64,000 nucleotides of DNA, taken from assembly GCF_016906995.1 (NCBI RefSeq), contig NZ_JAFBBD010000004.1, positions 186,001 through 250,000 on the forward strand, read 5' to 3'. Source of the DNA: Spongiibacter marinus (GTDB lineage Bacteria > Pseudomonadota > Gammaproteobacteria > Pseudomonadales > Spongiibacteraceae). Each line of letters opens with the position of its first letter. Position 1 is the stretch's first letter. The notes under the pieces were generated by a model. It did no database searches. It had not been told where the DNA came from and worked only from the letters and a program-made list of their open reading frames with translations. This document shows positions 1 to 64,000 of this stretch, one piece after another. The position numbers and the translations under genes are program-made.

Positions 1-1067
1 GCGGGCTCGCAAGGCATATTGGCCCCCTCGCAGACGCACAGGCAACCGTTAGCCAATAGCGCCTGGGCATCGGCCGCCGTCAATTCGTTCTGCGTTGCAC
101 AGGGAAAGGCGACCTCGCCCTCCATTCGCCATACCGCGTGACCGTCTTCGGGGTAATCATCAATCGGCGTGAATTCGGCTTTGGGAAACTCGTGCAGGTA
201 GGCCTCAAGGGACTCCCGCCGCTCCAATTTGATCTGTTTCAAAATTTCCACATCGATGCCGTGAGCGTCGTACAAAGTGCCCGTGGAATCGGAGCAGCTC
301 ACTGGACGGGCGCCAATCTGGCGGAGTTTTTCAATGGTGTGAATCGCCACGTTGCCCGCACCGGAAACTAAACAGGTTTTCCCTTCCAGGCTCTCGTCGT
401 GGGCCTTCATCATCGTTTGCGCAAAATACACACAGCCATAACCGGTGGCCTCGCGCCGTCCCAACGAGCCTCCCCACAGGGTCCCCTTGCCAGTAAGCAC
501 ACCCTCGTAGCGACCTGTCAGCCGCTTGTACTGACCAAACATATAGCCAATTTCACGCGCACCAACGCCAATATCCCCCGCGGGAACGTCGGTGTGAGGG
601 CCGATATGGCGGTATAACTCCGTCATAAACGACTGGCAAAATCGCATGATCTCGCGATCCGAGCGGCCCTTGGGGTTAAAATTCGCGCCCCCTTTGCCCC
701 CGCCAATTTCCAGGCCCGTCAGGGCATTTTTAAATATCTGCTCAAAGCCGAGGAATTTGATAATCCCTGCATTGACCGACGGGTGAAAGCGCAAGCCGCC
801 TTTGTAGGGCCCCAGCGCCGAGTTGAATTCAATGCGATACCCCTTGTTTACCTGCACGCAGCCAGCGTCGTCGACCCAGGGCACCCGGAACATAATTTGT
901 CTTTCTGGCTCGACCATCCGCTCGATAATGCTGTGTTCAGTGTAGCGACGCTCCTTCTCCAACAACGGCTCCAGCGACTCCAACACCTCCTCGACGGCCT
1001 GGTAGAACTCCGACTGTGCTGGACTACTGCTCATCAGTCCGTTGATGGTGTTTTCAATTACTGTCAT
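1..1067 (-). CDS. gdhA: NADP-type glutamate dehydrogenase, C-terminus beyond window
   Basis: Interconverts glutamate and 2-oxoglutarate plus ammonium, linking nitrogen assimilation to the TCA cycle in the cytoplasm. About 355 codons are visible from the ATG at 1067, preceded by GAGG five bases upstream; the frame stays open to the window edge, so the last part of the NAD(P)-binding domain is missing. The substrate-domain motifs GPYKGGLRFHPSVN and GGGKGGANFNP with catalytic lysines are clear. So are PAGDIGVGAREIGYMFGQYK and the Rossmann stretch LVSGAGNVA. These match the hexameric small-subunit GdhA class rather than the large NAD-GDH. It is divergent from acnA, with 212 bases between the starts in which I see no confident promoter. 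Confidence 0.95.
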   Translation of the reverse strand, partial: MTVIENTINGLMSSSPAQSEFYQAVEEVLESLEPLLEKERRYTEHSIIERMVEPERQIMFRVPWVDDAGCVQVNKGYRIEFNSALGPYKGGLRFHPSVNAGIIKFLGFEQIFKNALTGLEIGGGKGGANFNPKGRSDREIMRFCQSFMTELYRHIGPHTDVPAGDIGVGAREIGYMFGQYKRLTGRYEGVLTGKGTLWGGSLGRREATGYGCVYFAQTMMKAHDESLEGKTCLVSGAGNVAIHTIEKLRQIGARPVSCSDSTGTLYDAHGIDVEILKQIKLERRESLEAYLHEFPKAEFTPIDDYPEDGHAVWRMEGEVAFPCATQNELTAADAQALLANGCLCVCEGANMPCEP

Positions 1068-1279
1068 AGCATCCTCGCCGCTTTTCATTACAACGCCCCA
1101 TAACAGGGCAAAACGTCTGCAAGCTTACACCTTCGCCCCCGCCGTCGCGACCTGAAAAACGCGATGCTTTAGTGGCGGCGCGGCAAGGTAAGCCGCTTTC
1201 ATCCACGCAACCTTGTGCTAGGGTTGTAGTCAAAGCCATTAGGCCTGCACTGGCGTTATCACACGATTGAGGGGCGGTT

Positions 1280-3928
1280 ATGAAAAGTAGGGAATCATGG
1301 CTCTCTGAGCTGACTTGTTCAGGAAAACACTTCCGCTATTACGACCTGAAAAAACTCGATTCACCCGGCGTTGAGCGATTGCCCAAGTCGCTTAAAATTT
1401 TGCTGGAAAATCAGTTGCGTCACTTCGACGGCGCGCAGGTCGATGAACACATCATCGACACCCTGTGCCAATGGGCGGATAAGGCCAGCGGCGGTGCCGA
1501 TGTCAACTTCTCGCCGGCACGTGTACTGATGCAGGACTTCACTGGGGTGCCTGCCATTGTCGATCTGGCGGCCATGCGCGATGCCGTCGCCCAGCGCGGT
1601 GGCGACGTGTCAGTAATCAACCCGCAAATCCCCGTGGACTTAGTTATCGACCACTCGGTGACCGTCGACCAATTCGGCTCCGCCCAGGCCTTTCAGGAAA
1701 ACGTTAGCAAGGAAATGCAGCGCAACGTCGAGCGCTACCGGTTTTTAAAGTGGGGGCAGTCCGCCTTTGAAAACTTCAATGTTGTGCCACCGGGCACAGG
1801 TATTTGCCATCAGGTTAATCTCGAATACTTAGCGCAGGTGGTATTTCAAGGGCAGGATGACGACGGCCCTCTCGCCTACCCCGACACCGTCTTGGGCACC
1901 GACAGCCACACCCCGATGGTCAATGGCCTGGGGGTATTGGGCTGGGGAGTTGGCGGCATAGAAGCCGAAGCGGCGCTGCTGGGCCAGCCCTATTCCATGC
2001 TGGTTCCAGATGTTGTCGGTTTTGAAATGCGCGGCGCCCTTCGCGAGGGAGTTACCGCCACCGACCTGGTGCTGACCGTGGTTGAGCTACTGCGCAAACA
2101 GGGCGTTGTTGGCAAGTTTGTGGAATTTTTCGGCGACGGCCTCGGCGAGCTGAGCGTTGCCGACCGGGCGACCATCGCCAATATGGCACCCGAGTACGGC
2201 GCCACTTGTGGTTACTTTCCCGTCGACGACGCCACTCTGGCCTACATGAAGCTCTCCGGCCGCAGCGCCGACACTATTGCGCTGACAGAGGCCTATTGCA
2301 AAGCGCAGGGGCTGTGGCGCTCCGCTGGCGACAAGCCGGTATTTACCACCACATTGAGCCTCGACCTGAGCGCTGTTGAACCCAGCCTGGCTGGCCCCAG
2401 TCGGCCACAGGACCGCGTCGCACTGCCTCAATTAGGCCAAGCAATGCGCGACTATATTGAATTGCAGGGGCGCGACCTCGATCAGCAGACACCCATCCCG
2501 GACATGAACCAACCCCTGCAGCACGGCGATGTTGTGTTGGCGGCGATTACCAGCTGCACCAACACGTCCAACCCTGACGTGATGATCGCCGCCGGGCTGC
2601 TGGCACGCAAAGCCCGCGAGCGTGGTCTTCGTGTTAAACCCTGGGTGAAAACCTCCCTGGCCCCCGGCTCCAAAGTTGTCAGCCAGTATCTGGCCGATAG
2701 CGGCCTGCAGGACGATTTGGATTCACTGGGCTTTGATATCGTTGGCTACGGCTGCACCACCTGTATCGGCAATTCCGGTCCGCTGCCGGAGCCTGTTGCC
2801 AAAGCCATCGACGACGGCGATATGCTGGTGTCGGCGGTGCTCTCCGGCAACCGAAACTTTGAGGGCCGCATTCACCCGCAAATTAAAGCGAGCTGGCTGG
2901 CTTCACCGCCGCTGGTCGTCGCCTTCGCGCTGGCCGGTACCAGTTTGATCGACCTGCAAAACGACCCCATCGCGCACGACAGCAAGGAACAACCGGTGTT
3001 TCTGCGAGACCTGTGGCCGACCACCGCAGAAATCCATGAGGTGCGCAAAATCGTCAGCGGTGGCATGTATCGAGAGGCCTACGACGACGTTTTTAAAGGC
3101 ACCGAGGAATGGCGCCAGCTCGACGCCCCCACCGGGCAGACGTACCACTGGCAAGATGACTCCAGTTATATTCGCCTGCCCGGCTTCTTTAGCGATATCG
3201 CCGCCCCCAAGCAACAGCTCGATGCCTTGCGCAACGGCAGAATACTTGGCGTATTTGGCGACAGCATCACCACCGACCATATTTCGCCAGCGGGTAAAAT
3301 CGCCGACGACAGTCCCGCCGGCCACTATCTACAAAGCCTGGGTATCGAGCCTGCTGACTTTAACTCCTATGGCTCGCGGCGGGGCAACCACGAAGTGATG
3401 CTACGGGGCACCTTCGCCAATACCCGGCTGAACAATCGCATGGTCGAGAAAGAAGGCGGCTTTACACTGGCCCCCAATGGTGAGGATGTCACCACCATTT
3501 TCGCAGCGGCAGAAAAGTACCGCGCGACCAACACGCCACTGGTTATTATCGCCGGCAAACAATACGGCACGGGCTCTAGCCGGGACTGGGCTGCCAAAGG
3601 CACATTGCTGCTGGGCGTTCGCGCCGTGATTGCGGAGAGCTTTGAGCGCATTCACCGCTCCAATCTGATTGGTATGGGTGTTTTACCACTTGAACTGGAC
3701 GGTGAAGTTTCCTTGACCATGCTTGATCTCAATGGCTTGGAAGAGGTTGACTTGATTCCCTGCGACGCTGAATTAACGCCCAAGCAAGCCGTGCGAGTTG
3801 TTCTGTCGCGGGCCGACGGCAGTCGTCATGAGGTGCTTGCCCACAGCCGGATCGACACCCTGCAGGAGGCCGAATACTTCCGCTGCGGCGGCATTTTGCA
3901 GTACGTTTTGAGACAGCTACAAAAATAA
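1280..3928 (+). CDS. acnA: Aconitate hydratase A
   Basis: Isomerises citrate to isocitrate in the TCA cycle through a [4Fe-4S] cluster. The 882-residue length fits the AcnA/IRP1 family. The three cluster cysteines are C426 (in TSCTNTSNP) and C492 and C495 (in GYGCTTCIGNSGPL). The C-terminal swivel domain carries GDSITTDHISPAG and YGTGSSRDWAAKG with the substrate-binding serine and arginine. The ATG at 1280 has GAGGGG five bases upstream. It is divergent from gdhA, so the two carbon/nitrogen branch-point enzymes share an intergenic region. No odd residues were seen. Confidence 0.97.
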   Translation: MKSRESWLSELTCSGKHFRYYDLKKLDSPGVERLPKSLKILLENQLRHFDGAQVDEHIIDTLCQWADKASGGADVNFSPARVLMQDFTGVPAIVDLAAMRDAVAQRGGDVSVINPQIPVDLVIDHSVTVDQFGSAQAFQENVSKEMQRNVERYRFLKWGQSAFENFNVVPPGTGICHQVNLEYLAQVVFQGQDDDGPLAYPDTVLGTDSHTPMVNGLGVLGWGVGGIEAEAALLGQPYSMLVPDVVGFEMRGALREGVTATDLVLTVVELLRKQGVVGKFVEFFGDGLGELSVADRATIANMAPEYGATCGYFPVDDATLAYMKLSGRSADTIALTEAYCKAQGLWRSAGDKPVFTTTLSLDLSAVEPSLAGPSRPQDRVALPQLGQAMRDYIELQGRDLDQQTPIPDMNQPLQHGDVVLAAITSCTNTSNPDVMIAAGLLARKARERGLRVKPWVKTSLAPGSKVVSQYLADSGLQDDLDSLGFDIVGYGCTTCIGNSGPLPEPVAKAIDDGDMLVSAVLSGNRNFEGRIHPQIKASWLASPPLVVAFALAGTSLIDLQNDPIAHDSKEQPVFLRDLWPTTAEIHEVRKIVSGGMYREAYDDVFKGTEEWRQLDAPTGQTYHWQDDSSYIRLPGFFSDIAAPKQQLDALRNGRILGVFGDSITTDHISPAGKIADDSPAGHYLQSLGIEPADFNSYGSRRGNHEVMLRGTFANTRLNNRMVEKEGGFTLAPNGEDVTTIFAAAEKYRATNTPLVIIAGKQYGTGSSRDWAAKGTLLLGVRAVIAESFERIHRSNLIGMGVLPLELDGEVSLTMLDLNGLEEVDLIPCDAELTPKQAVRVVLSRADGSRHEVLAHSRIDTLQEAEYFRCGGILQYVLRQLQK

Positions 3929-3951
3929 TGCGATTCGCGAACAACAGGTGA

Positions 3952-3979
3952 TTGACCCTTGCTTTGCCAGTGGCATACT
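3952..3979 (+). promoter_or_regulatory. Candidate sigma70 promoter for the DUF6489-like gene
   Basis: TTGACC at 3952-3957 and CATACT at 3974-3979 are separated by 16 bases. They lie just after the acnA stop and about 27 bases before the ATG at 4006, which has AAGGAG at 3992-3997. This suggests the small gene and perhaps the GNAT-nitrilase gene behind it are transcribed independently of acnA. Sequence match only. Confidence 0.5.
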
Positions 3980-4005
3980 CAGCATATCCACAAGGAGCAC
4001 CTTGA

Positions 4006-4320
4006 ATGAAAGTACATTTAGAACTGGAGATCGAACCCGAAGAGCTGCGGCGCTTAGTCGGCCTGCCCGATATGCAGCCTATTTGGGACTCTGTGCAAAA
4101 ACGCATCACCGAAGGCGATACGGAGATGGTGCAGCAAATCGCCAAAACGGCTTTCACCGAGGGCATGAAAACCCTGGATATGACCACTCGCCTGTTGAAA
4201 ACAGTGAGCGGCCTGGCAACCAAGCGTGACTCGGAGAGCAAAACCCAAACCAAGGCCAAGCCATCCGCCCGTAAAACGCCTGCGAAGCGCCGTGCGTCCA
4301 GCGCGAAAACCAGTGAATAG
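4006..4320 (+). CDS. Small DUF6489-like protein with basic tail
   Basis: The function is unknown. The 104-residue protein starts MKVHLELEIEPEELRRLVGL, a pattern I recall for the DUF6489 family of short proteobacterial proteins (MKI/V...EE.R...GLPD). Residues 1-75 look like a compact mixed fold. From about residue 75 a low-complexity tail rich in Lys, Ser, Ala and Thr follows, which could bind nucleic acid or polyanions. The start is well supported by AAGGAG eight bases upstream. It lies 34 bases before the GNAT-nitrilase gene on the same strand, so co-transcription is likely. No signal peptide or membrane segment is visible. Confidence 0.75.
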   Translation: MKVHLELEIEPEELRRLVGLPDMQPIWDSVQKRITEGDTEMVQQIAKTAFTEGMKTLDMTTRLLKTVSGLATKRDSESKTQTKAKPSARKTPAKRRASSAKTSE

Positions 4321-4354
4321 TTTCCACCTTCCCGTACGCTAGCGAGATCATAGA

Positions 4355-5944
4355 ATGGCAAAATCGGCTTCACGAGGCGGCGAAAAGCTCACCGCATCGG
4401 GCAAACGGCTGCATGTAAGAACCGCCCAACGCGGCGATATTCCAGGCATCGTCAATTTGTCCCGTCGGGTGTATCAGGGCACCGGCATCGACCCCTACTC
4501 ACCAGCGGAACTGCGCGGTCAGCTCAGCCACTTCCCGGAGGGGAAGTTTGTGGTCACCCTCGACGAAGACATCGTCGGCTACTGCGCCACGTTTCGCGTC
4601 AGCGGCAAAGTGTGCCTGCAGCCCCACACATGGGAGTCGATAACGGCCAATGGCTACGGCACCCGGCACGACCCCAATGGCGAATGGCTGTATGGCATGG
4701 AGGTGTGTGTCGATAAAAGTGTGCGCGGTTATCGCATTGGCCAACGGCTCTACAATGCCCGCAAAAAACTCTGCGAGTCCCTGTCGCTGAAGGGCATTGT
4801 TTTTGTCGGTCGCCTGCCAGGGCTGGCCAAGCGTTTGCGCCGTTTCGGCAGTGCCGAAGCCTACCTTGACGCTGTGATGCAAAAACAGGTGCGCGACCCG
4901 GTACTGTCATTCCAGATTGGCAACGGTTTTGAGGTTTTGGGCGTGGTTGAAAACTACCTCAGTGCCGACCGCGACTCGCTGGGCTTCGGCGCCCACCTGG
5001 TATGGCACAACCCGAAGATCGCCAGAGACACTTATATCACCCAAACCAGCGAATTTGGTGGCAGGCAAGCGGATACTGTGCGCGTCGGCACAGTGCAATA
5101 CATGCAGCGCAAAGTGCAGTCCTTCGCGGAATTCATGTCCTTCGTGGAATACTTCGTCGATGTCGTCGCCGACTACAAAGCGGATTTTGTGGTCTTCCCT
5201 GAGCTGATTACCCTCCAGCTCCTCTCCATTGAAGACCAAGAGCTCAGCCCAGCGGAATCCATTGAAGCCCTGACCAAATACACGCCGCGCTACTGCGAAG
5301 CCATGCAAGACCTCGCCGTGCGCTACAACATCAATATTATCGGCGGCTCCCACCCTACCCGCGTCGCCAATGGACGGGTGGAAAATATCTCCTATGTCTT
5401 TCATCGCGATGGCCGCATCGACGAGCAACCGAAAATCCACCCGACCCCCAACGAGGCGTATTGGTGGAATATTGAGGGCGGCAGCAGCCTGAATACTATC
5501 GACACCGACTGCGGCCCCATTGGCGTATTGATCTGTTACGACTCGGAATTCCCCGAATTATCACGCCATCTCGTGAACCAGGGCGCTCAGATCCTGTTCG
5601 TGCCGTTTTGCACAGACGAACGCCAGAGCTATATGCGCGTACGCTACTGTTGTCAGGCACGGGCGGTGGAAAACCAAATCTATGTCGTGATGTCGGGCAA
5701 TGTCGGCAACCTTCCCAACGTGGCGAATATGGATATTCAGTATGCACAGAGCTGCATACTGACACCCTGCGATTTCTCCTTTGCCCGCGACGGTATTGCC
5801 GCTGACACCACGCCCAATGTCGAAACCGTTGCCATTGCAGACCTGCGACCAGAAAGCCTGCACGTCGCCCGCAATAGTGGCACCGTGCAGAATCTTCGCG
5901 ACCGACGTCACGACCTCTACCAGGTAAAGTGGCGCGGCCAGTAG
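4355..5944 (+). CDS. GNAT acetyltransferase-carbon-nitrogen hydrolase fusion
   Basis: Two enzymes are joined in 529 residues. Residues about 18-225 form a GNAT N-acyltransferase domain, with the acetyl-CoA loop region near VRGYRIGQRLYNAR at 123-136. Residues about 240-525 form a nitrilase-superfamily amidohydrolase with the full catalytic triad: E283 (FPEL), K360 (QPKIHP) and C394 (LICYDSEFPE). The layout resembles B. subtilis YhcX. A plausible role is transfer or release of an acyl or amide group on a small amine, but the substrate is not known. The start is the ATG at 4355, with only a weak ribosome-binding site. It follows the DUF6489-like gene closely and is followed 28 bases later by a tiny membrane protein gene. 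Confidence 0.9.
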   Translation: MAKSASRGGEKLTASGKRLHVRTAQRGDIPGIVNLSRRVYQGTGIDPYSPAELRGQLSHFPEGKFVVTLDEDIVGYCATFRVSGKVCLQPHTWESITANGYGTRHDPNGEWLYGMEVCVDKSVRGYRIGQRLYNARKKLCESLSLKGIVFVGRLPGLAKRLRRFGSAEAYLDAVMQKQVRDPVLSFQIGNGFEVLGVVENYLSADRDSLGFGAHLVWHNPKIARDTYITQTSEFGGRQADTVRVGTVQYMQRKVQSFAEFMSFVEYFVDVVADYKADFVVFPELITLQLLSIEDQELSPAESIEALTKYTPRYCEAMQDLAVRYNINIIGGSHPTRVANGRVENISYVFHRDGRIDEQPKIHPTPNEAYWWNIEGGSSLNTIDTDCGPIGVLICYDSEFPELSRHLVNQGAQILFVPFCTDERQSYMRVRYCCQARAVENQIYVVMSGNVGNLPNVANMDIQYAQSCILTPCDFSFARDGIAADTTPNVETVAIADLRPESLHVARNSGTVQNLRDRRHDLYQVKWRGQ

Positions 5945-5972
5945 GCGTTTTAAATAAAGGAGAGGCGACGCT

Positions 5973-6155
5973 ATGGCTACCATGCTAGCCCTTGTTGCGG
6001 CGATATTTATCTCGCTGTTTTTGCTTGTGCCACTAATTGAAAAATACGCGCCGCGGGCAAGCCCTGAGCAGCAACAGCGGATCAGCCGCTGGATACTGCC
6101 CCTGGTTGCCGTCGGTATCGTGGTGGCACTGATACAGCATCTGTTAAACGGATAA
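5973..6155 (+). CDS. Small two-helix membrane protein
   Basis: A 60-residue protein of unknown function. It has an N-terminal hydrophobic helix (about 3-23), a short polar, charged link (EKYAPRASPEQQQRISR) and a second hydrophobic helix (about 40-57). The start is well supported by AAGGAGAGG upstream of the ATG at 5973. It sits 28 bases behind the GNAT-nitrilase gene on the same strand and could be its membrane partner. Its 3' end overlaps the 3' end of the convergent DUF2061-like gene by 12 bases. Confidence 0.65.
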   Translation: MATMLALVAAIFISLFLLVPLIEKYAPRASPEQQQRISRWILPLVAVGIVVALIQHLLNG

Positions 6156-6347
6156 CACCTCCGCTGGCTGCGGTCTGGATGACTGCAGCCGCTGCCAAAA
6201 TTGCTCGTGGAAGTAAAACGCCACCGTGTTCACTGCTGGCTCAACCAAGGCTAACAGCCCACCGATCAATACACTGCCGGTCAGTATATAAGCCACGGCA
6301 AAGGCCACGCTGAAATGCATCACGGCAAAGCTCAGAGTTTTTTTCAT
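6144..6347 (-). CDS. DUF2061-like small membrane protein
   Basis: A 67-residue predicted inner-membrane protein resembling DUF2061. Its hallmarks are the SFAVMHFSVAFAVAYILTG helix, a GG-rich second helix and EPAVNTVAFYFHEQFWQRL near the end. I chose the ATG at 6347, which has GAGGGC about nine bases upstream, over an in-frame codon 15 bases further out. The function is unknown. It converges on the 60-residue membrane gene with a 12-base coding overlap. The 165 bases to the hydrolase gene at 6513 are AT-rich and hold no other gene. Confidence 0.75.
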   Translation of the reverse strand: MKKTLSFAVMHFSVAFAVAYILTGSVLIGGLLALVEPAVNTVAFYFHEQFWQRLQSSRPQPAEVLSV

Positions 6348-6512
6348 GGTATTTGCCCTCAATCCTCATTGCTGGCTTTCACCTTAACCGCGCACAAAAA
6401 ATAGATAAATTCGATTATATCTATAAAATTGATAGTCAAAAATTATTCTTCTGATCACAACTGCGGCACCACACCGTAAACACGCTTTTATCCAATACGG
6501 AATCACGCTCTA

Positions 6513-7418
6513 ATGAGCCCTATTTTCAGCAATCTCAGTTGTGCTCTTCGGTGGACAGGACTCCTTATGGCATTTTTTTCAATAACCGGCTGCGCCATGC
6601 ATCTTATCAATGCCCTGACGCCCGGCTCCGGTGCCACGCATATACCAGCGCTGTCCTATGGCGAGCACCCCCGACACAAGTTTGACCTGTATCGCCCCGA
6701 GCAGGGCAATAATCTTCCTGTGGTGGTTTTTATTCACGGCGGTTACTGGTCATCTGGCGAGCGCAGCGAGTATCGCTTTGTGGGCGAGACCCTGGCTCAG
6801 CGAGGCTATCTTGCCGTCATCATCAGTTACCGCTTATTCCCCGAAGTGCGTTTTCCCGCGTTTATTGAAGATGCCGCGAGCGCCGTGGCAGCCGTGCGCA
6901 AAATTGCCGCGCAGTACGGCGGCAACCCGCAGCAACTCTATGTCGGTGGTCACTCTGCCGGTGCACACAGTGCCCTGATGCTCGCCTTGGATGAACGTTA
7001 CCTTCGTGCAGAAGGTGGCAGCCCAGCGTGGCTGAGTGGTGTCTTCGGGCTATCTGGCCCCTACGACTTCCTGCCACCGAAGGCAAAGAAGGTGGCGGCG
7101 ATCTTCGGCCCACCAGAGCGTTACCCAGAGGGCAACACGGTGAACTTTGTCAGCGCCAATCACCCGCCAGCGCTGCTCATACACGGTCGCGACGACACAA
7201 CGGTTAGTGTGCGCAATAGTCAGCGACTGGTTGAATTACTGCAGTCAGCGGGAAGTTCTGCGGAGTTGTTTGTAAGCGACGGTGGCCATGTTGCGCCGCT
7301 GCTCGCATTTAGTGGCCTGAAGCGGCGGCGCAGCGATATGCTAGACGCTCTCGACAACTGGATATCGGCGCCGCGTCAAATAGACACCAACGAGGACATC
7401 CTGGCTGAAGCGCAATAA
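6513..7418 (+). CDS. Lipoprotein alpha/beta hydrolase (carboxylesterase-like)
   Basis: A predicted membrane-anchored serine hydrolase of 301 residues. The N-terminus (1-27) is a lipoprotein signal ending FSITGC, so C27 would be lipidated. The fold carries the oxyanion-hole motif HGGYW (75-79), the nucleophile elbow GHSAG (S148), an acid at D227/D228 (HGRDD) and H259 (DGGHV). This is the BD-FAE/esterase-lipase type seen in carboxylesterases and kynurenine-formamidase-like enzymes. The substrate is unknown. An inner ATG at codon 19 has a better ribosome-binding site but would truncate the lipoprotein signal. It ends 14 bases before the convergent crotonase gene. Confidence 0.85.
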   Translation: MSPIFSNLSCALRWTGLLMAFFSITGCAMHLINALTPGSGATHIPALSYGEHPRHKFDLYRPEQGNNLPVVVFIHGGYWSSGERSEYRFVGETLAQRGYLAVIISYRLFPEVRFPAFIEDAASAVAAVRKIAAQYGGNPQQLYVGGHSAGAHSALMLALDERYLRAEGGSPAWLSGVFGLSGPYDFLPPKAKKVAAIFGPPERYPEGNTVNFVSANHPPALLIHGRDDTTVSVRNSQRLVELLQSAGSSAELFVSDGGHVAPLLAFSGLKRRRSDMLDALDNWISAPRQIDTNEDILAEAQ

Positions 7419-7432
7419 ACGCCTCGTGCTTC

Positions 7433-8554
7433 TTATCCCAGCGCGGTCAGGGGGTGCTGCTGCCATGGCGGCACAAAAAGCGCTTCAATTTCCTCGTCCG
7501 GCACCTCGGCCACGCTGCGGTAGCACCAGTGCGGGTCCTGGTCGCGATCTTTGAAGCGCGCGCGCACCCCTTCGGCAAACTCCGGGTCGCGAAGCCGGTT
7601 CGCTGCCAGGGTCATTTCCAGACGCAACACATCGGCCAGCCCCAAACCGCGACTGCGCTCAAACTGGCGAACGATTAATTTATGGGCACTCGCGGCGCCT
7701 CGACGAAGGCCCGCCAGCGATTCCGACAACCAGGCGTCGCGCGGTGCGGCGCCCGCTAAAGCGGCCTCAAGGCCTGCCGGGCAGGATTCACGGCAATGCT
7801 GGTCTATCCATTGCCGGTGCGTTTTCAGCGGCGCGTGCTGCAAGCAAATACCCTGCTCCACTTCCCAGTCAGTAAGTGCATCGGTCAGCATCTCGTGATT
7901 CGCCGAGGAGTCGTCGCACCAGGGCAAGTGCAATAAACTGCGCAACAGGGTCGATTTTTCCGCCGATGCCCAGCAGTAGTCGGCGAGCCCGGCATACAGG
8001 GCATCCGCCGCACCCAGCTGCACGCCGGTCAGCGCCATATACAAACCGGTTTCGCCGGGCATCTTCCCCAAATACCAGCCCGCGCCCGCGTTCGGCAGTA
8101 AACCAATACTCGCCTCGGGCACCGATAAGCGGCTGTGCTCAGTGACAATGCGGTGGCTGGCACCCGCCATCAGGCCCAGGCCGGCCCCCATTACTCTGCC
8201 GTCACCCCAGCAAATTACTGGTTTTGGGAAAGTGTGAATCAAAAACGCGGAAATATAGCCACAGCACAGAAAGGCCTCCGCTTCGACGGCGGCGCCCCCC
8301 GGATTGGCCAGTGCCGACGCCAACATACGCTGAGCATCAGCACCGCCGCAAAAACCGCCGTCGCCAGCGCCATCGAGCAGTACTGCCACCGCCTCGGGGT
8401 CGTCGCGCAGGCCAAGAAGTGCCCGGTGCAAACGCTCGGCCATCTCCGGGGTAATGGCATTGCGCCGCGACGGCGCATTCAGCGTAAGCTGGGCCAAATA
8501 GCCACCCGCGGGTAGCGGATGGCGCTCCATGCAAATTGAAAAATCAACATTCAT
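7433..8554 (-). CDS. 3-hydroxyisobutyryl-CoA hydrolase-like crotonase
   Basis: Crotonase-fold protein of 373 residues. The length, the GLLPNAGAGWYLGKMPGE stretch and the C-terminal helical extension point to the HIBYL-CoA hydrolase branch involved in valine breakdown. The oxyanion-hole segment FCGGADAQRM is present. In active hydrolases the signature reads PE..IGLFPDVG; here the glutamate is kept (PEASIG) but the aspartate is Asn (LLPNAG). Hydrolase activity is therefore doubtful and a different CoA-ester reaction is possible. I chose the ATG at 8554 because AGGTGGAG lies eight bases upstream; a longer frame outward has no family similarity. It is divergent from the acyl-CoA dehydrogenase gene, with 257 bases between. 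Confidence 0.85.
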   Translation of the reverse strand: MNVDFSICMERHPLPAGGYLAQLTLNAPSRRNAITPEMAERLHRALLGLRDDPEAVAVLLDGAGDGGFCGGADAQRMLASALANPGGAAVEAEAFLCCGYISAFLIHTFPKPVICWGDGRVMGAGLGLMAGASHRIVTEHSRLSVPEASIGLLPNAGAGWYLGKMPGETGLYMALTGVQLGAADALYAGLADYCWASAEKSTLLRSLLHLPWCDDSSANHEMLTDALTDWEVEQGICLQHAPLKTHRQWIDQHCRESCPAGLEAALAGAAPRDAWLSESLAGLRRGAASAHKLIVRQFERSRGLGLADVLRLEMTLAANRLRDPEFAEGVRARFKDRDQDPHWCYRSVAEVPDEEIEALFVPPWQQHPLTALG

Positions 8555-8811
8555 GCTGACAACTCCACCTGCGAGAACGCGAACCCCCAGTATCCCTCCT
8601 GACCGCATATCTCTCAAGCATAGCGGGCGCCGCTGAGCCAACTGCCTCGCGCTTTTTTGACAACAGCTCGTGTCTACATTGACCCAATTGTCATTTTTTA
8701 TTGGTTGGCACGGCCAATTTGTCGCCGCAACGCTTTCGTTATGCTCCGCCACCTAGCTGAATTCCTCACTGGGAATTCCTCCGACAGCGAATAGACAACC
8801 ACGAGGCAGCC

Positions 8812-10614
8812 ATGACTACTTACAAGGCCCCGGTACGCGATATCGATTTTGTGATCAACGATGTGCTCGACTACCAAGCACACTATGCCCAGATCCCCGG
8901 CGGCGAAGAAGCCACCCCCGACATGATCGATGCCATCATTGGCGAAGCGGCAAAATTCTCTGAAGAAGTCCTTGCGCCTCTCAACCAAAGCGGCGACGAG
9001 CACGGCTGTGTATGGAAAGACGGCGAAGTCACCACTCCTCCCGGTTTCAAAGAAGCCTACGATATGTGGGTAGAGGGCGGCTGGCAGGGCTTGTCTCACC
9101 CTGCAGAATACGGCGGCCAGGGCCTGCCGATGTCAATGGGTTTGATCAAATCAGAGCTGGTCGGCACCGCCAACTGGAGCTGGGGCATGTACCCAGGCCT
9201 GAGCCTCGGCGCGATGAACACGCTTTACGTACACGGCACTGAAGAGCAGAAAGGCCTTTACCTGCGCAAGCTCTGCGAAGCCACCTGGACCGGCACCATG
9301 TGCTTGACCGAACCCCACTGCGGTTCTGACCTCGGTCAAATGAAGAGCAAGGCCGAGCCACAAGAAGACGGCAGTTACAAACTGACCGGCACCAAGATCT
9401 TTATTTCTGCTGGCGAACACGACCTGGCCGAAAATATTGTTCACATCGTACTCGCCCGCACACCCGGCGCACCGGAAGGCACAAAGGGTATTTCCCTTTT
9501 CATCGTGCCCAAGTTCCTGTCTGACAACGACGGCAACATCACTGAGCGCAACGGCGTTGCCTGTGGCAGCATCGAAAAGAAAATGGGTATCCACGGCAAC
9601 GCGACCTGCGTTATCAATTTCGACGATGCCACCGGTTATATGTTGGGCAAAGAGAACGAAGGCTTGGCGGCCATGTTCACCTTCATGAATACCGCCCGTA
9701 TCGGCACGGCCATCCAAGGCCTGGCTGCGTCAGAGTTGGCTTACCAGAACGCCTGGCCCTACGCGATGGAGCGCCACTCTATGCGCGCCCTGTCAGGCAC
9801 TAAAAACCCCGACAAAGCCGGCGATGCAATCATCCACCACGGCGATGTGCGCCGCATGCTGTTAACAGCTCGCGCCTTTGCTGAAGGTGGCCGCGCAATG
9901 ATTTACGACGCCGCCAAATACTCTGACGTAATGGTTCACGCCAACACTCAGGAAGAGCGCGACGCAGCGGAAAACGAGCTGGGCTTCTTAACTCCTATCC
10001 TGAAGGCCTTCCTGACAGAAACCGGTTTGGAATCTGCCAGCAATGCCATGCAGGTTTACGGTGGCCACGGCTTCATCACTGAGCACGGCATGGAGCAGAT
10101 TTACCGCGACGCACGTATTGCCACCATGTACGAAGGCACAACCGGTATTCAGGCGATGGACCTGATCGGCCGAAAAGTGGTTCTGGATGGCTTTAAACTG
10201 TACGCAGGCTTCAGCAAAAAGCTTTACAAATTCGGCTTCAAAAACCTGATCAGCGGCAAGCGCCGTGGCCACAGTGCCAAGCTGATCGGCTACACCCTGG
10301 GCCTGAACTGGAAAACCATCAAAATGGTCGCGCGCGCCAGCCGTAACCGCGATGCCGTATCAGCCGCGTCCTATGACTTCCTGATGTACTCAGGCTACCT
10401 GTCTATGGCCTACTACTGGGCGATGATGGCGGAAGTTGCCGCGAACAAGCTGGAAGCCGGTGAAGGCGACAGCGAGTTCTACAAAGCCAAGCTGGAAACG
10501 GCTGAGTTTTACTTCTCTCGCCTGTTACCTCGCGCGAAAGCTCACGCAGCGTCAATGGACAGCAGCACCGAAAGCGTTATGGGCATGGACCCGGCTCGCT
10601 TCGAACTTCGCTAG
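8812..10614 (+). CDS. Large acyl-CoA dehydrogenase (DmdC/FadE5-like)
   Basis: FAD-dependent alpha,beta-dehydrogenation of an acyl-CoA, the first step of beta-oxidation. The 600-residue length, longer than classic 380-residue ACADs, matches the FadE5/DmdC group with an extra C-terminal helical domain (about 470-600). Visible signatures are CLTEPHCGSDLGQMKS (FAD and substrate binding), GTKIFISAGEHD, the QVYGGHGFITEHG stretch and the catalytic glutamate E441 in MYEGTTGIQAMDLIG. The substrate cannot be read from sequence; DmdC proteins use methylthiopropionyl-CoA and FadE5 proteins use a broad range of chain lengths. It is followed directly by a strong intrinsic terminator, so it is transcribed alone or as the last gene. 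Confidence 0.93.
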   Translation: MTTYKAPVRDIDFVINDVLDYQAHYAQIPGGEEATPDMIDAIIGEAAKFSEEVLAPLNQSGDEHGCVWKDGEVTTPPGFKEAYDMWVEGGWQGLSHPAEYGGQGLPMSMGLIKSELVGTANWSWGMYPGLSLGAMNTLYVHGTEEQKGLYLRKLCEATWTGTMCLTEPHCGSDLGQMKSKAEPQEDGSYKLTGTKIFISAGEHDLAENIVHIVLARTPGAPEGTKGISLFIVPKFLSDNDGNITERNGVACGSIEKKMGIHGNATCVINFDDATGYMLGKENEGLAAMFTFMNTARIGTAIQGLAASELAYQNAWPYAMERHSMRALSGTKNPDKAGDAIIHHGDVRRMLLTARAFAEGGRAMIYDAAKYSDVMVHANTQEERDAAENELGFLTPILKAFLTETGLESASNAMQVYGGHGFITEHGMEQIYRDARIATMYEGTTGIQAMDLIGRKVVLDGFKLYAGFSKKLYKFGFKNLISGKRRGHSAKLIGYTLGLNWKTIKMVARASRNRDAVSAASYDFLMYSGYLSMAYYWAMMAEVAANKLEAGEGDSEFYKAKLETAEFYFSRLLPRAKAHAASMDSSTESVMGMDPARFELR

Positions 10615-10626
10615 GTCTTCTGGCAT

Positions 10627-10660
10627 AAAAAAAGCGCTGCAAATATGCAGCGCTTTTTTT
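10627..10660 (+). terminator. Intrinsic terminator of the acyl-CoA dehydrogenase gene
   Basis: A perfect GCGCTGC/GCAGCGC stem with an AAATAT loop is flanked by seven A on the left and seven T on the right, starting 12 bases after the stop codon at 10614. Because both flanks are homopolymeric it can work in both directions. On the other strand it would also insulate the gene at 10705-11055. Confidence 0.9.
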
Positions 10661-10704
10661 GTCTGGCGAAAACTACCGCAACAGGGCGGCGACAAGGCAG
10701 GCTC

Positions 10705-11055
10705 TCAATAACTGACTTGCGACACCTGGATGCGCCAGTCACCTGCTTCGTCACAAGGGTTAGCCACCTCTTCAACCTCCCCCGGTTCAACATCAAAGGC
10801 CTGTACACTCAGCGGCCGTACCGCATCTTCTCGCGTGTAACTGAAAACCCCTGACACTCTACTCTCACAGTGGTTTTGTACGAGGAAGCGCGTGGACACC
10901 TTGTCGCGCATGTAATAGGCGCAACTGGAGGCTTTCGAAGCGGAATTATGGGTTTCAACTGTCCAGTTCAAGCACTGCTCAGGTTCCGCGCCATAACACC
11001 ACGCCGACACGCTCAAACACCCAATCAATACTTTCGTTGCCATTACTGCCTTCAT
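10705..11055 (-). CDS. Hypothetical secreted protein
   Basis: I do not recognise this 116-residue protein. It has a signal peptide (about 1-23, VLIGCLSVSAWCYGA) and a mature part with four cysteines, which suggests one or two disulfides in the periplasm. It ends with an acidic region (VEPGEVEEVANPCDEAGD). The start at 11055 has AGGTGAC close upstream; an inner ATG at codon 5 is possible. It stands alone, facing the acyl-CoA dehydrogenase terminator. The 219 bases to the next gene hold nothing I can assign. Confidence 0.6.
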   Translation of the reverse strand: MKAVMATKVLIGCLSVSAWCYGAEPEQCLNWTVETHNSASKASSCAYYMRDKVSTRFLVQNHCESRVSGVFSYTREDAVRPLSVQAFDVEPGEVEEVANPCDEAGDWRIQVSQVSY

Positions 11056-11274
11056 ACGTCACCTATTGCTTTTCGCTGGGCCGTCGCAAACAAGAACTTA
11101 TGTCGCGGCGTGCAATTCAGTAGCCTTCACACTAGCGAAAACATGCGGCGACAGCAGCAGGCATTTTCCCCTACCCTACTATCGCTAACGACTATATTTA
11201 GCCTCATTATCAATAACTTGCGGAGCTCGATGACCAACAAGCCAATTGTTCAAAATGTGAGCAGAGCCACAAAT

Positions 11275-13414
11275 TCAATCGTCAACTGCCAGCAATAGTC
11301 GCCGTAAAAGGCGCTGTTTTAGCCCGCTTACCTGCTTCAGCGCGAGCAACTCTAACAGTTCATCTGAGGCACTATCTATCGGCGTTGACTGCAACAATGT
11401 GCGACATCGCTGCAAGGCACTCATATTCTTTACCTTGAGAAGCCGTTTAGCCGCTCGCAGCTCAACATCACTAAAATCGCAGCCCAGTGGGTACGGCGGA
11501 CACAGACCCTGCTCTGCCGCACGGGCAATGATTGTCTGAATGCGCTGCGGCGTATTACTGCGCTGCGACTCAGGCAATACAAAATCAGCGGGAAGCTTAC
11601 CCGCTTGCTGCGCATAGCGGATCAACTCAGGCTGGAATCGACTATCGGCAATGGCAATAAGCGCCTCGGCTACCTCGCGATCTGACTTACCCCGCAAATC
11701 GGCAACACCGTACTCGGTAACAATAAGGTCCCGCAGGTGACGCGGAATAGTGCAGGCACCGTAGTGCGGCACAATATTCGACTCCGGGCCGGAAGCGCCC
11801 CGACGATGCGAGCGGATCATCAGCACAGAGCGCCCCGTTTGAAGTTGGTGGGCCATCGCGACGAAATTGTATTGCCCGCCGACACCGGAAATAACCTGGC
11901 CACTCTCCAAAGTATCGGAGGCGACGGCACCGTTTAAGCTCACATTCAACCCTGTGTTGATAAACCGTGCGTCCCGCCGCTGCGCACGGAATAGCCGTGG
12001 GTTCAGATCGAGTTGATTGATCTTATCGACACCGCACATCGCAAGCTGTCGACGGCGCTCCTCTGGTAGCGCGCAATCGAGCGTAAAAGTCTTCGCTGCC
12101 CAGAAAGAAGCCCCCGTGCAATACTTTGCCATTGCGCAACGCCCTTCCCAGACAGTGTTCGGCGATAAACCGCTGACTCGACGGGTTCGCCATATTCGCC
12201 GCGCAGGATTCACCACTTGCCGCGATCAGGCGGCCCTCGCGATAGCGGCAGTCATCCCGGAAAAAACCGTGGTACTGCAATACCTCAAAGTCCTTACCGC
12301 GCAGCTCTCGCACACCGACGTCTGCCATAGCGGTCAAACAGTCCGCCTGTAAATTGTCGGGCTGGCAACGCCCCTCGTTAATCAGCTGCTGCAACGCCCA
12401 GAAATCGTATACTTCGCGGCGCAAAATGTCGCTGTCGAATAGCGAAAGAAAACCCTCCACAAACATCTCAGTGGCGCCGTAAAGGCCGTGTTCAAACGGT
12501 AAACGCCCACCTACTTCATCGCTGAGCGAGGCGCTAACACCCAACTGCTTTAGCAGTTGCTGATAGCTGTCATTGCGCTGATCCCTGAGTATTAGCGACT
12601 GCACAATGGCGTCCCCCATACTGCCAATGCCCAGTTGAAGTGTTCCACCATCTTTAACCAAACTGCTGGCGACCAGCCCAATTGCGTAGTCGGCAGCGGG
12701 AACCGGCTGCAAACGCGGCACCGCAAACAAGCCGTGCTGCTGGCTGTCATTGTTCAACAGATAGTCAAAGTGCTGTTCACTAACTTCGGCATCGCCAACC
12801 ATAAAGGGCAGCTCGTCGTGTACCACGCCAATAGCGACAAATGGCTCAGCCTTTGCGCGCAATCGCTCTAGCAAGGCATTGGAGGTATCCGGGTTGCAAC
12901 TCATACTCAGCCGACCATCGGCATGCCGGGCGAGCAACTGCATGACCACATTGCAACCGCGCTCACTGATATCACGAGCCGCATGGGTATAGTTGCTACT
13001 TACATAGTTTTGTTGCGCTATCGGATTACCAAGGCGGGCACCAGCCTTAAAATAAAACTCGTGCACCTGCACATTCGGCGGTAGCTCGCCGCGACGTTCA
13101 GCAGTGGTATACAAGGGCTCGCGATAACGGCGAAACAGGCGTTCAAATACCGGCGTTAATAAGCGCCCGCGTACCGGGTCATTCTCTTGCGGACGCTCCA
13201 GGGTAAGCGCCGTCATCACCGTAAGGGAAAGCTCAGGGTGCTTGCAGGCTTGTTGGTAAAACGCATCGACCAGGGCAACAGGCTTGCCCAAGCCCAGCGG
13301 TAGCGCCAACGTTAATGTATTACCCAAGCGCTGGCGCACCTGCTCAACGCACTCTGCTTCGGAGTGCAACCACTGCGCCTTACGGGCAGTGGCCTGCTCA
13401 TGTTGTCCGTCCAC
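11275..13414 (-). pseudogene. Acetyl-CoA hydrolase/transferase family gene, frameshifted
   Basis: The intact product would be about 710 residues and of the long acetyl-CoA hydrolase/CoA-transferase type. The 5' part (13414 to about 12075) encodes the N-terminal CoA-transferase domain and runs up to LHGGFFLGSEDFYARLR. The homology then continues one base out of frame as LPEERRRQLAMCGVDKINQL, through GGQYNFVAMAHQL to the C-terminus at 11275. The original frame stops at 12023. The break falls in the gcgcgc run at 12069-12074; adding one gc unit restores RLRALPEE, so a dinucleotide slip or a sequencing error explains it. The start is the GTG at 13414, with AGGAGG five bases upstream (13420-13425). 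Confidence 0.8.
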
Positions 13415-13480
13415 TACGGCCTCCTGCTTGTCGTGTGCCTTCCTTTTTAGCACCCCGAGGCAGCAGCGGCCAGCGCTACG

Positions 13481-14761
13481 TCAATGTAGTTTTAGGCGCG
13501 GGCGCCACAGTTTATTAAAACGCCCGGCGAGCAGCAGCATCGCCGTGCGGATCCAGCCATAAAGGGCAACTTGATGCATGCGGTACAAACTGATGTACAT
13601 CATTCGCGCCAACCAGCCCTCTACGAATACCGAGCCGCCACGCAAACTTCCCATCAAGCTCCCTACCGCGGTGTAATTGGAGAGCGATACCAGGGAACCA
13701 TGGTCGCGGTAAGTAAAGGGTTTTAGCGCCTCGCCGGCAATTTGTCGCTGCAGGTTCCTGGACAGGTGTTTAGCCATTTGCTGGGCAGACTGCGCGCGGG
13801 GCGGCACAAATTTGTTTTCCGACATCTCACAGGCGCAACAGTCCCCAATGGCGAAAATACTGGGATCTTCGGTCTGCAAGGTGGACGAAACCATCAGCTG
13901 GTTGATGCGATTGTGCGCCAAACCGAGCTCCGCCAAAAACGATGGCGCCTTGATGCCGGCCGCCCAAACCCGGATGTCCGCATCAATGCGCTGATCGTCA
14001 GCGGTAACAAAGCCTTCGGCATCAGCGCTTTTCACCTTGGTATTCAGGTGAACATTCACCCCCATTTTCTCCAGCTCAGATTTCACCGTCGCCGCCAGTG
14101 CCGGCTTAAGCACCGGCAACAAGCTGGGACCCGCCTCAATAACATCCACCCTCAGGCGACTGCGATCCAGTTGCTCATGTCCGTAAAGTTTCAACAAGGC
14201 AACGGCGTGATGAATCTCCGCCGCTAACTCAACGCCGGTTGCGCCGCCGCCAACAATGGCGATAGAAAGTGGCTCGGCGCGATGGTTGGCGCGCAAACAC
14301 AGATCGAGAAAACGGTCGTGAAAGCGGTCCGCCTGCGCGCGGCTGTCCAGGAACAAGCAATGATCGCGTACACCGGGCGTGTTGAAATCGTTCCCGCGAC
14401 TGCCCACTGCCAACACAAGATAATCGTAGTCCAGTCGCCGCTCAGGCAAGACTTCCTCGCCCGCTGCATTGCAATGAGGCGCCAACACCAACTGCTTGTT
14501 CTCACTGTCCACGCTCTGCATCTTGCCCAAGGCAAAATGGTAGTGGTTGCGTCGGGCATGGGCTCGATAATCCACCGCGTCTAAGTCTGCATCAATTGCG
14601 CCCGTGGCCACCTCGTGGAAGCGAGGTTTCCAGATATGGCTGGCAGAATTATCCACCAGCGTGATTTCTGCACGACCCCGGCGCCCCAGTTTTTTACCCA
14701 GGCTACTTGCCAGCGGCAGGCCTCCGGCGCCACCTCCCACAATGACGATTTTGTCGGTCAT
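13481..14761 (-). CDS. ndh: Type II NADH dehydrogenase
   Basis: A single-subunit, non-proton-pumping NADH:quinone oxidoreductase on the inner face of the membrane. The 426 residues contain two Rossmann motifs: GGGAGG at 9-14 for FAD and GGGATGVELAAE near 170 for NADH. They also contain IFAIGDCCAC, the FAD-contacting region, and the QSAQQMAKHL quinone-site segment. The C-terminal 60 residues are amphipathic and basic (GWLARMMYISLYRMHQVALY), typical of membrane attachment in NDH-2. It is divergent from the PilZ gene, with 106 bases between, and it lies upstream of and on the same strand as the frameshifted acetyl-CoA hydrolase gene. Confidence 0.92.
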   Translation of the reverse strand: MTDKIVIVGGGAGGLPLASSLGKKLGRRGRAEITLVDNSASHIWKPRFHEVATGAIDADLDAVDYRAHARRNHYHFALGKMQSVDSENKQLVLAPHCNAAGEEVLPERRLDYDYLVLAVGSRGNDFNTPGVRDHCLFLDSRAQADRFHDRFLDLCLRANHRAEPLSIAIVGGGATGVELAAEIHHAVALLKLYGHEQLDRSRLRVDVIEAGPSLLPVLKPALAATVKSELEKMGVNVHLNTKVKSADAEGFVTADDQRIDADIRVWAAGIKAPSFLAELGLAHNRINQLMVSSTLQTEDPSIFAIGDCCACEMSENKFVPPRAQSAQQMAKHLSRNLQRQIAGEALKPFTYRDHGSLVSLSNYTAVGSLMGSLRGGSVFVEGWLARMMYISLYRMHQVALYGWIRTAMLLLAGRFNKLWRPRLKLH

Positions 14762-14867
14762 AGATTTTCTCCAAATAATAAAAGTAAATAAATTCTGTAA
14801 ACCGCTGTCGCACGCTGCCGGATACGGTTTCTGCTATGCTCATGCTCAGAGATGAAGGAAAAACGCA

Positions 14868-15272
14868 ATGAGCGAACAAAAGCCGCCTAGCCAGCGACGG
14901 TATTTCCGGGTGCCCTACCCAGATAATGAACAGCCCCCCTTTCACGCGCACTCCGGTCAGCGATACTCGGTCATTGATGTCTCAGAAAAGGGGCTAAAAA
15001 TCGCGGCGGTCAATGAGCCCGACTTAGCCATCTCCACCCGGCTCAGCGGCGTCATTATCTTTCATGACGGAAAAACGCTGGAAGCTGAAGGTGTGGCTAT
15101 TCGGCAAGACAGTGACGGTTTGGCAATTGCCCTCGACAAAAGCCTGGATGTTGGGCAGCTGTTTCGCGAACAAACCTATATTCGCAAGCACTACCCGGTA
15201 TTTATGCTGCAGAAGGTTAGCAAACAACACCAAGTGCCGCGGGCCGAAGCGCCCGACGACAAAGACGCGTAA
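14868..15272 (+). CDS. PilZ domain protein
   Basis: Probable cyclic-di-GMP receptor of 134 residues. The PilZ signature is complete: RRYFR near residues 10-14 supplies the RxxxR arginines, and DVSEKGLKI near 38-46 supplies the D/NxSxxG turn that binds c-di-GMP. A beta-barrel core follows, then a polar C-terminal tail (RAEAPDDKDA). There is no output domain, so it probably works through a partner protein. An AAGGAAAAACGC stretch precedes the ATG. Its only near neighbours are ndh (divergent) and a DUF2721 gene (convergent), which give no clue to the target. Confidence 0.85.
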   Translation: MSEQKPPSQRRYFRVPYPDNEQPPFHAHSGQRYSVIDVSEKGLKIAAVNEPDLAISTRLSGVIIFHDGKTLEAEGVAIRQDSDGLAIALDKSLDVGQLFREQTYIRKHYPVFMLQKVSKQHQVPRAEAPDDKDA

Positions 15273-15297
15273 GCGACAGTAAAAAGCGCTGGCGTCG

Positions 15298-15735
15298 TCA
15301 CGGCCCGTTGAGGATCACTTTCATCGCCATTTGAATCTCTCGCAAGAAACTCAAAAGCGAAACAATAAGAAACAACATTGCCAGCACAAACAGCGCAACG
15401 ACAAACATACCGCTATTCCATTCGCCCACAGCACTGATAAACAGCGTCGCAATCACCGTACACACCAGCAAGGCACTCACCGTGCCGTAGCCAATAGCGC
15501 GATTGACCACCCGAGCGCGCTTGGTGAGCACAACCAACTCAGCGTGTATTGTCTCAGATTTCTCCGGCCCGACCATCTCAAGCCTGGCGTGCAAATTACG
15601 CGACCGGTCAATAATCCTGGCTAAGCGATTGGTAAGCACATTTAATATTGCGCCGATGCCCGCCAGCAAAAATACCGGCGCAACCGCCTGCTGAATGGCA
15701 TGGGTAATCGGGACAACGGAAATATCTACCGCCAT
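15298..15735 (-). CDS. DUF2721 family membrane protein
   Basis: A 145-residue protein of unknown function matching the DUF2721 pattern. It has an N-terminal hydrophobic helix (AVAPVFLLAGIGAILNVLTN), a conserved charged segment RLARIIDRSRNLHARL, and two close transmembrane helices (about 80-125). It ends with SFLREIQMAMKVI. It is probably an inner-membrane protein with a cytosolic loop. It lies 38 bases downstream of the Rieske gene on the same strand, so the two may be co-transcribed. Confidence 0.8.
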   Translation of the reverse strand: MAVDISVVPITHAIQQAVAPVFLLAGIGAILNVLTNRLARIIDRSRNLHARLEMVGPEKSETIHAELVVLTKRARVVNRAIGYGTVSALLVCTVIATLFISAVGEWNSGMFVVALFVLAMLFLIVSLLSFLREIQMAMKVILNGP

Positions 15736-15773
15736 TGCTATCTCAAGCCCTTACACAAAAAGCACAACATACC

Positions 15774-16139
15774 TTACCCGCGCAGATACACCGCGCCATC
15801 AACACACTCGATATCAAAGGTATGTAAATCTTGCGGGGCTTTACCCAATGCAATCAGCTTATGACTCCATTTCGGCAGCTCTGCCCCAAAGAAAGAGTGC
15901 GTCCAATCCAGGTTCTCACCACTGAGCAAATCAAAGCGGCTACCGTGAAAAGGACAGGTAACGGCGCCATCACAAATCTCCCCTTTCGCCAGCGGCAAGC
16001 CCAGGTGCGGGCAGCGGTTTTCGACAGCGGCGATTTGCCCGTTCACACGGGTTAGCAATACCTTTTTGCCATCGACTTCCCGCTTGAGAAATTCCCCGTC
16101 CTTCACCTCTTCAAGCGAAGCAATAAACTGACCGCCCAT
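15774..16139 (-). CDS. Rieske [2Fe-2S] ferredoxin-like protein
   Basis: A small soluble electron carrier of 121 residues. The Rieske ligands are all present: C43 and H45 in CPHLGLPL, and C62 and H65 in CPFHGSRFD. The length and lack of a signal peptide fit the NirD/ferredoxin-component type rather than a cytochrome bc1 Rieske subunit. Its oxygenase or reductase partner is not next to it; the nearest genes are a DUF2721 protein and an Lrp-type regulator, 25 bases upstream on the same strand. The partner cannot be inferred. Confidence 0.9.
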   Translation of the reverse strand: MGGQFIASLEEVKDGEFLKREVDGKKVLLTRVNGQIAAVENRCPHLGLPLAKGEICDGAVTCPFHGSRFDLLSGENLDWTHSFFGAELPKWSHKLIALGKAPQDLHTFDIECVDGAVYLRG

Positions 16140-16164
16140 ATCATCACCCCTTCGTCATTTTACG

Positions 16165-16626
16165 CTAAATAGGTAGCGCCGTTTTACTGATTGGCGACTT
16201 CATTACAAAGCTCGAGTGTACGCCGCTTACGCCTTCTATTCGAGTAATCTGTTCCAGCAACAGGGCCTGAAACCCGTCCATATCTTCGACGATCACTTTT
16301 AGCAGGTAGTCGGCATCCTGGCCGGTAATCAGGTGGCACTCCAATACTGCGTCGCAATTGGCCACTTTCTTCTCGAAATTCTCAAAGCGCTCAGGCGTGT
16401 GCTTGTCCATGCTGATATGGATGAAGGCCATCAACTTAAGTTGCAGTTGGCGGGCATTGAGCAGGGCCCGGTAACCTTCAATTAAGCCACTTTCCTCCAG
16501 GCGCCGCACCCGCCGCAAGCAGGGCGACGGCGACAAGCCAATATGATCAGCCAACTCCTGGTTACTCAGGCGCGCATCATTCTGCAAGGCACTCAAAATT
16601 GCTCTGTCATAGCGATCTATATTCAT
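16165..16626 (-). CDS. Lrp/AsnC-family transcriptional regulator
   Basis: A 153-residue DNA-binding regulator. Residues 1-60 hold the AsnC helix-turn-helix (LDRAILSAL-type start, LSNQELADHIGLSPSPCLRRVRRLEESGLI). Residues 65-150 form the RAM ligand-binding domain, with GQDADYLLKVIVEDM and the tail GVSGVHSSFVMK. I start it at the ATG at 16626, which gives the usual family length. It is divergent from leuA, so it is a good candidate to control leucine synthesis and itself from the shared 297-base region, probably in response to leucine or another amino acid. That target is inference from position. Confidence 0.9.
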   Translation of the reverse strand: MNIDRYDRAILSALQNDARLSNQELADHIGLSPSPCLRRVRRLEESGLIEGYRALLNARQLQLKLMAFIHISMDKHTPERFENFEKKVANCDAVLECHLITGQDADYLLKVIVEDMDGFQALLLEQITRIEGVSGVHSSFVMKSPISKTALPI

Positions 16627-16923
16627 AAAAACCACCAAATAACGATCAATAGCAATATTATTCCAAAATAAAATCAATATTGGCAATAAAAAAGAATTTT
16701 CACCCCAAATTAACCAGCACTTCGCAATCGCCTGCCCTACCGTTTTCCCTACACTGTTCCACGTAGCCCAACTACAGGAAGTTACCCCTTCCACCCTCAC
16801 CGAACGAGCCGCAACACCCCGCGACTCCGACGCGTTAAAAGGCCCACAAGGCTGAAAAAAAACAGCCCGCTACCCGCGGGCTAGAAAACAACTACGAGGC
16901 CAAGCCTCACGACAGGAACTGAC
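16627..16923. promoter_or_regulatory. Shared lrp-like/leuA regulatory region
   Basis: This is the largest gap in the window. The left third is strongly AT-rich (16655-16700), as expected for an Lrp-type binding region. On the minus strand it contains TTGCCA and AATAAT 18 bases apart, a candidate promoter for the regulator. The right third, just before leuA, carries three short stem-loops, listed separately. I find no convincing leader peptide rich in leucine codons and no tRNA-like T-box. Confidence 0.4.
16850..16908 (+). promoter_or_regulatory. leuA leader stem-loops; minus-strand terminator shape
   Basis: Three inverted repeats precede the leuA ribosome-binding site. GGCTG (16850-16854) pairs with CAGCC (16863-16867). 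AGCCCGC (16864-16870) pairs with GCGGGCT (16876-16882). GAGGC (16896-16900) pairs with GCCTC (16904-16908). The first two share bases and exclude each other, as in attenuators. On the minus strand the second stem is followed by eight T, an intrinsic-terminator shape that could block transcription entering the regulator gene from the right. Confidence 0.4.
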
Positions 16924-18603
16924 ATGACTTTTGACCACAGCAAATACCGCCCCACCCCCACCATCGCCTTAGATGATCGACAGTGGCCAAGCCGCGTTAT
17001 CGATCGCGCCCCCGATTGGTGTTCAGTTGATCTGCGCGATGGCAACCAAGCCCTGGTTGAACCGATGACCGTGCAACAAAAACTGCGTATGTGGGACTTG
17101 CTGGTCAAGCTCGGTTTTAAGGAAATTGAAGTTGGCTTTCCCTCTGCATCCCAGCCCGATTTCGACTTTGTACGCGCCTTGATAGAGGGGCAACGTATAC
17201 CTGACGACGTCACTATCCAAATTTTGGTGCAGGCGCGCGAGAGCTTGATTGCTCGCAGCTTCGAAGCATTGGAGGGTGCCAAGCGCGCCATTGTCCATGT
17301 TTACAACTCCACCAGCCCCGTGCAGCGCGAACGGGTATTTGGTCTCGACAAAGCGGGTATTACAGCCATCGCCGTTCAAGGGGCGAAATGGGTTCGGGAA
17401 TACGCTGAGCGCTACCCGCAAACCCAGTGGACCTTTCAATACTCACCCGAAAGCTTTAGCAGTACCGAAGTCGACTACGCCGTTGAGGTCTGCGATGCGG
17501 TTATCGCTCAGTGGCGTGACAGTGGTAAACCTCTCATCGTCAATTTGCCCGCTACCGTAGAATGCGCCACTCCCAATGTATTCGCCGACCAGGTCGAGTA
17601 CTTCTGCCGCCACAGTCGGTACCGCGCAGACTATCGGGTGTCGATTCATACTCACAATGATCGCGGCTGCGGGGTTGCGGCTGCCGAACTGGCATTGATG
17701 GCAGGCGCCGACCGCATTGAGGGCACCTTGCTTGGCAATGGCGAGCGCACCGGCAATATGGATGTCGTCACTATGGCGATGAATCTGTATAGCCAGGGCA
17801 TTGACCCCAAGCTGAACCTCTCCGATATGGACGAAATCATCTCGGTGGTTGAGCACTGCACAGCGATTCCCTTGCACCCCCGCCACCCTTACGCCGGTGA
17901 GCTGGTGTTCACGGCGTTCTCGGGCAGCCATCAAGATGCGATAAAAAAATGCCTCGCCCAGCAGGACAAAGATGCGCAGTGGGACGTTGCCTACTTGCCT
18001 ATTGATCCGGCTGACCTGGGTCGCAACTACGAGGCTGTGATCCGGATTAACAGTCAGTCTGGCAAGGGCGGTGTCGCCTGGGTGCTTGAGAACGACTACG
18101 GCCTGCATATGCCGCGCTGGCTGCAAATTGACGCCAGCCGAAAAGTACAGGCCGAAGCCGAGGCCCAATCGGGAGAGCTCAGTGCAGCCGAGATCTGGTC
18201 GGTCTTCGCCGCCAGTTACCTTCAGCCTCAGGGGCAGCAGTCACTGCAGAATTTCTCCATTAGTCAGGACAATGCCAGTCATCACGGTCACGAACGGCTC
18301 AAGCTGGTCACCCATATCAACGGCCAAGCGGTTTCCCTGGAAGGTGAAGGCGATGGCGCGATCAGTGCTCTGACCGATGCCTGGCAACAGCGCTATGGCG
18401 ACGCGGTGGAAGTGATCGACTACAGCGAGCACGCCCTGAAATCAGGCACTGCGTCAGAAGCGATAGCCTACGTGTTGCTGAGCATTAACAAGCAGCGCTA
18501 TATCGGCGTGGCGGTGAACAACGATGTCGTCAGCGCATCACTACAGGCCGTAATCAATGCCGCAGCGCAGAGTCAACATACTACGCAGAGAAAAGCTAGC
18601 TGA
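16924..18603 (+). CDS. leuA: 2-isopropylmalate synthase
   Basis: Condenses acetyl-CoA with 2-oxoisovalerate, the committed step of leucine synthesis. The 559-residue length and divergent N-terminus place it in the Pseudomonas/Corynebacterium class of LeuA (LeuA type 2). Catalytic and metal motifs are visible: DLRDGNQAL near residue 36, VGFPSASQPDFDF, HTHNDRGCG with the two metal histidines, and LLGNGERTGNMD. Residues about 430-550 form the regulatory LeuA dimer domain that binds leucine. AGGAA lies five bases before the ATG. It is followed by a hairpin at 18663-18684 and then a convergent TetR gene. Confidence 0.96.
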   Translation: MTFDHSKYRPTPTIALDDRQWPSRVIDRAPDWCSVDLRDGNQALVEPMTVQQKLRMWDLLVKLGFKEIEVGFPSASQPDFDFVRALIEGQRIPDDVTIQILVQARESLIARSFEALEGAKRAIVHVYNSTSPVQRERVFGLDKAGITAIAVQGAKWVREYAERYPQTQWTFQYSPESFSSTEVDYAVEVCDAVIAQWRDSGKPLIVNLPATVECATPNVFADQVEYFCRHSRYRADYRVSIHTHNDRGCGVAAAELALMAGADRIEGTLLGNGERTGNMDVVTMAMNLYSQGIDPKLNLSDMDEIISVVEHCTAIPLHPRHPYAGELVFTAFSGSHQDAIKKCLAQQDKDAQWDVAYLPIDPADLGRNYEAVIRINSQSGKGGVAWVLENDYGLHMPRWLQIDASRKVQAEAEAQSGELSAAEIWSVFAASYLQPQGQQSLQNFSISQDNASHHGHERLKLVTHINGQAVSLEGEGDGAISALTDAWQQRYGDAVEVIDYSEHALKSGTASEAIAYVLLSINKQRYIGVAVNNDVVSASLQAVINAAAQSQHTTQRKAS

Positions 18604-18662
18604 GACCCAGGCAGCCCCCTACTTCCACCAGATAAATAAAAGGGAGGAACGCTGTCGTGCCC

Positions 18663-18684
18663 GCATGTCCCAACCGGGACATGC
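18663..18684. terminator. Perfect hairpin between convergent leuA and tetR genes
   Basis: GCATGTCCC and GGGACATGC pair perfectly over nine bases around an AACC loop, in the 113-base gap between the ends of leuA and the convergent TetR gene. No T run follows on either strand. It is either a terminator that needs other factors or a 3'-end stabilising structure. Confidence 0.45.
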
Positions 18685-18716
18685 AACAACATCAATACGA
18701 TATGACAGCAAATTAT

Positions 18717-19322
18717 TTAAGGCGCCATCAAACCGGCCACCAAAAATTTCTGTAATTCATCAAACAACATGGCCATATCGTCCGCCACCTCATCACCACC
18801 AAAGGGGCTGGGGAAGTGCACGCAAGACAGTGTATTGAGCATCGCTTCCACAGCGAAGCCATAGCGGAGTCGGCACTGCAGCAATGACAGATCCGGGCGC
18901 TGTTGCGCGAGCATGGCAGTCAGCGCATTGGCTGGCGACAGGAATTCATCCAGCAAGGGAGGCTCTTCCGACTGCTCGGCGTACACCCGGGCAATCACCC
19001 TGGCATACTGCCGCCCCGCGATGGCGTCTTCCGACAACACCTCGCGCAGCGGCGCAAGCAAGGTCCGAACAATATCGTCGATGGTGACCTTGGGCGCAGT
19101 GGCCAATTGTCGTAGCTGTCCTTCTCGCTCGGCCTTGGGTCGCATGCGGCTGCGAAGCACCGCATCGATCAACGCCCCCTTGTTTTTAAAGTGATAGTGA
19201 ACGGCCGCAGCGCTCAGACCCGCCGCCTCATTGACCTCCCGCAGCGACACCGACAGACCGCGCTCGGCAAACAGCTCGGTGGCAACAGCAATAATGTGAT
19301 TTCGTGATGACGGCTTAGCCAT
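18717..19322 (-). CDS. TetR-family regulator
   Basis: A repressor of 201 residues. Residues 1-55 are the TetR helix-turn-helix: HIIAVATELFAERGLSVSLREVNEAAGLSAAAVHYHF in sequence order. The C-terminal part is a helical ligand-binding domain. The ATG at 19322 gives the conventional MAKPSSRNH start; a longer frame outward runs through the operator. It is divergent from the ketosteroid-dehydrogenase-like flavoprotein gene, and an 18-base palindrome lies between them. Control of that gene and of itself is likely, with a steroid or CoA-thioester ligand as a guess from context. Confidence 0.88.
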   Translation of the reverse strand: MAKPSSRNHIIAVATELFAERGLSVSLREVNEAAGLSAAAVHYHFKNKGALIDAVLRSRMRPKAEREGQLRQLATAPKVTIDDIVRTLLAPLREVLSEDAIAGRQYARVIARVYAEQSEEPPLLDEFLSPANALTAMLAQQRPDLSLLQCRLRYGFAVEAMLNTLSCVHFPSPFGGDEVADDMAMLFDELQKFLVAGLMAP

Positions 19323-19349
19323 GGGGCGCTCTTTTGACTCGACATTAAT

Positions 19350-19367
19350 ACTTATCAAATGATAAGT
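19350..19367. promoter_or_regulatory. TetR-type operator palindrome
   Basis: ACTTATCA and TGATAAGT form a perfect 8+8 inverted repeat around AA, between the divergent TetR gene (start 19322) and the flavoprotein gene (start 19412). Size and place are as expected for a TetR operator. A single ACTTATC half-site also occurs at 21509-21515, ten bases before the start of the second TetR gene. Confidence 0.65.
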
Positions 19368-19411
19368 TAAAATTATCGACGTCACAAACAACAATAATGA
19401 GGTCCTGAAAG

Positions 19412-20902
19412 ATGGCAGCGAACGCCCGCATACGCCCGATTGAATCCGTTACTCACTTTGATATCACCACCGACGTGTTAATTTGCGGCTACGGGGGCGC
19501 TGGCGCTGCCGCGGCCCTTGAGGCTGCCGCGGCCGGCGCGAAGGTCTGTATTATTGAGCGCGCCAGCGCTGGTGGCGGTGCCACCGCGTTATCCAGCTGC
19601 GAAATGTATCTCGGAGGCAGTGGCGGCACCGCGCTGCAGAAAGACCTGGGCATACACGACAGTACTGAAAACCTACTAGCCTACCTACACGAAGCGCTGG
19701 GCCCCTACGGCGACAGCGAAAAAATTCGCTGTTACGCCGAGGGCGCGGCCGCTCACTTCGACTGGGTAGAGTCACTGGGTGTTAGCTATAAGCGTGCGGT
19801 AATGCATGAGCGCACCGTGGTGCCACTCAGCGACGAATCGCTGCTGTTTACCGGCAATGAAAAATCTTACCCCTTCAATACCATCGCTGAGCCAGTGCCG
19901 CGTGGCCACGTCCCCTCAAAGGAAGGTGACGAAGGCGGCAAAATTTTTATGGATGCAATTATGCAACGCGTTGATGAAGCGGGAGTGGACGTTGTTAACG
20001 ACTGCCGGGCACTGGCACTGCTGGCGGACAATACGGGGCGAATCTGTGGTGTTATCGCAAAACACGATAACCGCGAAATCGCGATTCGCGCCACGCGCGG
20101 GGTGGTGTTGACCACCGGCGGCTTTGTTATGAACGAGGCGATGACCCGCCAATATCTGCCAGAGATTCATCAATACGCGGTGCCCTACGGCAATAGCTAT
20201 GATATGGGCGACGGTATCCAGCTGGGGCTCGCGGCGGGTGGCCAAGCCATCAATATGGATCAGGCCTTCATGTCGTTCCCACTCTACCCACCCGCCAAGC
20301 TTACCTACGGCCTGCTGCTCAACCAGCGTGGCCAGCGTTACATCAATGAAGATGCCTACCTTGCCCGGTTGGCGCATTACTCCTGCCAGCAGCCTGAGCA
20401 AAAATTCTATTTACTTGTGCAGGAAGAGGACTACGAGGCCTCACATTACCTGGAGCGTGCACCGCTGATCGCCAGCGGTAACAGCATCGCTGAGGTGGCA
20501 TCAGAAGCCCCCTTCCCCCCCGGCGCGCTGGAAGATACCGTCGACTATTTTAATCGACATGCCAGTGAAGGGCGCGACCCGCTCTTCCACAAAACCTCCG
20601 AATGGCTAAAGCCGCTCAGTAAACCGCCTTACGCCCTGCTGGAGTATTCCGCCAGTGAAATGCGCGCAATCATTATGCCGGGCACCAATGGCCCGCTAAT
20701 CTTTACGCTCGGCGGCTTAAAAACACGTTGTAATGGCGAAGTACTCGATGTCGACAACCAGGCGATCCCCGGCCTCTTCGCCGCAGGCCGTGCAACCGCG
20801 GGCCTGCCGCGCACCGCAAAGGGATACGCCAGCGGCATGTCGGTGGGTGATGCGACATTCTTCGGTCGACTGGCGGGCAGGCAGGCGGCATTAAGCCAGT
20901 AA
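19412..20902 (+). CDS. FAD-binding_2 flavoprotein, ketosteroid-dehydrogenase-like
   Basis: A 496-residue flavoprotein of the fumarate-reductase/3-ketosteroid-dehydrogenase superfamily. The N-terminal dinucleotide fold reads LICGYGGAGAAAALEAAAAG and is followed by IERASAGGGATALSS. The mid-region has VLTTGGFVMNEAM. The end reads GLFAAGRATAG...GYASGMSVGDATFFGRLAG, where KstD proteins have a comparable G...G..FG..AG segment. The likely reaction is FAD-dependent dehydrogenation of a ring or a C-C double bond; a true delta-1-ketosteroid dehydrogenase is possible but not proven. It is divergent from a TetR gene. Its 3' end overlaps the next, convergent TetR gene by 12 bases. Confidence 0.82.
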   Translation: MAANARIRPIESVTHFDITTDVLICGYGGAGAAAALEAAAAGAKVCIIERASAGGGATALSSCEMYLGGSGGTALQKDLGIHDSTENLLAYLHEALGPYGDSEKIRCYAEGAAAHFDWVESLGVSYKRAVMHERTVVPLSDESLLFTGNEKSYPFNTIAEPVPRGHVPSKEGDEGGKIFMDAIMQRVDEAGVDVVNDCRALALLADNTGRICGVIAKHDNREIAIRATRGVVLTTGGFVMNEAMTRQYLPEIHQYAVPYGNSYDMGDGIQLGLAAGGQAINMDQAFMSFPLYPPAKLTYGLLLNQRGQRYINEDAYLARLAHYSCQQPEQKFYLLVQEEDYEASHYLERAPLIASGNSIAEVASEAPFPPGALEDTVDYFNRHASEGRDPLFHKTSEWLKPLSKPPYALLEYSASEMRAIIMPGTNGPLIFTLGGLKTRCNGEVLDVDNQAIPGLFAAGRATAGLPRTAKGYASGMSVGDATFFGRLAGRQAALSQ

Positions 20903-21499
20903 TTGGTGGCGAACCCCCTCAATCAACAGGGGTAAGGATATGTCGATGGGCTCCTGAGCAACCGCATTTGCCAAGCCTGTAAAGATCTCCGGCGACAGTG
21001 CCTCAGGCATCGCCGCCGCAGCCTCGCCCTGTTGCCAATGACCGGCATGCAAAGAGGCCCGCATACACACAGCGCCGACGACGAGCTGAATAGTCGCCAT
21101 ATAGACCCTCACCGAGGCATCTGTCGCCAATCCACTTTCCGCCAGCTTGGCGGCAAAGCGTTCTGTCACCCGGAGCGCGTTGCCGCCAAGGCGCAACTTT
21201 CCCAGCCAGGGCACCCAGGACATTTCGCTACACAGCGCCTGGTACATGCCCCGCGCGCTCACAGTCAGCCATTCATCCCAGGGCAATTGGTCATCGGGCA
21301 GCACCTCCGCGCGAGCGATAAATTCTTCAAAGGCTGCCCCCAGCAACTCATCTTTATTCGCAAAATGCTTGTACATCGCCATTGCGGAAACCCCCAGCTG
21401 ACTGGCAACGCGGCGCATCGATAATTTATCAACGCCAACATCGGCAATCAAGTCTAGCGCAGCATCCACAAAACGCTGGCGATTCAAACTGCCACTCAT
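20891..21499 (-). CDS. TetR-family regulator
   Basis: A 202-residue TetR repressor. The N-terminal helix-turn-helix is clear: FVDAALDLIADVGVDKLSMR, then QLGVSAMAMYKHFANKDELL. The C-terminus resembles the TetR_C-type helical domain with tryptophan-rich helices (LPWDEWL, MSWVPWLGKL). I start it at the ATG at 21499, preceded by CGAGGTGAT; an outer GTG in frame is possible. It lies 35 bases downstream of the P450 gene on the same strand, so the two are probably one transcript and this may be the P450 repressor. Its 3' end overlaps the flavoprotein gene by 12 bases. Confidence 0.88.
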   Translation of the reverse strand: MSGSLNRQRFVDAALDLIADVGVDKLSMRRVASQLGVSAMAMYKHFANKDELLGAAFEEFIARAEVLPDDQLPWDEWLTVSARGMYQALCSEMSWVPWLGKLRLGGNALRVTERFAAKLAESGLATDASVRVYMATIQLVVGAVCMRASLHAGHWQQGEAAAAMPEALSPEIFTGLANAVAQEPIDISLPLLIEGVRHQLLA

Positions 21500-21534
21500 A
21501 TCACCTCGACTTATCTTATTTGTAGCCAACACAA

Positions 21535-22995
21535 CTAAGCCGCTCCAGCGTGTTCACGACGCTCGACTCCTCCGCTTCCGCCACCGCCAGCGAGCCCGCG
21601 CTTAGCGGTAAAGCGGATCGGCAAGCACTGCAATGTACGTGCAAACATCGACGCCACATAGGGGGAAGGCCCCGCCAGGGAAAGGTTTTCGGTGCGCAGC
21701 AGAAACTCACGCAATACGATACGAATTTCCGTGCGCGCCAGCTCGCGACCAATGCAGGCGTGTATACCGTGACCAAATGTCAGGTGTTTTTTGCCGTTGC
21801 TGCGGTCAAGACGAATGTCATCGGGCGCCGTGAATACGCGCTCGTCGCGATTCCCCGCCGCCCACATTAGAAACACCCGGCTGTCGGCGGGCAAGTGTAC
21901 ACCGTGCAATTGCGTCGCGCTCTTGGTCCAACGAAAATGCCCCTGAAAGGCCGCTTCAAGGCGAAAGACCTCTTCGATAAAGACCGGCAGTAAGCCATCC
22001 AAATCCTCGCGCAGCTGCGTCTGGATTTCGGGGTTTTCAATTAACAGTTTCAGCGCATTCCCCATACTGGTCGCGGAGGAGTCCGACCCGGCGATCAGCA
22101 GCTGCATTACTGCGGAAACCGCGGTGTGCTCAGCCATCACCGCATCTTCGCCCGTGGCCGCCTGCACAAACACCGCGCTAAGATCATCGCGTGGCCGCCG
22201 CTTGGCCAGTATAAATTGCTGCCAGCAATAGCGATAAAACACCACCAGCTCTGCCTGACTGCGGGCTAGCGCCGCCCCATGAGCGATACCGCTTTGTGTG
22301 GCAATACCGTGCACACACCAGTCTTTTATTTTTTCATAGTCTGCTTCGGGAAAGCCCAGCATGCGAATGATCAGTCGCATGGGCAAGCGCCAGGCGAAGT
22401 CGCGCATAAACTCAAGTTCCCCTCTGTCGATGACCTCATCCATCATTTCCCGACAAAGCGCCGTCACCTCGTCTTCCATGGCCTTGACCACCCGCGCATT
22501 TAAACCGCGATGTCCGACCTTGCGCTCGGCGGTATGGGCCGGCGGATCAGACAGCGCCAACACGTCGCTGGGTATCACTCCCATCATTTCAAGGGGGCGC
22601 AACTTCGCCGCCTCGCGCTCGACACTGTGTCCAGGCTTTAGCCCTGCAATCACGCCCTGATGGGTAGACGAAAAAACGTCAGTGTTCCGGCTCACCTCAA
22701 CAATATCCTGATACCGGGATAGGCAGTAAATGCCATTGGGCAACTGGTAAACCGGGTAGTCGTCGCGCAGCATTTTGTAAAAGGCATAGGGGTTCTGAAA
22801 ACAGGCGTCTTCCAGCGGCCGAAAATCTTCCGGGCGCGTGGGCTGCCCCACGGCGATATTTCCCGTGGCGGTCTCGGCGCCCGGGCTGTCAACTCGCTTT
22901 GTGCGACGGGTATAGCGTCGCGCCGATAACCGCATTCCCCGCTCAATGAGGTGAGAAAGTAAACAACGGCGACTGTGGTAAAACGGACGATTCAT
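21535..22995 (-). CDS. Cytochrome P450
   Basis: A bacterial haem-thiolate monooxygenase of 486 residues. The haem loop FGHGIHACIG places the axial thiolate at about C414. The I-helix oxygen-activation motif is AGSDSSA and the K-helix ExxR is EVFR. The N-terminal 50 residues are basic and of low similarity to class I P450s, so the true start could lie inside; the ATG at 22995 has GAGG eight bases upstream. It is soluble, so it needs a ferredoxin and reductase, which are not adjacent. Neighbours suggest hydroxylation of a steroid or isoprenoid, but the subfamily cannot be assigned. Confidence 0.92.
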   Translation of the reverse strand: MNRPFYHSRRCLLSHLIERGMRLSARRYTRRTKRVDSPGAETATGNIAVGQPTRPEDFRPLEDACFQNPYAFYKMLRDDYPVYQLPNGIYCLSRYQDIVEVSRNTDVFSSTHQGVIAGLKPGHSVEREAAKLRPLEMMGVIPSDVLALSDPPAHTAERKVGHRGLNARVVKAMEDEVTALCREMMDEVIDRGELEFMRDFAWRLPMRLIIRMLGFPEADYEKIKDWCVHGIATQSGIAHGAALARSQAELVVFYRYCWQQFILAKRRPRDDLSAVFVQAATGEDAVMAEHTAVSAVMQLLIAGSDSSATSMGNALKLLIENPEIQTQLREDLDGLLPVFIEEVFRLEAAFQGHFRWTKSATQLHGVHLPADSRVFLMWAAGNRDERVFTAPDDIRLDRSNGKKHLTFGHGIHACIGRELARTEIRIVLREFLLRTENLSLAGPSPYVASMFARTLQCLPIRFTAKRGLAGGGGSGGVERREHAGAA

Positions 22996-23006
22996 AGCAG
23001 AGCCTC

Positions 23007-23051
23007 AGCAAGCTTCATTGCAGGTACTGGTAAAACTACCCGAGCAAGCTT
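23007..23051. repeat. Direct repeat in the P450/epoxide hydrolase gap
   Basis: AGCAAGCTT occurs at 23007-23015 and again at 23043-23051, 36 bases apart, in the 96-base region between the divergent P450 and epoxide-hydrolase-like genes. Each copy contains the palindrome AAGCTT. It could be a regulator site shared by both genes; chance is not excluded. Confidence 0.3.
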
Positions 23052-23091
23052 ACACTGTAAACCAGAAAATAATAACGGCGAGACACAAGCA

Positions 23092-23463
23092 ATGAACGAC
23101 AAGAATCAGCAAATAATCGACCAGTTTATGCAGGCGTGGAACCAGCGAAATCTCGAACAGATCATGGGTTTCTTTCACGAGGACGCCGAATACTGCAACA
23201 TTCCTATGGGACCGCCACACATTGGCAAAGCCGCCATACGCGAATTTATCGAGGGTTTTCTCAACAGCCTGGAAGACATTGAATTCATTGTGCACCACCA
23301 GCTTTGCGATGACGCTAATGGTGTTGTCATGAATGAACGCACAGACCGAATAAACCTGGCAGGCAAGACCATTGACCTGCCTGTTATGGGGGTATTTCTA
23401 TTGCGCGACGGGTTAATTCAGCAGTGGCGGGACTACTTTGATATGGCGCCCTTCAGCAGCTGA
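23092..23463 (+). CDS. Limonene-1,2-epoxide hydrolase-like protein
   Basis: A 123-residue SnoaL-like cone fold of the limonene-epoxide hydrolase type. From memory, the active site of that family is Y-x-N, R-x-D and W-x-D, and all are present: Y34 and N36 in EYCNIPM, R83 and D85 in ERTDR, W112 and D114 in WRDYFD. It should therefore open an epoxide by direct water attack. Homologues include mycobacterial EphG, known to act on cholesterol-5,6-epoxide. The ATG at 23092 gives the family length; a longer frame reaches back into the gap. Divergence from a P450 gene suggests the P450 or a neighbour makes the epoxide. Confidence 0.85.
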   Translation: MNDKNQQIIDQFMQAWNQRNLEQIMGFFHEDAEYCNIPMGPPHIGKAAIREFIEGFLNSLEDIEFIVHHQLCDDANGVVMNERTDRINLAGKTIDLPVMGVFLLRDGLIQQWRDYFDMAPFSS

Positions 23464-23467
23464 GTGC

Positions 23468-24475
23468 TTACAGGGCGGCACGGCTAAGCTCTGCCGCGAG
23501 GCTAACGCCGCGATCCAGGCACCAGAATACCGATATCGCGCCCATGCTGTATATCAGCGCATAGCGCAATGGCGGCTCCCAACGCGAAACCGAGCGCAGG
23601 GCTGCCAGCACCGCGGCCAGTGCTGCAACAAAAACTAGCTGCCCGAGCTCAATGCCAATATTAAAGGCCAACACCGCCTTGAGCAGGTGTCCACTGGGCA
23701 GACCCAGTTCCGCCAATACGCCGGCAAAGCCCAGCCCGTGCACCAAACCGAACAGCAGCGCCATCGGCCAGGGGTGGCGGCGCAAAATACCGCCAGCGCG
23801 GCCAGATGCCGGGCGCGTTAATTCCAGGGCCAACAGTAAAATCGTTGCCGCGATAGCCAACTCCACCAAGGCCGGCCAATGCGGCAACACGTCGATGCTC
23901 ACCAGCACCAAGGTGATACTGTGCCCGACCGTAAACGCGGTAATGGTCAACAACAGCAGGCGCCATGTGCTAACCAGTAACAGCAGCCCCGCTACAAATA
24001 ATAAATGATCCAAACCAATTAAGATGTGGCTGAAGCCCAGGCCCAAATACTGTGTAAAGACGCTGCCCTGCGATGCTTTTTCGGCAAATTCAAAGCGCGG
24101 GGCGTCCGCCGTTAGGAGTGTTTCGAATAGCTCACCGCGTTCATTCTGAACACGCAATAAGGCCGTTGTACGACTCTGCTGCAAGCCCGTGATGGCGATG
24201 CTCTGCCCAGACAAGGGGCTTGAACAATGCAGTTTCCAGCGCCACTCCAGGGCCGTTCCCTGAGGCGAAATATTCGGCGCTGAAGGTGAACACGCAGCGG
24301 GAAACTGCGGATGCGGCGGTCGCTGTGCGTCAGCTGGCGTGCGAAACAGCACCTGATATTCAGCATTGCCTACTGCGCGAAATTCCAGCAACGACGGCGC
24401 TAATTTATGTGCCCAGCTCGCCCCAGCAAACAGCATTAGTCCCGCCAGGAATGATAGGCGCCAAAATACATTCAT
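23468..24475 (-). CDS. HupE/UreJ-like membrane protein
   Basis: A 335-residue membrane protein. A signal sequence (1-22, ending GASWA) precedes a periplasmic domain (about 23-135) with two cysteines (AACSP and LHCSS). A C-terminal bundle of about six helices follows with the HupE/UreJ_2 motifs: LGFSHILIGLDHLLFVAGLL, FTVGHSITLVL, and FGLVHGLGFAGVLAELG with several histidines in helices. HupE proteins are linked to nickel or cobalt uptake, but this long form with an extracytoplasmic domain has no proven role. Its start overlaps the parvulin gene stop by 4 bases (ATGA), so the two are translationally coupled. Confidence 0.85.
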   Translation of the reverse strand: MNVFWRLSFLAGLMLFAGASWAHKLAPSLLEFRAVGNAEYQVLFRTPADAQRPPHPQFPAACSPSAPNISPQGTALEWRWKLHCSSPLSGQSIAITGLQQSRTTALLRVQNERGELFETLLTADAPRFEFAEKASQGSVFTQYLGLGFSHILIGLDHLLFVAGLLLLVSTWRLLLLTITAFTVGHSITLVLVSIDVLPHWPALVELAIAATILLLALELTRPASGRAGGILRRHPWPMALLFGLVHGLGFAGVLAELGLPSGHLLKAVLAFNIGIELGQLVFVAALAAVLAALRSVSRWEPPLRYALIYSMGAISVFWCLDRGVSLAAELSRAAL

Positions 24476-25416
24476 GGGCTGCGCACTCGGTAACGTTGGC
24501 GTAATTGCTCTATGAAGCCCTGGAGGTTGTCTGCGCGCTGCTGTTGTAACAGCTCCTCGCGCAGCGGCGACCTAACGCTGTCAAATGCGCGCTCAGTAGC
24601 AGGATGAAAGCCCGTTATCTTAACCAGATGTAAACCATACGCCGAGGCAACGGGGCCCTGCCAATTGGAAGACTGCAACGACGCTGCTGAGTGCTGTTGC
24701 ATCCACTGGGAAAAAGATTCACCAAAACTGCGCTCCAGGTGGTATGCCGAGACTTGAGACATCTCAGAGCCAAGCAGAAAGCTGTCTCCCTGTGAGAGAG
24801 CCGCGGCGTCACTGAGTGCCCCACTACGCAGCCGTTGGAGTAGGTCTTGGGCCCGCTGTTGCATACCTCGTTTGTCTGCACTGATAAAAACATGCTGGAA
24901 GCTATAACTCGGTTCACCGCTCCAGCGCGCTCTATCGGCCTCGTAAGCAGCCCTCAGCTGGGCTTCCGTTGGCGCTGTTAACGCTCCGGAAGCGCTGCCG
25001 AGTGCTTCCATGCGCTGTATTAAACGGCGCTGAATCACTTCGTCACCGCGATGGAGCTCCAAGGACAACGCCGTATTCATCTGCTGCTCAGCGCTGCCGT
25101 CCATCCCCAGGAAAGCCGCGTTGCGCAATAGCCGTTGTTTGACAACAGGGTCGCTCAAATGCAGCTCTCGGCGCAGTGCTTCGCTAAACAATATGCGTTG
25201 GTCAATTTCATGTTGACGCAGCGCCGCGTGCTGCGCCGAGGAAAGCGGTCGCCCCTGCAGTGTTTCGACTTGCACAGCAGCATCGATCAAAAACGCCGCA
25301 TCGGGCGCCGTAATTTGATAAGCGGCGTATTGCAGCCGCCAATGCTCTGCCGCATACAACAGGCAACCCAGCACAAGAAAATGTATCAGCGGACGCCGAT
25401 ACCAAGGCTTGATCAT
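24472..25416 (-). CDS. Membrane-anchored parvulin-type prolyl isomerase
   Basis: A 314-residue predicted folding catalyst. One N-terminal transmembrane anchor (about 8-24, PLIHFLVLGCLLYAA) faces an extracytoplasmic region. A SurA-like helical part (residues 40-150) has a DQRILFSEALRRELHL pattern. A PpiC-type rotamase domain follows, with FQHVFIS near 175, GSEMSQV and the closing segment GPVASAYGLHLVKITG. The domain order resembles PrsA/PpiD-type chaperones. It overlaps the thioesterase gene upstream and the HupE-like gene downstream by 4 bases each. The tight coupling suggests it helps fold the HupE-like protein's periplasmic domain, which is inference. Confidence 0.85.
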   Translation of the reverse strand: MIKPWYRRPLIHFLVLGCLLYAAEHWRLQYAAYQITAPDAAFLIDAAVQVETLQGRPLSSAQHAALRQHEIDQRILFSEALRRELHLSDPVVKQRLLRNAAFLGMDGSAEQQMNTALSLELHRGDEVIQRRLIQRMEALGSASGALTAPTEAQLRAAYEADRARWSGEPSYSFQHVFISADKRGMQQRAQDLLQRLRSGALSDAAALSQGDSFLLGSEMSQVSAYHLERSFGESFSQWMQQHSAASLQSSNWQGPVASAYGLHLVKITGFHPATERAFDSVRSPLREELLQQQRADNLQGFIEQLRQRYRVRSP

Positions 25417-25907
25417 TCGCCATCCAACCAGGTATTTCGCGGCGGCCGCAATTGACTACCAATATTTAGCGGCAGCGGCTGCGCCAGATTTTCGCGGACT
25501 TGCTTACGCAAAAAGCGCTGCAGCGATTCGGGCATGTCTGCTGAGCGCCGCGCTTGTAAGTCGATATGAATGTCCACTTGCTCAGATGTGGCGCTGCGGC
25601 ATTGCCGGCTGCAGTTATACAGCTCGTGGAAGAAATGCAGACGCTTATTATCGACCGCCAGCAGCCAACACCGCACCTCCAGCTGGTCGCCCAACCCGGC
25701 CTCACGCTCATAGCGCATATGGCTTTCCAGCACTGCTTTGCCACACCGGGCCCGGTCGACATACTCCTCATTAAAGCCTAGCCATTCACTGTGCGCGGCG
25801 TGCGCCTCGTAGATCACCAAACCAAAGTGCGTCGCATTCATATGGCCGTTTACATCGATCCACTCAGGCTTTACCGCTCCGCGATAACCAATATAGGGCT
25901 GATTCAT
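25413..25907 (-). CDS. Hotdog-fold acyl-CoA thioesterase
   Basis: A 164-residue 4HBT-type thioesterase that probably hydrolyses an acyl-CoA or acts in its transfer. The family pattern WIDVNGHMNATHFGLVIYEA is clear and includes the aspartate and histidine near residue 20. It is followed by ESHMRYEREAGLGDQLEV, the second conserved block. The ATG at 25907 with GGGAG five bases upstream is preferred over the GTG two codons further out. Its stop overlaps the parvulin start (ATGA), and it lies 51 bases downstream of the isomerase-like crotonase gene, so it belongs to the same leftward transcript. Confidence 0.87.
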   Translation of the reverse strand: MNQPYIGYRGAVKPEWIDVNGHMNATHFGLVIYEAHAAHSEWLGFNEEYVDRARCGKAVLESHMRYEREAGLGDQLEVRCWLLAVDNKRLHFFHELYNCSRQCRSATSEQVDIHIDLQARRSADMPESLQRFLRKQVRENLAQPLPLNIGSQLRPPRNTWLDGE

Positions 25908-25958
25908 TTTCACTCCCTGGGCTCAATCAAATATTGGCAACCCTCACCTCACAGAGAG

Positions 25959-26729
25959 TTATGCCTTGCGAAACTGGGAAAAATCCGGTGCGCGCTTTTC
26001 CATAATCGCTACGACAGCTTCAATATTTTCGGGCTTACCCGCCAGTTTCGCCATGCCTGCTTGTTCAGCATCAATAGCGGCATGAATCGCTGCACGGTGC
26101 ACTCGGCGCATCAGATCTTTCGTCTCACGCAACGAGCTGACCGGCCACTTCGCAATTTCTCTTGCCTTCTCCATAGCCCGCTCCAGTAGCTCGTCATCGC
26201 TGTAAGCCGCCGTGGCAATACCCAGCTCTACTGCGCGCTCAGCCCCCAGCCACTCAGAGGTATACATCAGTTCTGCGGCTTTACGGGCACCGATGACGGC
26301 CTGAAGCTGGTAGCTGCTGCCCCACTCAGGCACCAAGCCCAACGCGGTAAAAGGAAAACGCAAACGCAGGGATTCGCCCACATAGACAACATCGGTATGC
26401 AGCAGTAAGGTCGCGCCACCACCTATCGCCACGCCCTTGGCCGCGCTCACAATAGGCTTGTTAAAGTCGACCAGACGTCGCGCGCAGCGCTCGAAAGGGT
26501 GCTCCCCACCCGCCTCTGAAAAATCGTTTAGATCTACGCCGCTGGAAAAATCACTGCCCGCTCCGGTCACCACCACACAGGCGACCGCCGGATTTTCATC
26601 GGCGGCTTCCAGCGCTTCGCCAAAGGCTAGCCACTGCTCATTGCTAAAAGCATTTTTTTTCTCGGGTCGGTTCAACGTCAGCAGCAGCACACCGTGCTCG
26701 TCTAGTTTCTGAAGTACTGTATCGCTCAT
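25959..26729 (-). CDS. Enoyl-CoA hydratase/isomerase, isomerase-like
   Basis: A crotonase of 256 residues. The oxyanion-hole strand is SSGVDLNDF and the helix IGGGATLLLHTDVVYV follows. In the active-site loop it reads LGLVPEWGSSYQL, with a single glutamate where ECI2-type enoyl-CoA delta isomerases have SPEGCSSY; the other hydratase glutamate (usually in FGxPE) is Phe here. Shifting a double bond in a dienoyl- or enoyl-CoA is therefore more likely than hydration. It is 16 bases downstream of the nitroreductase gene and part of the leftward CoA-ester cluster. Confidence 0.87.
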   Translation of the reverse strand: MSDTVLQKLDEHGVLLLTLNRPEKKNAFSNEQWLAFGEALEAADENPAVACVVVTGAGSDFSSGVDLNDFSEAGGEHPFERCARRLVDFNKPIVSAAKGVAIGGGATLLLHTDVVYVGESLRLRFPFTALGLVPEWGSSYQLQAVIGARKAAELMYTSEWLGAERAVELGIATAAYSDDELLERAMEKAREIAKWPVSSLRETKDLMRRVHRAAIHAAIDAEQAGMAKLAGKPENIEAVVAIMEKRAPDFSQFRKA

Positions 26730-26745
26730 AGTTATCTCGCTCTAT

Positions 26746-27417
26746 TCAGGAAAAGAACCGCAGGCAATTGTCTGAGGTGTCGCGCTGGGTTCGGCAATTA
26801 TTCACTGCGGCATCGGTGTCTTCTTCGCCGAAGGAGATACCAAATAGCAGTTTATTTTCCGCACCTATTCCCAGTACCTCTCGCACTAGGTCGGCATTAA
26901 AGCTCAGTGCCGTCTGCGGACAACTGGCCAAGCCCTCTGCTGTCAGAGCCAGCATCAGGCTTTGGGCATACATGCCGCAATCGGCTGCTTCGCGTAAACC
27001 GAAGGGCTCGGGCAGGAAAATAAATGCCACGTGCGGCGCACCAAAAAACCGAAAGTTTTGCATGAATTGTTCATTGCGCCCGGCTTTATCCTCGCGGGCA
27101 ATCCCCATCGCGCTATATAGGTCAGTCGCTGCCTGGTATTGGCGCTCCTTGTACACCCCTTGGTATTGGCCATCGTAGGGAAAGTCCATGGTCCACTGCC
27201 CTGCGGTAAATGCTTCCGGAATCGCTGATCTGAGTACTTCCAATCGCTCACCACTGACCACCGCGCACAACCACGGTTGCGTGTTACAGTTCGACGGCGC
27301 TTGCTGCGCAGCGCGAAAAATCTTCTGTAAGCGCGCCTCGGCTATCGGCTCGGGGCGAAATGCGCGAACTGACCGCCTGCGCTCTAGCACGTCGTAAAAA
27401 GCGTGTGCGTGATTCAT
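26746..27417 (-). CDS. Nitroreductase-family flavoprotein
   Basis: A 223-residue FMN oxidoreductase. The FMN-phosphate region LERRRSVRAFRPEPI near the N-terminus, the APSNCNTQPW stretch and the MYAQSLMLALTAEGLASCPQ dimer/FMN segment are typical of the family. Such enzymes use NAD(P)H to reduce nitro groups, quinones or activated double bonds; the natural substrate here is not evident. It sits between the alpha-methylacyl-CoA racemase (12 bases) and isomerase genes (16 bases). A role in reducing or removing a conjugated double bond in a CoA intermediate is a reasonable guess. Confidence 0.9.
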   Translation of the reverse strand: MNHAHAFYDVLERRRSVRAFRPEPIAEARLQKIFRAAQQAPSNCNTQPWLCAVVSGERLEVLRSAIPEAFTAGQWTMDFPYDGQYQGVYKERQYQAATDLYSAMGIAREDKAGRNEQFMQNFRFFGAPHVAFIFLPEPFGLREAADCGMYAQSLMLALTAEGLASCPQTALSFNADLVREVLGIGAENKLLFGISFGEEDTDAAVNNCRTQRDTSDNCLRFFS

Positions 27418-27429
27418 TCTCTCTCCCTA

Positions 27430-28569
27430 TCAGTCTGTACTAACCGCATTCCCCGCAATTAGCGACTCGATCTTTTCTGTATCGAAACCCAGTTCCTGCA
27501 GTAGCTCCCGGCTTTGAGCGCCACTCACCGCTGGGCCACTTTGTATTTCACCGGGAGTGCGAGACAACCTCGGCGCGACGCCAGTTTGAACCACGCCATC
27601 GCGTTCAACAAGGTTCCCTCGCTGGGCGTTATGTGGGTGGTCGATTGCCTCATCTAACGGCACAATCGGTGCTACGCAGGCATCAGTGCCGTCGAAAATC
27701 GCGCACCACTGTGCCTGGGTCTTTTCCTTAACTCGCGCAGCGATCTGCTCACGCTGACGCGGCCAATCGGCTTTGTTCAACTGCACGCTGTAGTCTGTGC
27801 CACCAAAATCAATATCCAGTTTTTCCAGCAACAACGCATAAAACTGTGGCTCGATTGCGCCGAAGGAGATATAGCGCCCGTCTTTGCACTCATAGTTGCG
27901 GTAAAACGGCGCGCCGCCATCAAGCATGTTGTGCTCTCGCTCGGCATCCCAGAAGTCGATCGCTTTGAGGCCGTGCAGGGTGCTCATTAACGATGCCGCG
28001 CCGTCGCAAATTGCCGCATCGATAACCTGTCCTTTGCCTGACTGGCTTCGCTCATGCAACGCCGCCAGCATTCCCATCACCAGAAATAGCGAGCCGCCAC
28101 CCAGATCGCCCGCCACGTTCAGGGGCACCGGTGGTGGGCGGTCAGCATCGCCCATGCTTGCCAACATGCCACTTAAGGCGATGTAATTAATATCGTGACC
28201 GGCTGTCATTGCCAGCGGCCCGTTTTGCCCCCACCCCGTCATGCGACCGTATATCAACCTTTCATTTGACTGACAGCAAACCTCGGGGCCCAGGCCTAGC
28301 TTTTCCATCACACCGGGTCGGAAACCTTCGACAAGCATGTCGGCACTATCGATCAGCTGTCGGGCAAGCGCGAGTCCGTCTTCTGATTTCAGGTTTAAGG
28401 CTATCGAGCGCCGACCACGGGTGCTGACATCACCCGGCTGGCCCAGTGCGCCGCTGCGATCAATTCGGATCACCTCAGCGCCCAGGTCGGATAACAACAT
28501 ACAGGCGTAAGGCCCGGGGCCAATGCCGGCCATCTCGATAACTCTCACGCCGTTTAGTGGCCCAGACAT
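27430..28569 (-). CDS. Alpha-methylacyl-CoA racemase
   Basis: A class III CoA-transferase-fold protein of 379 residues with the racemase signature. It epimerises the alpha-methyl centre of branched acyl-CoAs so that S-specific dehydrogenases can act. The catalytic pair seen in the M. tuberculosis racemase is kept: H125 and D126 in AGHDINYIALSG, and D155 in VAGDLGGGS. The N-terminus VRVIEMAGIGPGPYACMLLS also matches. This enzyme is needed for sterol side chains and pristanic-type acids, which supports the proposed cluster function. An 87-base gap with a GC-rich hairpin separates it from the EchA19-like gene upstream. Confidence 0.92.
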   Translation of the reverse strand: MSGPLNGVRVIEMAGIGPGPYACMLLSDLGAEVIRIDRSGALGQPGDVSTRGRRSIALNLKSEDGLALARQLIDSADMLVEGFRPGVMEKLGLGPEVCCQSNERLIYGRMTGWGQNGPLAMTAGHDINYIALSGMLASMGDADRPPPVPLNVAGDLGGGSLFLVMGMLAALHERSQSGKGQVIDAAICDGAASLMSTLHGLKAIDFWDAEREHNMLDGGAPFYRNYECKDGRYISFGAIEPQFYALLLEKLDIDFGGTDYSVQLNKADWPRQREQIAARVKEKTQAQWCAIFDGTDACVAPIVPLDEAIDHPHNAQRGNLVERDGVVQTGVAPRLSRTPGEIQSGPAVSGAQSRELLQELGFDTEKIESLIAGNAVSTD

Positions 28570-28623
28570 AGCCTCATCCTTCTTAGTGGGGGAATTATTG
28601 GTATTGAGAAGGGGGTCGCGGGT

Positions 28624-28648
28624 AGCGGCGGAAGCATCGTCCGCCGCT
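28624..28648. repeat. GC-rich hairpin between crotonase and racemase genes
   Basis: AGCGGCGGA (28624-28632) and TCCGCCGCT (28640-28648) pair perfectly with a 7-base loop, between the crotonase stop at 28657 and the racemase start at 28569. No T run follows on the transcribed strand. It may be an mRNA processing or stability element between genes of one transcript. Confidence 0.4.
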
Positions 28649-28656
28649 GCGACGGT

Positions 28657-29478
28657 CTATTCGCCGATGAATTCGGCGGGACGTTTTTCTTTGAAGGCGC
28701 GCATGCCCTCTTTGGCATCCTTGGAGGCAAACACCGGGCCTGCCAGCTCATCGGACTTCAGCATCGCCTCGTCTTCTGCCAGGTGCTCCGTGTGCTCACG
28801 CAATGAACGCGTCACCGCTTTCACCGCCAGCGGACCATTTGCACAGATTTTTTCGGCTATTTTCTTCGCTTCGTTCAAGGTTTCACCCTTGGGCACAATG
28901 CGGTTAATCAAGCCAAATTCCAGCGCCTGCTGTGCACTAACGTGCTCACCAAGCAGCAGAATTTCAGCGGCAATGCAGTAGGGAATTTGTTTGCGCAGAC
29001 GCACAGTTGAGCCGGACATCGGATATAGGCCACGCGCCACTTCCGTCACACCGAAGATGGCATCCTCAGCCGCAACGCGAATATCAGTACCCTGAAGAAT
29101 TTCCGTTCCACCCGCCAGCGCATAACCTTCCACAGCAAGGATCAATGGCTTGCAGGGGCGGTTGTCACGCAGCAGTGCCTGCCAATGGATATTGGGCACT
29201 GTGGCCATCAATTCCATAAACTCTTCCGTGCTGCGCTGTTGGCCATCCGCTCCGGCCTTAAGATCCATTCCCGCACAAAAGGTATCGCCGTTGGCGGTAA
29301 GAATAGCGCAGCGAAGATCGTCGTCTTCATCCAGCAAGCGCCACGCTTTATAGAGCCCCAACAGCATTTCAGGGCTGAACGCATTTTTTGCTTCCGGGCG
29401 GTTCAGGGTAACAATCAGTACGTGGCCGTCTTTTTCAACGATGCAGTTTTCGGTACTGATAGGCAGTTCGGTAGGCAT
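28657..29478 (-). CDS. Enoyl-CoA hydratase, EchA19-like
   Basis: A crotonase of 273 residues. Key segments are FCAGMDLKAGADG (oxyanion hole), AVEGYALAGGTEILQGTD and GLYPMSGSTVRLRKQIPY. By recall these are close to M. tuberculosis EchA19 (Rv3516), an enoyl-CoA hydratase of cholesterol side-chain degradation. The likely reaction is hydration of the C22 unsaturated steroid-CoA or a similar branched enoyl-CoA. The ATG at 29478 has GGAG six bases upstream; an outer in-frame start adds six residues. It follows the FadD19-like gene on the same strand with an 86- to 104-base gap containing a hairpin. Confidence 0.9.
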   Translation of the reverse strand: MPTELPISTENCIVEKDGHVLIVTLNRPEAKNAFSPEMLLGLYKAWRLLDEDDDLRCAILTANGDTFCAGMDLKAGADGQQRSTEEFMELMATVPNIHWQALLRDNRPCKPLILAVEGYALAGGTEILQGTDIRVAAEDAIFGVTEVARGLYPMSGSTVRLRKQIPYCIAAEILLLGEHVSAQQALEFGLINRIVPKGETLNEAKKIAEKICANGPLAVKAVTRSLREHTEHLAEDEAMLKSDELAGPVFASKDAKEGMRAFKEKRPAEFIGE

Positions 29479-29551
29479 GATTGGCTCCATTAGCAATTCA
29501 TTGTTATGAGAATAAGTGAAAAGCAGCGGCCATGAATGCGGGCAGAGTGTG

Positions 29552-29574
29552 CCGGAGTAGCATCGCTACCCCGG
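29552..29574. repeat. Hairpin between acyl-CoA synthetase and crotonase genes
   Basis: CCGGAGTAGC (29552-29561) pairs with GCTACCCCGG (29565-29574), nine of ten bases, around a 3-base loop. It lies between the fadD-like stop at 29583 and the downstream crotonase start at 29478. No T run follows. It is similar in place to the hairpins at 28624-28648 and 31368-31406. Confidence 0.4.
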
Positions 29575-29582
29575 CCCAGGGA

Positions 29583-31214
29583 TCAGGAAACCTGCCCCTC
29601 ACCACTCAGCGCAAAGGCTTTTGCTGTTTTATAGTCGGGCTTGCCGCTGGGGGCGCGAGGAATTTCTGCAATGATATGCACCTCGCGTGGCACCTTGTAA
29701 CCCGCCACATGTTTGCGGCAATGCTCTTGAACATTCTTAAGGTCGAGGTCGACACCCTCGCGCGCCTGAATAACCGCACTCACGCGGCTACCCCAACGCT
29801 CGTCGGGAACGCCAATGACCAGTGCATCGAAGACACCGTCGTGGGCCTTAAGCGCGTCTTCAACCTCTTCGGGGAAAATTTTCTCACCACCGCTGTTAAT
29901 ACAGTTTGAGCCGCGACCGAAGACAGTAATTGACCCATCTTCTTCCAGCTTGGCGGCATCCCCCGTCAACAACCAGGTTTTACCGTCCACCTCAACGAAG
30001 GTCTTGGCGGTTTTTTCAGGGTCATTGTAGTAGCCCATTGGGATGTAACCCGCGCGAGCAAAGATACCGGTTTCGCCGAGTTCAGCGTGACGACGCGGCT
30101 GGTCTGGCTCGTCGATAATCACGTCCATGTAGTCGGTACGACTAACGTTGCCAAGTCCCGATGCCGTTTTCTTGCTGCCGTTATCCATGCCCATTTGGCC
30201 GCCTTCCGACGAACCAAACGCGTTGGTAACAAAGACATTAGGGAAATGCTTCTTGAAGGCCTCTTGCTTGGCTTCAGAGAAGATCGCACCGCCTGAACCA
30301 ACGTTAAATACTGCCGACAAATCCCAGCGACCGGGGTTCGCATCGAGTGCATCCAACAGGGGAATGGCCATGGCATCGCCAACGATCTGCACAGCATTCA
30401 CTTTTTCGTCCGCAACGATCTGCCATACCTCGGCACCGTCGAAGGAGCGATTGTGATTAAGCACCAGCTTGTTGCCCGCAAGCAGCTGGATACAGGCATA
30501 CCACCACGATGCGCCATGCATCAACGGCGCCAGTGCGATACCGGTCAGCGGGTGCTCGCCAACGCGCTCGGTAATATCTTCGGGCTTCTCACAGGGGCCG
30601 AGTGGCGAAAAGTGACCGCCGCCGCCCATCGCCGCAAAAAATACATTTTTATGCGGCCACATAACGCCCTTAGGCATGCCCGTAGTACCACCGGTGTAGA
30701 GAACAAAGTAGTCGTCATCGGCACGCTCAGCGAAATCGCGCTTGGCGCTCTGCCCTTCACAGGCCTGCGCGTAGTCGATAGAACCAATGCTGGCGATGTC
30801 TGCATCGCTACCGTCATCCACCGACACAAATACTTTCAGTTTCTTCGCCGCCGAACGAACTTCGGCAATATGCGGGGCGAACTCGCGGTGATGCACACAG
30901 GCAACCATGTCTGCATTATCAAAGATGTAAAGCAGCTCATCTTTCACATAGCGGTAGTTAACATTGATAGGCACCGCGCGAATTTTGAAGCAAGCCAGCA
31001 TCGCTTCCAGATATTCGTTGCAGTTGTACATGTACAAACCAACGTGGTCGCCGGCCTTCACACCCTGACTGCTCAGGTAGTGGGCCATACGGTTGGCGCC
31101 AGCATCAAGCTCGGCGTAGGTCGCACGGCTACTGCCACATACCAGCGCTTCACGGCTGGGTACTTTATCGGCAACGGCTTCAAACAAATCCGCAAGGTTA
31201 AAATGCATGCTCAT
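29583..31214 (-). CDS. Steroid-type acyl-CoA synthetase, FadD19/FadD17-like
   Basis: An ATP-dependent acyl-CoA ligase of 543 residues that activates a carboxylic acid side chain to its CoA ester. The P-loop is YTGGTTGMPKG (173-183), the adenylation motif is in FGSSEGGQMGM, the hinge region is near GRGSNCINSGGEKIFPEEVE, and the C-terminal catalytic lysine is in APSGKPDY. The segments VMWPHKN, GDAMAIPLLDAL and NSGGEKIFPEEVEDALK resemble, from memory, M. tuberculosis FadD19, the C24-C26 sterol-CoA ligase. A 203-base gap with hairpins and a palindrome precedes it, so it may have its own promoter. Confidence 0.93.
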   Translation of the reverse strand: MSMHFNLADLFEAVADKVPSREALVCGSSRATYAELDAGANRMAHYLSSQGVKAGDHVGLYMYNCNEYLEAMLACFKIRAVPINVNYRYVKDELLYIFDNADMVACVHHREFAPHIAEVRSAAKKLKVFVSVDDGSDADIASIGSIDYAQACEGQSAKRDFAERADDDYFVLYTGGTTGMPKGVMWPHKNVFFAAMGGGGHFSPLGPCEKPEDITERVGEHPLTGIALAPLMHGASWWYACIQLLAGNKLVLNHNRSFDGAEVWQIVADEKVNAVQIVGDAMAIPLLDALDANPGRWDLSAVFNVGSGGAIFSEAKQEAFKKHFPNVFVTNAFGSSEGGQMGMDNGSKKTASGLGNVSRTDYMDVIIDEPDQPRRHAELGETGIFARAGYIPMGYYNDPEKTAKTFVEVDGKTWLLTGDAAKLEEDGSITVFGRGSNCINSGGEKIFPEEVEDALKAHDGVFDALVIGVPDERWGSRVSAVIQAREGVDLDLKNVQEHCRKHVAGYKVPREVHIIAEIPRAPSGKPDYKTAKAFALSGEGQVS

Positions 31215-31235
31215 AGTGGGTCCCTGTTAGATCAA

Positions 31236-31254
31236 CGCCGCCTCGACGGCGGCG
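31236..31254. repeat. Hairpin in the fadD-like 5' leader
   Basis: CGCCGCC (31236-31242) pairs with GGCGGCG (31248-31254) around TCGAC, about 22 bases upstream of the acyl-CoA synthetase ATG at 31214. A stem this close to the start could affect translation of the synthetase mRNA. Confidence 0.4.
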
Positions 31255-31276
31255 CCAATTTGTTTAATTGTTATCT

Positions 31277-31292
31277 CTGCGATGACTCGCAG
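31277..31292. promoter_or_regulatory. Candidate operator upstream of fadD-like gene
   Basis: CTGCGA and TCGCAG form a perfect 6+6 inverted repeat around TGAC, 63 bases before the synthetase start. It could be a repressor site controlling a promoter in the ltp3-fadD gap. Based on symmetry and position only. Confidence 0.3.
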
Positions 31293-31367
31293 TAATGTAT
31301 CGCAACCGTATTGCCGGGCAGGCCAGAACGGCGTATAGCCCAACACAGTAACAAGGCCATTCTCACC

Positions 31368-31406
31368 CAGCCATCCTCCCAAGGGACGAGTTAAGGGGGA
31401 TGGCTG
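31368..31406. terminator. Strong hairpin after the ltp3-like gene
   Basis: CAGCCATCC (31368-31376) pairs with GGATGGCTG (31398-31406) over nine bases, extended inward by CCC/GGG, starting 12 bases past the ltp3-like stop at 31418. The loop is long and no T run follows. It may mark the 3' end of the DUF35-ltp4-ltp3 message or be a partial terminator before the fadD-like gene. Confidence 0.45.
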
Positions 31407-31417
31407 ATGACCATTTG

Positions 31418-32581
31418 TTAATGCTTTTCGCTGCTCACTACCCACATTGAGTAGAACTGGGCACCACCGCCATAGGCGTGACCCAATGCCGTCTTGGCAC
31501 CGTCCACTTGATGGTCTCCCGCTTCACCGCGCACCTGCTGCGCAGCTTCGGCAAAGCGAATCATGCCCGAGGCACCAATCGGGTTCGACGACAGTACGCC
31601 ACCAGAGCAGTTCCAGGGAATATCGCCACCTTCCAGCAAGGAGGTTGCGCCGCTCATGGTGAGCTCCCAACCCTTACCGTCTTCGGCAAAACCGAGGTTT
31701 TCCAGCCACATGGGCTCATACCAAGAAAATGGCACGTAGACTTCGGCGCAATCGAGGTCCTTGCGAGGATTGTCGATACCCGCTTGCTTGTACACATCCT
31801 TCGCACAATCGCGGCCCGCTTGCGGATTAACCTGCTCACGACCGGCGTACATAGTCGGCTCAGAGCGCATTGCCGCACCGCGAATCCACGCCGGTTTGCC
31901 CGGTGATTGCTCGGCAAGATCTTCGTTGGCAATCACCATCGCGCAGGCACCATCAGACGACGGACAGGCCTCAAGGAAGCGCAGTGGCTCCCACAGCATT
32001 GGGCTGTCTTCGACCTCTTTCATAGTAATTTCTGGCAGCTGTAGATGCGCCAGCGGGTTTTTGGCACCGTGCAGGCGGTCTTTAACGGCAACTTTAATAC
32101 CCGCGTCATAAGGGGCATTAGAGCGGCGCATGTACTCGCGAATAATCGGCGCAAAATAACCGCCAGCACCCGCATTCAAGTGTGGAGAAAATGGCTGAGG
32201 GTTGGACAATGCCCACATGGCGTTGGACTCGGATTGCTTCTCAAACGACACCGTGAGAATGCGTTTGAACACGCCGCTCTGCACGTAGGATGCCGCCACG
32301 ATAGCCGTGGAGCCCCCAACGGAGCCGGCGGTGTGCACGCGCAGCATTGGCTTGCCGTTACAACCCAGTGCATCGGTGAGGTACAGCTCGGGCATGATAA
32401 CGCCCTCGAACATGTCCGGCGCCTTGCCGAGGATGACGGCATCGATGTCATCCCAGGTTAGCTGGGCATCATTGAGCGCATTCTGCGCCGCTTCGCGAAC
32501 CAAGCCCGCGATCGATACGTCGCCGCGCTTTGTTTTGTATTTGGTCTGACCGACGCCGACCACAGCAGCTAATTGAGCCAT
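31418..32581 (-). CDS. Thiolase-fold protein, Ltp3-like, without nucleophilic Cys
   Basis: A lipid-transfer-protein-type thiolase of 387 residues. The N-terminus LAAVVGVGQTKYKTKRGDVS and the segments FEGVIMPELYLTDALG and CPSSDGACAMVIA resemble, from memory, M. tuberculosis Ltp3 (Rv3523). Where SCP-x thiolases carry the nucleophilic cysteine (NNNCATGSTA), this protein has Ser at position 87 (HTAGSVGGSTA). Classic thiolysis by this subunit is therefore unlikely; a retro-aldol or partner-dependent reaction on a steroid-type CoA is more probable. The ATG at 32581 shares its A with the TAA stop of the upstream ltp4-like gene (TAATG), and GGAGG lies just before, so the pair is translationally coupled. 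Confidence 0.87.
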   Translation of the reverse strand: MAQLAAVVGVGQTKYKTKRGDVSIAGLVREAAQNALNDAQLTWDDIDAVILGKAPDMFEGVIMPELYLTDALGCNGKPMLRVHTAGSVGGSTAIVAASYVQSGVFKRILTVSFEKQSESNAMWALSNPQPFSPHLNAGAGGYFAPIIREYMRRSNAPYDAGIKVAVKDRLHGAKNPLAHLQLPEITMKEVEDSPMLWEPLRFLEACPSSDGACAMVIANEDLAEQSPGKPAWIRGAAMRSEPTMYAGREQVNPQAGRDCAKDVYKQAGIDNPRKDLDCAEVYVPFSWYEPMWLENLGFAEDGKGWELTMSGATSLLEGGDIPWNCSGGVLSSNPIGASGMIRFAEAAQQVRGEAGDHQVDGAKTALGHAYGGGAQFYSMWVVSSEKH

Positions 32582-33639
32582 TATTGGGCCTCCAGTACAG
32601 TTACCAGGTTTTGTTGCAGACACGGCCCCGACGTTGCGTGTGCCACGCCGCGCTTGCCTTCACCGTTGATTAATCGCATGGCCACTTCACCGATGCGCGA
32701 CAGGCCAGAGGCCATCATCACATTGCCTGCCAACACGCCGCCCGACGGGTTTACCTTGGTGTCATCGGATAAATTCAGCGCCCGGCGCAGGATGATTTCC
32801 TGGTGGCTGAACGGCGCATACAACTCGGCAATATCCACCGGCCCTTGCGCGACGCCAGCCGCCTCAGCCGCTTGTTTGGTAGAGATTGATTGCGTTAGAT
32901 CGCGCGAGCCGATGTGGTGGGTCTCGATGCGGTGATCAATCCCCTTAATCACGGCATAGGGCTTACCCCATTCTTTAGCCTTCTCGACGGTGCATATAAT
33001 CATTGCACAAGCGCCATCAGAGATTGGGCAGCAATCGTGGCGACGCAGTGGCGATTCATACTCAGGCTCGGCGAGCAGCTCATCAACACTGACATCACCC
33101 TTCAACTGAGCGTGGGGGTTGTTGGCGGCGTTTTTGCGTGAGCGCGCAACGACCTCAGCCATCTCGGCTTCAGTAATCAAACCCTGCTCCAGCATCACCC
33201 GCGCCTGCATGGCAGCAAAGGCAATGGTGTCCACCCAGAGTGGCGCCAAGTAGTAGGGGTCGAGCTGTTGAGAGAGTACGATCGGCAATTCGCCTGGCGA
33301 CGACTTACCAAAGCCGTAAATCAGTGCCGACTCGGCCTGGCCCATTTGAATTTTTAGCCAAGACTCATAGAGCGCCCAGGCGGCGTCCATCTCAACGTGT
33401 GACTCTTTAATGGGTGGCACGGCACCCAGCGCGTCAACACCCGCCACAAATGCGAAGGCTGCGCCCTGCTGGTAGTCGCAACTACCAGAGCAGGTGAAGT
33501 CAACATCCTGAGCACTGTTAATACCCGTCTGCTTGTAGACTTCCTGCAAGACCGGCATGATCAGCTCAACTTCGTTGCGAGCGCCAGCATCGCGCACACA
33601 ATCAGACTGGGCAAAGGCTACAATAGCTACATCGCGCAT
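32581..33639 (-). CDS. Thiolase-fold protein, Ltp4-like, without N-terminal Cys
   Basis: A second lipid-transfer-type thiolase homologue of 352 residues. Aligned to SCP-x thiolase through FGKS/GFEK, the nucleophile position falls in VEMDAAWAL, with no cysteine. C-terminal features remain: CCPISDGACAMII, PSGGVLAGNVMMASG, and GPCLQQNLV with a cysteine near residue 340. It resembles M. tuberculosis Ltp4 (Rv3522) by recall. It is 1 base from the DUF35 gene stop and overlaps the ltp3-like start by 1 base, which predicts a stoichiometric complex of the three proteins acting on a CoA ester. Confidence 0.86.
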   Translation of the reverse strand: MRDVAIVAFAQSDCVRDAGARNEVELIMPVLQEVYKQTGINSAQDVDFTCSGSCDYQQGAAFAFVAGVDALGAVPPIKESHVEMDAAWALYESWLKIQMGQAESALIYGFGKSSPGELPIVLSQQLDPYYLAPLWVDTIAFAAMQARVMLEQGLITEAEMAEVVARSRKNAANNPHAQLKGDVSVDELLAEPEYESPLRRHDCCPISDGACAMIICTVEKAKEWGKPYAVIKGIDHRIETHHIGSRDLTQSISTKQAAEAAGVAQGPVDIAELYAPFSHQEIILRRALNLSDDTKVNPSGGVLAGNVMMASGLSRIGEVAMRLINGEGKRGVAHATSGPCLQQNLVTVLEAQ

Positions 33640-33640
33640 C

Positions 33641-34618
33641 TTAACGGCCCCCTTTTTTCAATTTGCCAATTTCTTCCACCGGAACATCGGGCTCGTCGAT
33701 GGGCTTGAAGTACTGGATATTTTCCATGGCATAGCCCCACTCTTCTTCGGGCTTCCACACGGCTTCAACCCGCATACCAATACGCACATCTTCGTTCTTA
33801 CACTCACTAAGCAGGTGCAGGAAACTGATATTGGCGCCGTCTAGCACCAGGTTTGCAATCACGTAGGGCGGCTTGATCGGGTTGTTGGGAATGGGGATAT
33901 ACACGATAGTGAACGACTCGACGGTAGCCTTATTGGTCAATTCAACTTCGTCGGTTGTCGCCACACCACAGGCAGCGCAGCTACCGCGTGGGGGAATATA
34001 AACGTTTTCACAGGAGGGGCAGCGCTGTCCTACCAACTTACCTTTCTTGAGTTCAGCCAGGTAACGTGCGGTCGCGCCACCTGCTGTGAAGTTGTAGGTC
34101 AGGTAACTGGGCGAGTCGATACCCGTGATAGGCTCTTCCGCCTCATTAGCTTGGTAGTCTTCACTCAGCGCGGTCGCCTCGGGAACAAAACCATTGATAT
34201 CAGAGATTAAGCCCTGGGTTTTCTCTGCCCAGCGCGCTTTTACACGCATACCCGTAGACATCTGCGCCGCATCATCTGCATCCACCCAATGAAGCATGGG
34301 CGTATCAGCGCCATCGAGCTTAATCAGCGCCCAGGCAAAGGGTTTGTCGCTGGGGTGCGCCTTACGCGGCTCACTGACCCAGCTCCACGTTTGCACAACG
34401 CCGCAATCGGCAACATCCACAAAATCGCTCAGCGCTTGCGCACTCACTGGATCAAATTCGACCGGCGGCATAAGCACCTTGCCGTCGCTGCCTTTGATAC
34501 CGACCATTTTCCGGTCGCGCAACGCTGTGAGAAACTGGCCCACAATAGGGCCGGTTGAACGGGTATAGGTATACCCCAATGTAAAGGCCTGACTTAAAAT
34601 TTCAGCCGATGAAGACAT
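33641..34618 (-). CDS. Tandem DUF35 OB-fold/zinc-ribbon protein
   Basis: A 325-residue partner protein for thiolase-type enzymes. It has two DUF35 units in tandem. The second (about 180-305) has a complete zinc ribbon, C200, C203, C214 and C217 in CPSCENVYIPPRGSCAACG, then an OB fold. The first (about 20-135) shows the same layout (KMVGIKGSDGKVLMPPVEF) but has lost all ribbon cysteines. DUF35 proteins bind and activate Ltp-type aldolases and thiolases, as with ChsH2-Ltp2. By recall Rv3521, next to ltp4 and ltp3 in M. tuberculosis, has a similar length. It is first in the three-gene unit, divergent from the YbaN-like gene. Confidence 0.88.
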   Translation of the reverse strand: MSSSAEILSQAFTLGYTYTRSTGPIVGQFLTALRDRKMVGIKGSDGKVLMPPVEFDPVSAQALSDFVDVADCGVVQTWSWVSEPRKAHPSDKPFAWALIKLDGADTPMLHWVDADDAAQMSTGMRVKARWAEKTQGLISDINGFVPEATALSEDYQANEAEEPITGIDSPSYLTYNFTAGGATARYLAELKKGKLVGQRCPSCENVYIPPRGSCAACGVATTDEVELTNKATVESFTIVYIPIPNNPIKPPYVIANLVLDGANISFLHLLSECKNEDVRIGMRVEAVWKPEEEWGYAMENIQYFKPIDEPDVPVEEIGKLKKGGR

Positions 34619-34660
34619 CTCGTCTCTCCTTGGTAATGTACCCTGCCCTGCAGCTACTTA

Positions 34661-34672
34661 GGCCATATGGCC
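34661..34672. promoter_or_regulatory. Palindrome upstream of the DUF35 gene
   Basis: GGCCATATGGCC is a perfect 12-base palindrome, 43 bases before the DUF35 start at 34618 in the 209-base gap to the divergent YbaN-like gene. A dimeric regulator such as one of the TetR proteins could bind there. It does not resemble the ACTTATCA palindrome at 19350. Confidence 0.35.
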
Positions 34673-34760
34673 GATAGTGCAATAGCAGGCCCAGATTTGG
34701 CTTGCCGGAGGAGTATCTCTGTGAGGCTTAAACCAGACAATGTCGCTGCTGATCACTCTG

Positions 34761-34788
34761 CTGACAAAAACGATCAGCGCGCTAAAAT
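34761..34788 (+). promoter_or_regulatory. Candidate promoter for the YbaN-like gene
   Basis: CTGACA (34761-34766) and TAAAAT (34783-34788) are 16 bases apart and lie about 40 bases before the ATG at 34828. This is a fair sigma70 match that would drive the YbaN-like and ZIP transporter genes. Confidence 0.45.
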
Positions 34789-34827
34789 GCCACAGACAAC
34801 AAACCCAGAGGTCGTACGCCACTCAAC

Positions 34828-35241
34828 ATGAAGTCACCCTACGAGCACCGCAATCCCGTCATCCGCTATAGCCTGATCGCCATAGGCTGGCTGTCATTTG
34901 TCTTGGGGATGATCGGCTTATTGCTGCCCGTGGTGCCGACATCGCCTTTTTTGATTCTCAGCGCCGCTTGCTTTCTTCGCAGCTCGCCCAAGTTCTATCG
35001 CTGGTTAACTGAGCATCCCTGGTTCGGTGTGTACATTCGCTATTACATTGAGGGGCAAGGCATTCCCAAAAAGATAAAGGCGCTGATCATCACCGTGCTG
35101 TGGATAATGATGTTAAGTAGCGCCTTTTTGATCGTGCGAATCCCCTGGGTAAGCGCCGTGCTGTGCAGCATCGCCGCGCTAGTCAGTATCTACATACTGC
35201 GCCAACCCACCCCGGATGCTGAGCAGAGCGAGTCTGAATAA
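34828..35241 (+). CDS. YbaN-family (DUF454) inner-membrane protein
   Basis: A 137-residue membrane protein of unknown function. The DUF454 pattern is evident: a first helix with LIAIGWLSFVLGMIGLLLPVVPTSPFLIL, the conserved CFLRSSPKFYRWLTEHPWFG stretch in sequence order, and two C-terminal helices (about 88-130). It lies two bases before the ZIP transporter gene on the same strand, so the two are almost certainly co-transcribed and may act together at the inner membrane. Confidence 0.88.
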   Translation: MKSPYEHRNPVIRYSLIAIGWLSFVLGMIGLLLPVVPTSPFLILSAACFLRSSPKFYRWLTEHPWFGVYIRYYIEGQGIPKKIKALIITVLWIMMLSSAFLIVRIPWVSAVLCSIAALVSIYILRQPTPDAEQSESE

Positions 35242-35243
35242 GT

Positions 35244-35957
35244 ATGTCCGACATCCTGCAAATAATGCTCTACGCTGGACTGGCCGGCGTCGCCATTCCC
35301 ATAGGCGGCCTGCTGGCACGCATTGAACACCTCGGCCCGGATTGGCTGGAGAACGAATTTCGCCACTTCGTTATCGCCTTTGGTGGCGGCATCTTGCTGG
35401 GCGCCGTTAGCTTGGTTTTAGTGCCGGAAGGCCTGAAAGGTATGGACATGCCAGCTCTGGCCATCATCACCATTGTGCTGGGTGGCCTGTGTTTTTTCGC
35501 CATTGAGAGAGCAATGGGCTTGCGGCGACGCGAGTCACCACAATTAATGGGGATGATGCTCGACTACATCCCCGAAGCGATCGCCCTGGGCGGGCTGATG
35601 GCGACGGGGTCACCGACGGCTGCACTGATGGCGCTGCTGATAGGATTACAAAACCTGCCCGAGGGCTTCAACGCCTACCGTGAGCTCAATCAAATCAGCG
35701 CCAACGCGCGCCGTAGCTTGAGAATAATGTATGCCTTTGTGCCGCTGGGACCTATCGCCGGCCTACTCGGTTATCTGTTCCTGGGCGATGCACCAGGCAT
35801 CTTAGGTGGGATTATGCTGTTCGCTTCAGGCGGGATTTTGTACCTGATATTTCAGGATATTGCACCGCAGTCGCGGCTCGACAAACACTGGGCACCGCCT
35901 CTCGGGGCAGTTATGGGGTTTTGCCTGGCGCTGGCAGGCACCATGCTTAGCCATTAA
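35244..35957 (+). CDS. ZIP-family metal transporter
   Basis: An inner-membrane carrier of 237 residues that likely moves divalent metal such as zinc into the cytoplasm. About seven to eight hydrophobic helices are visible. The metal-site helices of ZIP proteins are recognisable: MLDYIPEAIALGG (D/E pair with PEA) and LIGLQNLPEGFNAYRE (N and PEG). The usual histidines of HxxPEG motifs are replaced by D/N/Q, as in some bacterial ZIPs, so metal preference may differ. It is coupled to the YbaN-like gene upstream and converges on the truncated globin gene 14 bases later. Confidence 0.85.
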   Translation: MSDILQIMLYAGLAGVAIPIGGLLARIEHLGPDWLENEFRHFVIAFGGGILLGAVSLVLVPEGLKGMDMPALAIITIVLGGLCFFAIERAMGLRRRESPQLMGMMLDYIPEAIALGGLMATGSPTAALMALLIGLQNLPEGFNAYRELNQISANARRSLRIMYAFVPLGPIAGLLGYLFLGDAPGILGGIMLFASGGILYLIFQDIAPQSRLDKHWAPPLGAVMGFCLALAGTMLSH

Positions 35958-35970
35958 CACTGGGCGCCCT

Positions 35971-36363
35971 TCAGGATGACAGGGCGTGTTCCATATTGGT
36001 GGCGATGCGCTTGGCGATCATTTTGGCGCGCTCAGTTTTGGGGCCGGCAAAATGACTATCCGCAGTTTGCTCGAAGTAGCTCAGCCAACGTTCAAAATCG
36101 GCAGACGTCAGGGTTTGCTTGGCGTGAAGTGCACGGTGAATATTCATGGTGTGGCGCTGGTAATTATCACCGCCCAGCAACAGTTTCTCCCAGTACGCCT
36201 GAATTCGCGGAAAATGCTCACGAATATCGATGTTGGCAACATCGATAAAAATGGGTGCCAGGCGCTCATCGGCCAGCAAGCGCTCGTAAAACGCCTCGAC
36301 AAACTCACGAATACGCTCGGGCGTATCCATATCGGCATTGGCAGGCGTGGTAGGTAAAGACAT
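35971..36363 (-). CDS. Group III truncated haemoglobin-like protein
   Basis: A 130-residue globin of the short 2-over-2 class. Group III features are RIREFVEAFYERLLADERLAP in the first helices, HFPRIQAYWEKLLLG and MNIHRALHAK, where the proximal haem histidine is expected, and a C-terminal ERAKMIAKRIATNME helix. A role in oxygen binding or in nitric oxide or peroxide chemistry is typical but unproven here. I use the ATG at 36363; a longer frame outward only reads through the end of der. It sits 31 bases downstream of der on the same strand. Confidence 0.85.
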   Translation of the reverse strand: MSLPTTPANADMDTPERIREFVEAFYERLLADERLAPIFIDVANIDIREHFPRIQAYWEKLLLGGDNYQRHTMNIHRALHAKQTLTSADFERWLSYFEQTADSHFAGPKTERAKMIAKRIATNMEHALSS

Positions 36364-36394
36364 ATTCACAACGCTTTCCACTGGCGATTGCGCG

Positions 36395-37810
36395 TTAACG
36401 CCCGCGTTTTTTCTTGTTTTCTTTCTTCTTAACAAAGCTGACCAAACGACGCTTGCGGTCTATTTGGCGCTTGCTAAGCTGATTCTTCTTGCCCTCGTAG
36501 GGGTTGTCGGAGGTTTTGTACTCAATGCGGATGGGCGTGCCCACCATATTCAGCTCGCGGCGGAAAACTTTCTCCAGATAGCGCGTATAGCTATTGGGCA
36601 CCTTGCTGGTTTGATTGCCGTGAATCACCACGATCGGCGGGTTGTGACCACCGGGGTGGGCATAGCGCAGTTTGATTCTGCGACCATTGATCATCGGCGG
36701 CGCATGGTCGTAGACCGCCCCTTCCAGGATCATCGTTAAACGGCGGGTTTGCAGATCTTGGGTCGCAGAGCGGTAGGCCTTTTCTATCGACTCATACAAA
36801 TGCCCTACCCCCGTACCATGCAGGGCAGAAATGAAATGCACTTCAGCAAAATCGATGAATTGCAGGCGGCGGTCCAACTCCGTCTTGATACGGTTTTTCT
36901 GGTCGGTGGTCAGGCCATCCCATTTGTTGATCGCGACCACCACCGCGCGTCCGGCATCGACAACTTGCCCCAACAAGTGAAGGTCCTGATCGACGATATT
37001 TTCGCGACCGTCCATCACCAAAATCACCACATTGGCGTCATCGATGGCCTTGAGGGTCTTAACAATTGAAAACTTTTCCACCGCTTCGTTAATGTGGCGG
37101 CGTTTGCGCACGCCCGCGGTGTCGATCAGGGTATAGGGTTCCCCATCGCGCTCATAATTGATGTACACACTGTCGCGGGTGGTACCCGGCTGATCGTAGA
37201 CGACAACGCGATCTTCGCCGAGCATGCGGTTAACCAGGGTGGACTTACCCACATTTGGCCGGCCAACTACCGCTATTTTTTTACCGGTGGCTTCTTCTCT
37301 TTCGGCGGCTTCATCAGCCTCGGGAAACAGGGCGAGAACATCGTCGATCAGCTTGCGCACACCCTTGCCGTGCGTCGCAGTCAGAGGATAAATCGTCGAG
37401 GCGCCGGTTTGGTAAAACTCCGCCATGGCCACATTGGGGTCGGCGCCATCCACTTTATTGGCAACGAAAAACACCGGTTTCGAGCAGCCACGCAGGTGGT
37501 TAACCAGCCCCTGGTCAGCAGGCATCAAGCCGGCACGCGAATCTAGCATCAGCAGCACGGCATCCGCTTCATCAATGGCCTGCAATGACTGCTGCGCCAT
37601 CGCTTCATCAATGCCCTCTTCATCGCCGTTGATACCGCCGGTATCAATAACGATGAAATGGCGATCGCCGAGAATGGCATCGCCGTATTTGCGGTCGCGG
37701 GTCAGCCCGGGAAAGTTCGCCACCAAGGCATCGCGGCTCTTGGTTAAGCGATTAAACAATGTAGATTTGCCCACATTGGGGCGGCCGACTAAGGCGATTA
37801 CCGGAACCAT
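36395..37810 (-). CDS. der: GTPase Der (EngA)
   Basis: An essential GTPase for 50S ribosome maturation. The 471 residues contain two GTPase domains, each with a [17 protein letters not shown]-loop (near residues 7 and 188) and matching NKxD motifs (NKVDG, NKWDG). A C-terminal KH-like domain follows. The C-terminal tail is very basic ([20 protein letters not shown]). Last of a core block: bamB lies 39 bases upstream, as in other gammaproteobacteria. Confidence 0.97.
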
Positions 37811-37849
37811 ACTTCTCTTACCTGAATATACACCGCGTCAGCCAATCGA

Positions 37850-39007
37850 CTATCGATCGGTAACTTTATACGCTACCAATTTACCGCTGTTGCCGTAGAC
37901 ATATAGCAGCTTTCCATCCACCGCCATGGGCGCTCGCAGGCCGTCGCTGTCTACCCGTGTACGGCCGATAAGCTGGCCATCTAATTGGCCCAGCAGATGC
38001 AGGTAGCCGTCAAAATCGCCAACCGCAACAACACCGCTTAATGCCGCCGGCTCTGTTAAGCGCCGACGTGCCAATACGGTTTGCGTCCAAACAATGCTCT
38101 GGCCACCTTCGGCAATCGCACTAACACCGCCTTCGGCGTCGACCACGTAGATGTTACCGAGTGCTTCGGCCGCGCCCACGTAGCTGGAATTGTCTTTCGC
38201 CCACAGCGGCCGCCCGCTGGCAATATCAATGGCGATCACTTTGCCCTGATATCCGTTAACGACCACTATTTGCTCGTTTTCAATCAACAGCAAGCGGCCG
38301 TCGACGTCGACCAGACGATCAATTTCGGTACTGCCCTGCGCGACCGCTACGCGCTGTTCCCAACGCACGGTGCCAGTATCGGCGTCCAGAGCAACAATAC
38401 GGCCATTGGCCAAGCCCACCAGGGCAACACCGCGAACAATCACTGGGCTGCTGGTGCCGCGCATGGTAAGGCGAGGAACCTGCGAGGTATAAGTCCACAG
38501 GCGCTCTCCCGATTCGGCATTCAGGCCATGTACCAAGCCGCTGTAGGTTTGCACCACAACGACGCTGCCATTGCCTGCCGGTGCGCCAAGTACCTCACCA
38601 CTGACCGCCGTGCGCCACAGTTCGTCGCCACTGAGGCGATCCAACGCGACCACTTCACCGTCGGCAGTTCCCACATATAACTGCGTCGAGGCAACACCCA
38701 CGCCACCGGAGATGTTCAGCTCGTGGTATTCCTTCCAGAGTTTTTTGCCGGTCTTTTTATTCAAGGCCGCGACACCACCATCTGCCGAGGCAATGAAAAT
38801 TTCATCGCCATCGATAGCCGGTGCAATACGGTAGTAAGACTCTCCTTGCCCATCTCCCAGAGAGTAAGACCAAGCCTTTTTGAGTCGTTTTTGCTCGTCA
38901 AAGCTTGTCAGCGGCGCGGGGTCGCTGCTTTTCGGGGTCGAGGAGCAGGCCGCCAGCACACTGCCTAGCAGAATAAATACGAGTGGGCGCAACAGTGACA
39001 TAGCCAT
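37850..39007 (-). CDS. bamB: Outer-membrane assembly lipoprotein BamB
   Basis: A periplasmic-face lipoprotein of the BAM complex, which inserts beta-barrel proteins in the outer membrane. The signal ends LGSVLAAC, with C21 as the lipidated residue. The rest is a beta-propeller of PQQ-like repeats, seen as recurring blades such as GKKLWKEY, GDELWRTA, GERLWTYT, GTVRWEQR and GRPLWAKD. It is 385 residues long, the usual length. It lies two bases after the yfgM stop and upstream of der. Confidence 0.96.
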   Translation of the reverse strand: MAMSLLRPLVFILLGSVLAACSSTPKSSDPAPLTSFDEQKRLKKAWSYSLGDGQGESYYRIAPAIDGDEIFIASADGGVAALNKKTGKKLWKEYHELNISGGVGVASTQLYVGTADGEVVALDRLSGDELWRTAVSGEVLGAPAGNGSVVVVQTYSGLVHGLNAESGERLWTYTSQVPRLTMRGTSSPVIVRGVALVGLANGRIVALDADTGTVRWEQRVAVAQGSTEIDRLVDVDGRLLLIENEQIVVVNGYQGKVIAIDIASGRPLWAKDNSSYVGAAEALGNIYVVDAEGGVSAIAEGGQSIVWTQTVLARRRLTEPAALSGVVAVGDFDGYLHLLGQLDGQLIGRTRVDSDGLRAPMAVDGKLLYVYGNSGKLVAYKVTDR

Positions 39008-39009
39008 TC

Positions 39010-39696
39010 CTAGTTTTGAGCCGTGGTATTTTTGTCAGCGCCTTGTTCGGCGGCCAGGCTGTTAATTTTCATTTTTAACAGCGGATTATTCAGCGGGTTT
39101 TCCTGTTGACGATTAATCGCGTCAGCTTGGCGGTACGCCTCAAGCGCTGCAGCCTTGTCGCCCTGCGCACGCATCACGTCGCCCTGCAATTCCAGAGCCT
39201 GTACAGCAGCACTGCCGTCTTTCAGCCCCTCAGCAATCGCCAGCGCGGCATCGAGTTCGCCCTTGGCAAATTGCACGCGAGCCAAGCGCAACTGCGTTTG
39301 CGCCTTTATCGCCGCATCTGGCCCCTGCGCCAACACCCAATTCAGCTCAGCTTCTGCAGCGTCGTAATCGCCGTCATTGACAGCATATTTCGCCTGGATA
39401 AGCGCCGCGTATTGGGCATAGCTATGGCCTGAAAACCCGTCTTTTAGCGTATTCGCCAAGTGCTCAGCGGTTTCGCGCTTGCTGCCGTTACTTTGCACGG
39501 CGGCGTCGGCCTGCAGCAGATTCTCATAGAGCACCGAGGCCTCAGCAGCGCGGTCAGCCTGATAGTTATTCCAGCCACGCCAGCCGAATACCAAGCTCAG
39601 CGCAATGGCCACGCCCAGCACGGTAGACTTGCCGTTTTCGCGCCACCAATGCTTGATAGCTTCTACTTGTTCTTCTTCTGTACGGTAGGTTTCCAC
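39010..39696 (-). CDS. yfgM: YfgM-family TPR-like membrane protein
   Basis: A single-pass inner-membrane protein of 228 residues with a periplasmic TPR-like domain; in E. coli YfgM works with PpiD near the Sec translocon. Features are an N-terminal cytosolic TEEEQVEAIKHWWREN stretch, a helix at about 24-42 (STVLGVAIALSLVFGWRGW), then alanine-rich helical repeats. I start it at the GTG at 39696, with GAGGAA five bases upstream; a longer frame outward overlaps hisS. It sits between hisS and bamB, a conserved gammaproteobacterial order. Confidence 0.93.
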   Translation of the reverse strand: METYRTEEEQVEAIKHWWRENGKSTVLGVAIALSLVFGWRGWNNYQADRAAEASVLYENLLQADAAVQSNGSKRETAEHLANTLKDGFSGHSYAQYAALIQAKYAVNDGDYDAAEAELNWVLAQGPDAAIKAQTQLRLARVQFAKGELDAALAIAEGLKDGSAAVQALELQGDVMRAQGDKAAALEAYRQADAINRQQENPLNNPLLKMKINSLAAEQGADKNTTAQN

Positions 39697-39721
39697 GTTC
39701 TTCCTCAAGCCTTCAGCTGTC

Positions 39722-40996
39722 TTACAACAGCGTTGTTTTAATATGTTCAGCCAGATCGCTGATAGCCAATTGTTGCTGGTTCGGTTCACCGCGCAAGACC
39801 TTGACCGTTACCTGCTCGTTGGCCAGCTCGTCTTCACCGAGAACAACGGCCACGGCGGCGCCACTTTTATCCGCTTTCTTAAACTGGCTTTTAAAGCTGC
39901 CACCGCCACAGTTAAGCACGACCTTCACCGCAGGCAGCGCGTCTCGCAGAGACTCCGCCAGGCTCAGAGCGCGAATTTCGCAGGCTTCGCCATTGGCGAT
40001 GATATAGACATCAGCAAGGGGTTTTGATTCCGGCAGCGCCTCTAGGGTTTCCAGCAGCAGACACAGCCGCTCCAAGCCCATTGCAAAGCCCACCGCCGGG
40101 GTCGCTTTGCCGCCCAATTGTTGCACCAGGCCATCGTAGCGCCCGCCAGCGCAGACCGTTCCCTGAGCCCCCAGCGCCGTCGTCGTCCATTCAAACACTG
40201 TGAGGCCATAGTAATCCAGCCCCCTTACCAGTTTCGGGTTCAGGGTGTAACTCAGGCCAGCCGCGTCCAAGCGCGCACACAGACCGTCGAAGTGTGCCTT
40301 GGAGGCATCGTCTAAATAGTCAGACAATAACGGCGCATCACTCAGCAAAGCCTGAGTTTCGGGCACTTTACTGTCGAGAATCCGCATCGGGTTGGTGTCC
40401 AAACGACGCTGGCTGTCAGCGTCTAACTGGTCTTTATACTGGCTGAGATAATCCACCAAGGCCTGGCGATAGCGGCCGCGGGACTCGCTGTTGCCAATGC
40501 TGTTTAACTCCAGCGTCAGGGCATCGCTGATTCCCAACTGCTGCCATAGACGCGCGCTGAGCAAAATCAGTTCGGCGTCAATGTCCGGGCCATTTAAGCC
40601 AAAGGTTTCGACACCAATTTGATGAAATTGACGCAAGCGCCCCTTCTGCGGGCGCTCGTGACGAAACATCGGCCCGGCATACCACAGCCGCTGAACTTGA
40701 TTGTGCAGCAAACCATTTTGGTCGCAGGCGCGCACACAGCTTGCGGTGCCTTCCGGGCGCAAAGTCAGACTATCGCCGTTACGGTCTTCGAAGGTATACA
40801 TCTCCTTCTCGACGATATCAGTAACCTCGCCAATAGAGCGCTTAAACAGCTCGGTTTGCTCCAAAATGGGGAAGCGAATTTCCCGGTAGCCGTAGCGCGC
40901 CAACAGCGTCGCCACTGTGGACTCCAGGTACTGCCATAACGGCGAGTCCTCGGGGAGGATGTCATTCATCCCGCGGATCGATTGAATTCTAGCCAA
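39722..40996 (-). CDS. hisS: Histidyl-tRNA synthetase
   Basis: A class II aminoacyl-tRNA synthetase that charges tRNA-His. Motif 2 is in [19 protein letters not shown], the histidine-binding peptides are [15 protein letters not shown] and GGRYDGLV, motif 3 is GFAMGLERL, and the C-terminal anticodon-binding domain starts near residue 325. The family start MAxxIQAIRGMND aligns with a TTG at 40996 (TTG GCT AGA), which has AGGT seven bases upstream. The alternative is a GTG at 41014, adding six residues. It lies 30 bases after ispG. Confidence 0.95.
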
Positions 40997-41026
40997 GTGT
41001 TTACCTATTACCACTGCACCCGATGC

Positions 41027-42139
41027 TTAGCTGCGGGCGATCAGGTCCTTGTCTTGTTGTTCTTTGAGAGCCACTTTTTCGCGGATCAGTTTTTCAAGGT
41101 GATCCACCAACTCGGGGTTTTGCACTTTGTGATCTTTCTGGCCGTTAACGTACACCAGGTTATTGGGCGTACCGCCAGTCAGGCCAATTTCCGCTTCTTT
41201 CGCTTCACCAGGGCCGTTAACAATACAGCCGATCACGGCGACATCGAGAGGTGTGGTGACATCTTCCAAGCGCGATTCAAGTTCGTTCATGGTGCCAATA
41301 ACATCAAAGTTTTGGCGGGAACAACTCGGACACGCGATGAAATTGATGCCCTTGGTGCGCAGCTTCAGGCTCTTGAGGATTTCGTAACCAACTTTTACTT
41401 CCTCTACCGGATCGGCAGCCAGCGACACTCGAATTGTATCTCCGATGCCATCCATTAATAGCATACCCAAGCCCACGGCAGACTTGACGGTACCGCCGCG
41501 CAAGCCACCGGCCTCGGTAATACCCAGGTGCAGAGGCTGTTCAATTTGACTGGCTATTTGCCGATAGGCCGCCACCGCCATAAAGACATCGGAGGCCTTC
41601 ACACTCAGCTTGTAGTCTTGAAAGTCGAGACGATCGAGAATGTCGATGTGGCGCATCGCCGACTCCACCAATGCCTCGGGAGTGGGCTCGCCATACTTGC
41701 GCTGCAGCTCTTTTTCCAATGACCCGGCATTCACGCCAATACGAATGGGTATATTGCGTGCTTTTGCGGCGTCGATAACAGCGCGCACGCGATCTTCCCT
41801 GCCGATATTGCCCGGGTTGATGCGCAGACAATCCACGCCGTATTCCGCGACCTTCAAGGCAATTTTGTGATCGAAGTGAATATCGGCCACCAGCGGCACA
41901 TTGACTTGCTCGCGGATTTTCTTAAAGGCTTCTGCGGCGTCCATGCTCGGCACCGAAACCCGCACGATATCTGCACAGGCATCTTCCAGACGTCGAATTT
42001 GGGCCACCGTCGCGTCGACATCACAGGTGTCGGTATTCGTCATACTCTGCACCGAAATCGGTGCGTCGCCGCCCACAGCGACATCGCCGATAAATATCTG
42101 GCGAGACTTGCGGCGTTTAATGGGTGATTCCATCTTCAT
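41027..42139 (-). CDS. ispG: 4-hydroxy-3-methylbut-2-enyl-diphosphate synthase
   Basis: The penultimate enzyme of the MEP isoprenoid pathway, a [4Fe-4S] reductase. The 370 residues have the N-terminal TIM-barrel signatures [13 protein letters not shown] and [15 protein letters not shown] and the cluster-binding region CPSCSRQNF, with a third cysteine in [10 protein letters not shown]. The start (ATG at 42139) overlaps the rodZ stop by four bases (ATGA), so translation is coupled. Gene order rodZ-ispG-hisS is standard in gammaproteobacteria. Confidence 0.97.
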
Positions 42140-42912
42140 AATTCACCAATCTGCACACGCACGGCGTTGCTTTCTGCCAAGCCATTGAGGTCAACAGCCT
42201 GCTGGTTGTAGGTAATTTCCAGTGCCGGCCAATACGCTATGGCGATTTGCACTGGCCCTTGGAGGTCGAGTTCCTGCTTTTGCCCAGCGTCGATATTGCC
42301 GCTGAACTGCATAGCGTTGTTGGCATCGCGCACTTCCACCCAGACCGTTTCGTCGGCGAGCAGCGTCATGCTGACATCATGCAATAGTTCGGGTGGGACT
42401 CGCGGGGCCGTGCCGCTGTCCGGAAGTTGTAGCAGCGACTCACCCAGCGATGGCCTTGCGCGCAACTCTACCAGTGGCGCATAGCGCTCCTCAATCAAGC
42501 TGAGCTGTATTTCCGGCTGTTTCTGGCCGTTGAAGAGCAGCACGCTCAGCCCCCAAATCAGCAGCGTTCCCAGCAGGGCAAACAGTAACTTTGCCTGACC
42601 CGGCGCGCGCGTTTGTCCCTGGGGGCGCTTTTTGGCGGCCTGCTCTTCATCGCGGCGACAAATACGCTCGCAGTCATTGAGCAGCGGTGCTTCGTCCAGC
42701 CCAAAATAACGCGCGTAGCTGCGTATATATCCCCGGGCAAACATCGGCGAGTTAAAACGGGAGTAGTCGTTACTCTCCAGCGCCTCGACGTGGGTTTTCA
42801 ACAGGTTCAGCGCCTCGGCCACCTCTTCAACGCTTTTGCCGGCGCTCAGCCGTGCATCGAGCAACACGGACCCGGGCGGCGCGGTATAGTTGTCGTTTGA
42901 ACCTTGGCCCAT
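42136..42912 (-). CDS. rodZ: Cytoskeletal protein RodZ
   Basis: A bitopic inner-membrane protein that links MreB filaments to the wall-synthesis machinery and keeps rod shape. The 258 residues show a cytoplasmic XRE-like helix-turn-helix (about 17-80; [20 protein letters not shown]), a basic linker, one transmembrane helix at about 109-127 ([19 protein letters not shown]) and a periplasmic DUF4115 beta domain ([19 protein letters not shown]). It lies five bases after pilF and overlaps ispG. Confidence 0.93.
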
Positions 42913-42917
42913 AGCCC

Positions 42918-43706
42918 TTACTGCCCCACCGAGTTTAGCGAGGCTTTATACAGCAGATATTCTTCTGATTTAGGGTAAAGATTTTTTAACGCCAGTACAT
43001 TGCTGGCATAGGCATCGCGGTCGTCAAAGATCTGAGCCAGGCGAATCCCCAGCCACAGCGATGCCGCTGAGGGGCGAACGGCCTGCTCGCGAAACGCATC
43101 GTAAAAGCGCTGGGATTCCGGATATTTTTTCTGACGATAGGTCACTTCAGCCATCGACAGCAGAACTTGCGCATTGCTGCTTTGCATCAGGAGTGCACGC
43201 TTAAAGGCGGCTTCAGCCTTGGGCAATTCATCCAGCTTCAGGTAGCAGCGCCCAAGGTTGATAAAGGCTTCCAAACGGCGTTCGTAAAGTAGTTCAGCGG
43301 TAACAATTTCAAGGTTCTCAGCGGCCTCGCGATACTGCTCTTGCTGGTACAAAAACGCCGCAAAATTGTTGCGAATACGCATCGACTTAGGCGCTTCGGC
43401 CACCGCGCGCCGGTAATACTTCTCAGCCATCTCCAACTCTCCGGTATTCTGGTATACCAGAGCGAGGGCTTCCATGGTTTCGGCGTTATGGGGGTTGCTC
43501 TCTTCTACGTACTGAAGGTGGCGCTTTGCCTGCTCCCAATTACCTTGGGCGATATAACTTTTCGCGAGCTGGAGTGAGGTCTCGTATGCTTTTTGCTCGT
43601 CGGCTTTCTCGGCGAAGCCGCCCTTGTGAGTCGTTACACACGCAGACAGTAACGCTGCCAACGCACAGCTCACGATTAATGGGTACTTTTTCGGTCCTGC
43701 TGGCAC
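42918..43706 (-). CDS. pilF: Type IV pilus assembly lipoprotein PilF/PilW
   Basis: An outer-membrane lipoprotein that helps the PilQ secretin assemble. The signal ends LLSAC, with lipidated C23. Tetratricopeptide repeats fill the rest, for example AKSYIAQGNWEQAKRHLQ, ALVYQNTGELEMAEKYYRR and GRCYLKLDELPKAEAAFKRA. The 262-residue length agrees with Pseudomonas PilF (about 250). The same gene sits between rlmN and rodZ in Pseudomonas. No other pilus genes are in the window. Confidence 0.92.
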   Translation of the reverse strand: MPAGPKKYPLIVSCALAALLSACVTTHKGGFAEKADEQKAYETSLQLAKSYIAQGNWEQAKRHLQYVEESNPHNAETMEALALVYQNTGELEMAEKYYRRAVAEAPKSMRIRNNFAAFLYQQEQYREAAENLEIVTAELLYERRLEAFINLGRCYLKLDELPKAEAAFKRALLMQSSNAQVLLSMAEVTYRQKKYPESQRFYDAFREQAVRPSAASLWLGIRLAQIFDDRDAYASNVLALKNLYPKSEEYLLYKASLNSVGQ

Positions 43707-43717
43707 CTGTGCCCCCT

Positions 43718-44866
43718 TTACATCACCCGAATGATTTGTGTTTCTTCCGCTTTTCGACGATGACGCTCTGCGCGACGAGTGCGGTCTTGCACCTGGCCGG
43801 CTAGCTGGCCGCAGGCGGCGTCAATATCGTCGCCACGCGTCGTTCTCACCGTCGTCACGTAACCGGCGTCGGTCATCACCTGCCAAAATCGCGATACCGC
43901 CGACTTCGACGGCCGCTGATAGTCTGACAGAGAAAAAGGGTTAAAGGGGATAAGATTGACCTTACAGGGTAAATCACGCAAGACCTGAGCAAGCTCTCTT
44001 GCCTGATCCATGCTGTCGTTAACCCCTGCAATAAGGGTGTACTCTACGGTGACCACACGATGTTTGTCGGGCTGCTTATCGAGGTAACGACGACATGCCG
44101 CCAACAATTCTGCAATAGGATAGCGGCGGTTGATGGGCACCAACTCATTGCGGAGCGCGTCATTAGGGGCGTGAAGTGACACCGCCAGTGACACCTCTGA
44201 TACGTCGCCCAGCTTATCCAGCATCGGCACCACACCCGATGTGCTGAGCGTAACCCGGCGCTTGGACAAACCGTAACCGAAGTCGTCCATCATCAGGTTG
44301 GTGGCATCCACCACATTCTCAAAATTCAGCAGCGGCTCACCCATGCCCATCATCACTACATTGGTGACGACGCGATTCTTACCGGGGCCAAAGGCATCGT
44401 AGGATTTGATTGCTAGCCACACCTGGCCGAGGATCTCTGAGGCGGTGAGATCCCGCTGGAAACCCTGTTTACCCGTTGAACAAAAACTGCAATCGAGACT
44501 GCAGCCGACCTGAGATGACACGCACAACGTGCCGCGTTGGCCGTCGGGAATAAACACCGTTTCAACTAAATTATTGCCGCCGACTTCAATCGCCCACTTT
44601 CGCGTGCCGTCTTTGGAGTCGAGCTGGCGCACCACTTTTGGCGGACGAATCTCGGCAAGCTCACCCAGCTTGGCACGCAGCGCCTTACCGAGATTGCTCA
44701 TTTGCTCGAAATCGTCAACACCGGAGTGGTGAATCCACTTCAGGATTTGCTGGGCACGGAAGGGCTTCTCGCCAATGGAGACCAACCAAGTCTCCATTTT
44801 TGAGCGCGTCATTCCAAGCAGGTTTACCCGCTCAGTGTGTTGAGTGACTGCCTCTTGCACTTCCAT
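43718..44866 (-). CDS. rlmN: Dual-specificity rRNA/tRNA methyltransferase RlmN
   Basis: A radical-SAM enzyme that methylates C2 of A2503 in 23S rRNA and A37 in some tRNAs. The CxxxCxxC cluster motif is C122, C126 and C129 ([12 protein letters not shown]). The substrate motifs [15 protein letters not shown] and [10 protein letters not shown] are typical. The second catalytic cysteine appears in the C-terminal [12 protein letters not shown]. 382 residues is the expected length. It lies 12 bases after ndk on the same strand. Confidence 0.96.
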
Positions 44867-44878
44867 GCCCCACCCCTC

Positions 44879-45307
44879 TTATGCGCGCTCGCAGAGCTCG
44901 CTAGTGGCGAAGAAGTAAGCAATTTCACGCGCAGCAGACTGCTCAGAGTCAGAACCGTGTACTGCATTGGCATCGATAGACTCGGCGAAATCCGCGCGAA
45001 TGGTGCCTGCTTCCGCTTCCTTCGGGTTAGTCGCACCCATCAGCTCGCGGTTTTTCAAAATTGCGCCTTCACCTTCAAGCACCTGCACAGTGACAGGACC
45101 AGAGGTCATGAAGTCAACCAGAGCGGGAAAGAATGGACGCCCTTTGTGCTCAGCGTAGAAGCCTTCGGCTTGCTCGCGGCTCAAGCGCAGCATTTTTGCC
45201 GCGATGATTTGCAGGCCCGCTTTTTCGAAGCGGCTGTAAATCTCACCGACAACGTTTTTGGCAACTGCATCGGGTTTTACAATGGAAAGGGTGCGTTCAA
45301 CGCCCAT
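44879..45307 (-). CDS. ndk: Nucleoside diphosphate kinase
   Basis: Transfers the gamma phosphate between nucleoside triphosphates and diphosphates through a phosphohistidine. The active-site signature NAVHGSDS places the histidine at 117, with [10 protein letters not shown] at the N-terminus. 142 residues is typical for bacterial Ndk. On the minus strand a TATAAT-like element (45366-45371) and a GGGG/CCCC stem lie in the 126-base gap from iscX, so ndk probably has its own promoter. Confidence 0.97.
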
Positions 45308-45365
45308 TTGAGTATCTCCAGCTTAAAGTTCAAAAATTGGGGCAAGCCCCCGAAAAATCGACGGA

Positions 45366-45371
45366 ATTATA
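45366..45371 (-). promoter_or_regulatory. Candidate -10 element for ndk
   Basis: TATAAT on the minus strand, 58 bases before the ndk ATG. The matching -35 position is poor (TACCTA at 17-base spacing), so only the -10 box is convincing. A small GGGGC/GCCCC stem followed by AATTTTT at about 45329-45345 could end transcripts coming from iscX. Confidence 0.35.
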
Positions 45372-45433
45372 CGCGTATTCGCCCCAAATAGGTACGCACT
45401 CGCTGCGCTGGGCTCAGGCACAATTACCGAGGG

Positions 45434-45634
45434 CTAGTCGCGCTCGTCCAGCCACGCCGCTTGAATCGCCTCCAGCACTTTCTCGCCACTGCGCTTAGGA
45501 TCATCATCGAACTCATCCAGCTCCACAACCAGGCGGTGCAGATCCACAAAGTTAATGTATGTTGGGTCGATATCAGGGTGTTTTTCGGCGAGTTCAATGC
45601 CGATATCCAGTACATCCGTCCATTTTATACCCAT
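45434..45634 (-). CDS. iscX: Fe-S assembly protein IscX
   Basis: A small acidic protein of 66 residues that binds IscS and iron and tunes the rate of cluster assembly. The typical pattern is MGIKWTDVLDIGIELAEKHPD followed by a segment with FVDLHRLVVELDEFDDDP. It is the last gene of the isc operon, 28 bases after fdx, as in E. coli. The 126 bases before ndk contain a possible terminator and promoter. Confidence 0.95.
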   Translation of the reverse strand: MGIKWTDVLDIGIELAEKHPDIDPTYINFVDLHRLVVELDEFDDDPKRSGEKVLEAIQAAWLDERD

Positions 45635-45662
45635 GGTTTACTCCCCTTGCGACACAGAAAGT

Positions 45663-46001
45663 CTAGTGGCGTTCAGACACCATATTGATGGTGTAACGCG
45701 GTATTTCGACCACGAGGTCTTTATCCGTTACTACTGCCTGGCAACTGAGCCGGGATTCCGGCTCCAGCCCCCAGGCCTTATCCAGCATATCTTCTTCAAG
45801 CTCGTCAGCTTCATCGAGTGACTCAAACCCTTCGCGAACGACAACGTGACAGGTCGTGCAGGCACAGGACTTCTCGCAGGCGTGTTCAATCTCAATACCA
45901 TTGGCTAGCATGGCGTCGCAGATGGTCTCGCCGCTGGCAACTTCCAGCACCTCACCTTCTGGACAAAGCGTCTCGTTTGGCAATACAACTATGCGCGGCA
46001 T
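45663..46001 (-). CDS. fdx: ISC system [2Fe-2S] ferredoxin
   Basis: An electron donor for cluster formation on IscU. The 112-residue protein has the adrenodoxin-type ligand set C42, C48, C51 and C87 (HACEKSCACTTCHVV, RLSCQAV). An extra cysteine at 46 is also common in Isc ferredoxins. It lies ten bases after hscA and 28 before iscX in the conserved operon order. Confidence 0.96.
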   Translation of the reverse strand: MPRIVVLPNETLCPEGEVLEVASGETICDAMLANGIEIEHACEKSCACTTCHVVVREGFESLDEADELEEDMLDKAWGLEPESRLSCQAVVTDKDLVVEIPRYTINMVSERH

Positions 46002-46011
46002 GATGCGCTCC

Positions 46012-47862
46012 TTACAGTTCGTCTACTCGCCGTCCGGCGAGGGCTTTTTTGATACTCGCGTCCATGCGGCGCTCGGCGAAGGTTTCACTCGCAGCGCCTA
46101 CAATTTCTATTTGGCGGGCGATACTCGCCGCAGTGCCACTGGCTTTTTCATTGTGGAGCTGCTCCATCTTGGCCAGCAGCTCGCGCTGCTCTTCTTCACT
46201 GAGCAAAGCCTCGCCGTCGGCGAGCAATGCCGCAGATAACGACTGCAACAGCGCCTCTGCTTCAACCTGTTGCTCGCGGAGCGCACGCGCTTCTTTGTCT
46301 TCGCCAGCGGCGTCGAACGACGCCGTCAGCATATCGGCGATATCGGTGTCGCTTAGCCCGTAAGAGGGCTTAACTTGAATCTGACTCTCCACGCCGGTGG
46401 TTTCTTCTCGGGCCGATACTTGCAACAAACCATCGGCATCAACCTGGAAAGTCACCAGTATCCGTGCAGCCCCGGCTACCATCGGAGGAATACCGCCAAG
46501 CTCGAAGCGCGCCAGTGACCGGCAGTCGTCGACCAGCTCTCTCTCGCCCTGCACCACGTGAATGGCCATAGCCGTTTGACCATCCTTGAAGGTGGTAAAT
46601 TCCTGGGCCATCGCCACCGGGATAGTGGTGTTGCGATGAATCACCTTTTCGGTCAAGCCACCCATGGTTTCAATTCCCAAAGACAGGGGAATGACATCGA
46701 GAAGCAGGGTTTCGTCTCCGCTGCGATTACCCACCAACTGGTCCGCCTGCGAGGCCGCTCCCAGCGCCACCACTTTGTCCGGATCAAGGTCGACCAACGG
46801 CTCACGGCCAAACCACTGGGCGACACGTTCGCGCACACGCGGTACCCGCGTCGAGCCGCCAACCATCACCACGTTAAGAATATCGTCACTGCTTAGCTTG
46901 GCATCACGCAAGGCTCGCTTGCAGGCACGAATCGCGCGGTCAATTAAGGGGTCCACCAGCGCATTGAATTGCTCTCGCGCTAATGACAGCGTCTGCTCAG
47001 CAACACGCAGCTCTGCCGTCTCTGCGCTGGTCAAGCATTCTTTGGCGGCGCGGCAGGCATCGAGTAATTGGCGGCGCTGGCGCGCATCGAGGTTCGACTC
47101 GCCGGTCTGCTCCATTGCCCAGGCAGCAATAACTTGGTCAAAGTCGTCACCGCCCAAAGCAGAATCGCCCCCCGTGGAAAGCACTTCAAAGACGCCTTTA
47201 CTCATCTGCAACACAGAAATATCGAAGGTGCCACCACCCAGATCGAAAACGGCAATGGCGCCCTCTTCTTTTTCATCCAGGCCGTAGGCAACAGCGGCCG
47301 CAGTGGGTTCGTTAAGCAGGCGCAGCACATTCAGCCCGGCCAACCTGGCCGCATCTTTAGTTGCTTGGCGCTGACCGTCATCAAAATACGCAGGCACCGT
47401 GATCACAGCGCCCTGAAGCTCACCACCTAAACTCTGCTGAGCACGCTCAGCCAGCGCGCGAAGGATTTCTGCAGACACTTGCACAGGCGAGCGCACTCCC
47501 GCGCGCGTGTTCAAGCTCACCATTCCCTCAGTATCGATCAACTCATACGTCGACAACTGCTCGGTGGCACTGACATCGGCGTAGCTACGCCCCATTAAAC
47601 GCTTCACTGACGCCAGGGTATTGCTGGGATCTTCTGCCGCAAACGACTGCGCCTCGTCCCCCACAACCACACTGCCACTGTCCGCATAGTGAACCACGGA
47701 GGGCAGCAGTGCACGCCCCTGCTCGTCAGCCAACACTTGCAGGCTGCCGTTTCGGAAGGTGGCAACAAGGGAATTCGTCGTCCCCAAATCGATACCCACC
47801 GCAAGTTTGCGTTGGTGGGGCTCGGGGCTCTGCCCCGGCTCAGAGATTTGCATTAACGCCAT
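46012..47862 (-). CDS. hscA: Fe-S cluster assembly chaperone HscA
   Basis: A specialised Hsp70 that uses ATP to release clusters from IscU by gripping its LPPVK motif. The 616 residues begin with the nucleotide-binding domain ([58 protein letters not shown]). A substrate-binding domain and helical lid follow from about 385. It lacks the DnaK-type EEVD-like end, as HscA does. It is 31 bases after hscB. Confidence 0.97.
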
Positions 47863-47893
47863 ATTGTCTTTCCATTTGCTGCGGTGAGCGAAG

Positions 47894-48430
47894 CTAAAAA
47901 TCCAGCAACTCGCTTTCTTTTTGTTCCGCTTCGTAGCGCAGCTTTTCTAAGAATTGCAGCTTGGCATAACTCGACTTTGCTGCATCGTAGTCGCCAAGCT
48001 CATAGAAGCCTTGAAATTCTTGCCGTTGAGACGTCAAGGCATTATCCACATCGGCATAAAAACGATCGAGCGCCTGCTCAGGGTCTTCCGCGTCATGCAA
48101 GTCCGACAACTCCTCTCGAAGCTGCATTTGCTGCATTAGAAACTCAGGATCCTGAAAGGTGGTGGCACTGGTGTCGACGGCATGCCCGGCGAGTTTGAGC
48201 ATATAGGCCGCCCGCCGGGTTGCCGAGCGAAGTGTTTCGTAAGCTTCGTTGATTTGCGCCGACTTCTGCACAGCCAACAAGCGCTGGCGCTCGTCACCAC
48301 CGGCAAAACGATCTGGGTGAACACTGCGCTGCAACTGCCGATAGCTTGCCGTCAACGCGGCCTGGTCAATGTCGTACGACTTTTCCAACCCAAGCAAAGT
48401 AAAGAAATCCAGTTGAGAGCCCTCACTCAC
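47894..48430 (-). CDS. hscB: Fe-S co-chaperone HscB
   Basis: A J-domain protein that delivers IscU to HscA. The N-terminal J domain (about 1-75) has the HPD triad in [10 protein letters not shown]. The C-terminal helical bundle carries the IscU-binding face, seen in [16 protein letters not shown]. The length (178) is close to the 171 of E. coli HscB. It is 92 bases after iscA; I see no promoter in that gap. Confidence 0.95.
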
Positions 48431-48522
48431 GATTCACCCCATGGCGAAAAAACGCCGCCCCAAATACGCAAAAGGCGCGATCGGCATAAACCGAAACGCG
48501 CCAGCAGATGCCGACAAGCCTG

Positions 48523-48846
48523 TTAAACGGTAAAACTTTCCCCGCAACCGCACTCTGCAGACACATTCGGATTATTAAACTTCAGGCCCTCATTGAGCCC
48601 TTCTTTAACGAAGTCTAACTCCGTACCGTCGAGGTAGACTAAGCTCTTGGGGTCAATAAACACCGACGCCCCAAAGGCCTCGAATACTTTGTCTTCCGCC
48701 TGCACTTCATCGACGAACTCAAGCACGTAAGCCATACCGGAACAGCCTGACGTGCGCACACCTAAGCGAATTCCCAGGCCGCGCCCTCTGCCAGCAAGCT
48801 GGCGCTTTATATGCTCAGCGGCAGACTCTGTCAGCGATATTTTCAT
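48523..48846 (-). CDS. iscA: Iron-sulfur assembly protein IscA
   Basis: An A-type carrier that takes clusters to target proteins. 107 residues with the three ligands C35 ([10 protein letters not shown]), C99 and C101 (ECGCGESF). The start follows the family ([13 protein letters not shown]), at an ATG with GGTGG upstream; an outer ATG adds five residues. It lies 20 bases after iscU. Confidence 0.96.
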
Positions 48847-48866
48847 TGCTTCAGCCACCATGCGAC

Positions 48867-49250
48867 TTAAGCACCCTTCTTCTTGCGGTAGTCCGAAATG
48901 GCAGCTTTGATTGCATCTTCCGCCAACACAGAGCAGTGGATCTTCACCGGCGGCAGCGCCAACTCTTGTGCGATCTCGGTGTTTTTAATGTGCTCGGCTT
49001 CATCGAGCGTTTTGCCCTTCACCCACTCGGTAAGCAGTGAACTAGAGGCAATGGCCGAACCACAGCCGTAGGTCTTAAACTTGGCGTCTTCGATAACGCC
49101 TTCGTCGTTGACCTTGATCTGCAGACGCATAACATCACCACAGGCAGGCGCACCCACCATGCCGGTGCCAATTTCATCACTGGCATCATCAAACTTACCG
49201 ACGTTACGCGGGTTCTCGTAATGGTCGAGTACTTTTTCACTGTAAGCCAT
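48867..49250 (-). CDS. iscU: Fe-S cluster scaffold IscU
   Basis: The scaffold on which IscS sulfur and iron form [2Fe-2S] clusters. The 127 residues include the three cysteines C37, C63 and C106, the aspartate D39 and the HscA recognition motif LPPVK (99-103). Numbering is the same as in E. coli IscU. It lies 24 bases after iscS. Confidence 0.97.
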
Positions 49251-49274
49251 TTGTCGTCCTCCTCCGGAGCTACC

Positions 49275-50489
49275 TTAGTGGGCAGCCCATTCAATGCTGT
49301 CTAAATCAACGCCGTCTTTGTACATATCCCAAAGAGGAGACAGCTCTCGCAATTTGTCTACCGCTTTGCGCACCTGCTCAACGGCATAGTCCACTTCCTC
49401 GTCGGTGGTGAAACGGCCAAACGAGAACCGCAGTGAGCTGTGCGCCAGCTCATCATTCAAACCCAACGCGCGGAGCACATATGAGGGCTCCAAGCTGGCC
49501 GAGGTACACGCCGAGCCTGAAGACACCGCCAAGTCTTTCAGCGACATAATCAGTGACTCCCCTTCAACAAAAGCCAAGCTAATGTTGAGGTTGCCCGGCA
49601 AGCGCTGCTCCATAGAGCCGTTCACATGAACCTGCTCAATATCTTTGAGGCCATTCCAAAAGCGCTCGCGCAGTGCCAGCGAGTGCGCGGCATCTTTTTC
49701 CATTTCCTGGCGGCAAATTTCGCACGCCTCACCCATACCCACTATTTGGTGGGTCGGCAGGGTGCCAGACCGCATACCGCGCTCATGGCCACCACCGTGC
49801 ATCTGCGCTTCCAGACGAACACGCGGCTTGCGGCGCACATAGAGCACACCAATGCCCTTGGGGCCATATAGTTTGTGAGCCGAAATGGACAGCAAATCGA
49901 CCTTCATTTCCGCCAAATCGATAGGCAGTTTACCCGCGGTTTGCGCGGCATCGACGTGAAAGACAATTTTGCGCTCGCGGCATAATTCGCCGATCGCCGC
50001 GATGTCGTTAATTGTGCCGATTTCGTTATTGGCGTGCATGATGCTGACAAGCACAGTGTCGTCGCGCAGCGCCTGCTCCACTGCCTCTGGCGTAATAATG
50101 CCATCGGCATTCGGGTCCAAATAGGTCACATCAAAACCTTCGCGCTCCAACTGGCGACAGGGGTCAAGAACCGCCTTGTGCTCAATCTTCGAGGTAATAA
50201 TGTGCTTGCCCTTCTTGCTGTAGAAGTGTGCCGCACCTTTAACCGCCAGGTTATTGGACTCAGTCGCACCCGACGTCCAAACAATTTCTCGCGGATCAGC
50301 GTTGAGTAGATCAGCCACTTGGCGACGCGCATTTTCTACCGCTTCTTCCGCCTTCCAACCAAACAGGTGAGATCGCGACGCGGGATTGCCGAACACGCCT
50401 TCAGTGGTCAGGCACGCCATCATCTTTTCAGCAACACGCGGGTCTACCGGCGTGGTTGCGGAATAATCCAGATAAATTGGCAACTGCAT
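49275..50489 (-). CDS. iscS: Cysteine desulfurase IscS
   Basis: A PLP enzyme that removes sulfur from cysteine for Fe-S clusters, thiamine and tRNA thiolation. The PLP lysine is K206 in [10 protein letters not shown], and the mobile-loop persulfide cysteine is C328 in [14 protein letters not shown]. Both numbers match E. coli IscS, and the length is 404. It is second in the operon, 59 bases after iscR. In the same array, tilS and trmJ are tRNA-modifying neighbours. Confidence 0.98.
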
Positions 50490-50548
50490 ATTTCTCTCCT
50501 CGTATCGGGGCGCCGTATCGCCCCTCGCGCCACAGCGCGTTTGAATGC

Positions 50549-51025
50549 TTAATCGATGGCGGTAAGCACGATAGTTTGCTCGGATTCGCCGCGCAGCCGT
50601 TGCCGCGCCGATACCGCCTGTACATCTCTACGCTGTACCAAGCTCGCTAGACTGATATCACTGAGAAAATGATGAATCTGCTCGCTTAAATCAGACCACA
50701 GGTGATGCGTTAAACAGGTGTGACCGTCCTGACAATCGCTCTGCCCAGAGCAACCCGTGGCATCGACCCGCTCGTCCACGGCGTCGATAATTTCGGCCAC
50801 AAAAATCTCTTCACCCGGCCGACTTAAGCGATAACCACCACCAGGGCCGCGTATACTCCGCACCAACTCCCGGCGCCGCAGCTTTGCAAACAGCTGCTCA
50901 AGGTACGACAAAGAAATATCCTGACGACTGGAAATATCAGCCAGACTGATAGGGCCTCGGTCGCCATACAGCGCCAAGTCGAGCATCGCAGTAACTGCGT
51001 ATCGTCCTTTCGTCGTTAATCGCAT
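50549..51025 (-). CDS. iscR: Fe-S responsive regulator IscR
   Basis: An Rrf2-family repressor and activator that senses Fe-S status. 158 residues: an N-terminal winged helix ([38 protein letters not shown]) and the [2Fe-2S] ligands C92, C98, C104 and H107 ([20 protein letters not shown]). The ATG at 51025 has TTAGG upstream. A Type 1 IscR box and promoter precede it, so autorepression of the whole isc operon is expected. Confidence 0.97.
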
Positions 51026-51050
51026 AAACGTACCTAATCTCCGTAGGGAG

Positions 51051-51079
51051 ATTATGCAATAACCTAGTATTTCTATCAA
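51051..51079 (-). promoter_or_regulatory. iscR promoter
   Basis: On the minus strand TTGATA (51074-51079) and CATAAT (51051-51056) are exactly 17 bases apart, placing a transcription start near 51044, about 20 bases before the iscR ATG. The IscR box lies directly upstream of the -35. Confidence 0.7.
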
Positions 51080-51083
51080 CTAT

Positions 51084-51108
51084 TTACCCGATTAATTTAG
51101 TCGGGTAT
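51084..51108 (-). promoter_or_regulatory. Type 1 IscR-binding site
   Basis: The 25-base minus-strand element begins ATACCCGACTAAATTAATC and ends GGGTAA. It agrees with the Type 1 consensus I recall (ATASYYGACTRWWWYAGTCRRSTAT) at 23 of 25 positions. It adjoins the -35 box. Holo-IscR is expected to bind here and repress the isc operon when clusters are plentiful. Confidence 0.75.
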
Positions 51109-51170
51109 GTCGCAGGAACGCGACGGAGCGGCCGCGCATTATAGCCTCTGAGGGCCGCGTACTCCAACTT

Positions 51171-51953
51171 CTAGCCTTCCTGCCCGCCATCCTCTCCACG
51201 CTCTTTGGCTTTGCGCACCCAATATTGGGTGGACGTGAGTATGCCGCGCAGAATATTGACCTCCATCTCATCGAGACGGGTGCGCTGATACAAGCGCCGG
51301 AGGCGAAGCATCAGCTTTTTGGGTGCCTCAGCGCGCAGGAAGTTGATGTCGTAGAGTGTTTCCTCAAGGTGCACCAGATAACGCTCCAGCGCCTCAGCCT
51401 CGGCTACCGGCTGGTCCCACTCAGCCATCGCATTGGCATCCAACTCACCCGCCACCTGCAACATGCGCAACTCGTAAGCCATAACCTGCACGGCCATACC
51501 CAGGTTAAGTGAGCTGTATTCGGGGTTAGAGGGGATGTGTACATGCAAGTTGCAGCGCTGGAGCTCTTCATTTGTCAGCCCCCTGTCCTCGCGACCAAAC
51601 ATTAGCGCAACGCGATGGCCAGCACCGGCTTCGCGATACACCTCTTCCATGCAATGGCGCGGATTAAGCAAGGGCCAGGGCACCGTTCGCTCCCTGGCAC
51701 TTGTGCCAACGACCAAATGGCAATCGGCAATCGCTTCATCGAGGGTTTCACAAACCACAGCATTGTCGAGAATATCGCCGGCACTCGCCGCACGCCACGT
51801 TGCCTCATCGTGGGGAAATTTGCGCGGCGCAACCAGATACAGCTGCGACAAGCACATATTTTTCATGGCGCGAGCAACCGCACCGATATTACCCGGGTGA
51901 GAAGTATTGACCAGCACAATGCGGACGTTATCGAGAGAATGAGTATCTGTCAT
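51171..51953 (-). CDS. trmJ: tRNA (cytidine/uridine-2'-O-)-methyltransferase TrmJ
   Basis: A SPOUT-class enzyme that 2'-O-methylates position 32 of some tRNAs. The 260 residues have the N-terminal RIVLVNTSHPGNIGAVARAMKN, the central LMFGREDRGLTNEEL and the knot IPSNPEYSSLNLGMAVQVM motifs, with a C-terminal helical extension (about 170-255). In many gammaproteobacteria trmJ lies between suhB and cysE-iscR; here neither suhB nor cysE is present and tilS is upstream. Confidence 0.94.
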   Translation of the reverse strand: MTDTHSLDNVRIVLVNTSHPGNIGAVARAMKNMCLSQLYLVAPRKFPHDEATWRAASAGDILDNAVVCETLDEAIADCHLVVGTSARERTVPWPLLNPRHCMEEVYREAGAGHRVALMFGREDRGLTNEELQRCNLHVHIPSNPEYSSLNLGMAVQVMAYELRMLQVAGELDANAMAEWDQPVAEAEALERYLVHLEETLYDINFLRAEAPKKLMLRLRRLYQRTRLDEMEVNILRGILTSTQYWVRKAKERGEDGGQEG

Positions 51954-52006
51954 GGTTGGCGCCTTGATTACAAGCCGCGCATTCTACCAGAGGCCAGCGC
52001 AGGGAG

Positions 52007-53326
52007 TCAGTGCCCGGCGACATCCTGCCAACATACTTGCCAACCGTCGCCCTTCGGCGCGGAAAAGCCCTCGCACACCGCCAGATCAGCAATTGCCGCC
52101 AATACCCCATCGCAATAGATAAGAGGCAAACGGGCGCGCTGCAGGGGCGGCAAATCCCACTGCTGGAGCAGTTTTTTGAGCGAGCGGTGTTGTCCCTCAC
52201 CGGCAAGCTGACAACGCTCACCACCGCGGCGAAACTCAACAGTCACCTTACCGCTTGGCAAAAACTCCCCACCAGGACGCGCTGACAACACCCCGCACGG
52301 CATACGAAGGGGCTCCGTCAGCGACCACTGCACAGCCTGAGCATGGGGCTGTTCGGCGATATCTCTGGGCTCAACATACAAGCGCTGCCGGTGACGATAA
52401 AACCGCAACGGGCCATGCACGACTTGCGGCTGAGCATCCGCCCGGGACTTAAGAAACTGCTCGGCAAACATATGAAGCTGCGCCTGCTCCAGGCGCAGCT
52501 GACAGCGACTGCGCAAGAAATGATTGAGCAGTGGCAGCTGTTTGTGGGCGGGAATGTGTAAGAGTCGCGACAGATCCAGTGTGACACCGTCCATCAGCGC
52601 CCCAAGATCCGCCTCCAGATACTCATCGAGCAGGGCTGCACTGTCCGCGCTGTGTTCCGCCACGCGAGCAAAGCTACGCCGGTACGCTGGCCAGCGCGCC
52701 GCCAGTAAAGGCATGACGTGATGACGCAGGTAGTTGCGGTCATAGCTCACCTGGGCATTGCTGGGGTCTTCATCCCAATCCAGCCCCTCCCGCTGCGCGA
52801 ATACTGACAAACGCTCTCGGGGAACTGCCAATAATGGGCGAAACAAGCGCCCTGCACCCAGCGACCGCAGCGGCGGTATTCCCGCCACGCCCTGCAATCC
52901 CGCCCCCCTCAACATGCGCTGCAACACGGTTTCAGCCTGGTCATCGAGATGATGGGCGAGCAACAACACGTCGCCGCGCTGCAATGTCGACTCAAAAGCG
53001 CGGTACCGAGCCCGTCTGGCTGCGGCTTCCGGGCCCTCACCGTCTTCGCTGACCACCACCCGGTGGACGAGCAAAGGAATATCGCGGGCATCACAGAGAG
53101 CACGGCAATGCTGCTCCCATTGATCAGCGGCATCTTGCAAACCGTGATTAACATGGACAACGTGAACGAGGGGGAAGTCGCGACACTGCTCGCGCAGTCG
53201 CAGCAGAATATCCAGCAGCACCCGGGAATCCAGGCCACCGCTGTATGCCAGCCAATAACGCTCAGGCCGCTCCAGCAAAGCAAGAGCGGCCTGAACCTCG
53301 CTGACGAGGTCGAGATGATCCGTCAT
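52007..53326 (-). CDS. tilS: tRNA(Ile)-lysidine synthetase TilS
   Basis: Modifies C34 of the tRNA-Ile anticodon CAU to lysidine, so it reads AUA and not AUG. The N-type ATP pyrophosphatase P-loop is AYSGGLDSRVLLD near residue 28. The N-terminal catalytic domain is followed by a TilS linker domain (about 235-310) and a C-terminal domain with LPPLQRARLPLIYCDGVLAA. It is 439 residues long and lies 19 bases after accA, as in Pseudomonas. Confidence 0.95.
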   Translation of the reverse strand: MTDHLDLVSEVQAALALLERPERYWLAYSGGLDSRVLLDILLRLREQCRDFPLVHVVHVNHGLQDAADQWEQHCRALCDARDIPLLVHRVVVSEDGEGPEAAARRARYRAFESTLQRGDVLLLAHHLDDQAETVLQRMLRGAGLQGVAGIPPLRSLGAGRLFRPLLAVPRERLSVFAQREGLDWDEDPSNAQVSYDRNYLRHHVMPLLAARWPAYRRSFARVAEHSADSAALLDEYLEADLGALMDGVTLDLSRLLHIPAHKQLPLLNHFLRSRCQLRLEQAQLHMFAEQFLKSRADAQPQVVHGPLRFYRHRQRLYVEPRDIAEQPHAQAVQWSLTEPLRMPCGVLSARPGGEFLPSGKVTVEFRRGGERCQLAGEGQHRSLKKLLQQWDLPPLQRARLPLIYCDGVLAAIADLAVCEGFSAPKGDGWQVCWQDVAGH

Positions 53327-53345
53327 GAAACGACGGCCTCTCTCA

Positions 53346-54296
53346 CTACACAGTGCCGTATGACATCAAACGCTGGTAGCGAATATCCAGCAACTCGGGC
53401 TCTGGCAGTGCCTGCAGAGACTCCAAATGCTTTAGGATATGCTCTTTTACCCGCTCGGCGCTGGCATCAATATCGCGATGCGCGCCGCCCTGGGGCTCAG
53501 GAATGGTAGCATCAACGATACCGAGCTCTTCCAACACCGTAGACGTCAAACCCATTGCTTCAGCGGCATCGGGCGCAAACTCGGTGCTCTTCCAAATAAT
53601 ATTGGCGCAGCCCTCAGGGGAGATCACGAAATAGGTAGAGTATTGCAGCATGGCAATATGATCGCCGACGCCGATACCCAGTGCACCACCCGAGCTGCCT
53701 TCGCCAATCACGATACAAATGATGGGCGTTTTCAAACGCGACATTACCGCCAGATTCTGAGCAATGGCCTCGGAGATACCGCGCTCCTCACTGTCGATAC
53801 CGGGATACGCCCCCGGGGTGTCAATGAGCGTAACGATGGGCAGCTTAAAGCGCTCCGCCATCTCCATTAGTCGAAGCGCCTTGCGATACCCCTCTGGCTT
53901 TGGCATGCCAAAATTACGCTTAACTTTTTCGGTAACGCCGCGACCCTTTTCTTGACCGATCACCATCACGGGCTTGCCATCGATTTTGCCAATTCCCCCG
54001 ACAATGGCGGAATCATCACCAAAATGGCGATCGCCGTGCAGCTCGTCGAAATCGGTAAAGATGCGCCGGATGTAGTCGAGAGTGTAAGGGCGCATAGGGT
54101 GACGCGCGATCTTTACGACATCCCAAGGACGCAGTGAAGAAAAAATCTTTTCTGTCAGCTTGCTGCTCTTATCCTTCAGCTTGGCGATCTCTTCGCCAAT
54201 ATTGATATCGTTGTCGTTACCCACCAACTGAAGCTCTTCAATTTTGGCTTCCAGTTCGGCAATCGGTTGTTCAAAATCGAGATAATTCGGGTTCAT
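53346..54296 (-). CDS. accA: Acetyl-CoA carboxylase carboxyltransferase subunit alpha
   Basis: Forms the alpha2beta2 carboxyltransferase with AccD to make malonyl-CoA for fatty acid synthesis. 316 residues, with an N-terminal [15 protein letters not shown] coiled segment, then [27 protein letters not shown], the [19 protein letters not shown] CoA-site region and [15 protein letters not shown]. It follows dnaE after an 83-base gap with a hairpin and precedes tilS. Confidence 0.97.
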
Positions 54297-54327
54297 CGCT
54301 CTGTTTTATTCGCTCTGTTGACGTCCG

Positions 54328-54355
54328 CCCATATTTTATCATTTTTCAATATGGG
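54328..54355. repeat. Hairpin in the dnaE-accA gap
   Basis: CCCATATT (54328-54335) pairs with AATATGGG (54348-54355) over eight bases around a 12-base AT-rich loop. It lies in the 83-base gap between the dnaE stop and the accA start. The transcribed-strand loop is A-rich with no T tract after the stem, so it is not a classical terminator. Confidence 0.35.
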
Positions 54356-54379
54356 ACCATTCATGGCGGTGATTATACG

Positions 54380-57862
<3,483 letters not shown>

Positions 57863-57942
57863 CGTAGCGTCCCGGAGCCTGTAACACTGTTGGCTTTGCG
57901 CTGATTCACCGGCAATAACCCCAGCGCAATCAGCTGCCTTAT

Positions 57943-58566
57943 TTAGGATTCTTCTAAAAGCGCCCTGACCGGCGCATAGCTACGCCGATGTATTGGGCTA
58001 ACGCCAAGGCGTTTCAGCGCCTCAAGATGCGCCTTCGTCGGGTAGCCCTTGTGACCGGCAAGACCATAACCCGGATATTGGACATCCATCGCCTGCATTT
58101 CTCGGTCGCGAACAACCTTGGCAAGAATCGAGGCAGCGGCAATTGCCGCTACCCGGCTATCACCTTTGACCACTGCCTCGGCGCGGTAGCGCCACTGCGG
58201 CAGCCGATTGCCATCGACCAGCACCAATTCGGGCTCTAGTTCGGCGCCCTGGTAGCGCAAACCTTCCACTGCACGCTTCATTGCCAGCAGACTGGCGTGC
58301 AGAATATTTAAGCGATCAATTTCTTCCACGCTTGCTCTTGCAACGCAATAGCTGAGGGCGCGCTCGCGGATGATATCAAACAGGGCTTCGCGTTTTTTCT
58401 CGCTTAATTTTTTAGAGTCGTTCAGACCGTCAATCGGCTGCAGCGGGTCAAGTACCACCGCGGCCGCAACCACATCGCCGCACAGCGGCCCCCTACCCAC
58501 CTCGTCGACACCCGCCGTGAGTCGCGGGTAATCCGGTGCATCGGCAAACAGGTCATCAGTCTGCAC
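57943..58566 (-). CDS. rnhB: Ribonuclease HII
   Basis: Removes ribonucleotides from DNA and RNA-DNA hybrids. 207 residues. The metal-binding acids are in [12 protein letters not shown] and LVDGN, and the C-terminal [19 protein letters not shown] stretch is typical. I use the GTG at 58566, which overlaps the lpxB coding end by 11 bases and has AGGAG upstream; a longer frame outward runs deep into lpxB. Order lpxB-rnhB-dnaE is conserved. Confidence 0.94.
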
Positions 58567-59728
58567 GATTAGCAGACTCCTGTTGAGACACACCGGCAAT
58601 GGCGAGAATTTCGCTGGCCGCACGCTCACTGGCATTGCGCGCCAGGTCCTGATGAATGCGCCGAAACTCAGCCAGCAGGGTCTCCCGGTGATTTTCATTG
58701 CTTAGCTGTTCAAGAATCAGCGGTCCTATCACCTCCGCCGCCACTTCGTCTTGCAACAACTCCGGCACCAGCGCCCGTTGTGCGAGTAAATTAGGCAGCG
58801 AGAAAAATGGCGTTTTGACCAGACGTGACAGCAGTGCATAACTCATTTTACTAAAGCGATAACACACCACCATGGGGCGCTGCAGCAACAGTGCTTCCAA
58901 GCTGGTTGTCCCCGACGCCATCAATACCGCGTCGGCGGCCGCCATTACGGTCCGAGACTCACCCAACACCACGCGCACCGGCAAGTCGGCAGTTTGCTGG
59001 GCAATGGCATCCAATATCTGGCGTTTTCTGTCAGCGTTGGCAGCAGGCACGATAAATTCAATATTGGGAAGCGATCGACGCAGCCACTGCGCGGTTTCCA
59101 AAAAGATGGGAATCAATTGAGACACTTCGCCAGCGCGACTCCCCGGCAACAGCGCTACCACCGGGTTATCCCCTTCTATCGACAGGGATTGCCGCGAGGC
59201 TTCACGCTGATCGTCAAACGGAATTTGATCGGCCAAGGGGTGACCCACGCAGCTCACCGGCACACCGTGCTCTTGGTAAAACCTTTGCTCAAACGGAAAC
59301 AGCGTCAGCATGTGATCCACGGCTTTCGCGATAGTTTTGATTCGACCCTGGCGCCACGCCCACACAGAGGGACTAACATAATGCACAGTGCGAATACCGC
59401 GCTCGCGCATACTGCGCTCGACATTCAGCGTAAAGTCCGGCGAATCAATACCCACCACTACATCTGGCTGCCATGCAATAAGGTGGCGCTTTAGGTGGCG
59501 GCGAATACGCAACAGCTCCGGCAAGCGCTTCAAGGGCTCGGTAAAGCCCATGACCGACAGGCGATCCATATCGCAAATAGAATGAAAGCCCTGAGCGATC
59601 ATCAAGGGGCCGCCGATACCCTCAAACTCTGCCTGAGGAAAGCGCTGGCGAATGGCGCGTATCAAGTCGGCGCCGAGAATATCGCCGGAGGCCTCGCCGG
59701 CGATCAAACCGATTTTGAGAGGAGTCAT
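58556..59728 (-). CDS. lpxB: Lipid-A-disaccharide synthase
   Basis: Joins UDP-diacylglucosamine and lipid X to make the lipid A disaccharide at the inner membrane. 390 residues of the GT-B fold: N-terminal [32 protein letters not shown], and the donor-site region [15 protein letters not shown] and [20 protein letters not shown]. It lies 42 bases after lpxA and overlaps rnhB. Confidence 0.96.
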
Positions 59729-59770
59729 ATCGCAATCAATGCCGGCGCACCGGCCCTTGGTTGATAGCGC

Positions 59771-60568
59771 TTATCGAACAATACCGCGCTGTGACTGTTT
59801 CAGGGAGGCTGCCATCAATTCCACTTCTGGGTGCTCCGCGATCAGCGGTTGCAGCGCTTTCAGCGCCTCGTCGACGGTCAGGCCCTGGCGGTAGATGATC
59901 TTGTAAGCGCGACGAATAGCGCTGATCGCGTCGCTGCTGAAACCACGGCGTTTCAGGCCTTCCACATTAATGGTCTTGGCCTCAGCCGGGCTGCCGCTGA
60001 CGGTAACATAGGCAGGAACGTCTTTGCTGATATGACAACCGAACCCGGAAAAACTATGGGCACCTATCGAGCAGAATTGATGGACCAGCGAATAACCGCT
60101 GAGAATCGCCCAATCGCCGACAACAACATGCCCTGCCAACGCAGCGTTGTTGACCATAATGCAATGATCGCCAATCACCGAGTCGTGCCCCACGTGCGCA
60201 TAGGCCATCAACAAGTTGTTGCTGCCGATCACAGTCTTACCCAGGTCCTGCACCGTGCCGCGGTGAATGGTAACGCCTTCGCGGATCACGTTATTGTCAC
60301 CGATGATCAGCTCTGTCGGTTCGCCTTTGTACTTCAGGTCTGGCGTGTCCTCGCCCACCGTGGAAAATTGGTAGATCGTATTGTTCTTGCCGATACGGCT
60401 CGGCCCTTTGAGCACAACGTGCGAGCGCACGTCGCAGCCTTCGCCCAGCTCAACATCTGGCCCAACAATCGTCCACGGGCCGATTTTTACATTCGCGCCA
60501 ATGACCGCCGTGGGGTCAATGATCGCGCGCGGGTCGATTTCCGCGCTGGCATCAATATGGCCTGGCAT
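59771..60568 (-). CDS. lpxA: UDP-N-acetylglucosamine acyltransferase
   Basis: The first step of lipid A synthesis: transfer of a 3-hydroxyacyl chain from ACP to UDP-GlcNAc. 265 residues with a left-handed beta-helix of hexapeptide repeats (IDPRAIIDPTAVIGANVKIG) and the catalytic histidine region in AYAHVGHDSVIGDHC. The ATG at 60568 is embedded in the fabZ stop (TGATG), so coupling is likely. The C-terminal helix bundle is complete. Confidence 0.96.
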   Translation of the reverse strand: MPGHIDASAEIDPRAIIDPTAVIGANVKIGPWTIVGPDVELGEGCDVRSHVVLKGPSRIGKNNTIYQFSTVGEDTPDLKYKGEPTELIIGDNNVIREGVTIHRGTVQDLGKTVIGSNNLLMAYAHVGHDSVIGDHCIMVNNAALAGHVVVGDWAILSGYSLVHQFCSIGAHSFSGFGCHISKDVPAYVTVSGSPAEAKTINVEGLKRRGFSSDAISAIRRAYKIIYRQGLTVDEALKALQPLIAEHPEVELMAASLKQSQRGIVR

Positions 60569-61014
60569 CACTTCTTCCGATCAATACATAAAATGGTTGC
60601 CGAGCAGGCCAGCGTATCCTCAACATAAGCCTGACACTCAAATTTCCACAGCCCTTTACGATCGGAAACGTACTGAGCTTTCAGGATCAGCTGGTCACCG
60701 GGGACAACCTGTCGCTTGAAACGCGCGTTATCGACGCCAGCAAACATGTAGATCGAGCCATCCGAGGGCTTTTTGTCGAGCGTCTTAAACCCCAGAATAC
60801 CCGCTGCCTGCGCCATTGCCTCAATGATCAACACGCCTGGCATAATCGGCAGGCCTGGGAAATGGCCATTGAAGTGGTTTTCATTTCCGGTGACGTTTTT
60901 AATCGCAACAATCGACTCACCAAGCGTCAACTCAACGACTTTATCCACCAATAAAAAGGGGTAGCGGTGAGGGAGGTATTCCTGAACCTCGTTGATATCC
61001 ATAACCATGCTCAA
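60568..61014 (-). CDS. fabZ: 3-hydroxyacyl-ACP dehydratase FabZ
   Basis: Dehydrates 3-hydroxyacyl-ACP in fatty acid elongation and shares its substrate pool with LpxA and LpxD. 148 residues with the hotdog fold and active-site histidine in [23 protein letters not shown] order, the glutamate being in IIEAMAQ. Its start overlaps the lpxD stop by four bases (ATGA) and its stop overlaps lpxA by one. Confidence 0.97.
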
Positions 61015-62072
61015 TCTCTTTCCTCGTGCAGCGTTCGCAGTTCTTTTTCCATCGCCTGAACACGGCGATACAAATCATCAAGCTTGGACAGTCTGGCAGT
61101 GTTCTTTCGCCACTGCGCAGACGGCATTAGAGGACTGCCACCACTGGAATAGGAGCCGGCCTCACTAATCGATTTTGTGACCAGGCTTCGGGCGGTAAGG
61201 TGAACGCCATCGGCAATACGGATATGCCCAACCACACCAATATTGCCCGCCAAGGTACAGTTCTTACCAATAACGGCGCTGCCCGCAACCTGGCAACAGG
61301 CTGCCATTGCCGTGCCCGCGCCGACTTCGACGTTGTGAGCGATCATGGTGAAGTCATCCATGATGACGCCGTCGCCAATGACCGTGTCGTTGAGTGCACC
61401 CCGATCAATACAGGAATTCGCACCAACTTCCACTCGGTCGCCAATGCGCACGCCACCGAGCTGATGTATTTTCACCCAGCCCTGCTCAGAAGGCGCAAAG
61501 CCAAACCCGTCGCCGCCAATGACCACGCCGGAGTGGACAACACAGGACTCACCGATACTGACACCGTGGTAGACAGTGACATTGGCGTGAAGGTAACTGT
61601 ATTTACCCACGCTACTGCCCCGCCCCACTATCGTCCCGGCGCTAATCACCACATTTTCGCCGATGGTCGCGCCCTCTTCGATAACGCAGTTGGCACCAAT
61701 ACTGGCACTGGCGTGAACGTTTTCCGACATAACAACGGCAGAGGGATGGATACCGGCGCGGGGCTTCTCGAGGGGGTCGAATAATGCGCTGGCTTCCGCG
61801 TAGGCAAGATAGGGGTTCGCCGATACAATCACCGCCATTTCTGGCCGCATGTCATTTGCATGGCTGACCATATCGGGGTGAATAATCGCCGCCGCCGCTG
61901 CCGTCTCAGCTAACTGACTGCGGTACTTGGCATTGGCCAGAAAACTCAGCTGCGAGGAACTCGCAGTGTCCAGCGCCGCCATGCCGGTCAATACCAAGTT
62001 GCCGTCTCCTTCGTACGGCAACTTCAGTAAGCCCGCTAAATCAGCAAGGCGCAAAGACTTTTGCTCAGCCAT
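61011..62072 (-). CDS. lpxD: UDP-3-O-acylglucosamine N-acyltransferase
   Basis: The third step of lipid A synthesis: adds an N-linked 3-hydroxyacyl chain. 353 residues. The N-terminal uridine-binding domain (about 1-100) is followed by hexapeptide repeats (for example [20 protein letters not shown]) with the catalytic histidine in MIAHNVEVG, and a C-terminal helical extension. The ATG overlaps the skp stop (TAATG). Confidence 0.96.
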
Positions 62073-62581
62073 TATTTTGCCTGATTGAGCTTGTCGGCAA
62101 CTTTAGCAGTAATGTTATATCCCGCATCGGCGTGCATTACCGCCTTAGCTGGCAGCAGTAAACCGATGTTTTCTTCTTTAATAATTTCGGGCAGCAGCTT
62201 CTGAAGTTTGGGTCCAACTTCTTTCATGATGGTCTGCACTTCCTGCTGCTGTGCGGCTTCGATCTTACGAGCCAAGTGCTCGCCGTCAGAGCGCTTTGAA
62301 TCAATCTGATTCTTGGCCAGTTGGCGCTGCTCCGCACTCATGATCTCAATATCTTTTTGCAGTTTTTGCACGAGCTTTTCGTAGTCCTTGCGCACCGTCT
62401 CAAGCTCTGACAAGTTGTTTTTGAACTCTTTCTGATTGCGCAGGGCGTTCAAACGCTGCTTAGCAACATCAGTATTGAGAACCGCCGCTTCCAAATCAAA
62501 AACCGCGATGCGTCCCTGAGCCAGGGCAACGGAACCCCACAGCATTGCTACCATTAAAACGGCAAATTTAACTACCTTCAT
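62072..62581 (-). CDS. skp: Periplasmic chaperone Skp/OmpH
   Basis: Keeps unfolded outer-membrane proteins soluble on the way to BamA. 169 residues: a signal peptide (1-21, ending VALA before QGRIAV), then a short beta core and long charged helices (about 40-130) that form the tentacles of the trimer. It lies 30 bases after bamA and overlaps lpxD by one base, the usual order. Confidence 0.93.
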   Translation of the reverse strand: MKVVKFAVLMVAMLWGSVALAQGRIAVFDLEAAVLNTDVAKQRLNALRNQKEFKNNLSELETVRKDYEKLVQKLQKDIEIMSAEQRQLAKNQIDSKRSDGEHLARKIEAAQQQEVQTIMKEVGPKLQKLLPEIIKEENIGLLLPAKAVMHADAGYNITAKVADKLNQAK

Positions 62582-62611
62582 GTAACACTCCTAAACATTA
62601 TTCTATGTAGG

Positions 62612-64000
62612 TTAAAAAGTCCGACCGAGAGAGAATTGGAATATTTCGGTCTCGTCAATTTTTTCGTCATTCAGCGCCCGGCCCAAGCTAAAGGTCAGCG
62701 GGCCGAAACCTGTGATCCAGGTAACACCAAAGCCAGCAGAGTATCGCAGCTCGTCGACACTGGGAGACGAACAGTTGATCTGAGTAGAGCTACAGCTAGT
62801 GCTGAATACATTACCCGCATCGAGGAACAAACCACTGCGAACGGAGCGCTGATCCTTCACGAATGGCAGTGGGAACAGCAATTCAATACTGCCTTCCATC
62901 AGCACATTGCCGCCAAAGGGATCGGCTTCATCTCCCAGAGAGGATGCGGTATCTACCACCAACTGCCCGGTTGCCGGATCGAGCACGTAGGCGGCTTGAG
63001 CCGACAGCGCCGTCGCGTTCCCGTTACTGTCTATGGCTGTTGCCGCCTGCGAAATACGATAGACGTCAGCTGGCGAGCTGCGCGGCCCAAGTGTATTACT
63101 GCGGTATCCCCGAACCGAGCTGAAGCCCCCTGCATAAAAATGCTCATAGAAAGGCAATTTATCCAGGTTACCGTAGCCATCACCATATCCGAGCTCAGTC
63201 TTAAAGCGCAGCGTAAAACTATTGCTGATCGGCACGTACAACTGGCCGTTATAAGTGAGTCGGTAGTACTCCAGGTCTGAGCCTGGAATTGACGCTTGCA
63301 GCGACACAGACTGAGAGGCACCGCGCGTTGCCAACAGGCCCCGGTTCAATGTCGACTGGCGCCACGAAATGCCCGCGGTAAAGTTGCCAAACTCATCGCC
63401 GTATTCATCCAAGAAACCCGGCTCGTCACTTTCTGTTAAAGCGCCTGCAGGCAGGTTGGCAATATCCTCGAGCACTTCAGCAACCGTGTAACGACCAGTA
63501 CTGGGGTCGCGCGTGCTCACAAAGTAGTTATCCACGGCATCGAAAATACGAGGGCTGGTTTTAATCTCCTTCACCGCGCGGACGCCGGCTTCGATGGAAG
63601 TTAAGTTATAACCCAGCTCAAACCCTAAGCGCTCGGTTTCAGATATCGGGTAGCCAAAGTTAACGCTGGTGCCGTAAGTGTCGGTGGTATAACGGGCAAC
63701 GTTGACCTCTTCGAAGTCGGTGGCGCGGTAGAACACCGAGAAACCGCGACTAACACCATCTTCGGTAAAGTATGGGTCGAGATAATTAAAGCTGGCACTG
63801 GTCAGGAAGTCACTGCGTGACACGCCAAAGCCCACTTGTTTACCGGTACCCAGGAAGTTGTTCTGCTGGATATTCGCACTCAGCAACAGACCACTGTCTT
63901 GCGAGAAACCAACACTGGCACCCAAGCTACCGGAGCTCTGTTCTTCTACAGAGTAAGTCAGGTCAATCAGGTCATCGCTACCCGGCACTTCAAGGGTTTC
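62612..64000 (-). CDS. bamA: Outer-membrane assembly factor BamA, N-terminus beyond window
   Basis: Central beta-barrel of the BAM complex that inserts outer-membrane proteins. Only the C-terminal 462 residues are in the window, starting at the end of the last POTRA domain (ETLEVPGSDDLIDLTYSVEE). The 16-strand barrel follows, with the loop-6 motif SSVRGYRSNTLGP and the C-terminal targeting signal FQFSLGRTF. Loop 6 has a long insert of about 50 residues. A cysteine pair CSSTQINC lies in a later loop (FSTSCSSTQINCSSPSVDEL), not in loop 6 as in E. coli. Confidence 0.95.
   Translation of the reverse strand, partial: ETLEVPGSDDLIDLTYSVEEQSSGSLGASVGFSQDSGLLLSANIQQNNFLGTGKQVGFGVSRSDFLTSASFNYLDPYFTEDGVSRGFSVFYRATDFEEVNVARYTTDTYGTSVNFGYPISETERLGFELGYNLTSIEAGVRAVKEIKTSPRIFDAVDNYFVSTRDPSTGRYTVAEVLEDIANLPAGALTESDEPGFLDEYGDEFGNFTAGISWRQSTLNRGLLATRGASQSVSLQASIPGSDLEYYRLTYNGQLYVPISNSFTLRFKTELGYGDGYGNLDKLPFYEHFYAGGFSSVRGYRSNTLGPRSSPADVYRISQAATAIDSNGNATALSAQAAYVLDPATGQLVVDTASSLGDEADPFGGNVLMEGSIELLFPLPFVKDQRSVRSGLFLDAGNVFSTSCSSTQINCSSPSVDELRYSAGFGVTWITGFGPLTFSLGRALNDEKIDETEIFQFSLGRTF

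Follow-up and report, generated by a model that had tools for sequence, protein, structure and literature searches.

Eight closely spaced, co-directional genes on the minus strand of Spongiibacter marinus DNA, reading from 34618 to 25959, probably form a sterol side-chain catabolic module. The substrates would most likely be C24-alkylated sterols of plants and algae, possibly also cholesterol, and the host would be a 9,10-seco degrader of the family Spongiibacteraceae; we put the probability of this reading at roughly 0.7. An earlier note had described the gene set as an analogue of the mycobacterial sterol module. The sterol side-chain reading stands, supported by the reciprocal match of FadD19, the reverse match of EchA19, the family identity of Ltp3 and Ltp4, the actinobacterial loci and the co-occurrence with KshA, but the label "analogue" does not: judged by sequence comparison, the core of the module is a homologue of the actinobacterial module for C24-branched side chains. 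Positions are those of the window, the whole stretch of 64,000 nucleotides that was analysed (186001-250000 of contig C4, in a genome of 3.57 Mb). The module and its neighbours comprise the following genes.

33641-34618, minus strand: two-domain DUF35 protein, Rv3521-like (Pfam: two OB_ChsH2_C stretches, one zf-ChsH2; cysteine columns)
32581-33639, minus strand: Ltp4-like thiolase-fold subunit, PRK07937 (NF005924)
31418-32581, minus strand: Ltp3-like thiolase-fold aldol-lyase candidate, PRK08313 (NF006180)
29583-31214, minus strand: FadD19-like steroid-CoA ligase, PRK07798 (NF005863; reciprocal best match with actinobacterial FadD19)
28657-29496, minus strand: EchA19 enoyl-CoA hydratase, PRK07799 (NF005864; PDB matches; reverse search)
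27430-28569, minus strand: alpha-methylacyl-CoA racemase with H125/D155 (PDB: M. tuberculosis MCR)
26746-27417, minus strand: NfnB-like FMN nitroreductase-fold oxidoreductase (Pfam Nitroreductase; PDB 2wzv)
25959-26729, minus strand: second crotonase-family enzyme, hydratase/isomerase (Pfam ECH_1; position conserved)
25413-25913, minus strand: 4HBT thioesterase, co-directional, outside the conserved core (Pfam; next to the module in the nearest relative alone)
21535-22995, minus strand: cytochrome P450, neighbour, not core (nearest solved structures CYP144 and CYP125; adjoins the module also in G388)
19412-20902, plus strand: flavoprotein nearest to 3-ketosteroid-delta4-(5alpha)-dehydrogenase, neighbour, not core (4AT0)

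All ORFs that the earlier note named are found in 18717-34618, and the conserved unit within this stretch is 25959-34618. Comparison of the relatives' loci reveals the same eight-gene order within the genus, and the sister genus keeps the order with the DUF35 gene split. In Halieaceae the order is DUF35-ltp4-ltp3-fadD19-echA19-nitroreductase-crotonase, and the racemase is usually absent. The genes in 18717-25913 (TetRs, FAD enzyme, P450, EphG-like protein, HupE, PPIase and thioesterase), which the left boundary of the note takes in, were excluded from the core because the relatives' loci do not keep them together with it, a comparison in which the relatives' stretches often stopped short of the genes for the FAD enzyme and the TetRs. 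The thioesterase, PPIase and HupE genes adjoin the module in the nearest relative only, and the EphG-like gene, like the P450, does so also in G388. The ltp3 ORF was called from a GTG at 32623; its probable ATG start at 32581 overlaps the ltp4 stop.

Curated family models support the naming of the core proteins. Ltp4 scores 499 bits against NF005924 (cut-off 419), Ltp3 667 bits against NF006180 (cut-off 514) and the ligase 691 bits against NF005863 (cut-off 543), in agreement with the Ltp4-like, Ltp3-like and FadD19-like assignments of the earlier note, and the protein it called a tandem DUF35 indeed has two OB_ChsH2_C stretches and one zinc ribbon. EchA19 is placed less firmly: it passes the cut-off of the PRK07799 family (343 bits against NF005864, cut-off 316), is the best match in the reverse search and has mycobacterial EchA19 as its closest solved structures in a PDB search, but misses the stricter equivalog NF051848 (333 bits, cut-off 400). 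A PDB search with FadD19 gave no match at 1e-60. The reciprocal comparison proposed in the note was made with Amycolatopsis and Prauserella genomes. In three actinobacterial genomes FadD19 of the window finds one protein per genome at 490-523 bits, the next at 180 bits or less, and this best match is the copy adjoining ltp4 and ltp3. In the S. marinus genome, Amycolatopsis FadD19 finds the window copy at 524 bits, with the next match at 117 bits. FadD19 thus agrees in both directions, and EchA19 was compared from actinobacterium to S. marinus only, where Amycolatopsis EchA19 finds the window copy at 263 bits and the next protein at 175 bits.

Pseudonocardiaceae loci carry fadD19 and echA19 divergently, followed by DUF35-ltp4-ltp3, and the Saccharopolyspora locus has an additional Rv3520c-type enzyme before DUF35. 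Set against the actinobacterial Rv3515c-Rv3523 module of the KstR regulon, the S. marinus genes for FadD19, EchA19, the two-domain DUF35 protein, Ltp4 and Ltp3 form a cluster of orthologues, with DUF35-Ltp4-Ltp3 in the identical order. It is because of the FadD19 and EchA19 matches, together with actinobacterial loci that hold the same genes, that we regard the core as homologous. Unlike the actinobacterial module, the S. marinus genes are all co-directional, include a racemase, a nitroreductase and a second crotonase, and have no adjacent Rv3520c-type enzyme.

The module mostly occurs in genomes with steroid-ring genes. Ltp4 is present in 18 of 21 Spongiibacteraceae genomes and a strong KshA match (E of about 1e-70 or lower) in exactly the same 18, the other three having none or only one at 8e-28; a KshA_C match is also found in 21 of 24 further Ltp4 holders, 17 of which reach at least 170 bits, the co-occurrence as a whole coming mostly from one family with counts uncorrected for phylogeny. 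The holders that have no KshA_C match are one Sterolibacterium bin and two actinobacterial bins. In S. marinus, an hsaA-hsaC-kshA triplet occurs twice, at C4:287-290 kb (L073) and C4:322-325 kb (L075), and an hsaD-like gene lies close to a third kshA copy (C4:175-177 kb), about 9 kb to the left of the window. The HsaA, HsaC and HsaD models are the best matches of these proteins, yet the scores lie under the equivalog cut-offs. Ltp2 is encoded at C3:353366 and exceeds its cut-off. CYP125-like P450s are encoded at C5:46206 and C2:74052; CYP125 was rejected as a perfect companion of the module, as G385 has one without Ltp4 and the only ones in G381 and G382 are distant.

The flavoprotein at 19412-20902, described earlier as KstD-like, falls below cut-off in the KstD models and is nearer to 3-ketosteroid-delta4-(5alpha)-dehydrogenase (4AT0, 362 bits) than to KstD (94 bits); identity as KstD was therefore rejected. 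A second protein of 496 aa with an N-terminus similar to that of this flavoprotein is encoded at C8:53.7 kb (L164:3689-5179, minus strand). The P450 to the left of the module has CYP144 and CYP125 as its nearest solved relatives, and the EphG-like protein contains an LEH/SnoaL domain.

Which sterols the module serves is assigned from genetics in other bacteria. FadD19 in M. smegmatis is required for C24-branched, not for straight, side chains (PMC6273163), and the same source, citing Wilbrink 2012, relays the same finding for R. rhodochrous Ltp3 and Ltp4. These phenotypes make it unlikely that the module acts on cholesterol, other straight-chain C27 sterols or C24 bile acids and not on C24-branched sterols, even though a 2018 study describes cholesterol-growing isolates in Spongiibacteraceae and Halieaceae (PMC5790920) and the racemase could resolve the C25 epimers of cholestenoic acid. 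Bile acids are cleaved in proteobacteria via Sal-Shy with a MaoC domain (PMC11321319), whereas the module has no MaoC. The earlier note had allowed for branched steroid or isoprenoid acids, and the steroid half of this proposal fares better. Alpha-methylacyl-CoA racemases and crotonases act on methyl-branched acyl-CoAs generally, and among the relatives of the genome's P450s those of CYP124 type hydroxylate methyl-branched lipids, as would suit a module for the breakdown of branched fatty acids, acyclic isoprenoid or methyl-branched, such as pristanic acid. This alternative loses weight because the module goes together with steroid-ring genes, its presence following KshA within the family and mostly beyond it too, and because the known phenotypes of FadD19, Ltp3 and Ltp4 orthologues concern sterols; we consider it quite improbable. 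That the genes are a loose grouping of general fatty-acid enzymes with a coincidental mycobacterial likeness is scarcely credible, for while paralogous crotonases and AMP-ligases are numerous (the S. marinus genome has 16 crotonase-like and 7 ligase-like matches at E <= 1e-20), the score gaps to the next paralogue are large, the order is conserved in two families, Ltp4 is rare (2 of 369 over the cut-off in a class sample), and the reciprocal matches and synteny already contradict it.

If the module is indeed for C24-alkylated sterol side chains, a CYP125-type P450 encoded elsewhere would oxidize C26 to the acid, FadD19 would form its CoA ester and the racemase would set the configuration of the C25 methyl group. 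Desaturation and hydration would follow, by a dehydrogenase encoded elsewhere and by EchA19 and/or the second crotonase. Ltp3, together with Ltp4 and the two DUF35 domains, would then cleave the beta-hydroxyacyl-CoA in a retro-aldol reaction with Tyr296 as the base. The nitroreductase probably performs, with a flavin, a redox step that in actinobacteria falls to the F420 enzyme Rv3520c. Gene identities, conservation, co-occurrence and residues are what the analysis observed; the substrate, the order of steps, the complex and the roles of the nitroreductase and second crotonase we infer. The closest solved relative of the racemase is M. tuberculosis MCR (376 bits), to which the H125/D155 pair pointed out earlier aligns. 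The His/Asp pair is common to both proteins, but unlike MCR the S. marinus racemase is encoded inside a sterol module.

The residues of the thiolase-fold proteins argue for cleavage of this kind. In Ltp3, Gly100 (numbered from the GTG at 32623) replaces the thiolase nucleophile Cys, and Glu83 lies at the nucleophile position in Ltp4. In the alignment both have Pro at the Cys of the HDCF motif and Asn at the His of the GHP motif. An SCP2-type thiolase was thus rejected, and since the nucleophile Cys, HDCF Cys and GHP His are all missing, thiolysis by Ltp3 or Ltp4 is unlikely. The YVPF motif of Ltp3, with Tyr296, is invariant in 90 of 90 sequences, and the corresponding position in Ltp4 is Tyr or His. 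In characterized steroid aldolases the motif Tyr is the catalytic base (PMC12329534). We expect catalysis to reside in Ltp3, with Ltp4 as the partner subunit. In common with the ChsH2-Ltp2 and Shy-Sal aldolases, the S. marinus set combines DUF35 with a thiolase-fold protein that lacks the nucleophile Cys and has a Tyr in the HDCF-equivalent motif. The motif is YVPF/YAPF in S. marinus, compared to YDHF or YDCY in ChsH2-Ltp2 and Shy-Sal. The second catalytic residue of such aldolases is Tyr344 in TcLtp2 or Cys304 in CtSal, and the position of CtSal Cys304 is Pro in both Ltp3 and Ltp4. The S. marinus set also differs from these aldolases in having two different thiolase-fold subunits, two DUF35 domains and no MaoC. 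The N-terminal DUF35 domain lacks the zinc cysteines and the C-terminal domain carries C200/C203/C214/C217. The two DUF35 domains differ from each other, as do the two Ltp subunits, which suggests a heteromeric version of the DUF35-aldolase complex already published. Among the loci compared (L066-L069, L085-L158), 59 encode the DUF35 halves as neighbouring genes and 39 as a single ORF, although a few of the actinobacterial cases may be ORF-calling artefacts. Fusion is seen in several separate lineages.

The closest solved relative of the nitroreductase is NfnB (2wzv, 185 bits). It is encoded beside the module in 40 loci, none of which has an Rv3520c-type enzyme, and five loci have an Rv3520c-type enzyme and no nitroreductase. 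In gammaproteobacterium G161 an F420-type enzyme of the Rv3520c family (TIGR03559, 421 bits, cut-off 335) directly follows the racemase (L081:1800-2825, minus strand), the position taken by the nitroreductase in Zhongshania. This mutual exclusion, together with the position in G161, suggests replacement of one enzyme by the other; G161 aside, the split tracks phylogeny. A bolder and rather doubtful proposal is that marine Gammaproteobacteria have an F420-free pathway for C24-alkyl sterols, in which the NfnB-like nitroreductase would perform the Rv3520c step, a heteromeric Ltp3-Ltp4-DUF35N-DUF35C complex would carry out the cleavage and an undescribed regulator would bind a tandem TGATC-N6-GTCA. 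In such a pathway the nitroreductase might, for instance, handle the unsaturated side chains of algal sterols.

Two sequence features precede the DUF35 gene.

34741-34776, minus strand: tandem operator-like element, TGATCGTTTTTGTCA-N6-TGATCAGCAGCGACA (generalised pattern matches)
34712-34740, minus strand: promoter-like TTGTCT-N17-GATACT (upstream alignment of 14 genomes, read by eye)

The block upstream in Zhongshania is TGATCGTTTTTGTCA-N6-TGATCAGCAGCGACATTGT, conserved amid diverged sequence, and the GATACT part of the promoter-like sequence is conserved there as well. The generalised pattern has 30 matches in 3.44 Mb of loci searched on both strands, all of them 100-172 bp before a DUF35 gene and all in Zhongshania and Halieaceae, two families; as the pattern was shaped on these same sequences, the count measures specificity and is not an independent discovery. 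About 0.4 Mb of the S. marinus genome gave no convincing further copy. KstR sites have been described at Rv3515c/Rv3516 and Rv3520c/Rv3521 (PMC1995591). The KstR motif (the AACN1-3GTT palindrome) was not found in the upstream region of the window, which unlike the actinobacterial module has the tandem element instead. A KstR operator characterises how the actinobacterial version is regulated and has no part in the chemistry. By its sequence this element is operator-like and differs from the KstR motif.

Algal and plant sterols are mostly C24-alkylated, and to our knowledge the degraders of such sterols in the sea are poorly known. The module offers a genetic hypothesis for marine sterol use and, in DUF35-Ltp4-Ltp3, a marker of the bacteria concerned. 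With its DUF35 genes split and its Ltps unequal, it also makes the poorly understood mycobacterial Ltp3-Ltp4 chemistry testable in another host. This kind of module is already known from Actinobacteria, and the proteobacterial version appears to be new: the open-access literature searched contained no description of the module in Proteobacteria, and the text of the 2018 study of cholesterol-growing isolates does not mention fadD19 (PMC5790920).

The nearest named relatives of Ltp4 and Ltp3 are those of Zhongshania. The combined Ltp4 and Ltp3 tree divides into a side made up mainly of Pseudomonadota and an Actinomycetota/Myxococcota side, and the module adjoins der in Spongiibacteraceae and several Halieaceae. 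The der neighbourhood and the tree point to old residence in the group, and a recent transfer from Actinobacteria is not favoured. Two bins in the tree probably carry wrong titles: Ltp4 and Ltp3 of a bin titled Klebsiella pneumoniae (L124) group with uncultured Pseudomonadales, and those of a bin titled Thermoanaerobacterales (L128) group with Acidimicrobiales.

Follow-up and report, generated by a model that had tools for sequence, protein, structure and literature searches.

A parvulin–HupE gene pair of Spongiibacter marinus and its constant partner, an exported DUF3604 protein

The window, the whole 64,000-nucleotide stretch of Spongiibacter marinus DNA analysed here (genome G000), carries a parvulin–HupE gene pair that is a conserved unit and whose constant partner is an exported protein, DUF3604 (PF12228), bearing the motif set of PHP-type metallohydrolases. 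The pair and DUF3604 co-occur, are adjacent in most genomes, and lie apart in G000. A partnership at the level of shared function is very probable; with less assurance, we regard the pair as probably dedicated to the exported DUF3604 protein, an accessory unit for its folding and metal handling that acts in trans here and does not serve the CoA-ester operon beside it. A sequence-only reading of the window had placed the pair with a thioesterase and this catabolic operon. The conservation and tight coupling of the pair were upheld, but its partner is DUF3604, which that reading missed because the DUF3604 gene sits on another contig of the same genome.

Gene coupling and the catabolic operon

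The three genes reported at the end of the operon, with ATGA overlaps at both junctions, were borne out in their coordinates, minus-strand orientation and Pfam families (Table 1). Each junction, thioesterase/parvulin and parvulin/HupE, is a 4-nt overlap; the thioesterase start is the ATG at 25907, and a GTG two codons upstream (25913) is open too.

Table 1 Genes of the window at the operon end (window positions)
Feature	Position	Strand	Pfam match
HupE/UreJ-2 permease with N-terminal-histidine periplasmic domain ("anglerase"-like)	23468..24475	-	PF13795 E 1.3e-41
Inner-membrane-anchored parvulin (Rotamase_2)	24472..25416	-	PF13145 E 5.9e-11
4HBT_2 hotdog thioesterase-like protein, lineage-specific neighbour outside the conserved module	25413..25907	-	PF13279 E 9.2e-26
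Crotonase ECH1, last catabolic-operon gene that relatives share	25959..26729	-	
Nitroreductase-family protein, catabolic operon	26746..27417	-	
CaiB-type CoA-transferase	27430..28569	-	
Crotonase ECH2, EchA19-like, PRK07799 above cut-off	28657..29496	-	
Acyl-CoA synthetase, PRK07798 above cut-off	29583..31214	-	

Comparison of 44 loci revealed that the parvulin stop overlaps the HupE start by exactly 4 nt in 21 (17 ATGA, 4 GTGA/TTGA), and in most of the others a possible HupE start overlaps the parvulin by 1–14 nt; because the exact overlap recurs so often, the parvulin–HupE coupling exceeds chance. The overlap is widespread, and not unique to this strain, at the parvulin–HupE junction; the thioesterase–parvulin overlap is confined to the window genome and G013/N. 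salexigens (Neomelitea salexigens), two near-identical genomes. A tblastn search of 152 loci with the window thioesterase matched only the overlapping copies of these same genomes. The thioesterase, found beside the pair nowhere else in these loci, was therefore discarded as its natural partner, and the trio is a displaced pair plus a newcomer rather than a natural unit.

Upstream of the trio lie an acyl-CoA synthetase, two crotonases, CaiB, a nitroreductase-like gene, two thiolase-type genes and an OB-fold ChsH2-like gene. Together with its neighbours, which include P450, SnoaL-like and FAD-oxidoreductase-like genes, the CoA-ester operon spans 19412–34618 of the window; the operon is conserved in the genus. 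The matches of its synthetase and second crotonase to PRK07798 and PRK07799, which we take as an analogy with FadD19/EchA19, suggest a sterol-type side-chain degradation pathway. No hydrogenase or urease genes were found among the window neighbours scanned, unlike the case in Ni-specific HupE operons.

Relatives of ECH1 at E ≤ 1e-50 occur in 26 of 57 related genomes, and in all 12 relatives whose ECH1 surroundings were examined the operon is kept with neither thioesterase nor pair after ECH1; in one of the genomes (G007) a P450 resembling that of the window comes after ECH1, with a different gene between. Since the operons of 12/12 relatives end without it, the thioesterase–parvulin–HupE cassette at the operon end is a local addition. 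The catabolic operon is thereby ruled out as the constant host of the pair, and the proposed tie of the two membrane proteins to CoA-ester catabolism was not supported. A looser tie to the pathway may exist, because ECH1 co-occurs with DUF3604, which is present in 25/26 of the 57 relatives with ECH1 and 5/31 without, and, outside the family, in 7/8 genomes with ECH1 and 5/28 without. In a phylum sample, DUF3604 was found in 4/9 genomes with the NF005863 acyl-CoA synthetase versus 14/290 without it (p 0.001).

Co-occurrence with DUF3604 and displacement of the pair

The surroundings of full-length HupE relatives were searched in six frames with purpose-built profiles, in a set of 35 loci (L037–L070 and the window). 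The parvulin adjoins HupE in all of these except L061, although only a remnant is left in L046 and the contig end truncates it in L063. In 25 of the 35 loci (L063 does not allow a judgement) a third gene, encoding ~640–710 aa, directly adjoins them; all 4 of the 4 adjacent cases scanned are DUF3604, and a profile built from these finds the rest. The usual arrangement is thus one of three adjacent genes, here called a triad. Gene order is permuted, as in L065, L067 and G093, and across loci DUF3604 may be first, last or on the opposite strand, which argues for selection on linkage beyond shared ancestry.

The search for parvulin–HupE pairs and their neighbours across genomes, which the sequence-only reading had proposed, returned DUF3604 as a constant partner and the thioesterase as an inconstant neighbour. 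Far from having no constant partner, the pair was accompanied by DUF3604 in every genome counted as carrying HupE (28/28, 13/13 and 17/17 in three samples). Among the 57 relatives, DUF3604 is present in 30 genomes and full-length HupE in 28, all within the 30; among 229 genomes of the class, DUF3604 is present in 16, with HupE in 13 and the short parvulin in 12, all within the 16; among 299 genomes of the phylum, DUF3604 is present in 18 and HupE in 17, all within the 18. Fisher values for HupE and DUF3604 were 3e-14 (relatives), 1e-18 (class) and 8e-27 (phylum), and overstate independence, since the genomes are related and the three samples share a few of them. DUF3604 adjoins the short parvulin in 10 of 12 genomes of the class sample and HupE in 15 of 17 of the phylum sample, the exceptions being G000 and G529 (42 kb apart); in G430 the adjacent DUF3604 is only a fragment. 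DUF3604 without full-length HupE was found in G035 and G046 among the relatives, in G066, G148 (HupE fragment only) and G232 in the class, and in G035 in the phylum; several such genomes are fragmentary assemblies.

These counts depend on how a HupE or parvulin match was defined. For the relatives, full-length matches were counted, including G032 (cut at the contig end, full-length by profile) and excluding genomes with the membrane half only. For the class, matches starting at model position ≤13 were counted, plus the truncated G240 (85–331), and G267 (84–319, E 7e-61, no DUF3604), the G148 fragment and membrane-half-only matches were omitted; a plain cut of E ≤ 1e-80 places 12/12 in DUF3604-bearing genomes. 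The phylum count omits G311, G355, G408, G423, G427 and G455, in which no match starts before position 66. The class parvulin count of 12 omits 21 genomes whose sole matches were in open frames of 631–706 aa, as well as G219 (298 aa, E 6.8e-16, no DUF3604).

A few loci depart from the usual arrangement. The full-length HupE of the clade at L061 (9267–10277, G049) has neither parvulin nor DUF3604 adjacent, and a complete triad lies elsewhere in G049 (L060). The sole case of a split pair is G193, where the parvulin is beside DUF3604 (C1:100990–103466) and HupE on another contig (C5:62651). In a Myxococcota MAG (L035), parvulin–HupE has no DUF3604 within 14 kb, and several DUF3604 genes lie on other contigs of that genome.

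The only DUF3604 gene of G000 is at C3:228467–230266, on a contig other than that of the window. Its flanks on both sides correspond gene for gene to those of the triads of relatives, with the pair missing and 14 nt left; judged by this gene order, the locus is the ancestral triad locus minus the pair. Such an emptied locus was found in four genomes (G000, G013, G004 and, by one flank, G010), and all four keep an intact pair of the window's lineage elsewhere. In the HupE tree, the triad pairs of the genus form one clade (100/99), and the window pair belongs to a sister lineage (94/83) together with the triad pairs of a neighbouring genus, G018–G020. None of the eight loci of the window lineage in the genus has a directly adjacent DUF3604, and their surroundings are mixed; G006 has one two genes away. 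In G011, the second parvulin (L046, 10136–10632) has shrunk to a C-terminal remnant, with an IS200-type transposase next to it, and the triad copy is intact. The window pair is the only parvulin–HupE pair found in G000, with both genes intact and 90–96% identical to those of N. salexigens; three more HupE_UreJ_2 relatives in this genome (C6:284333, C15:11649 and C7:47221) are membrane-part matches only, with no parvulin nearby. The intact pairs of the emptied-locus genomes and the decay in G011 are as expected if the pair can serve DUF3604 in trans and one copy, whichever it is, is enough. The pattern amounts to a small natural experiment, not to proof.

Features of the three proteins

HupE matches the PF13795 (HupE_UreJ_2) profile with 142.3 bits (cut-off 24.5). 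Its predicted model, of moderate confidence, consists of a beta-sandwich at ~28–130 followed by a helical membrane part, in agreement with the periplasmic domain and cysteines that had been read from the sequence; of 50 relatives, 45 keep C62 and 46 keep C84. The best structural matches of the sandwich were Zn-bound ZrgA (8f1b, Z 11.1), PA4063 (Z 10.3) and Cu-bound Ang-1 (9gce, Z 8.2), and a search of solved structures gave nothing with the HupE profile and a chance match only with the HupE sequence. By inspection, the mature protein is predicted to start at His23 (SWA|HKLAPS), and the corresponding column after the predicted signal peptide holds H in 45 of the 47 relatives with a residue there. 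In the membrane part, all 50 of 50 sequences carry H150, H157, H185 and H246. On the predicted model, HupE carries the N-terminal-histidine domain, putatively metal-binding, of the "anglerases" described in 2025. According to the paper on Ang-1 (PMC12537917), the N-terminal histidine of this HupE/UreJ-2 protein binds Cu and Ni, and its domain is proposed to feed the permease.

The parvulin domain scores 43.7 bits against PF13145 (cut-off 27). Residues ~166–276 adopt a parvulin fold in the model (Z 13.0 to 3gpk), which also matches SurA (Z 12.7) and PrsA (Z 11.6); the model is poor outside this part, and the N-terminal part is helix-rich. H175 and H263 of the window protein are presumably the parvulin active-site histidines; H263 is kept in 42/42 relatives, of which 25 have H and 17 have Q at position 175. 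A lipobox cysteine anchor of the PrsA/PrtM type was not found: the Cys at residue 18 of the window protein is not conserved in the alignment, in which the family shows, by inspection, an N-terminal hydrophobic stretch. In G001 (L068, 8996–9514), a parvulin beside HupE and DUF3604 keeps the N-terminal half and the C-terminal end without the isomerase domain.

In DUF3604, H77, H79, D85, H136, E227, H239, H289, D408 and H410 are invariant in 18/18 sequences (an HxH, DH, E, H, H, DxH set) and follow the same order as nine residues of E. coli YcdX, which we take to be metal-site ligands. The match to the NCBIfam family CehA/McbA (NF038032) was weak (E 2.2e-4; 20.8, 14.7 and 18.4 bits, below the cut-off of 80), hhalign with YcdX aligned the first two motifs at a probability of 4%, and Pfam contained no PHP match up to E 10. 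A search of solved structures returned nothing for the single sequence and a chance match only with the DUF3604 profile. Because the profile comparison with YcdX is weak, it is the complete set of motifs, with the CehA/McbA hint, that supports the PHP assignment and leads us to infer that DUF3604 is probably an exported PHP-superfamily metallohydrolase.

An N-terminal hydrophobic stretch was detected by a crude test in 42/46 DUF3604 rows, including that of G000, which has 20 cysteines. The protein is cysteine-rich (17–20) in 19/25 triad rows and in 7/21 others, G000 among them; 5/25 triad rows lack any cysteine, and disulphide folding is therefore no general need. Among the triad rows there is also a divergent protein of 755 aa lacking the motifs. 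A second, cysteine-poor DUF3604 subfamily lies beside a ~830-aa TonB-dependent receptor at L079 (823–9288; receptor by profile) and L085 (7471–13865; receptor by length), with a sulfatase nearby at L079. This context suggests nutrient uptake for the second subfamily.

Competing explanations and comparison with known systems

For the pair as an accessory unit of DUF3604, the simplest mechanism we infer is that the parvulin folds DUF3604 and HupE handles its metal. The membrane-anchored parvulin would assist the folding of DUF3604 on the periplasmic side of the inner membrane, and HupE would capture a transition metal via its N-terminal histidine domain and either handle it for the metal site of DUF3604 or balance metal there; in the window strain both would act on DUF3604 in trans. 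The pair would have been inserted at the operon end locally and recently, and may thereby share the expression of that operon. A stronger form of this, in which the parvulin and an "anglerase" permease jointly mature DUF3604 as an exported multinuclear metallohydrolase, the permease being an extracytoplasmic metal loader and not a plain importer and the system working in trans when scattered, is tentative and to our mind somewhat doubtful. HupE/UreJ proteins are usually regarded as importers, which fits poorly with metal delivery to a periplasmic enzyme. Also counting against maturation are the cysteine-free DUF3604s of triads, the DUF3604 genomes without the pair, the Q at parvulin position 175 in 17/42 and the G001 parvulin without an isomerase domain.

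That importer role is central to another reading, in which DUF3604 and HupE make up one nutrient or metal acquisition route: DUF3604 would hydrolyse an external or periplasmic compound, HupE would import metal released by it or needed by downstream catabolism, and the parvulin would fold one of the two. HupE/UreJ proteins have been described as nickel permeases, and metal capture and uptake were proposed for Ang-1-HupE (PMC12537917); the adjacency of second-subfamily DUF3604 genes to TonB receptors and a sulfatase, and the co-occurrence of DUF3604 with the operon crotonase (25/26 versus 5/31) and NF005863 (4/9 versus 14/290), point the same way. However, the neighbourhoods seen contain no constant metal-dependent cytosolic enzyme, NF005863 is absent from 14 of the 18 DUF3604 genomes of the phylum sample, and the parvulin is left unexplained, and we consider an acquisition route unlikely. 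Still less probable is that the window pair is a stranded, dispensable second copy, functionless and merely co-transcribed with the operon. The eight genus loci of the window lineage, all in mixed surroundings without a directly adjacent DUF3604 and one of them decaying (G011), would suit a stranded copy, whereas the intactness and 90–96% identity to N. salexigens of the only pair found in G000 do not, and in every genome whose DUF3604 locus has lost the pair an intact one is retained at another site. Least credible, and in our judgement very improbable, is the model of the sequence-only reading, in which the parvulin is a foldase of HupE and both serve CoA-ester catabolism with the thioesterase. 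The ATGA coupling at both junctions, the operon-end position and the vicinity of parvulin and HupE in most loci agree with it, but the thioesterase is missing from all other fetched loci, the operons of 12/12 relatives lack the pair, and the constant partner is DUF3604. The idea that the parvulin folds HupE is moreover disfavoured by G193, in which the parvulin stays with DUF3604 and HupE is elsewhere, and by the HupE of L061 without an adjacent parvulin.

The accessory unit proposed here combines parts that each come from a known family, and, as far as open-literature searches show, the combination and its client are undescribed. In these searches, of 5.39 million open papers, DUF3604 gave one passing mention, an entry in a Chlamydia table, PF12228 gave none, and HupE with UreJ and peptidyl-prolyl gave one unrelated paper, with no description of a parvulin–HupE–DUF3604 module. 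Two orphan groups, the DUF3604 enzymes and the HupE/UreJ-2 "anglerase" clade, thereby gain a partner, and the folding and metallation of exported metalloenzymes become testable with three genes of harmless marine bacteria. The case also shows that, in a window-sized view, a module that has been displaced can look like part of the operon where it landed.

The closest known counterpart of HupE is Ang-1 (9gce; PMC12537917), with which it shares a signal peptide, a predicted N-terminal His and an immunoglobulin-like, putatively metal-binding periplasmic domain fused to a HupE/UreJ-2 permease. The two domains superpose with Z 8.2 and an rmsd of 2.9 over 105 residues; that of the window is shorter and has a conserved cysteine pair. 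The neighbours differ as well, being parvulin and DUF3604 here versus DUF4198, indigoidine-A-like and PfkB in the text of the Ang-1 paper, which does not contain the word "isomerase" (PMC12537917). DUF3604 has in common with CehA/McbA and other PHP-type metallohydrolases the H/D/E motif residues, in set and order as in YcdX; unlike CehA/McbA, it is a protein of ~600–700 aa, exported, often cysteine-rich and far below the family cut-off. The parvulin resembles PrsA and lactococcal PrtM, the latter linked to a proteinase, in its anchoring on the outside of the cytoplasmic membrane and in having the gene of an exported enzyme next to its own. It differs from them in that a hydrophobic helix at the N-terminus takes the place of a conserved lipoprotein cysteine, its putative client is DUF3604, and the unit also includes a metal permease.
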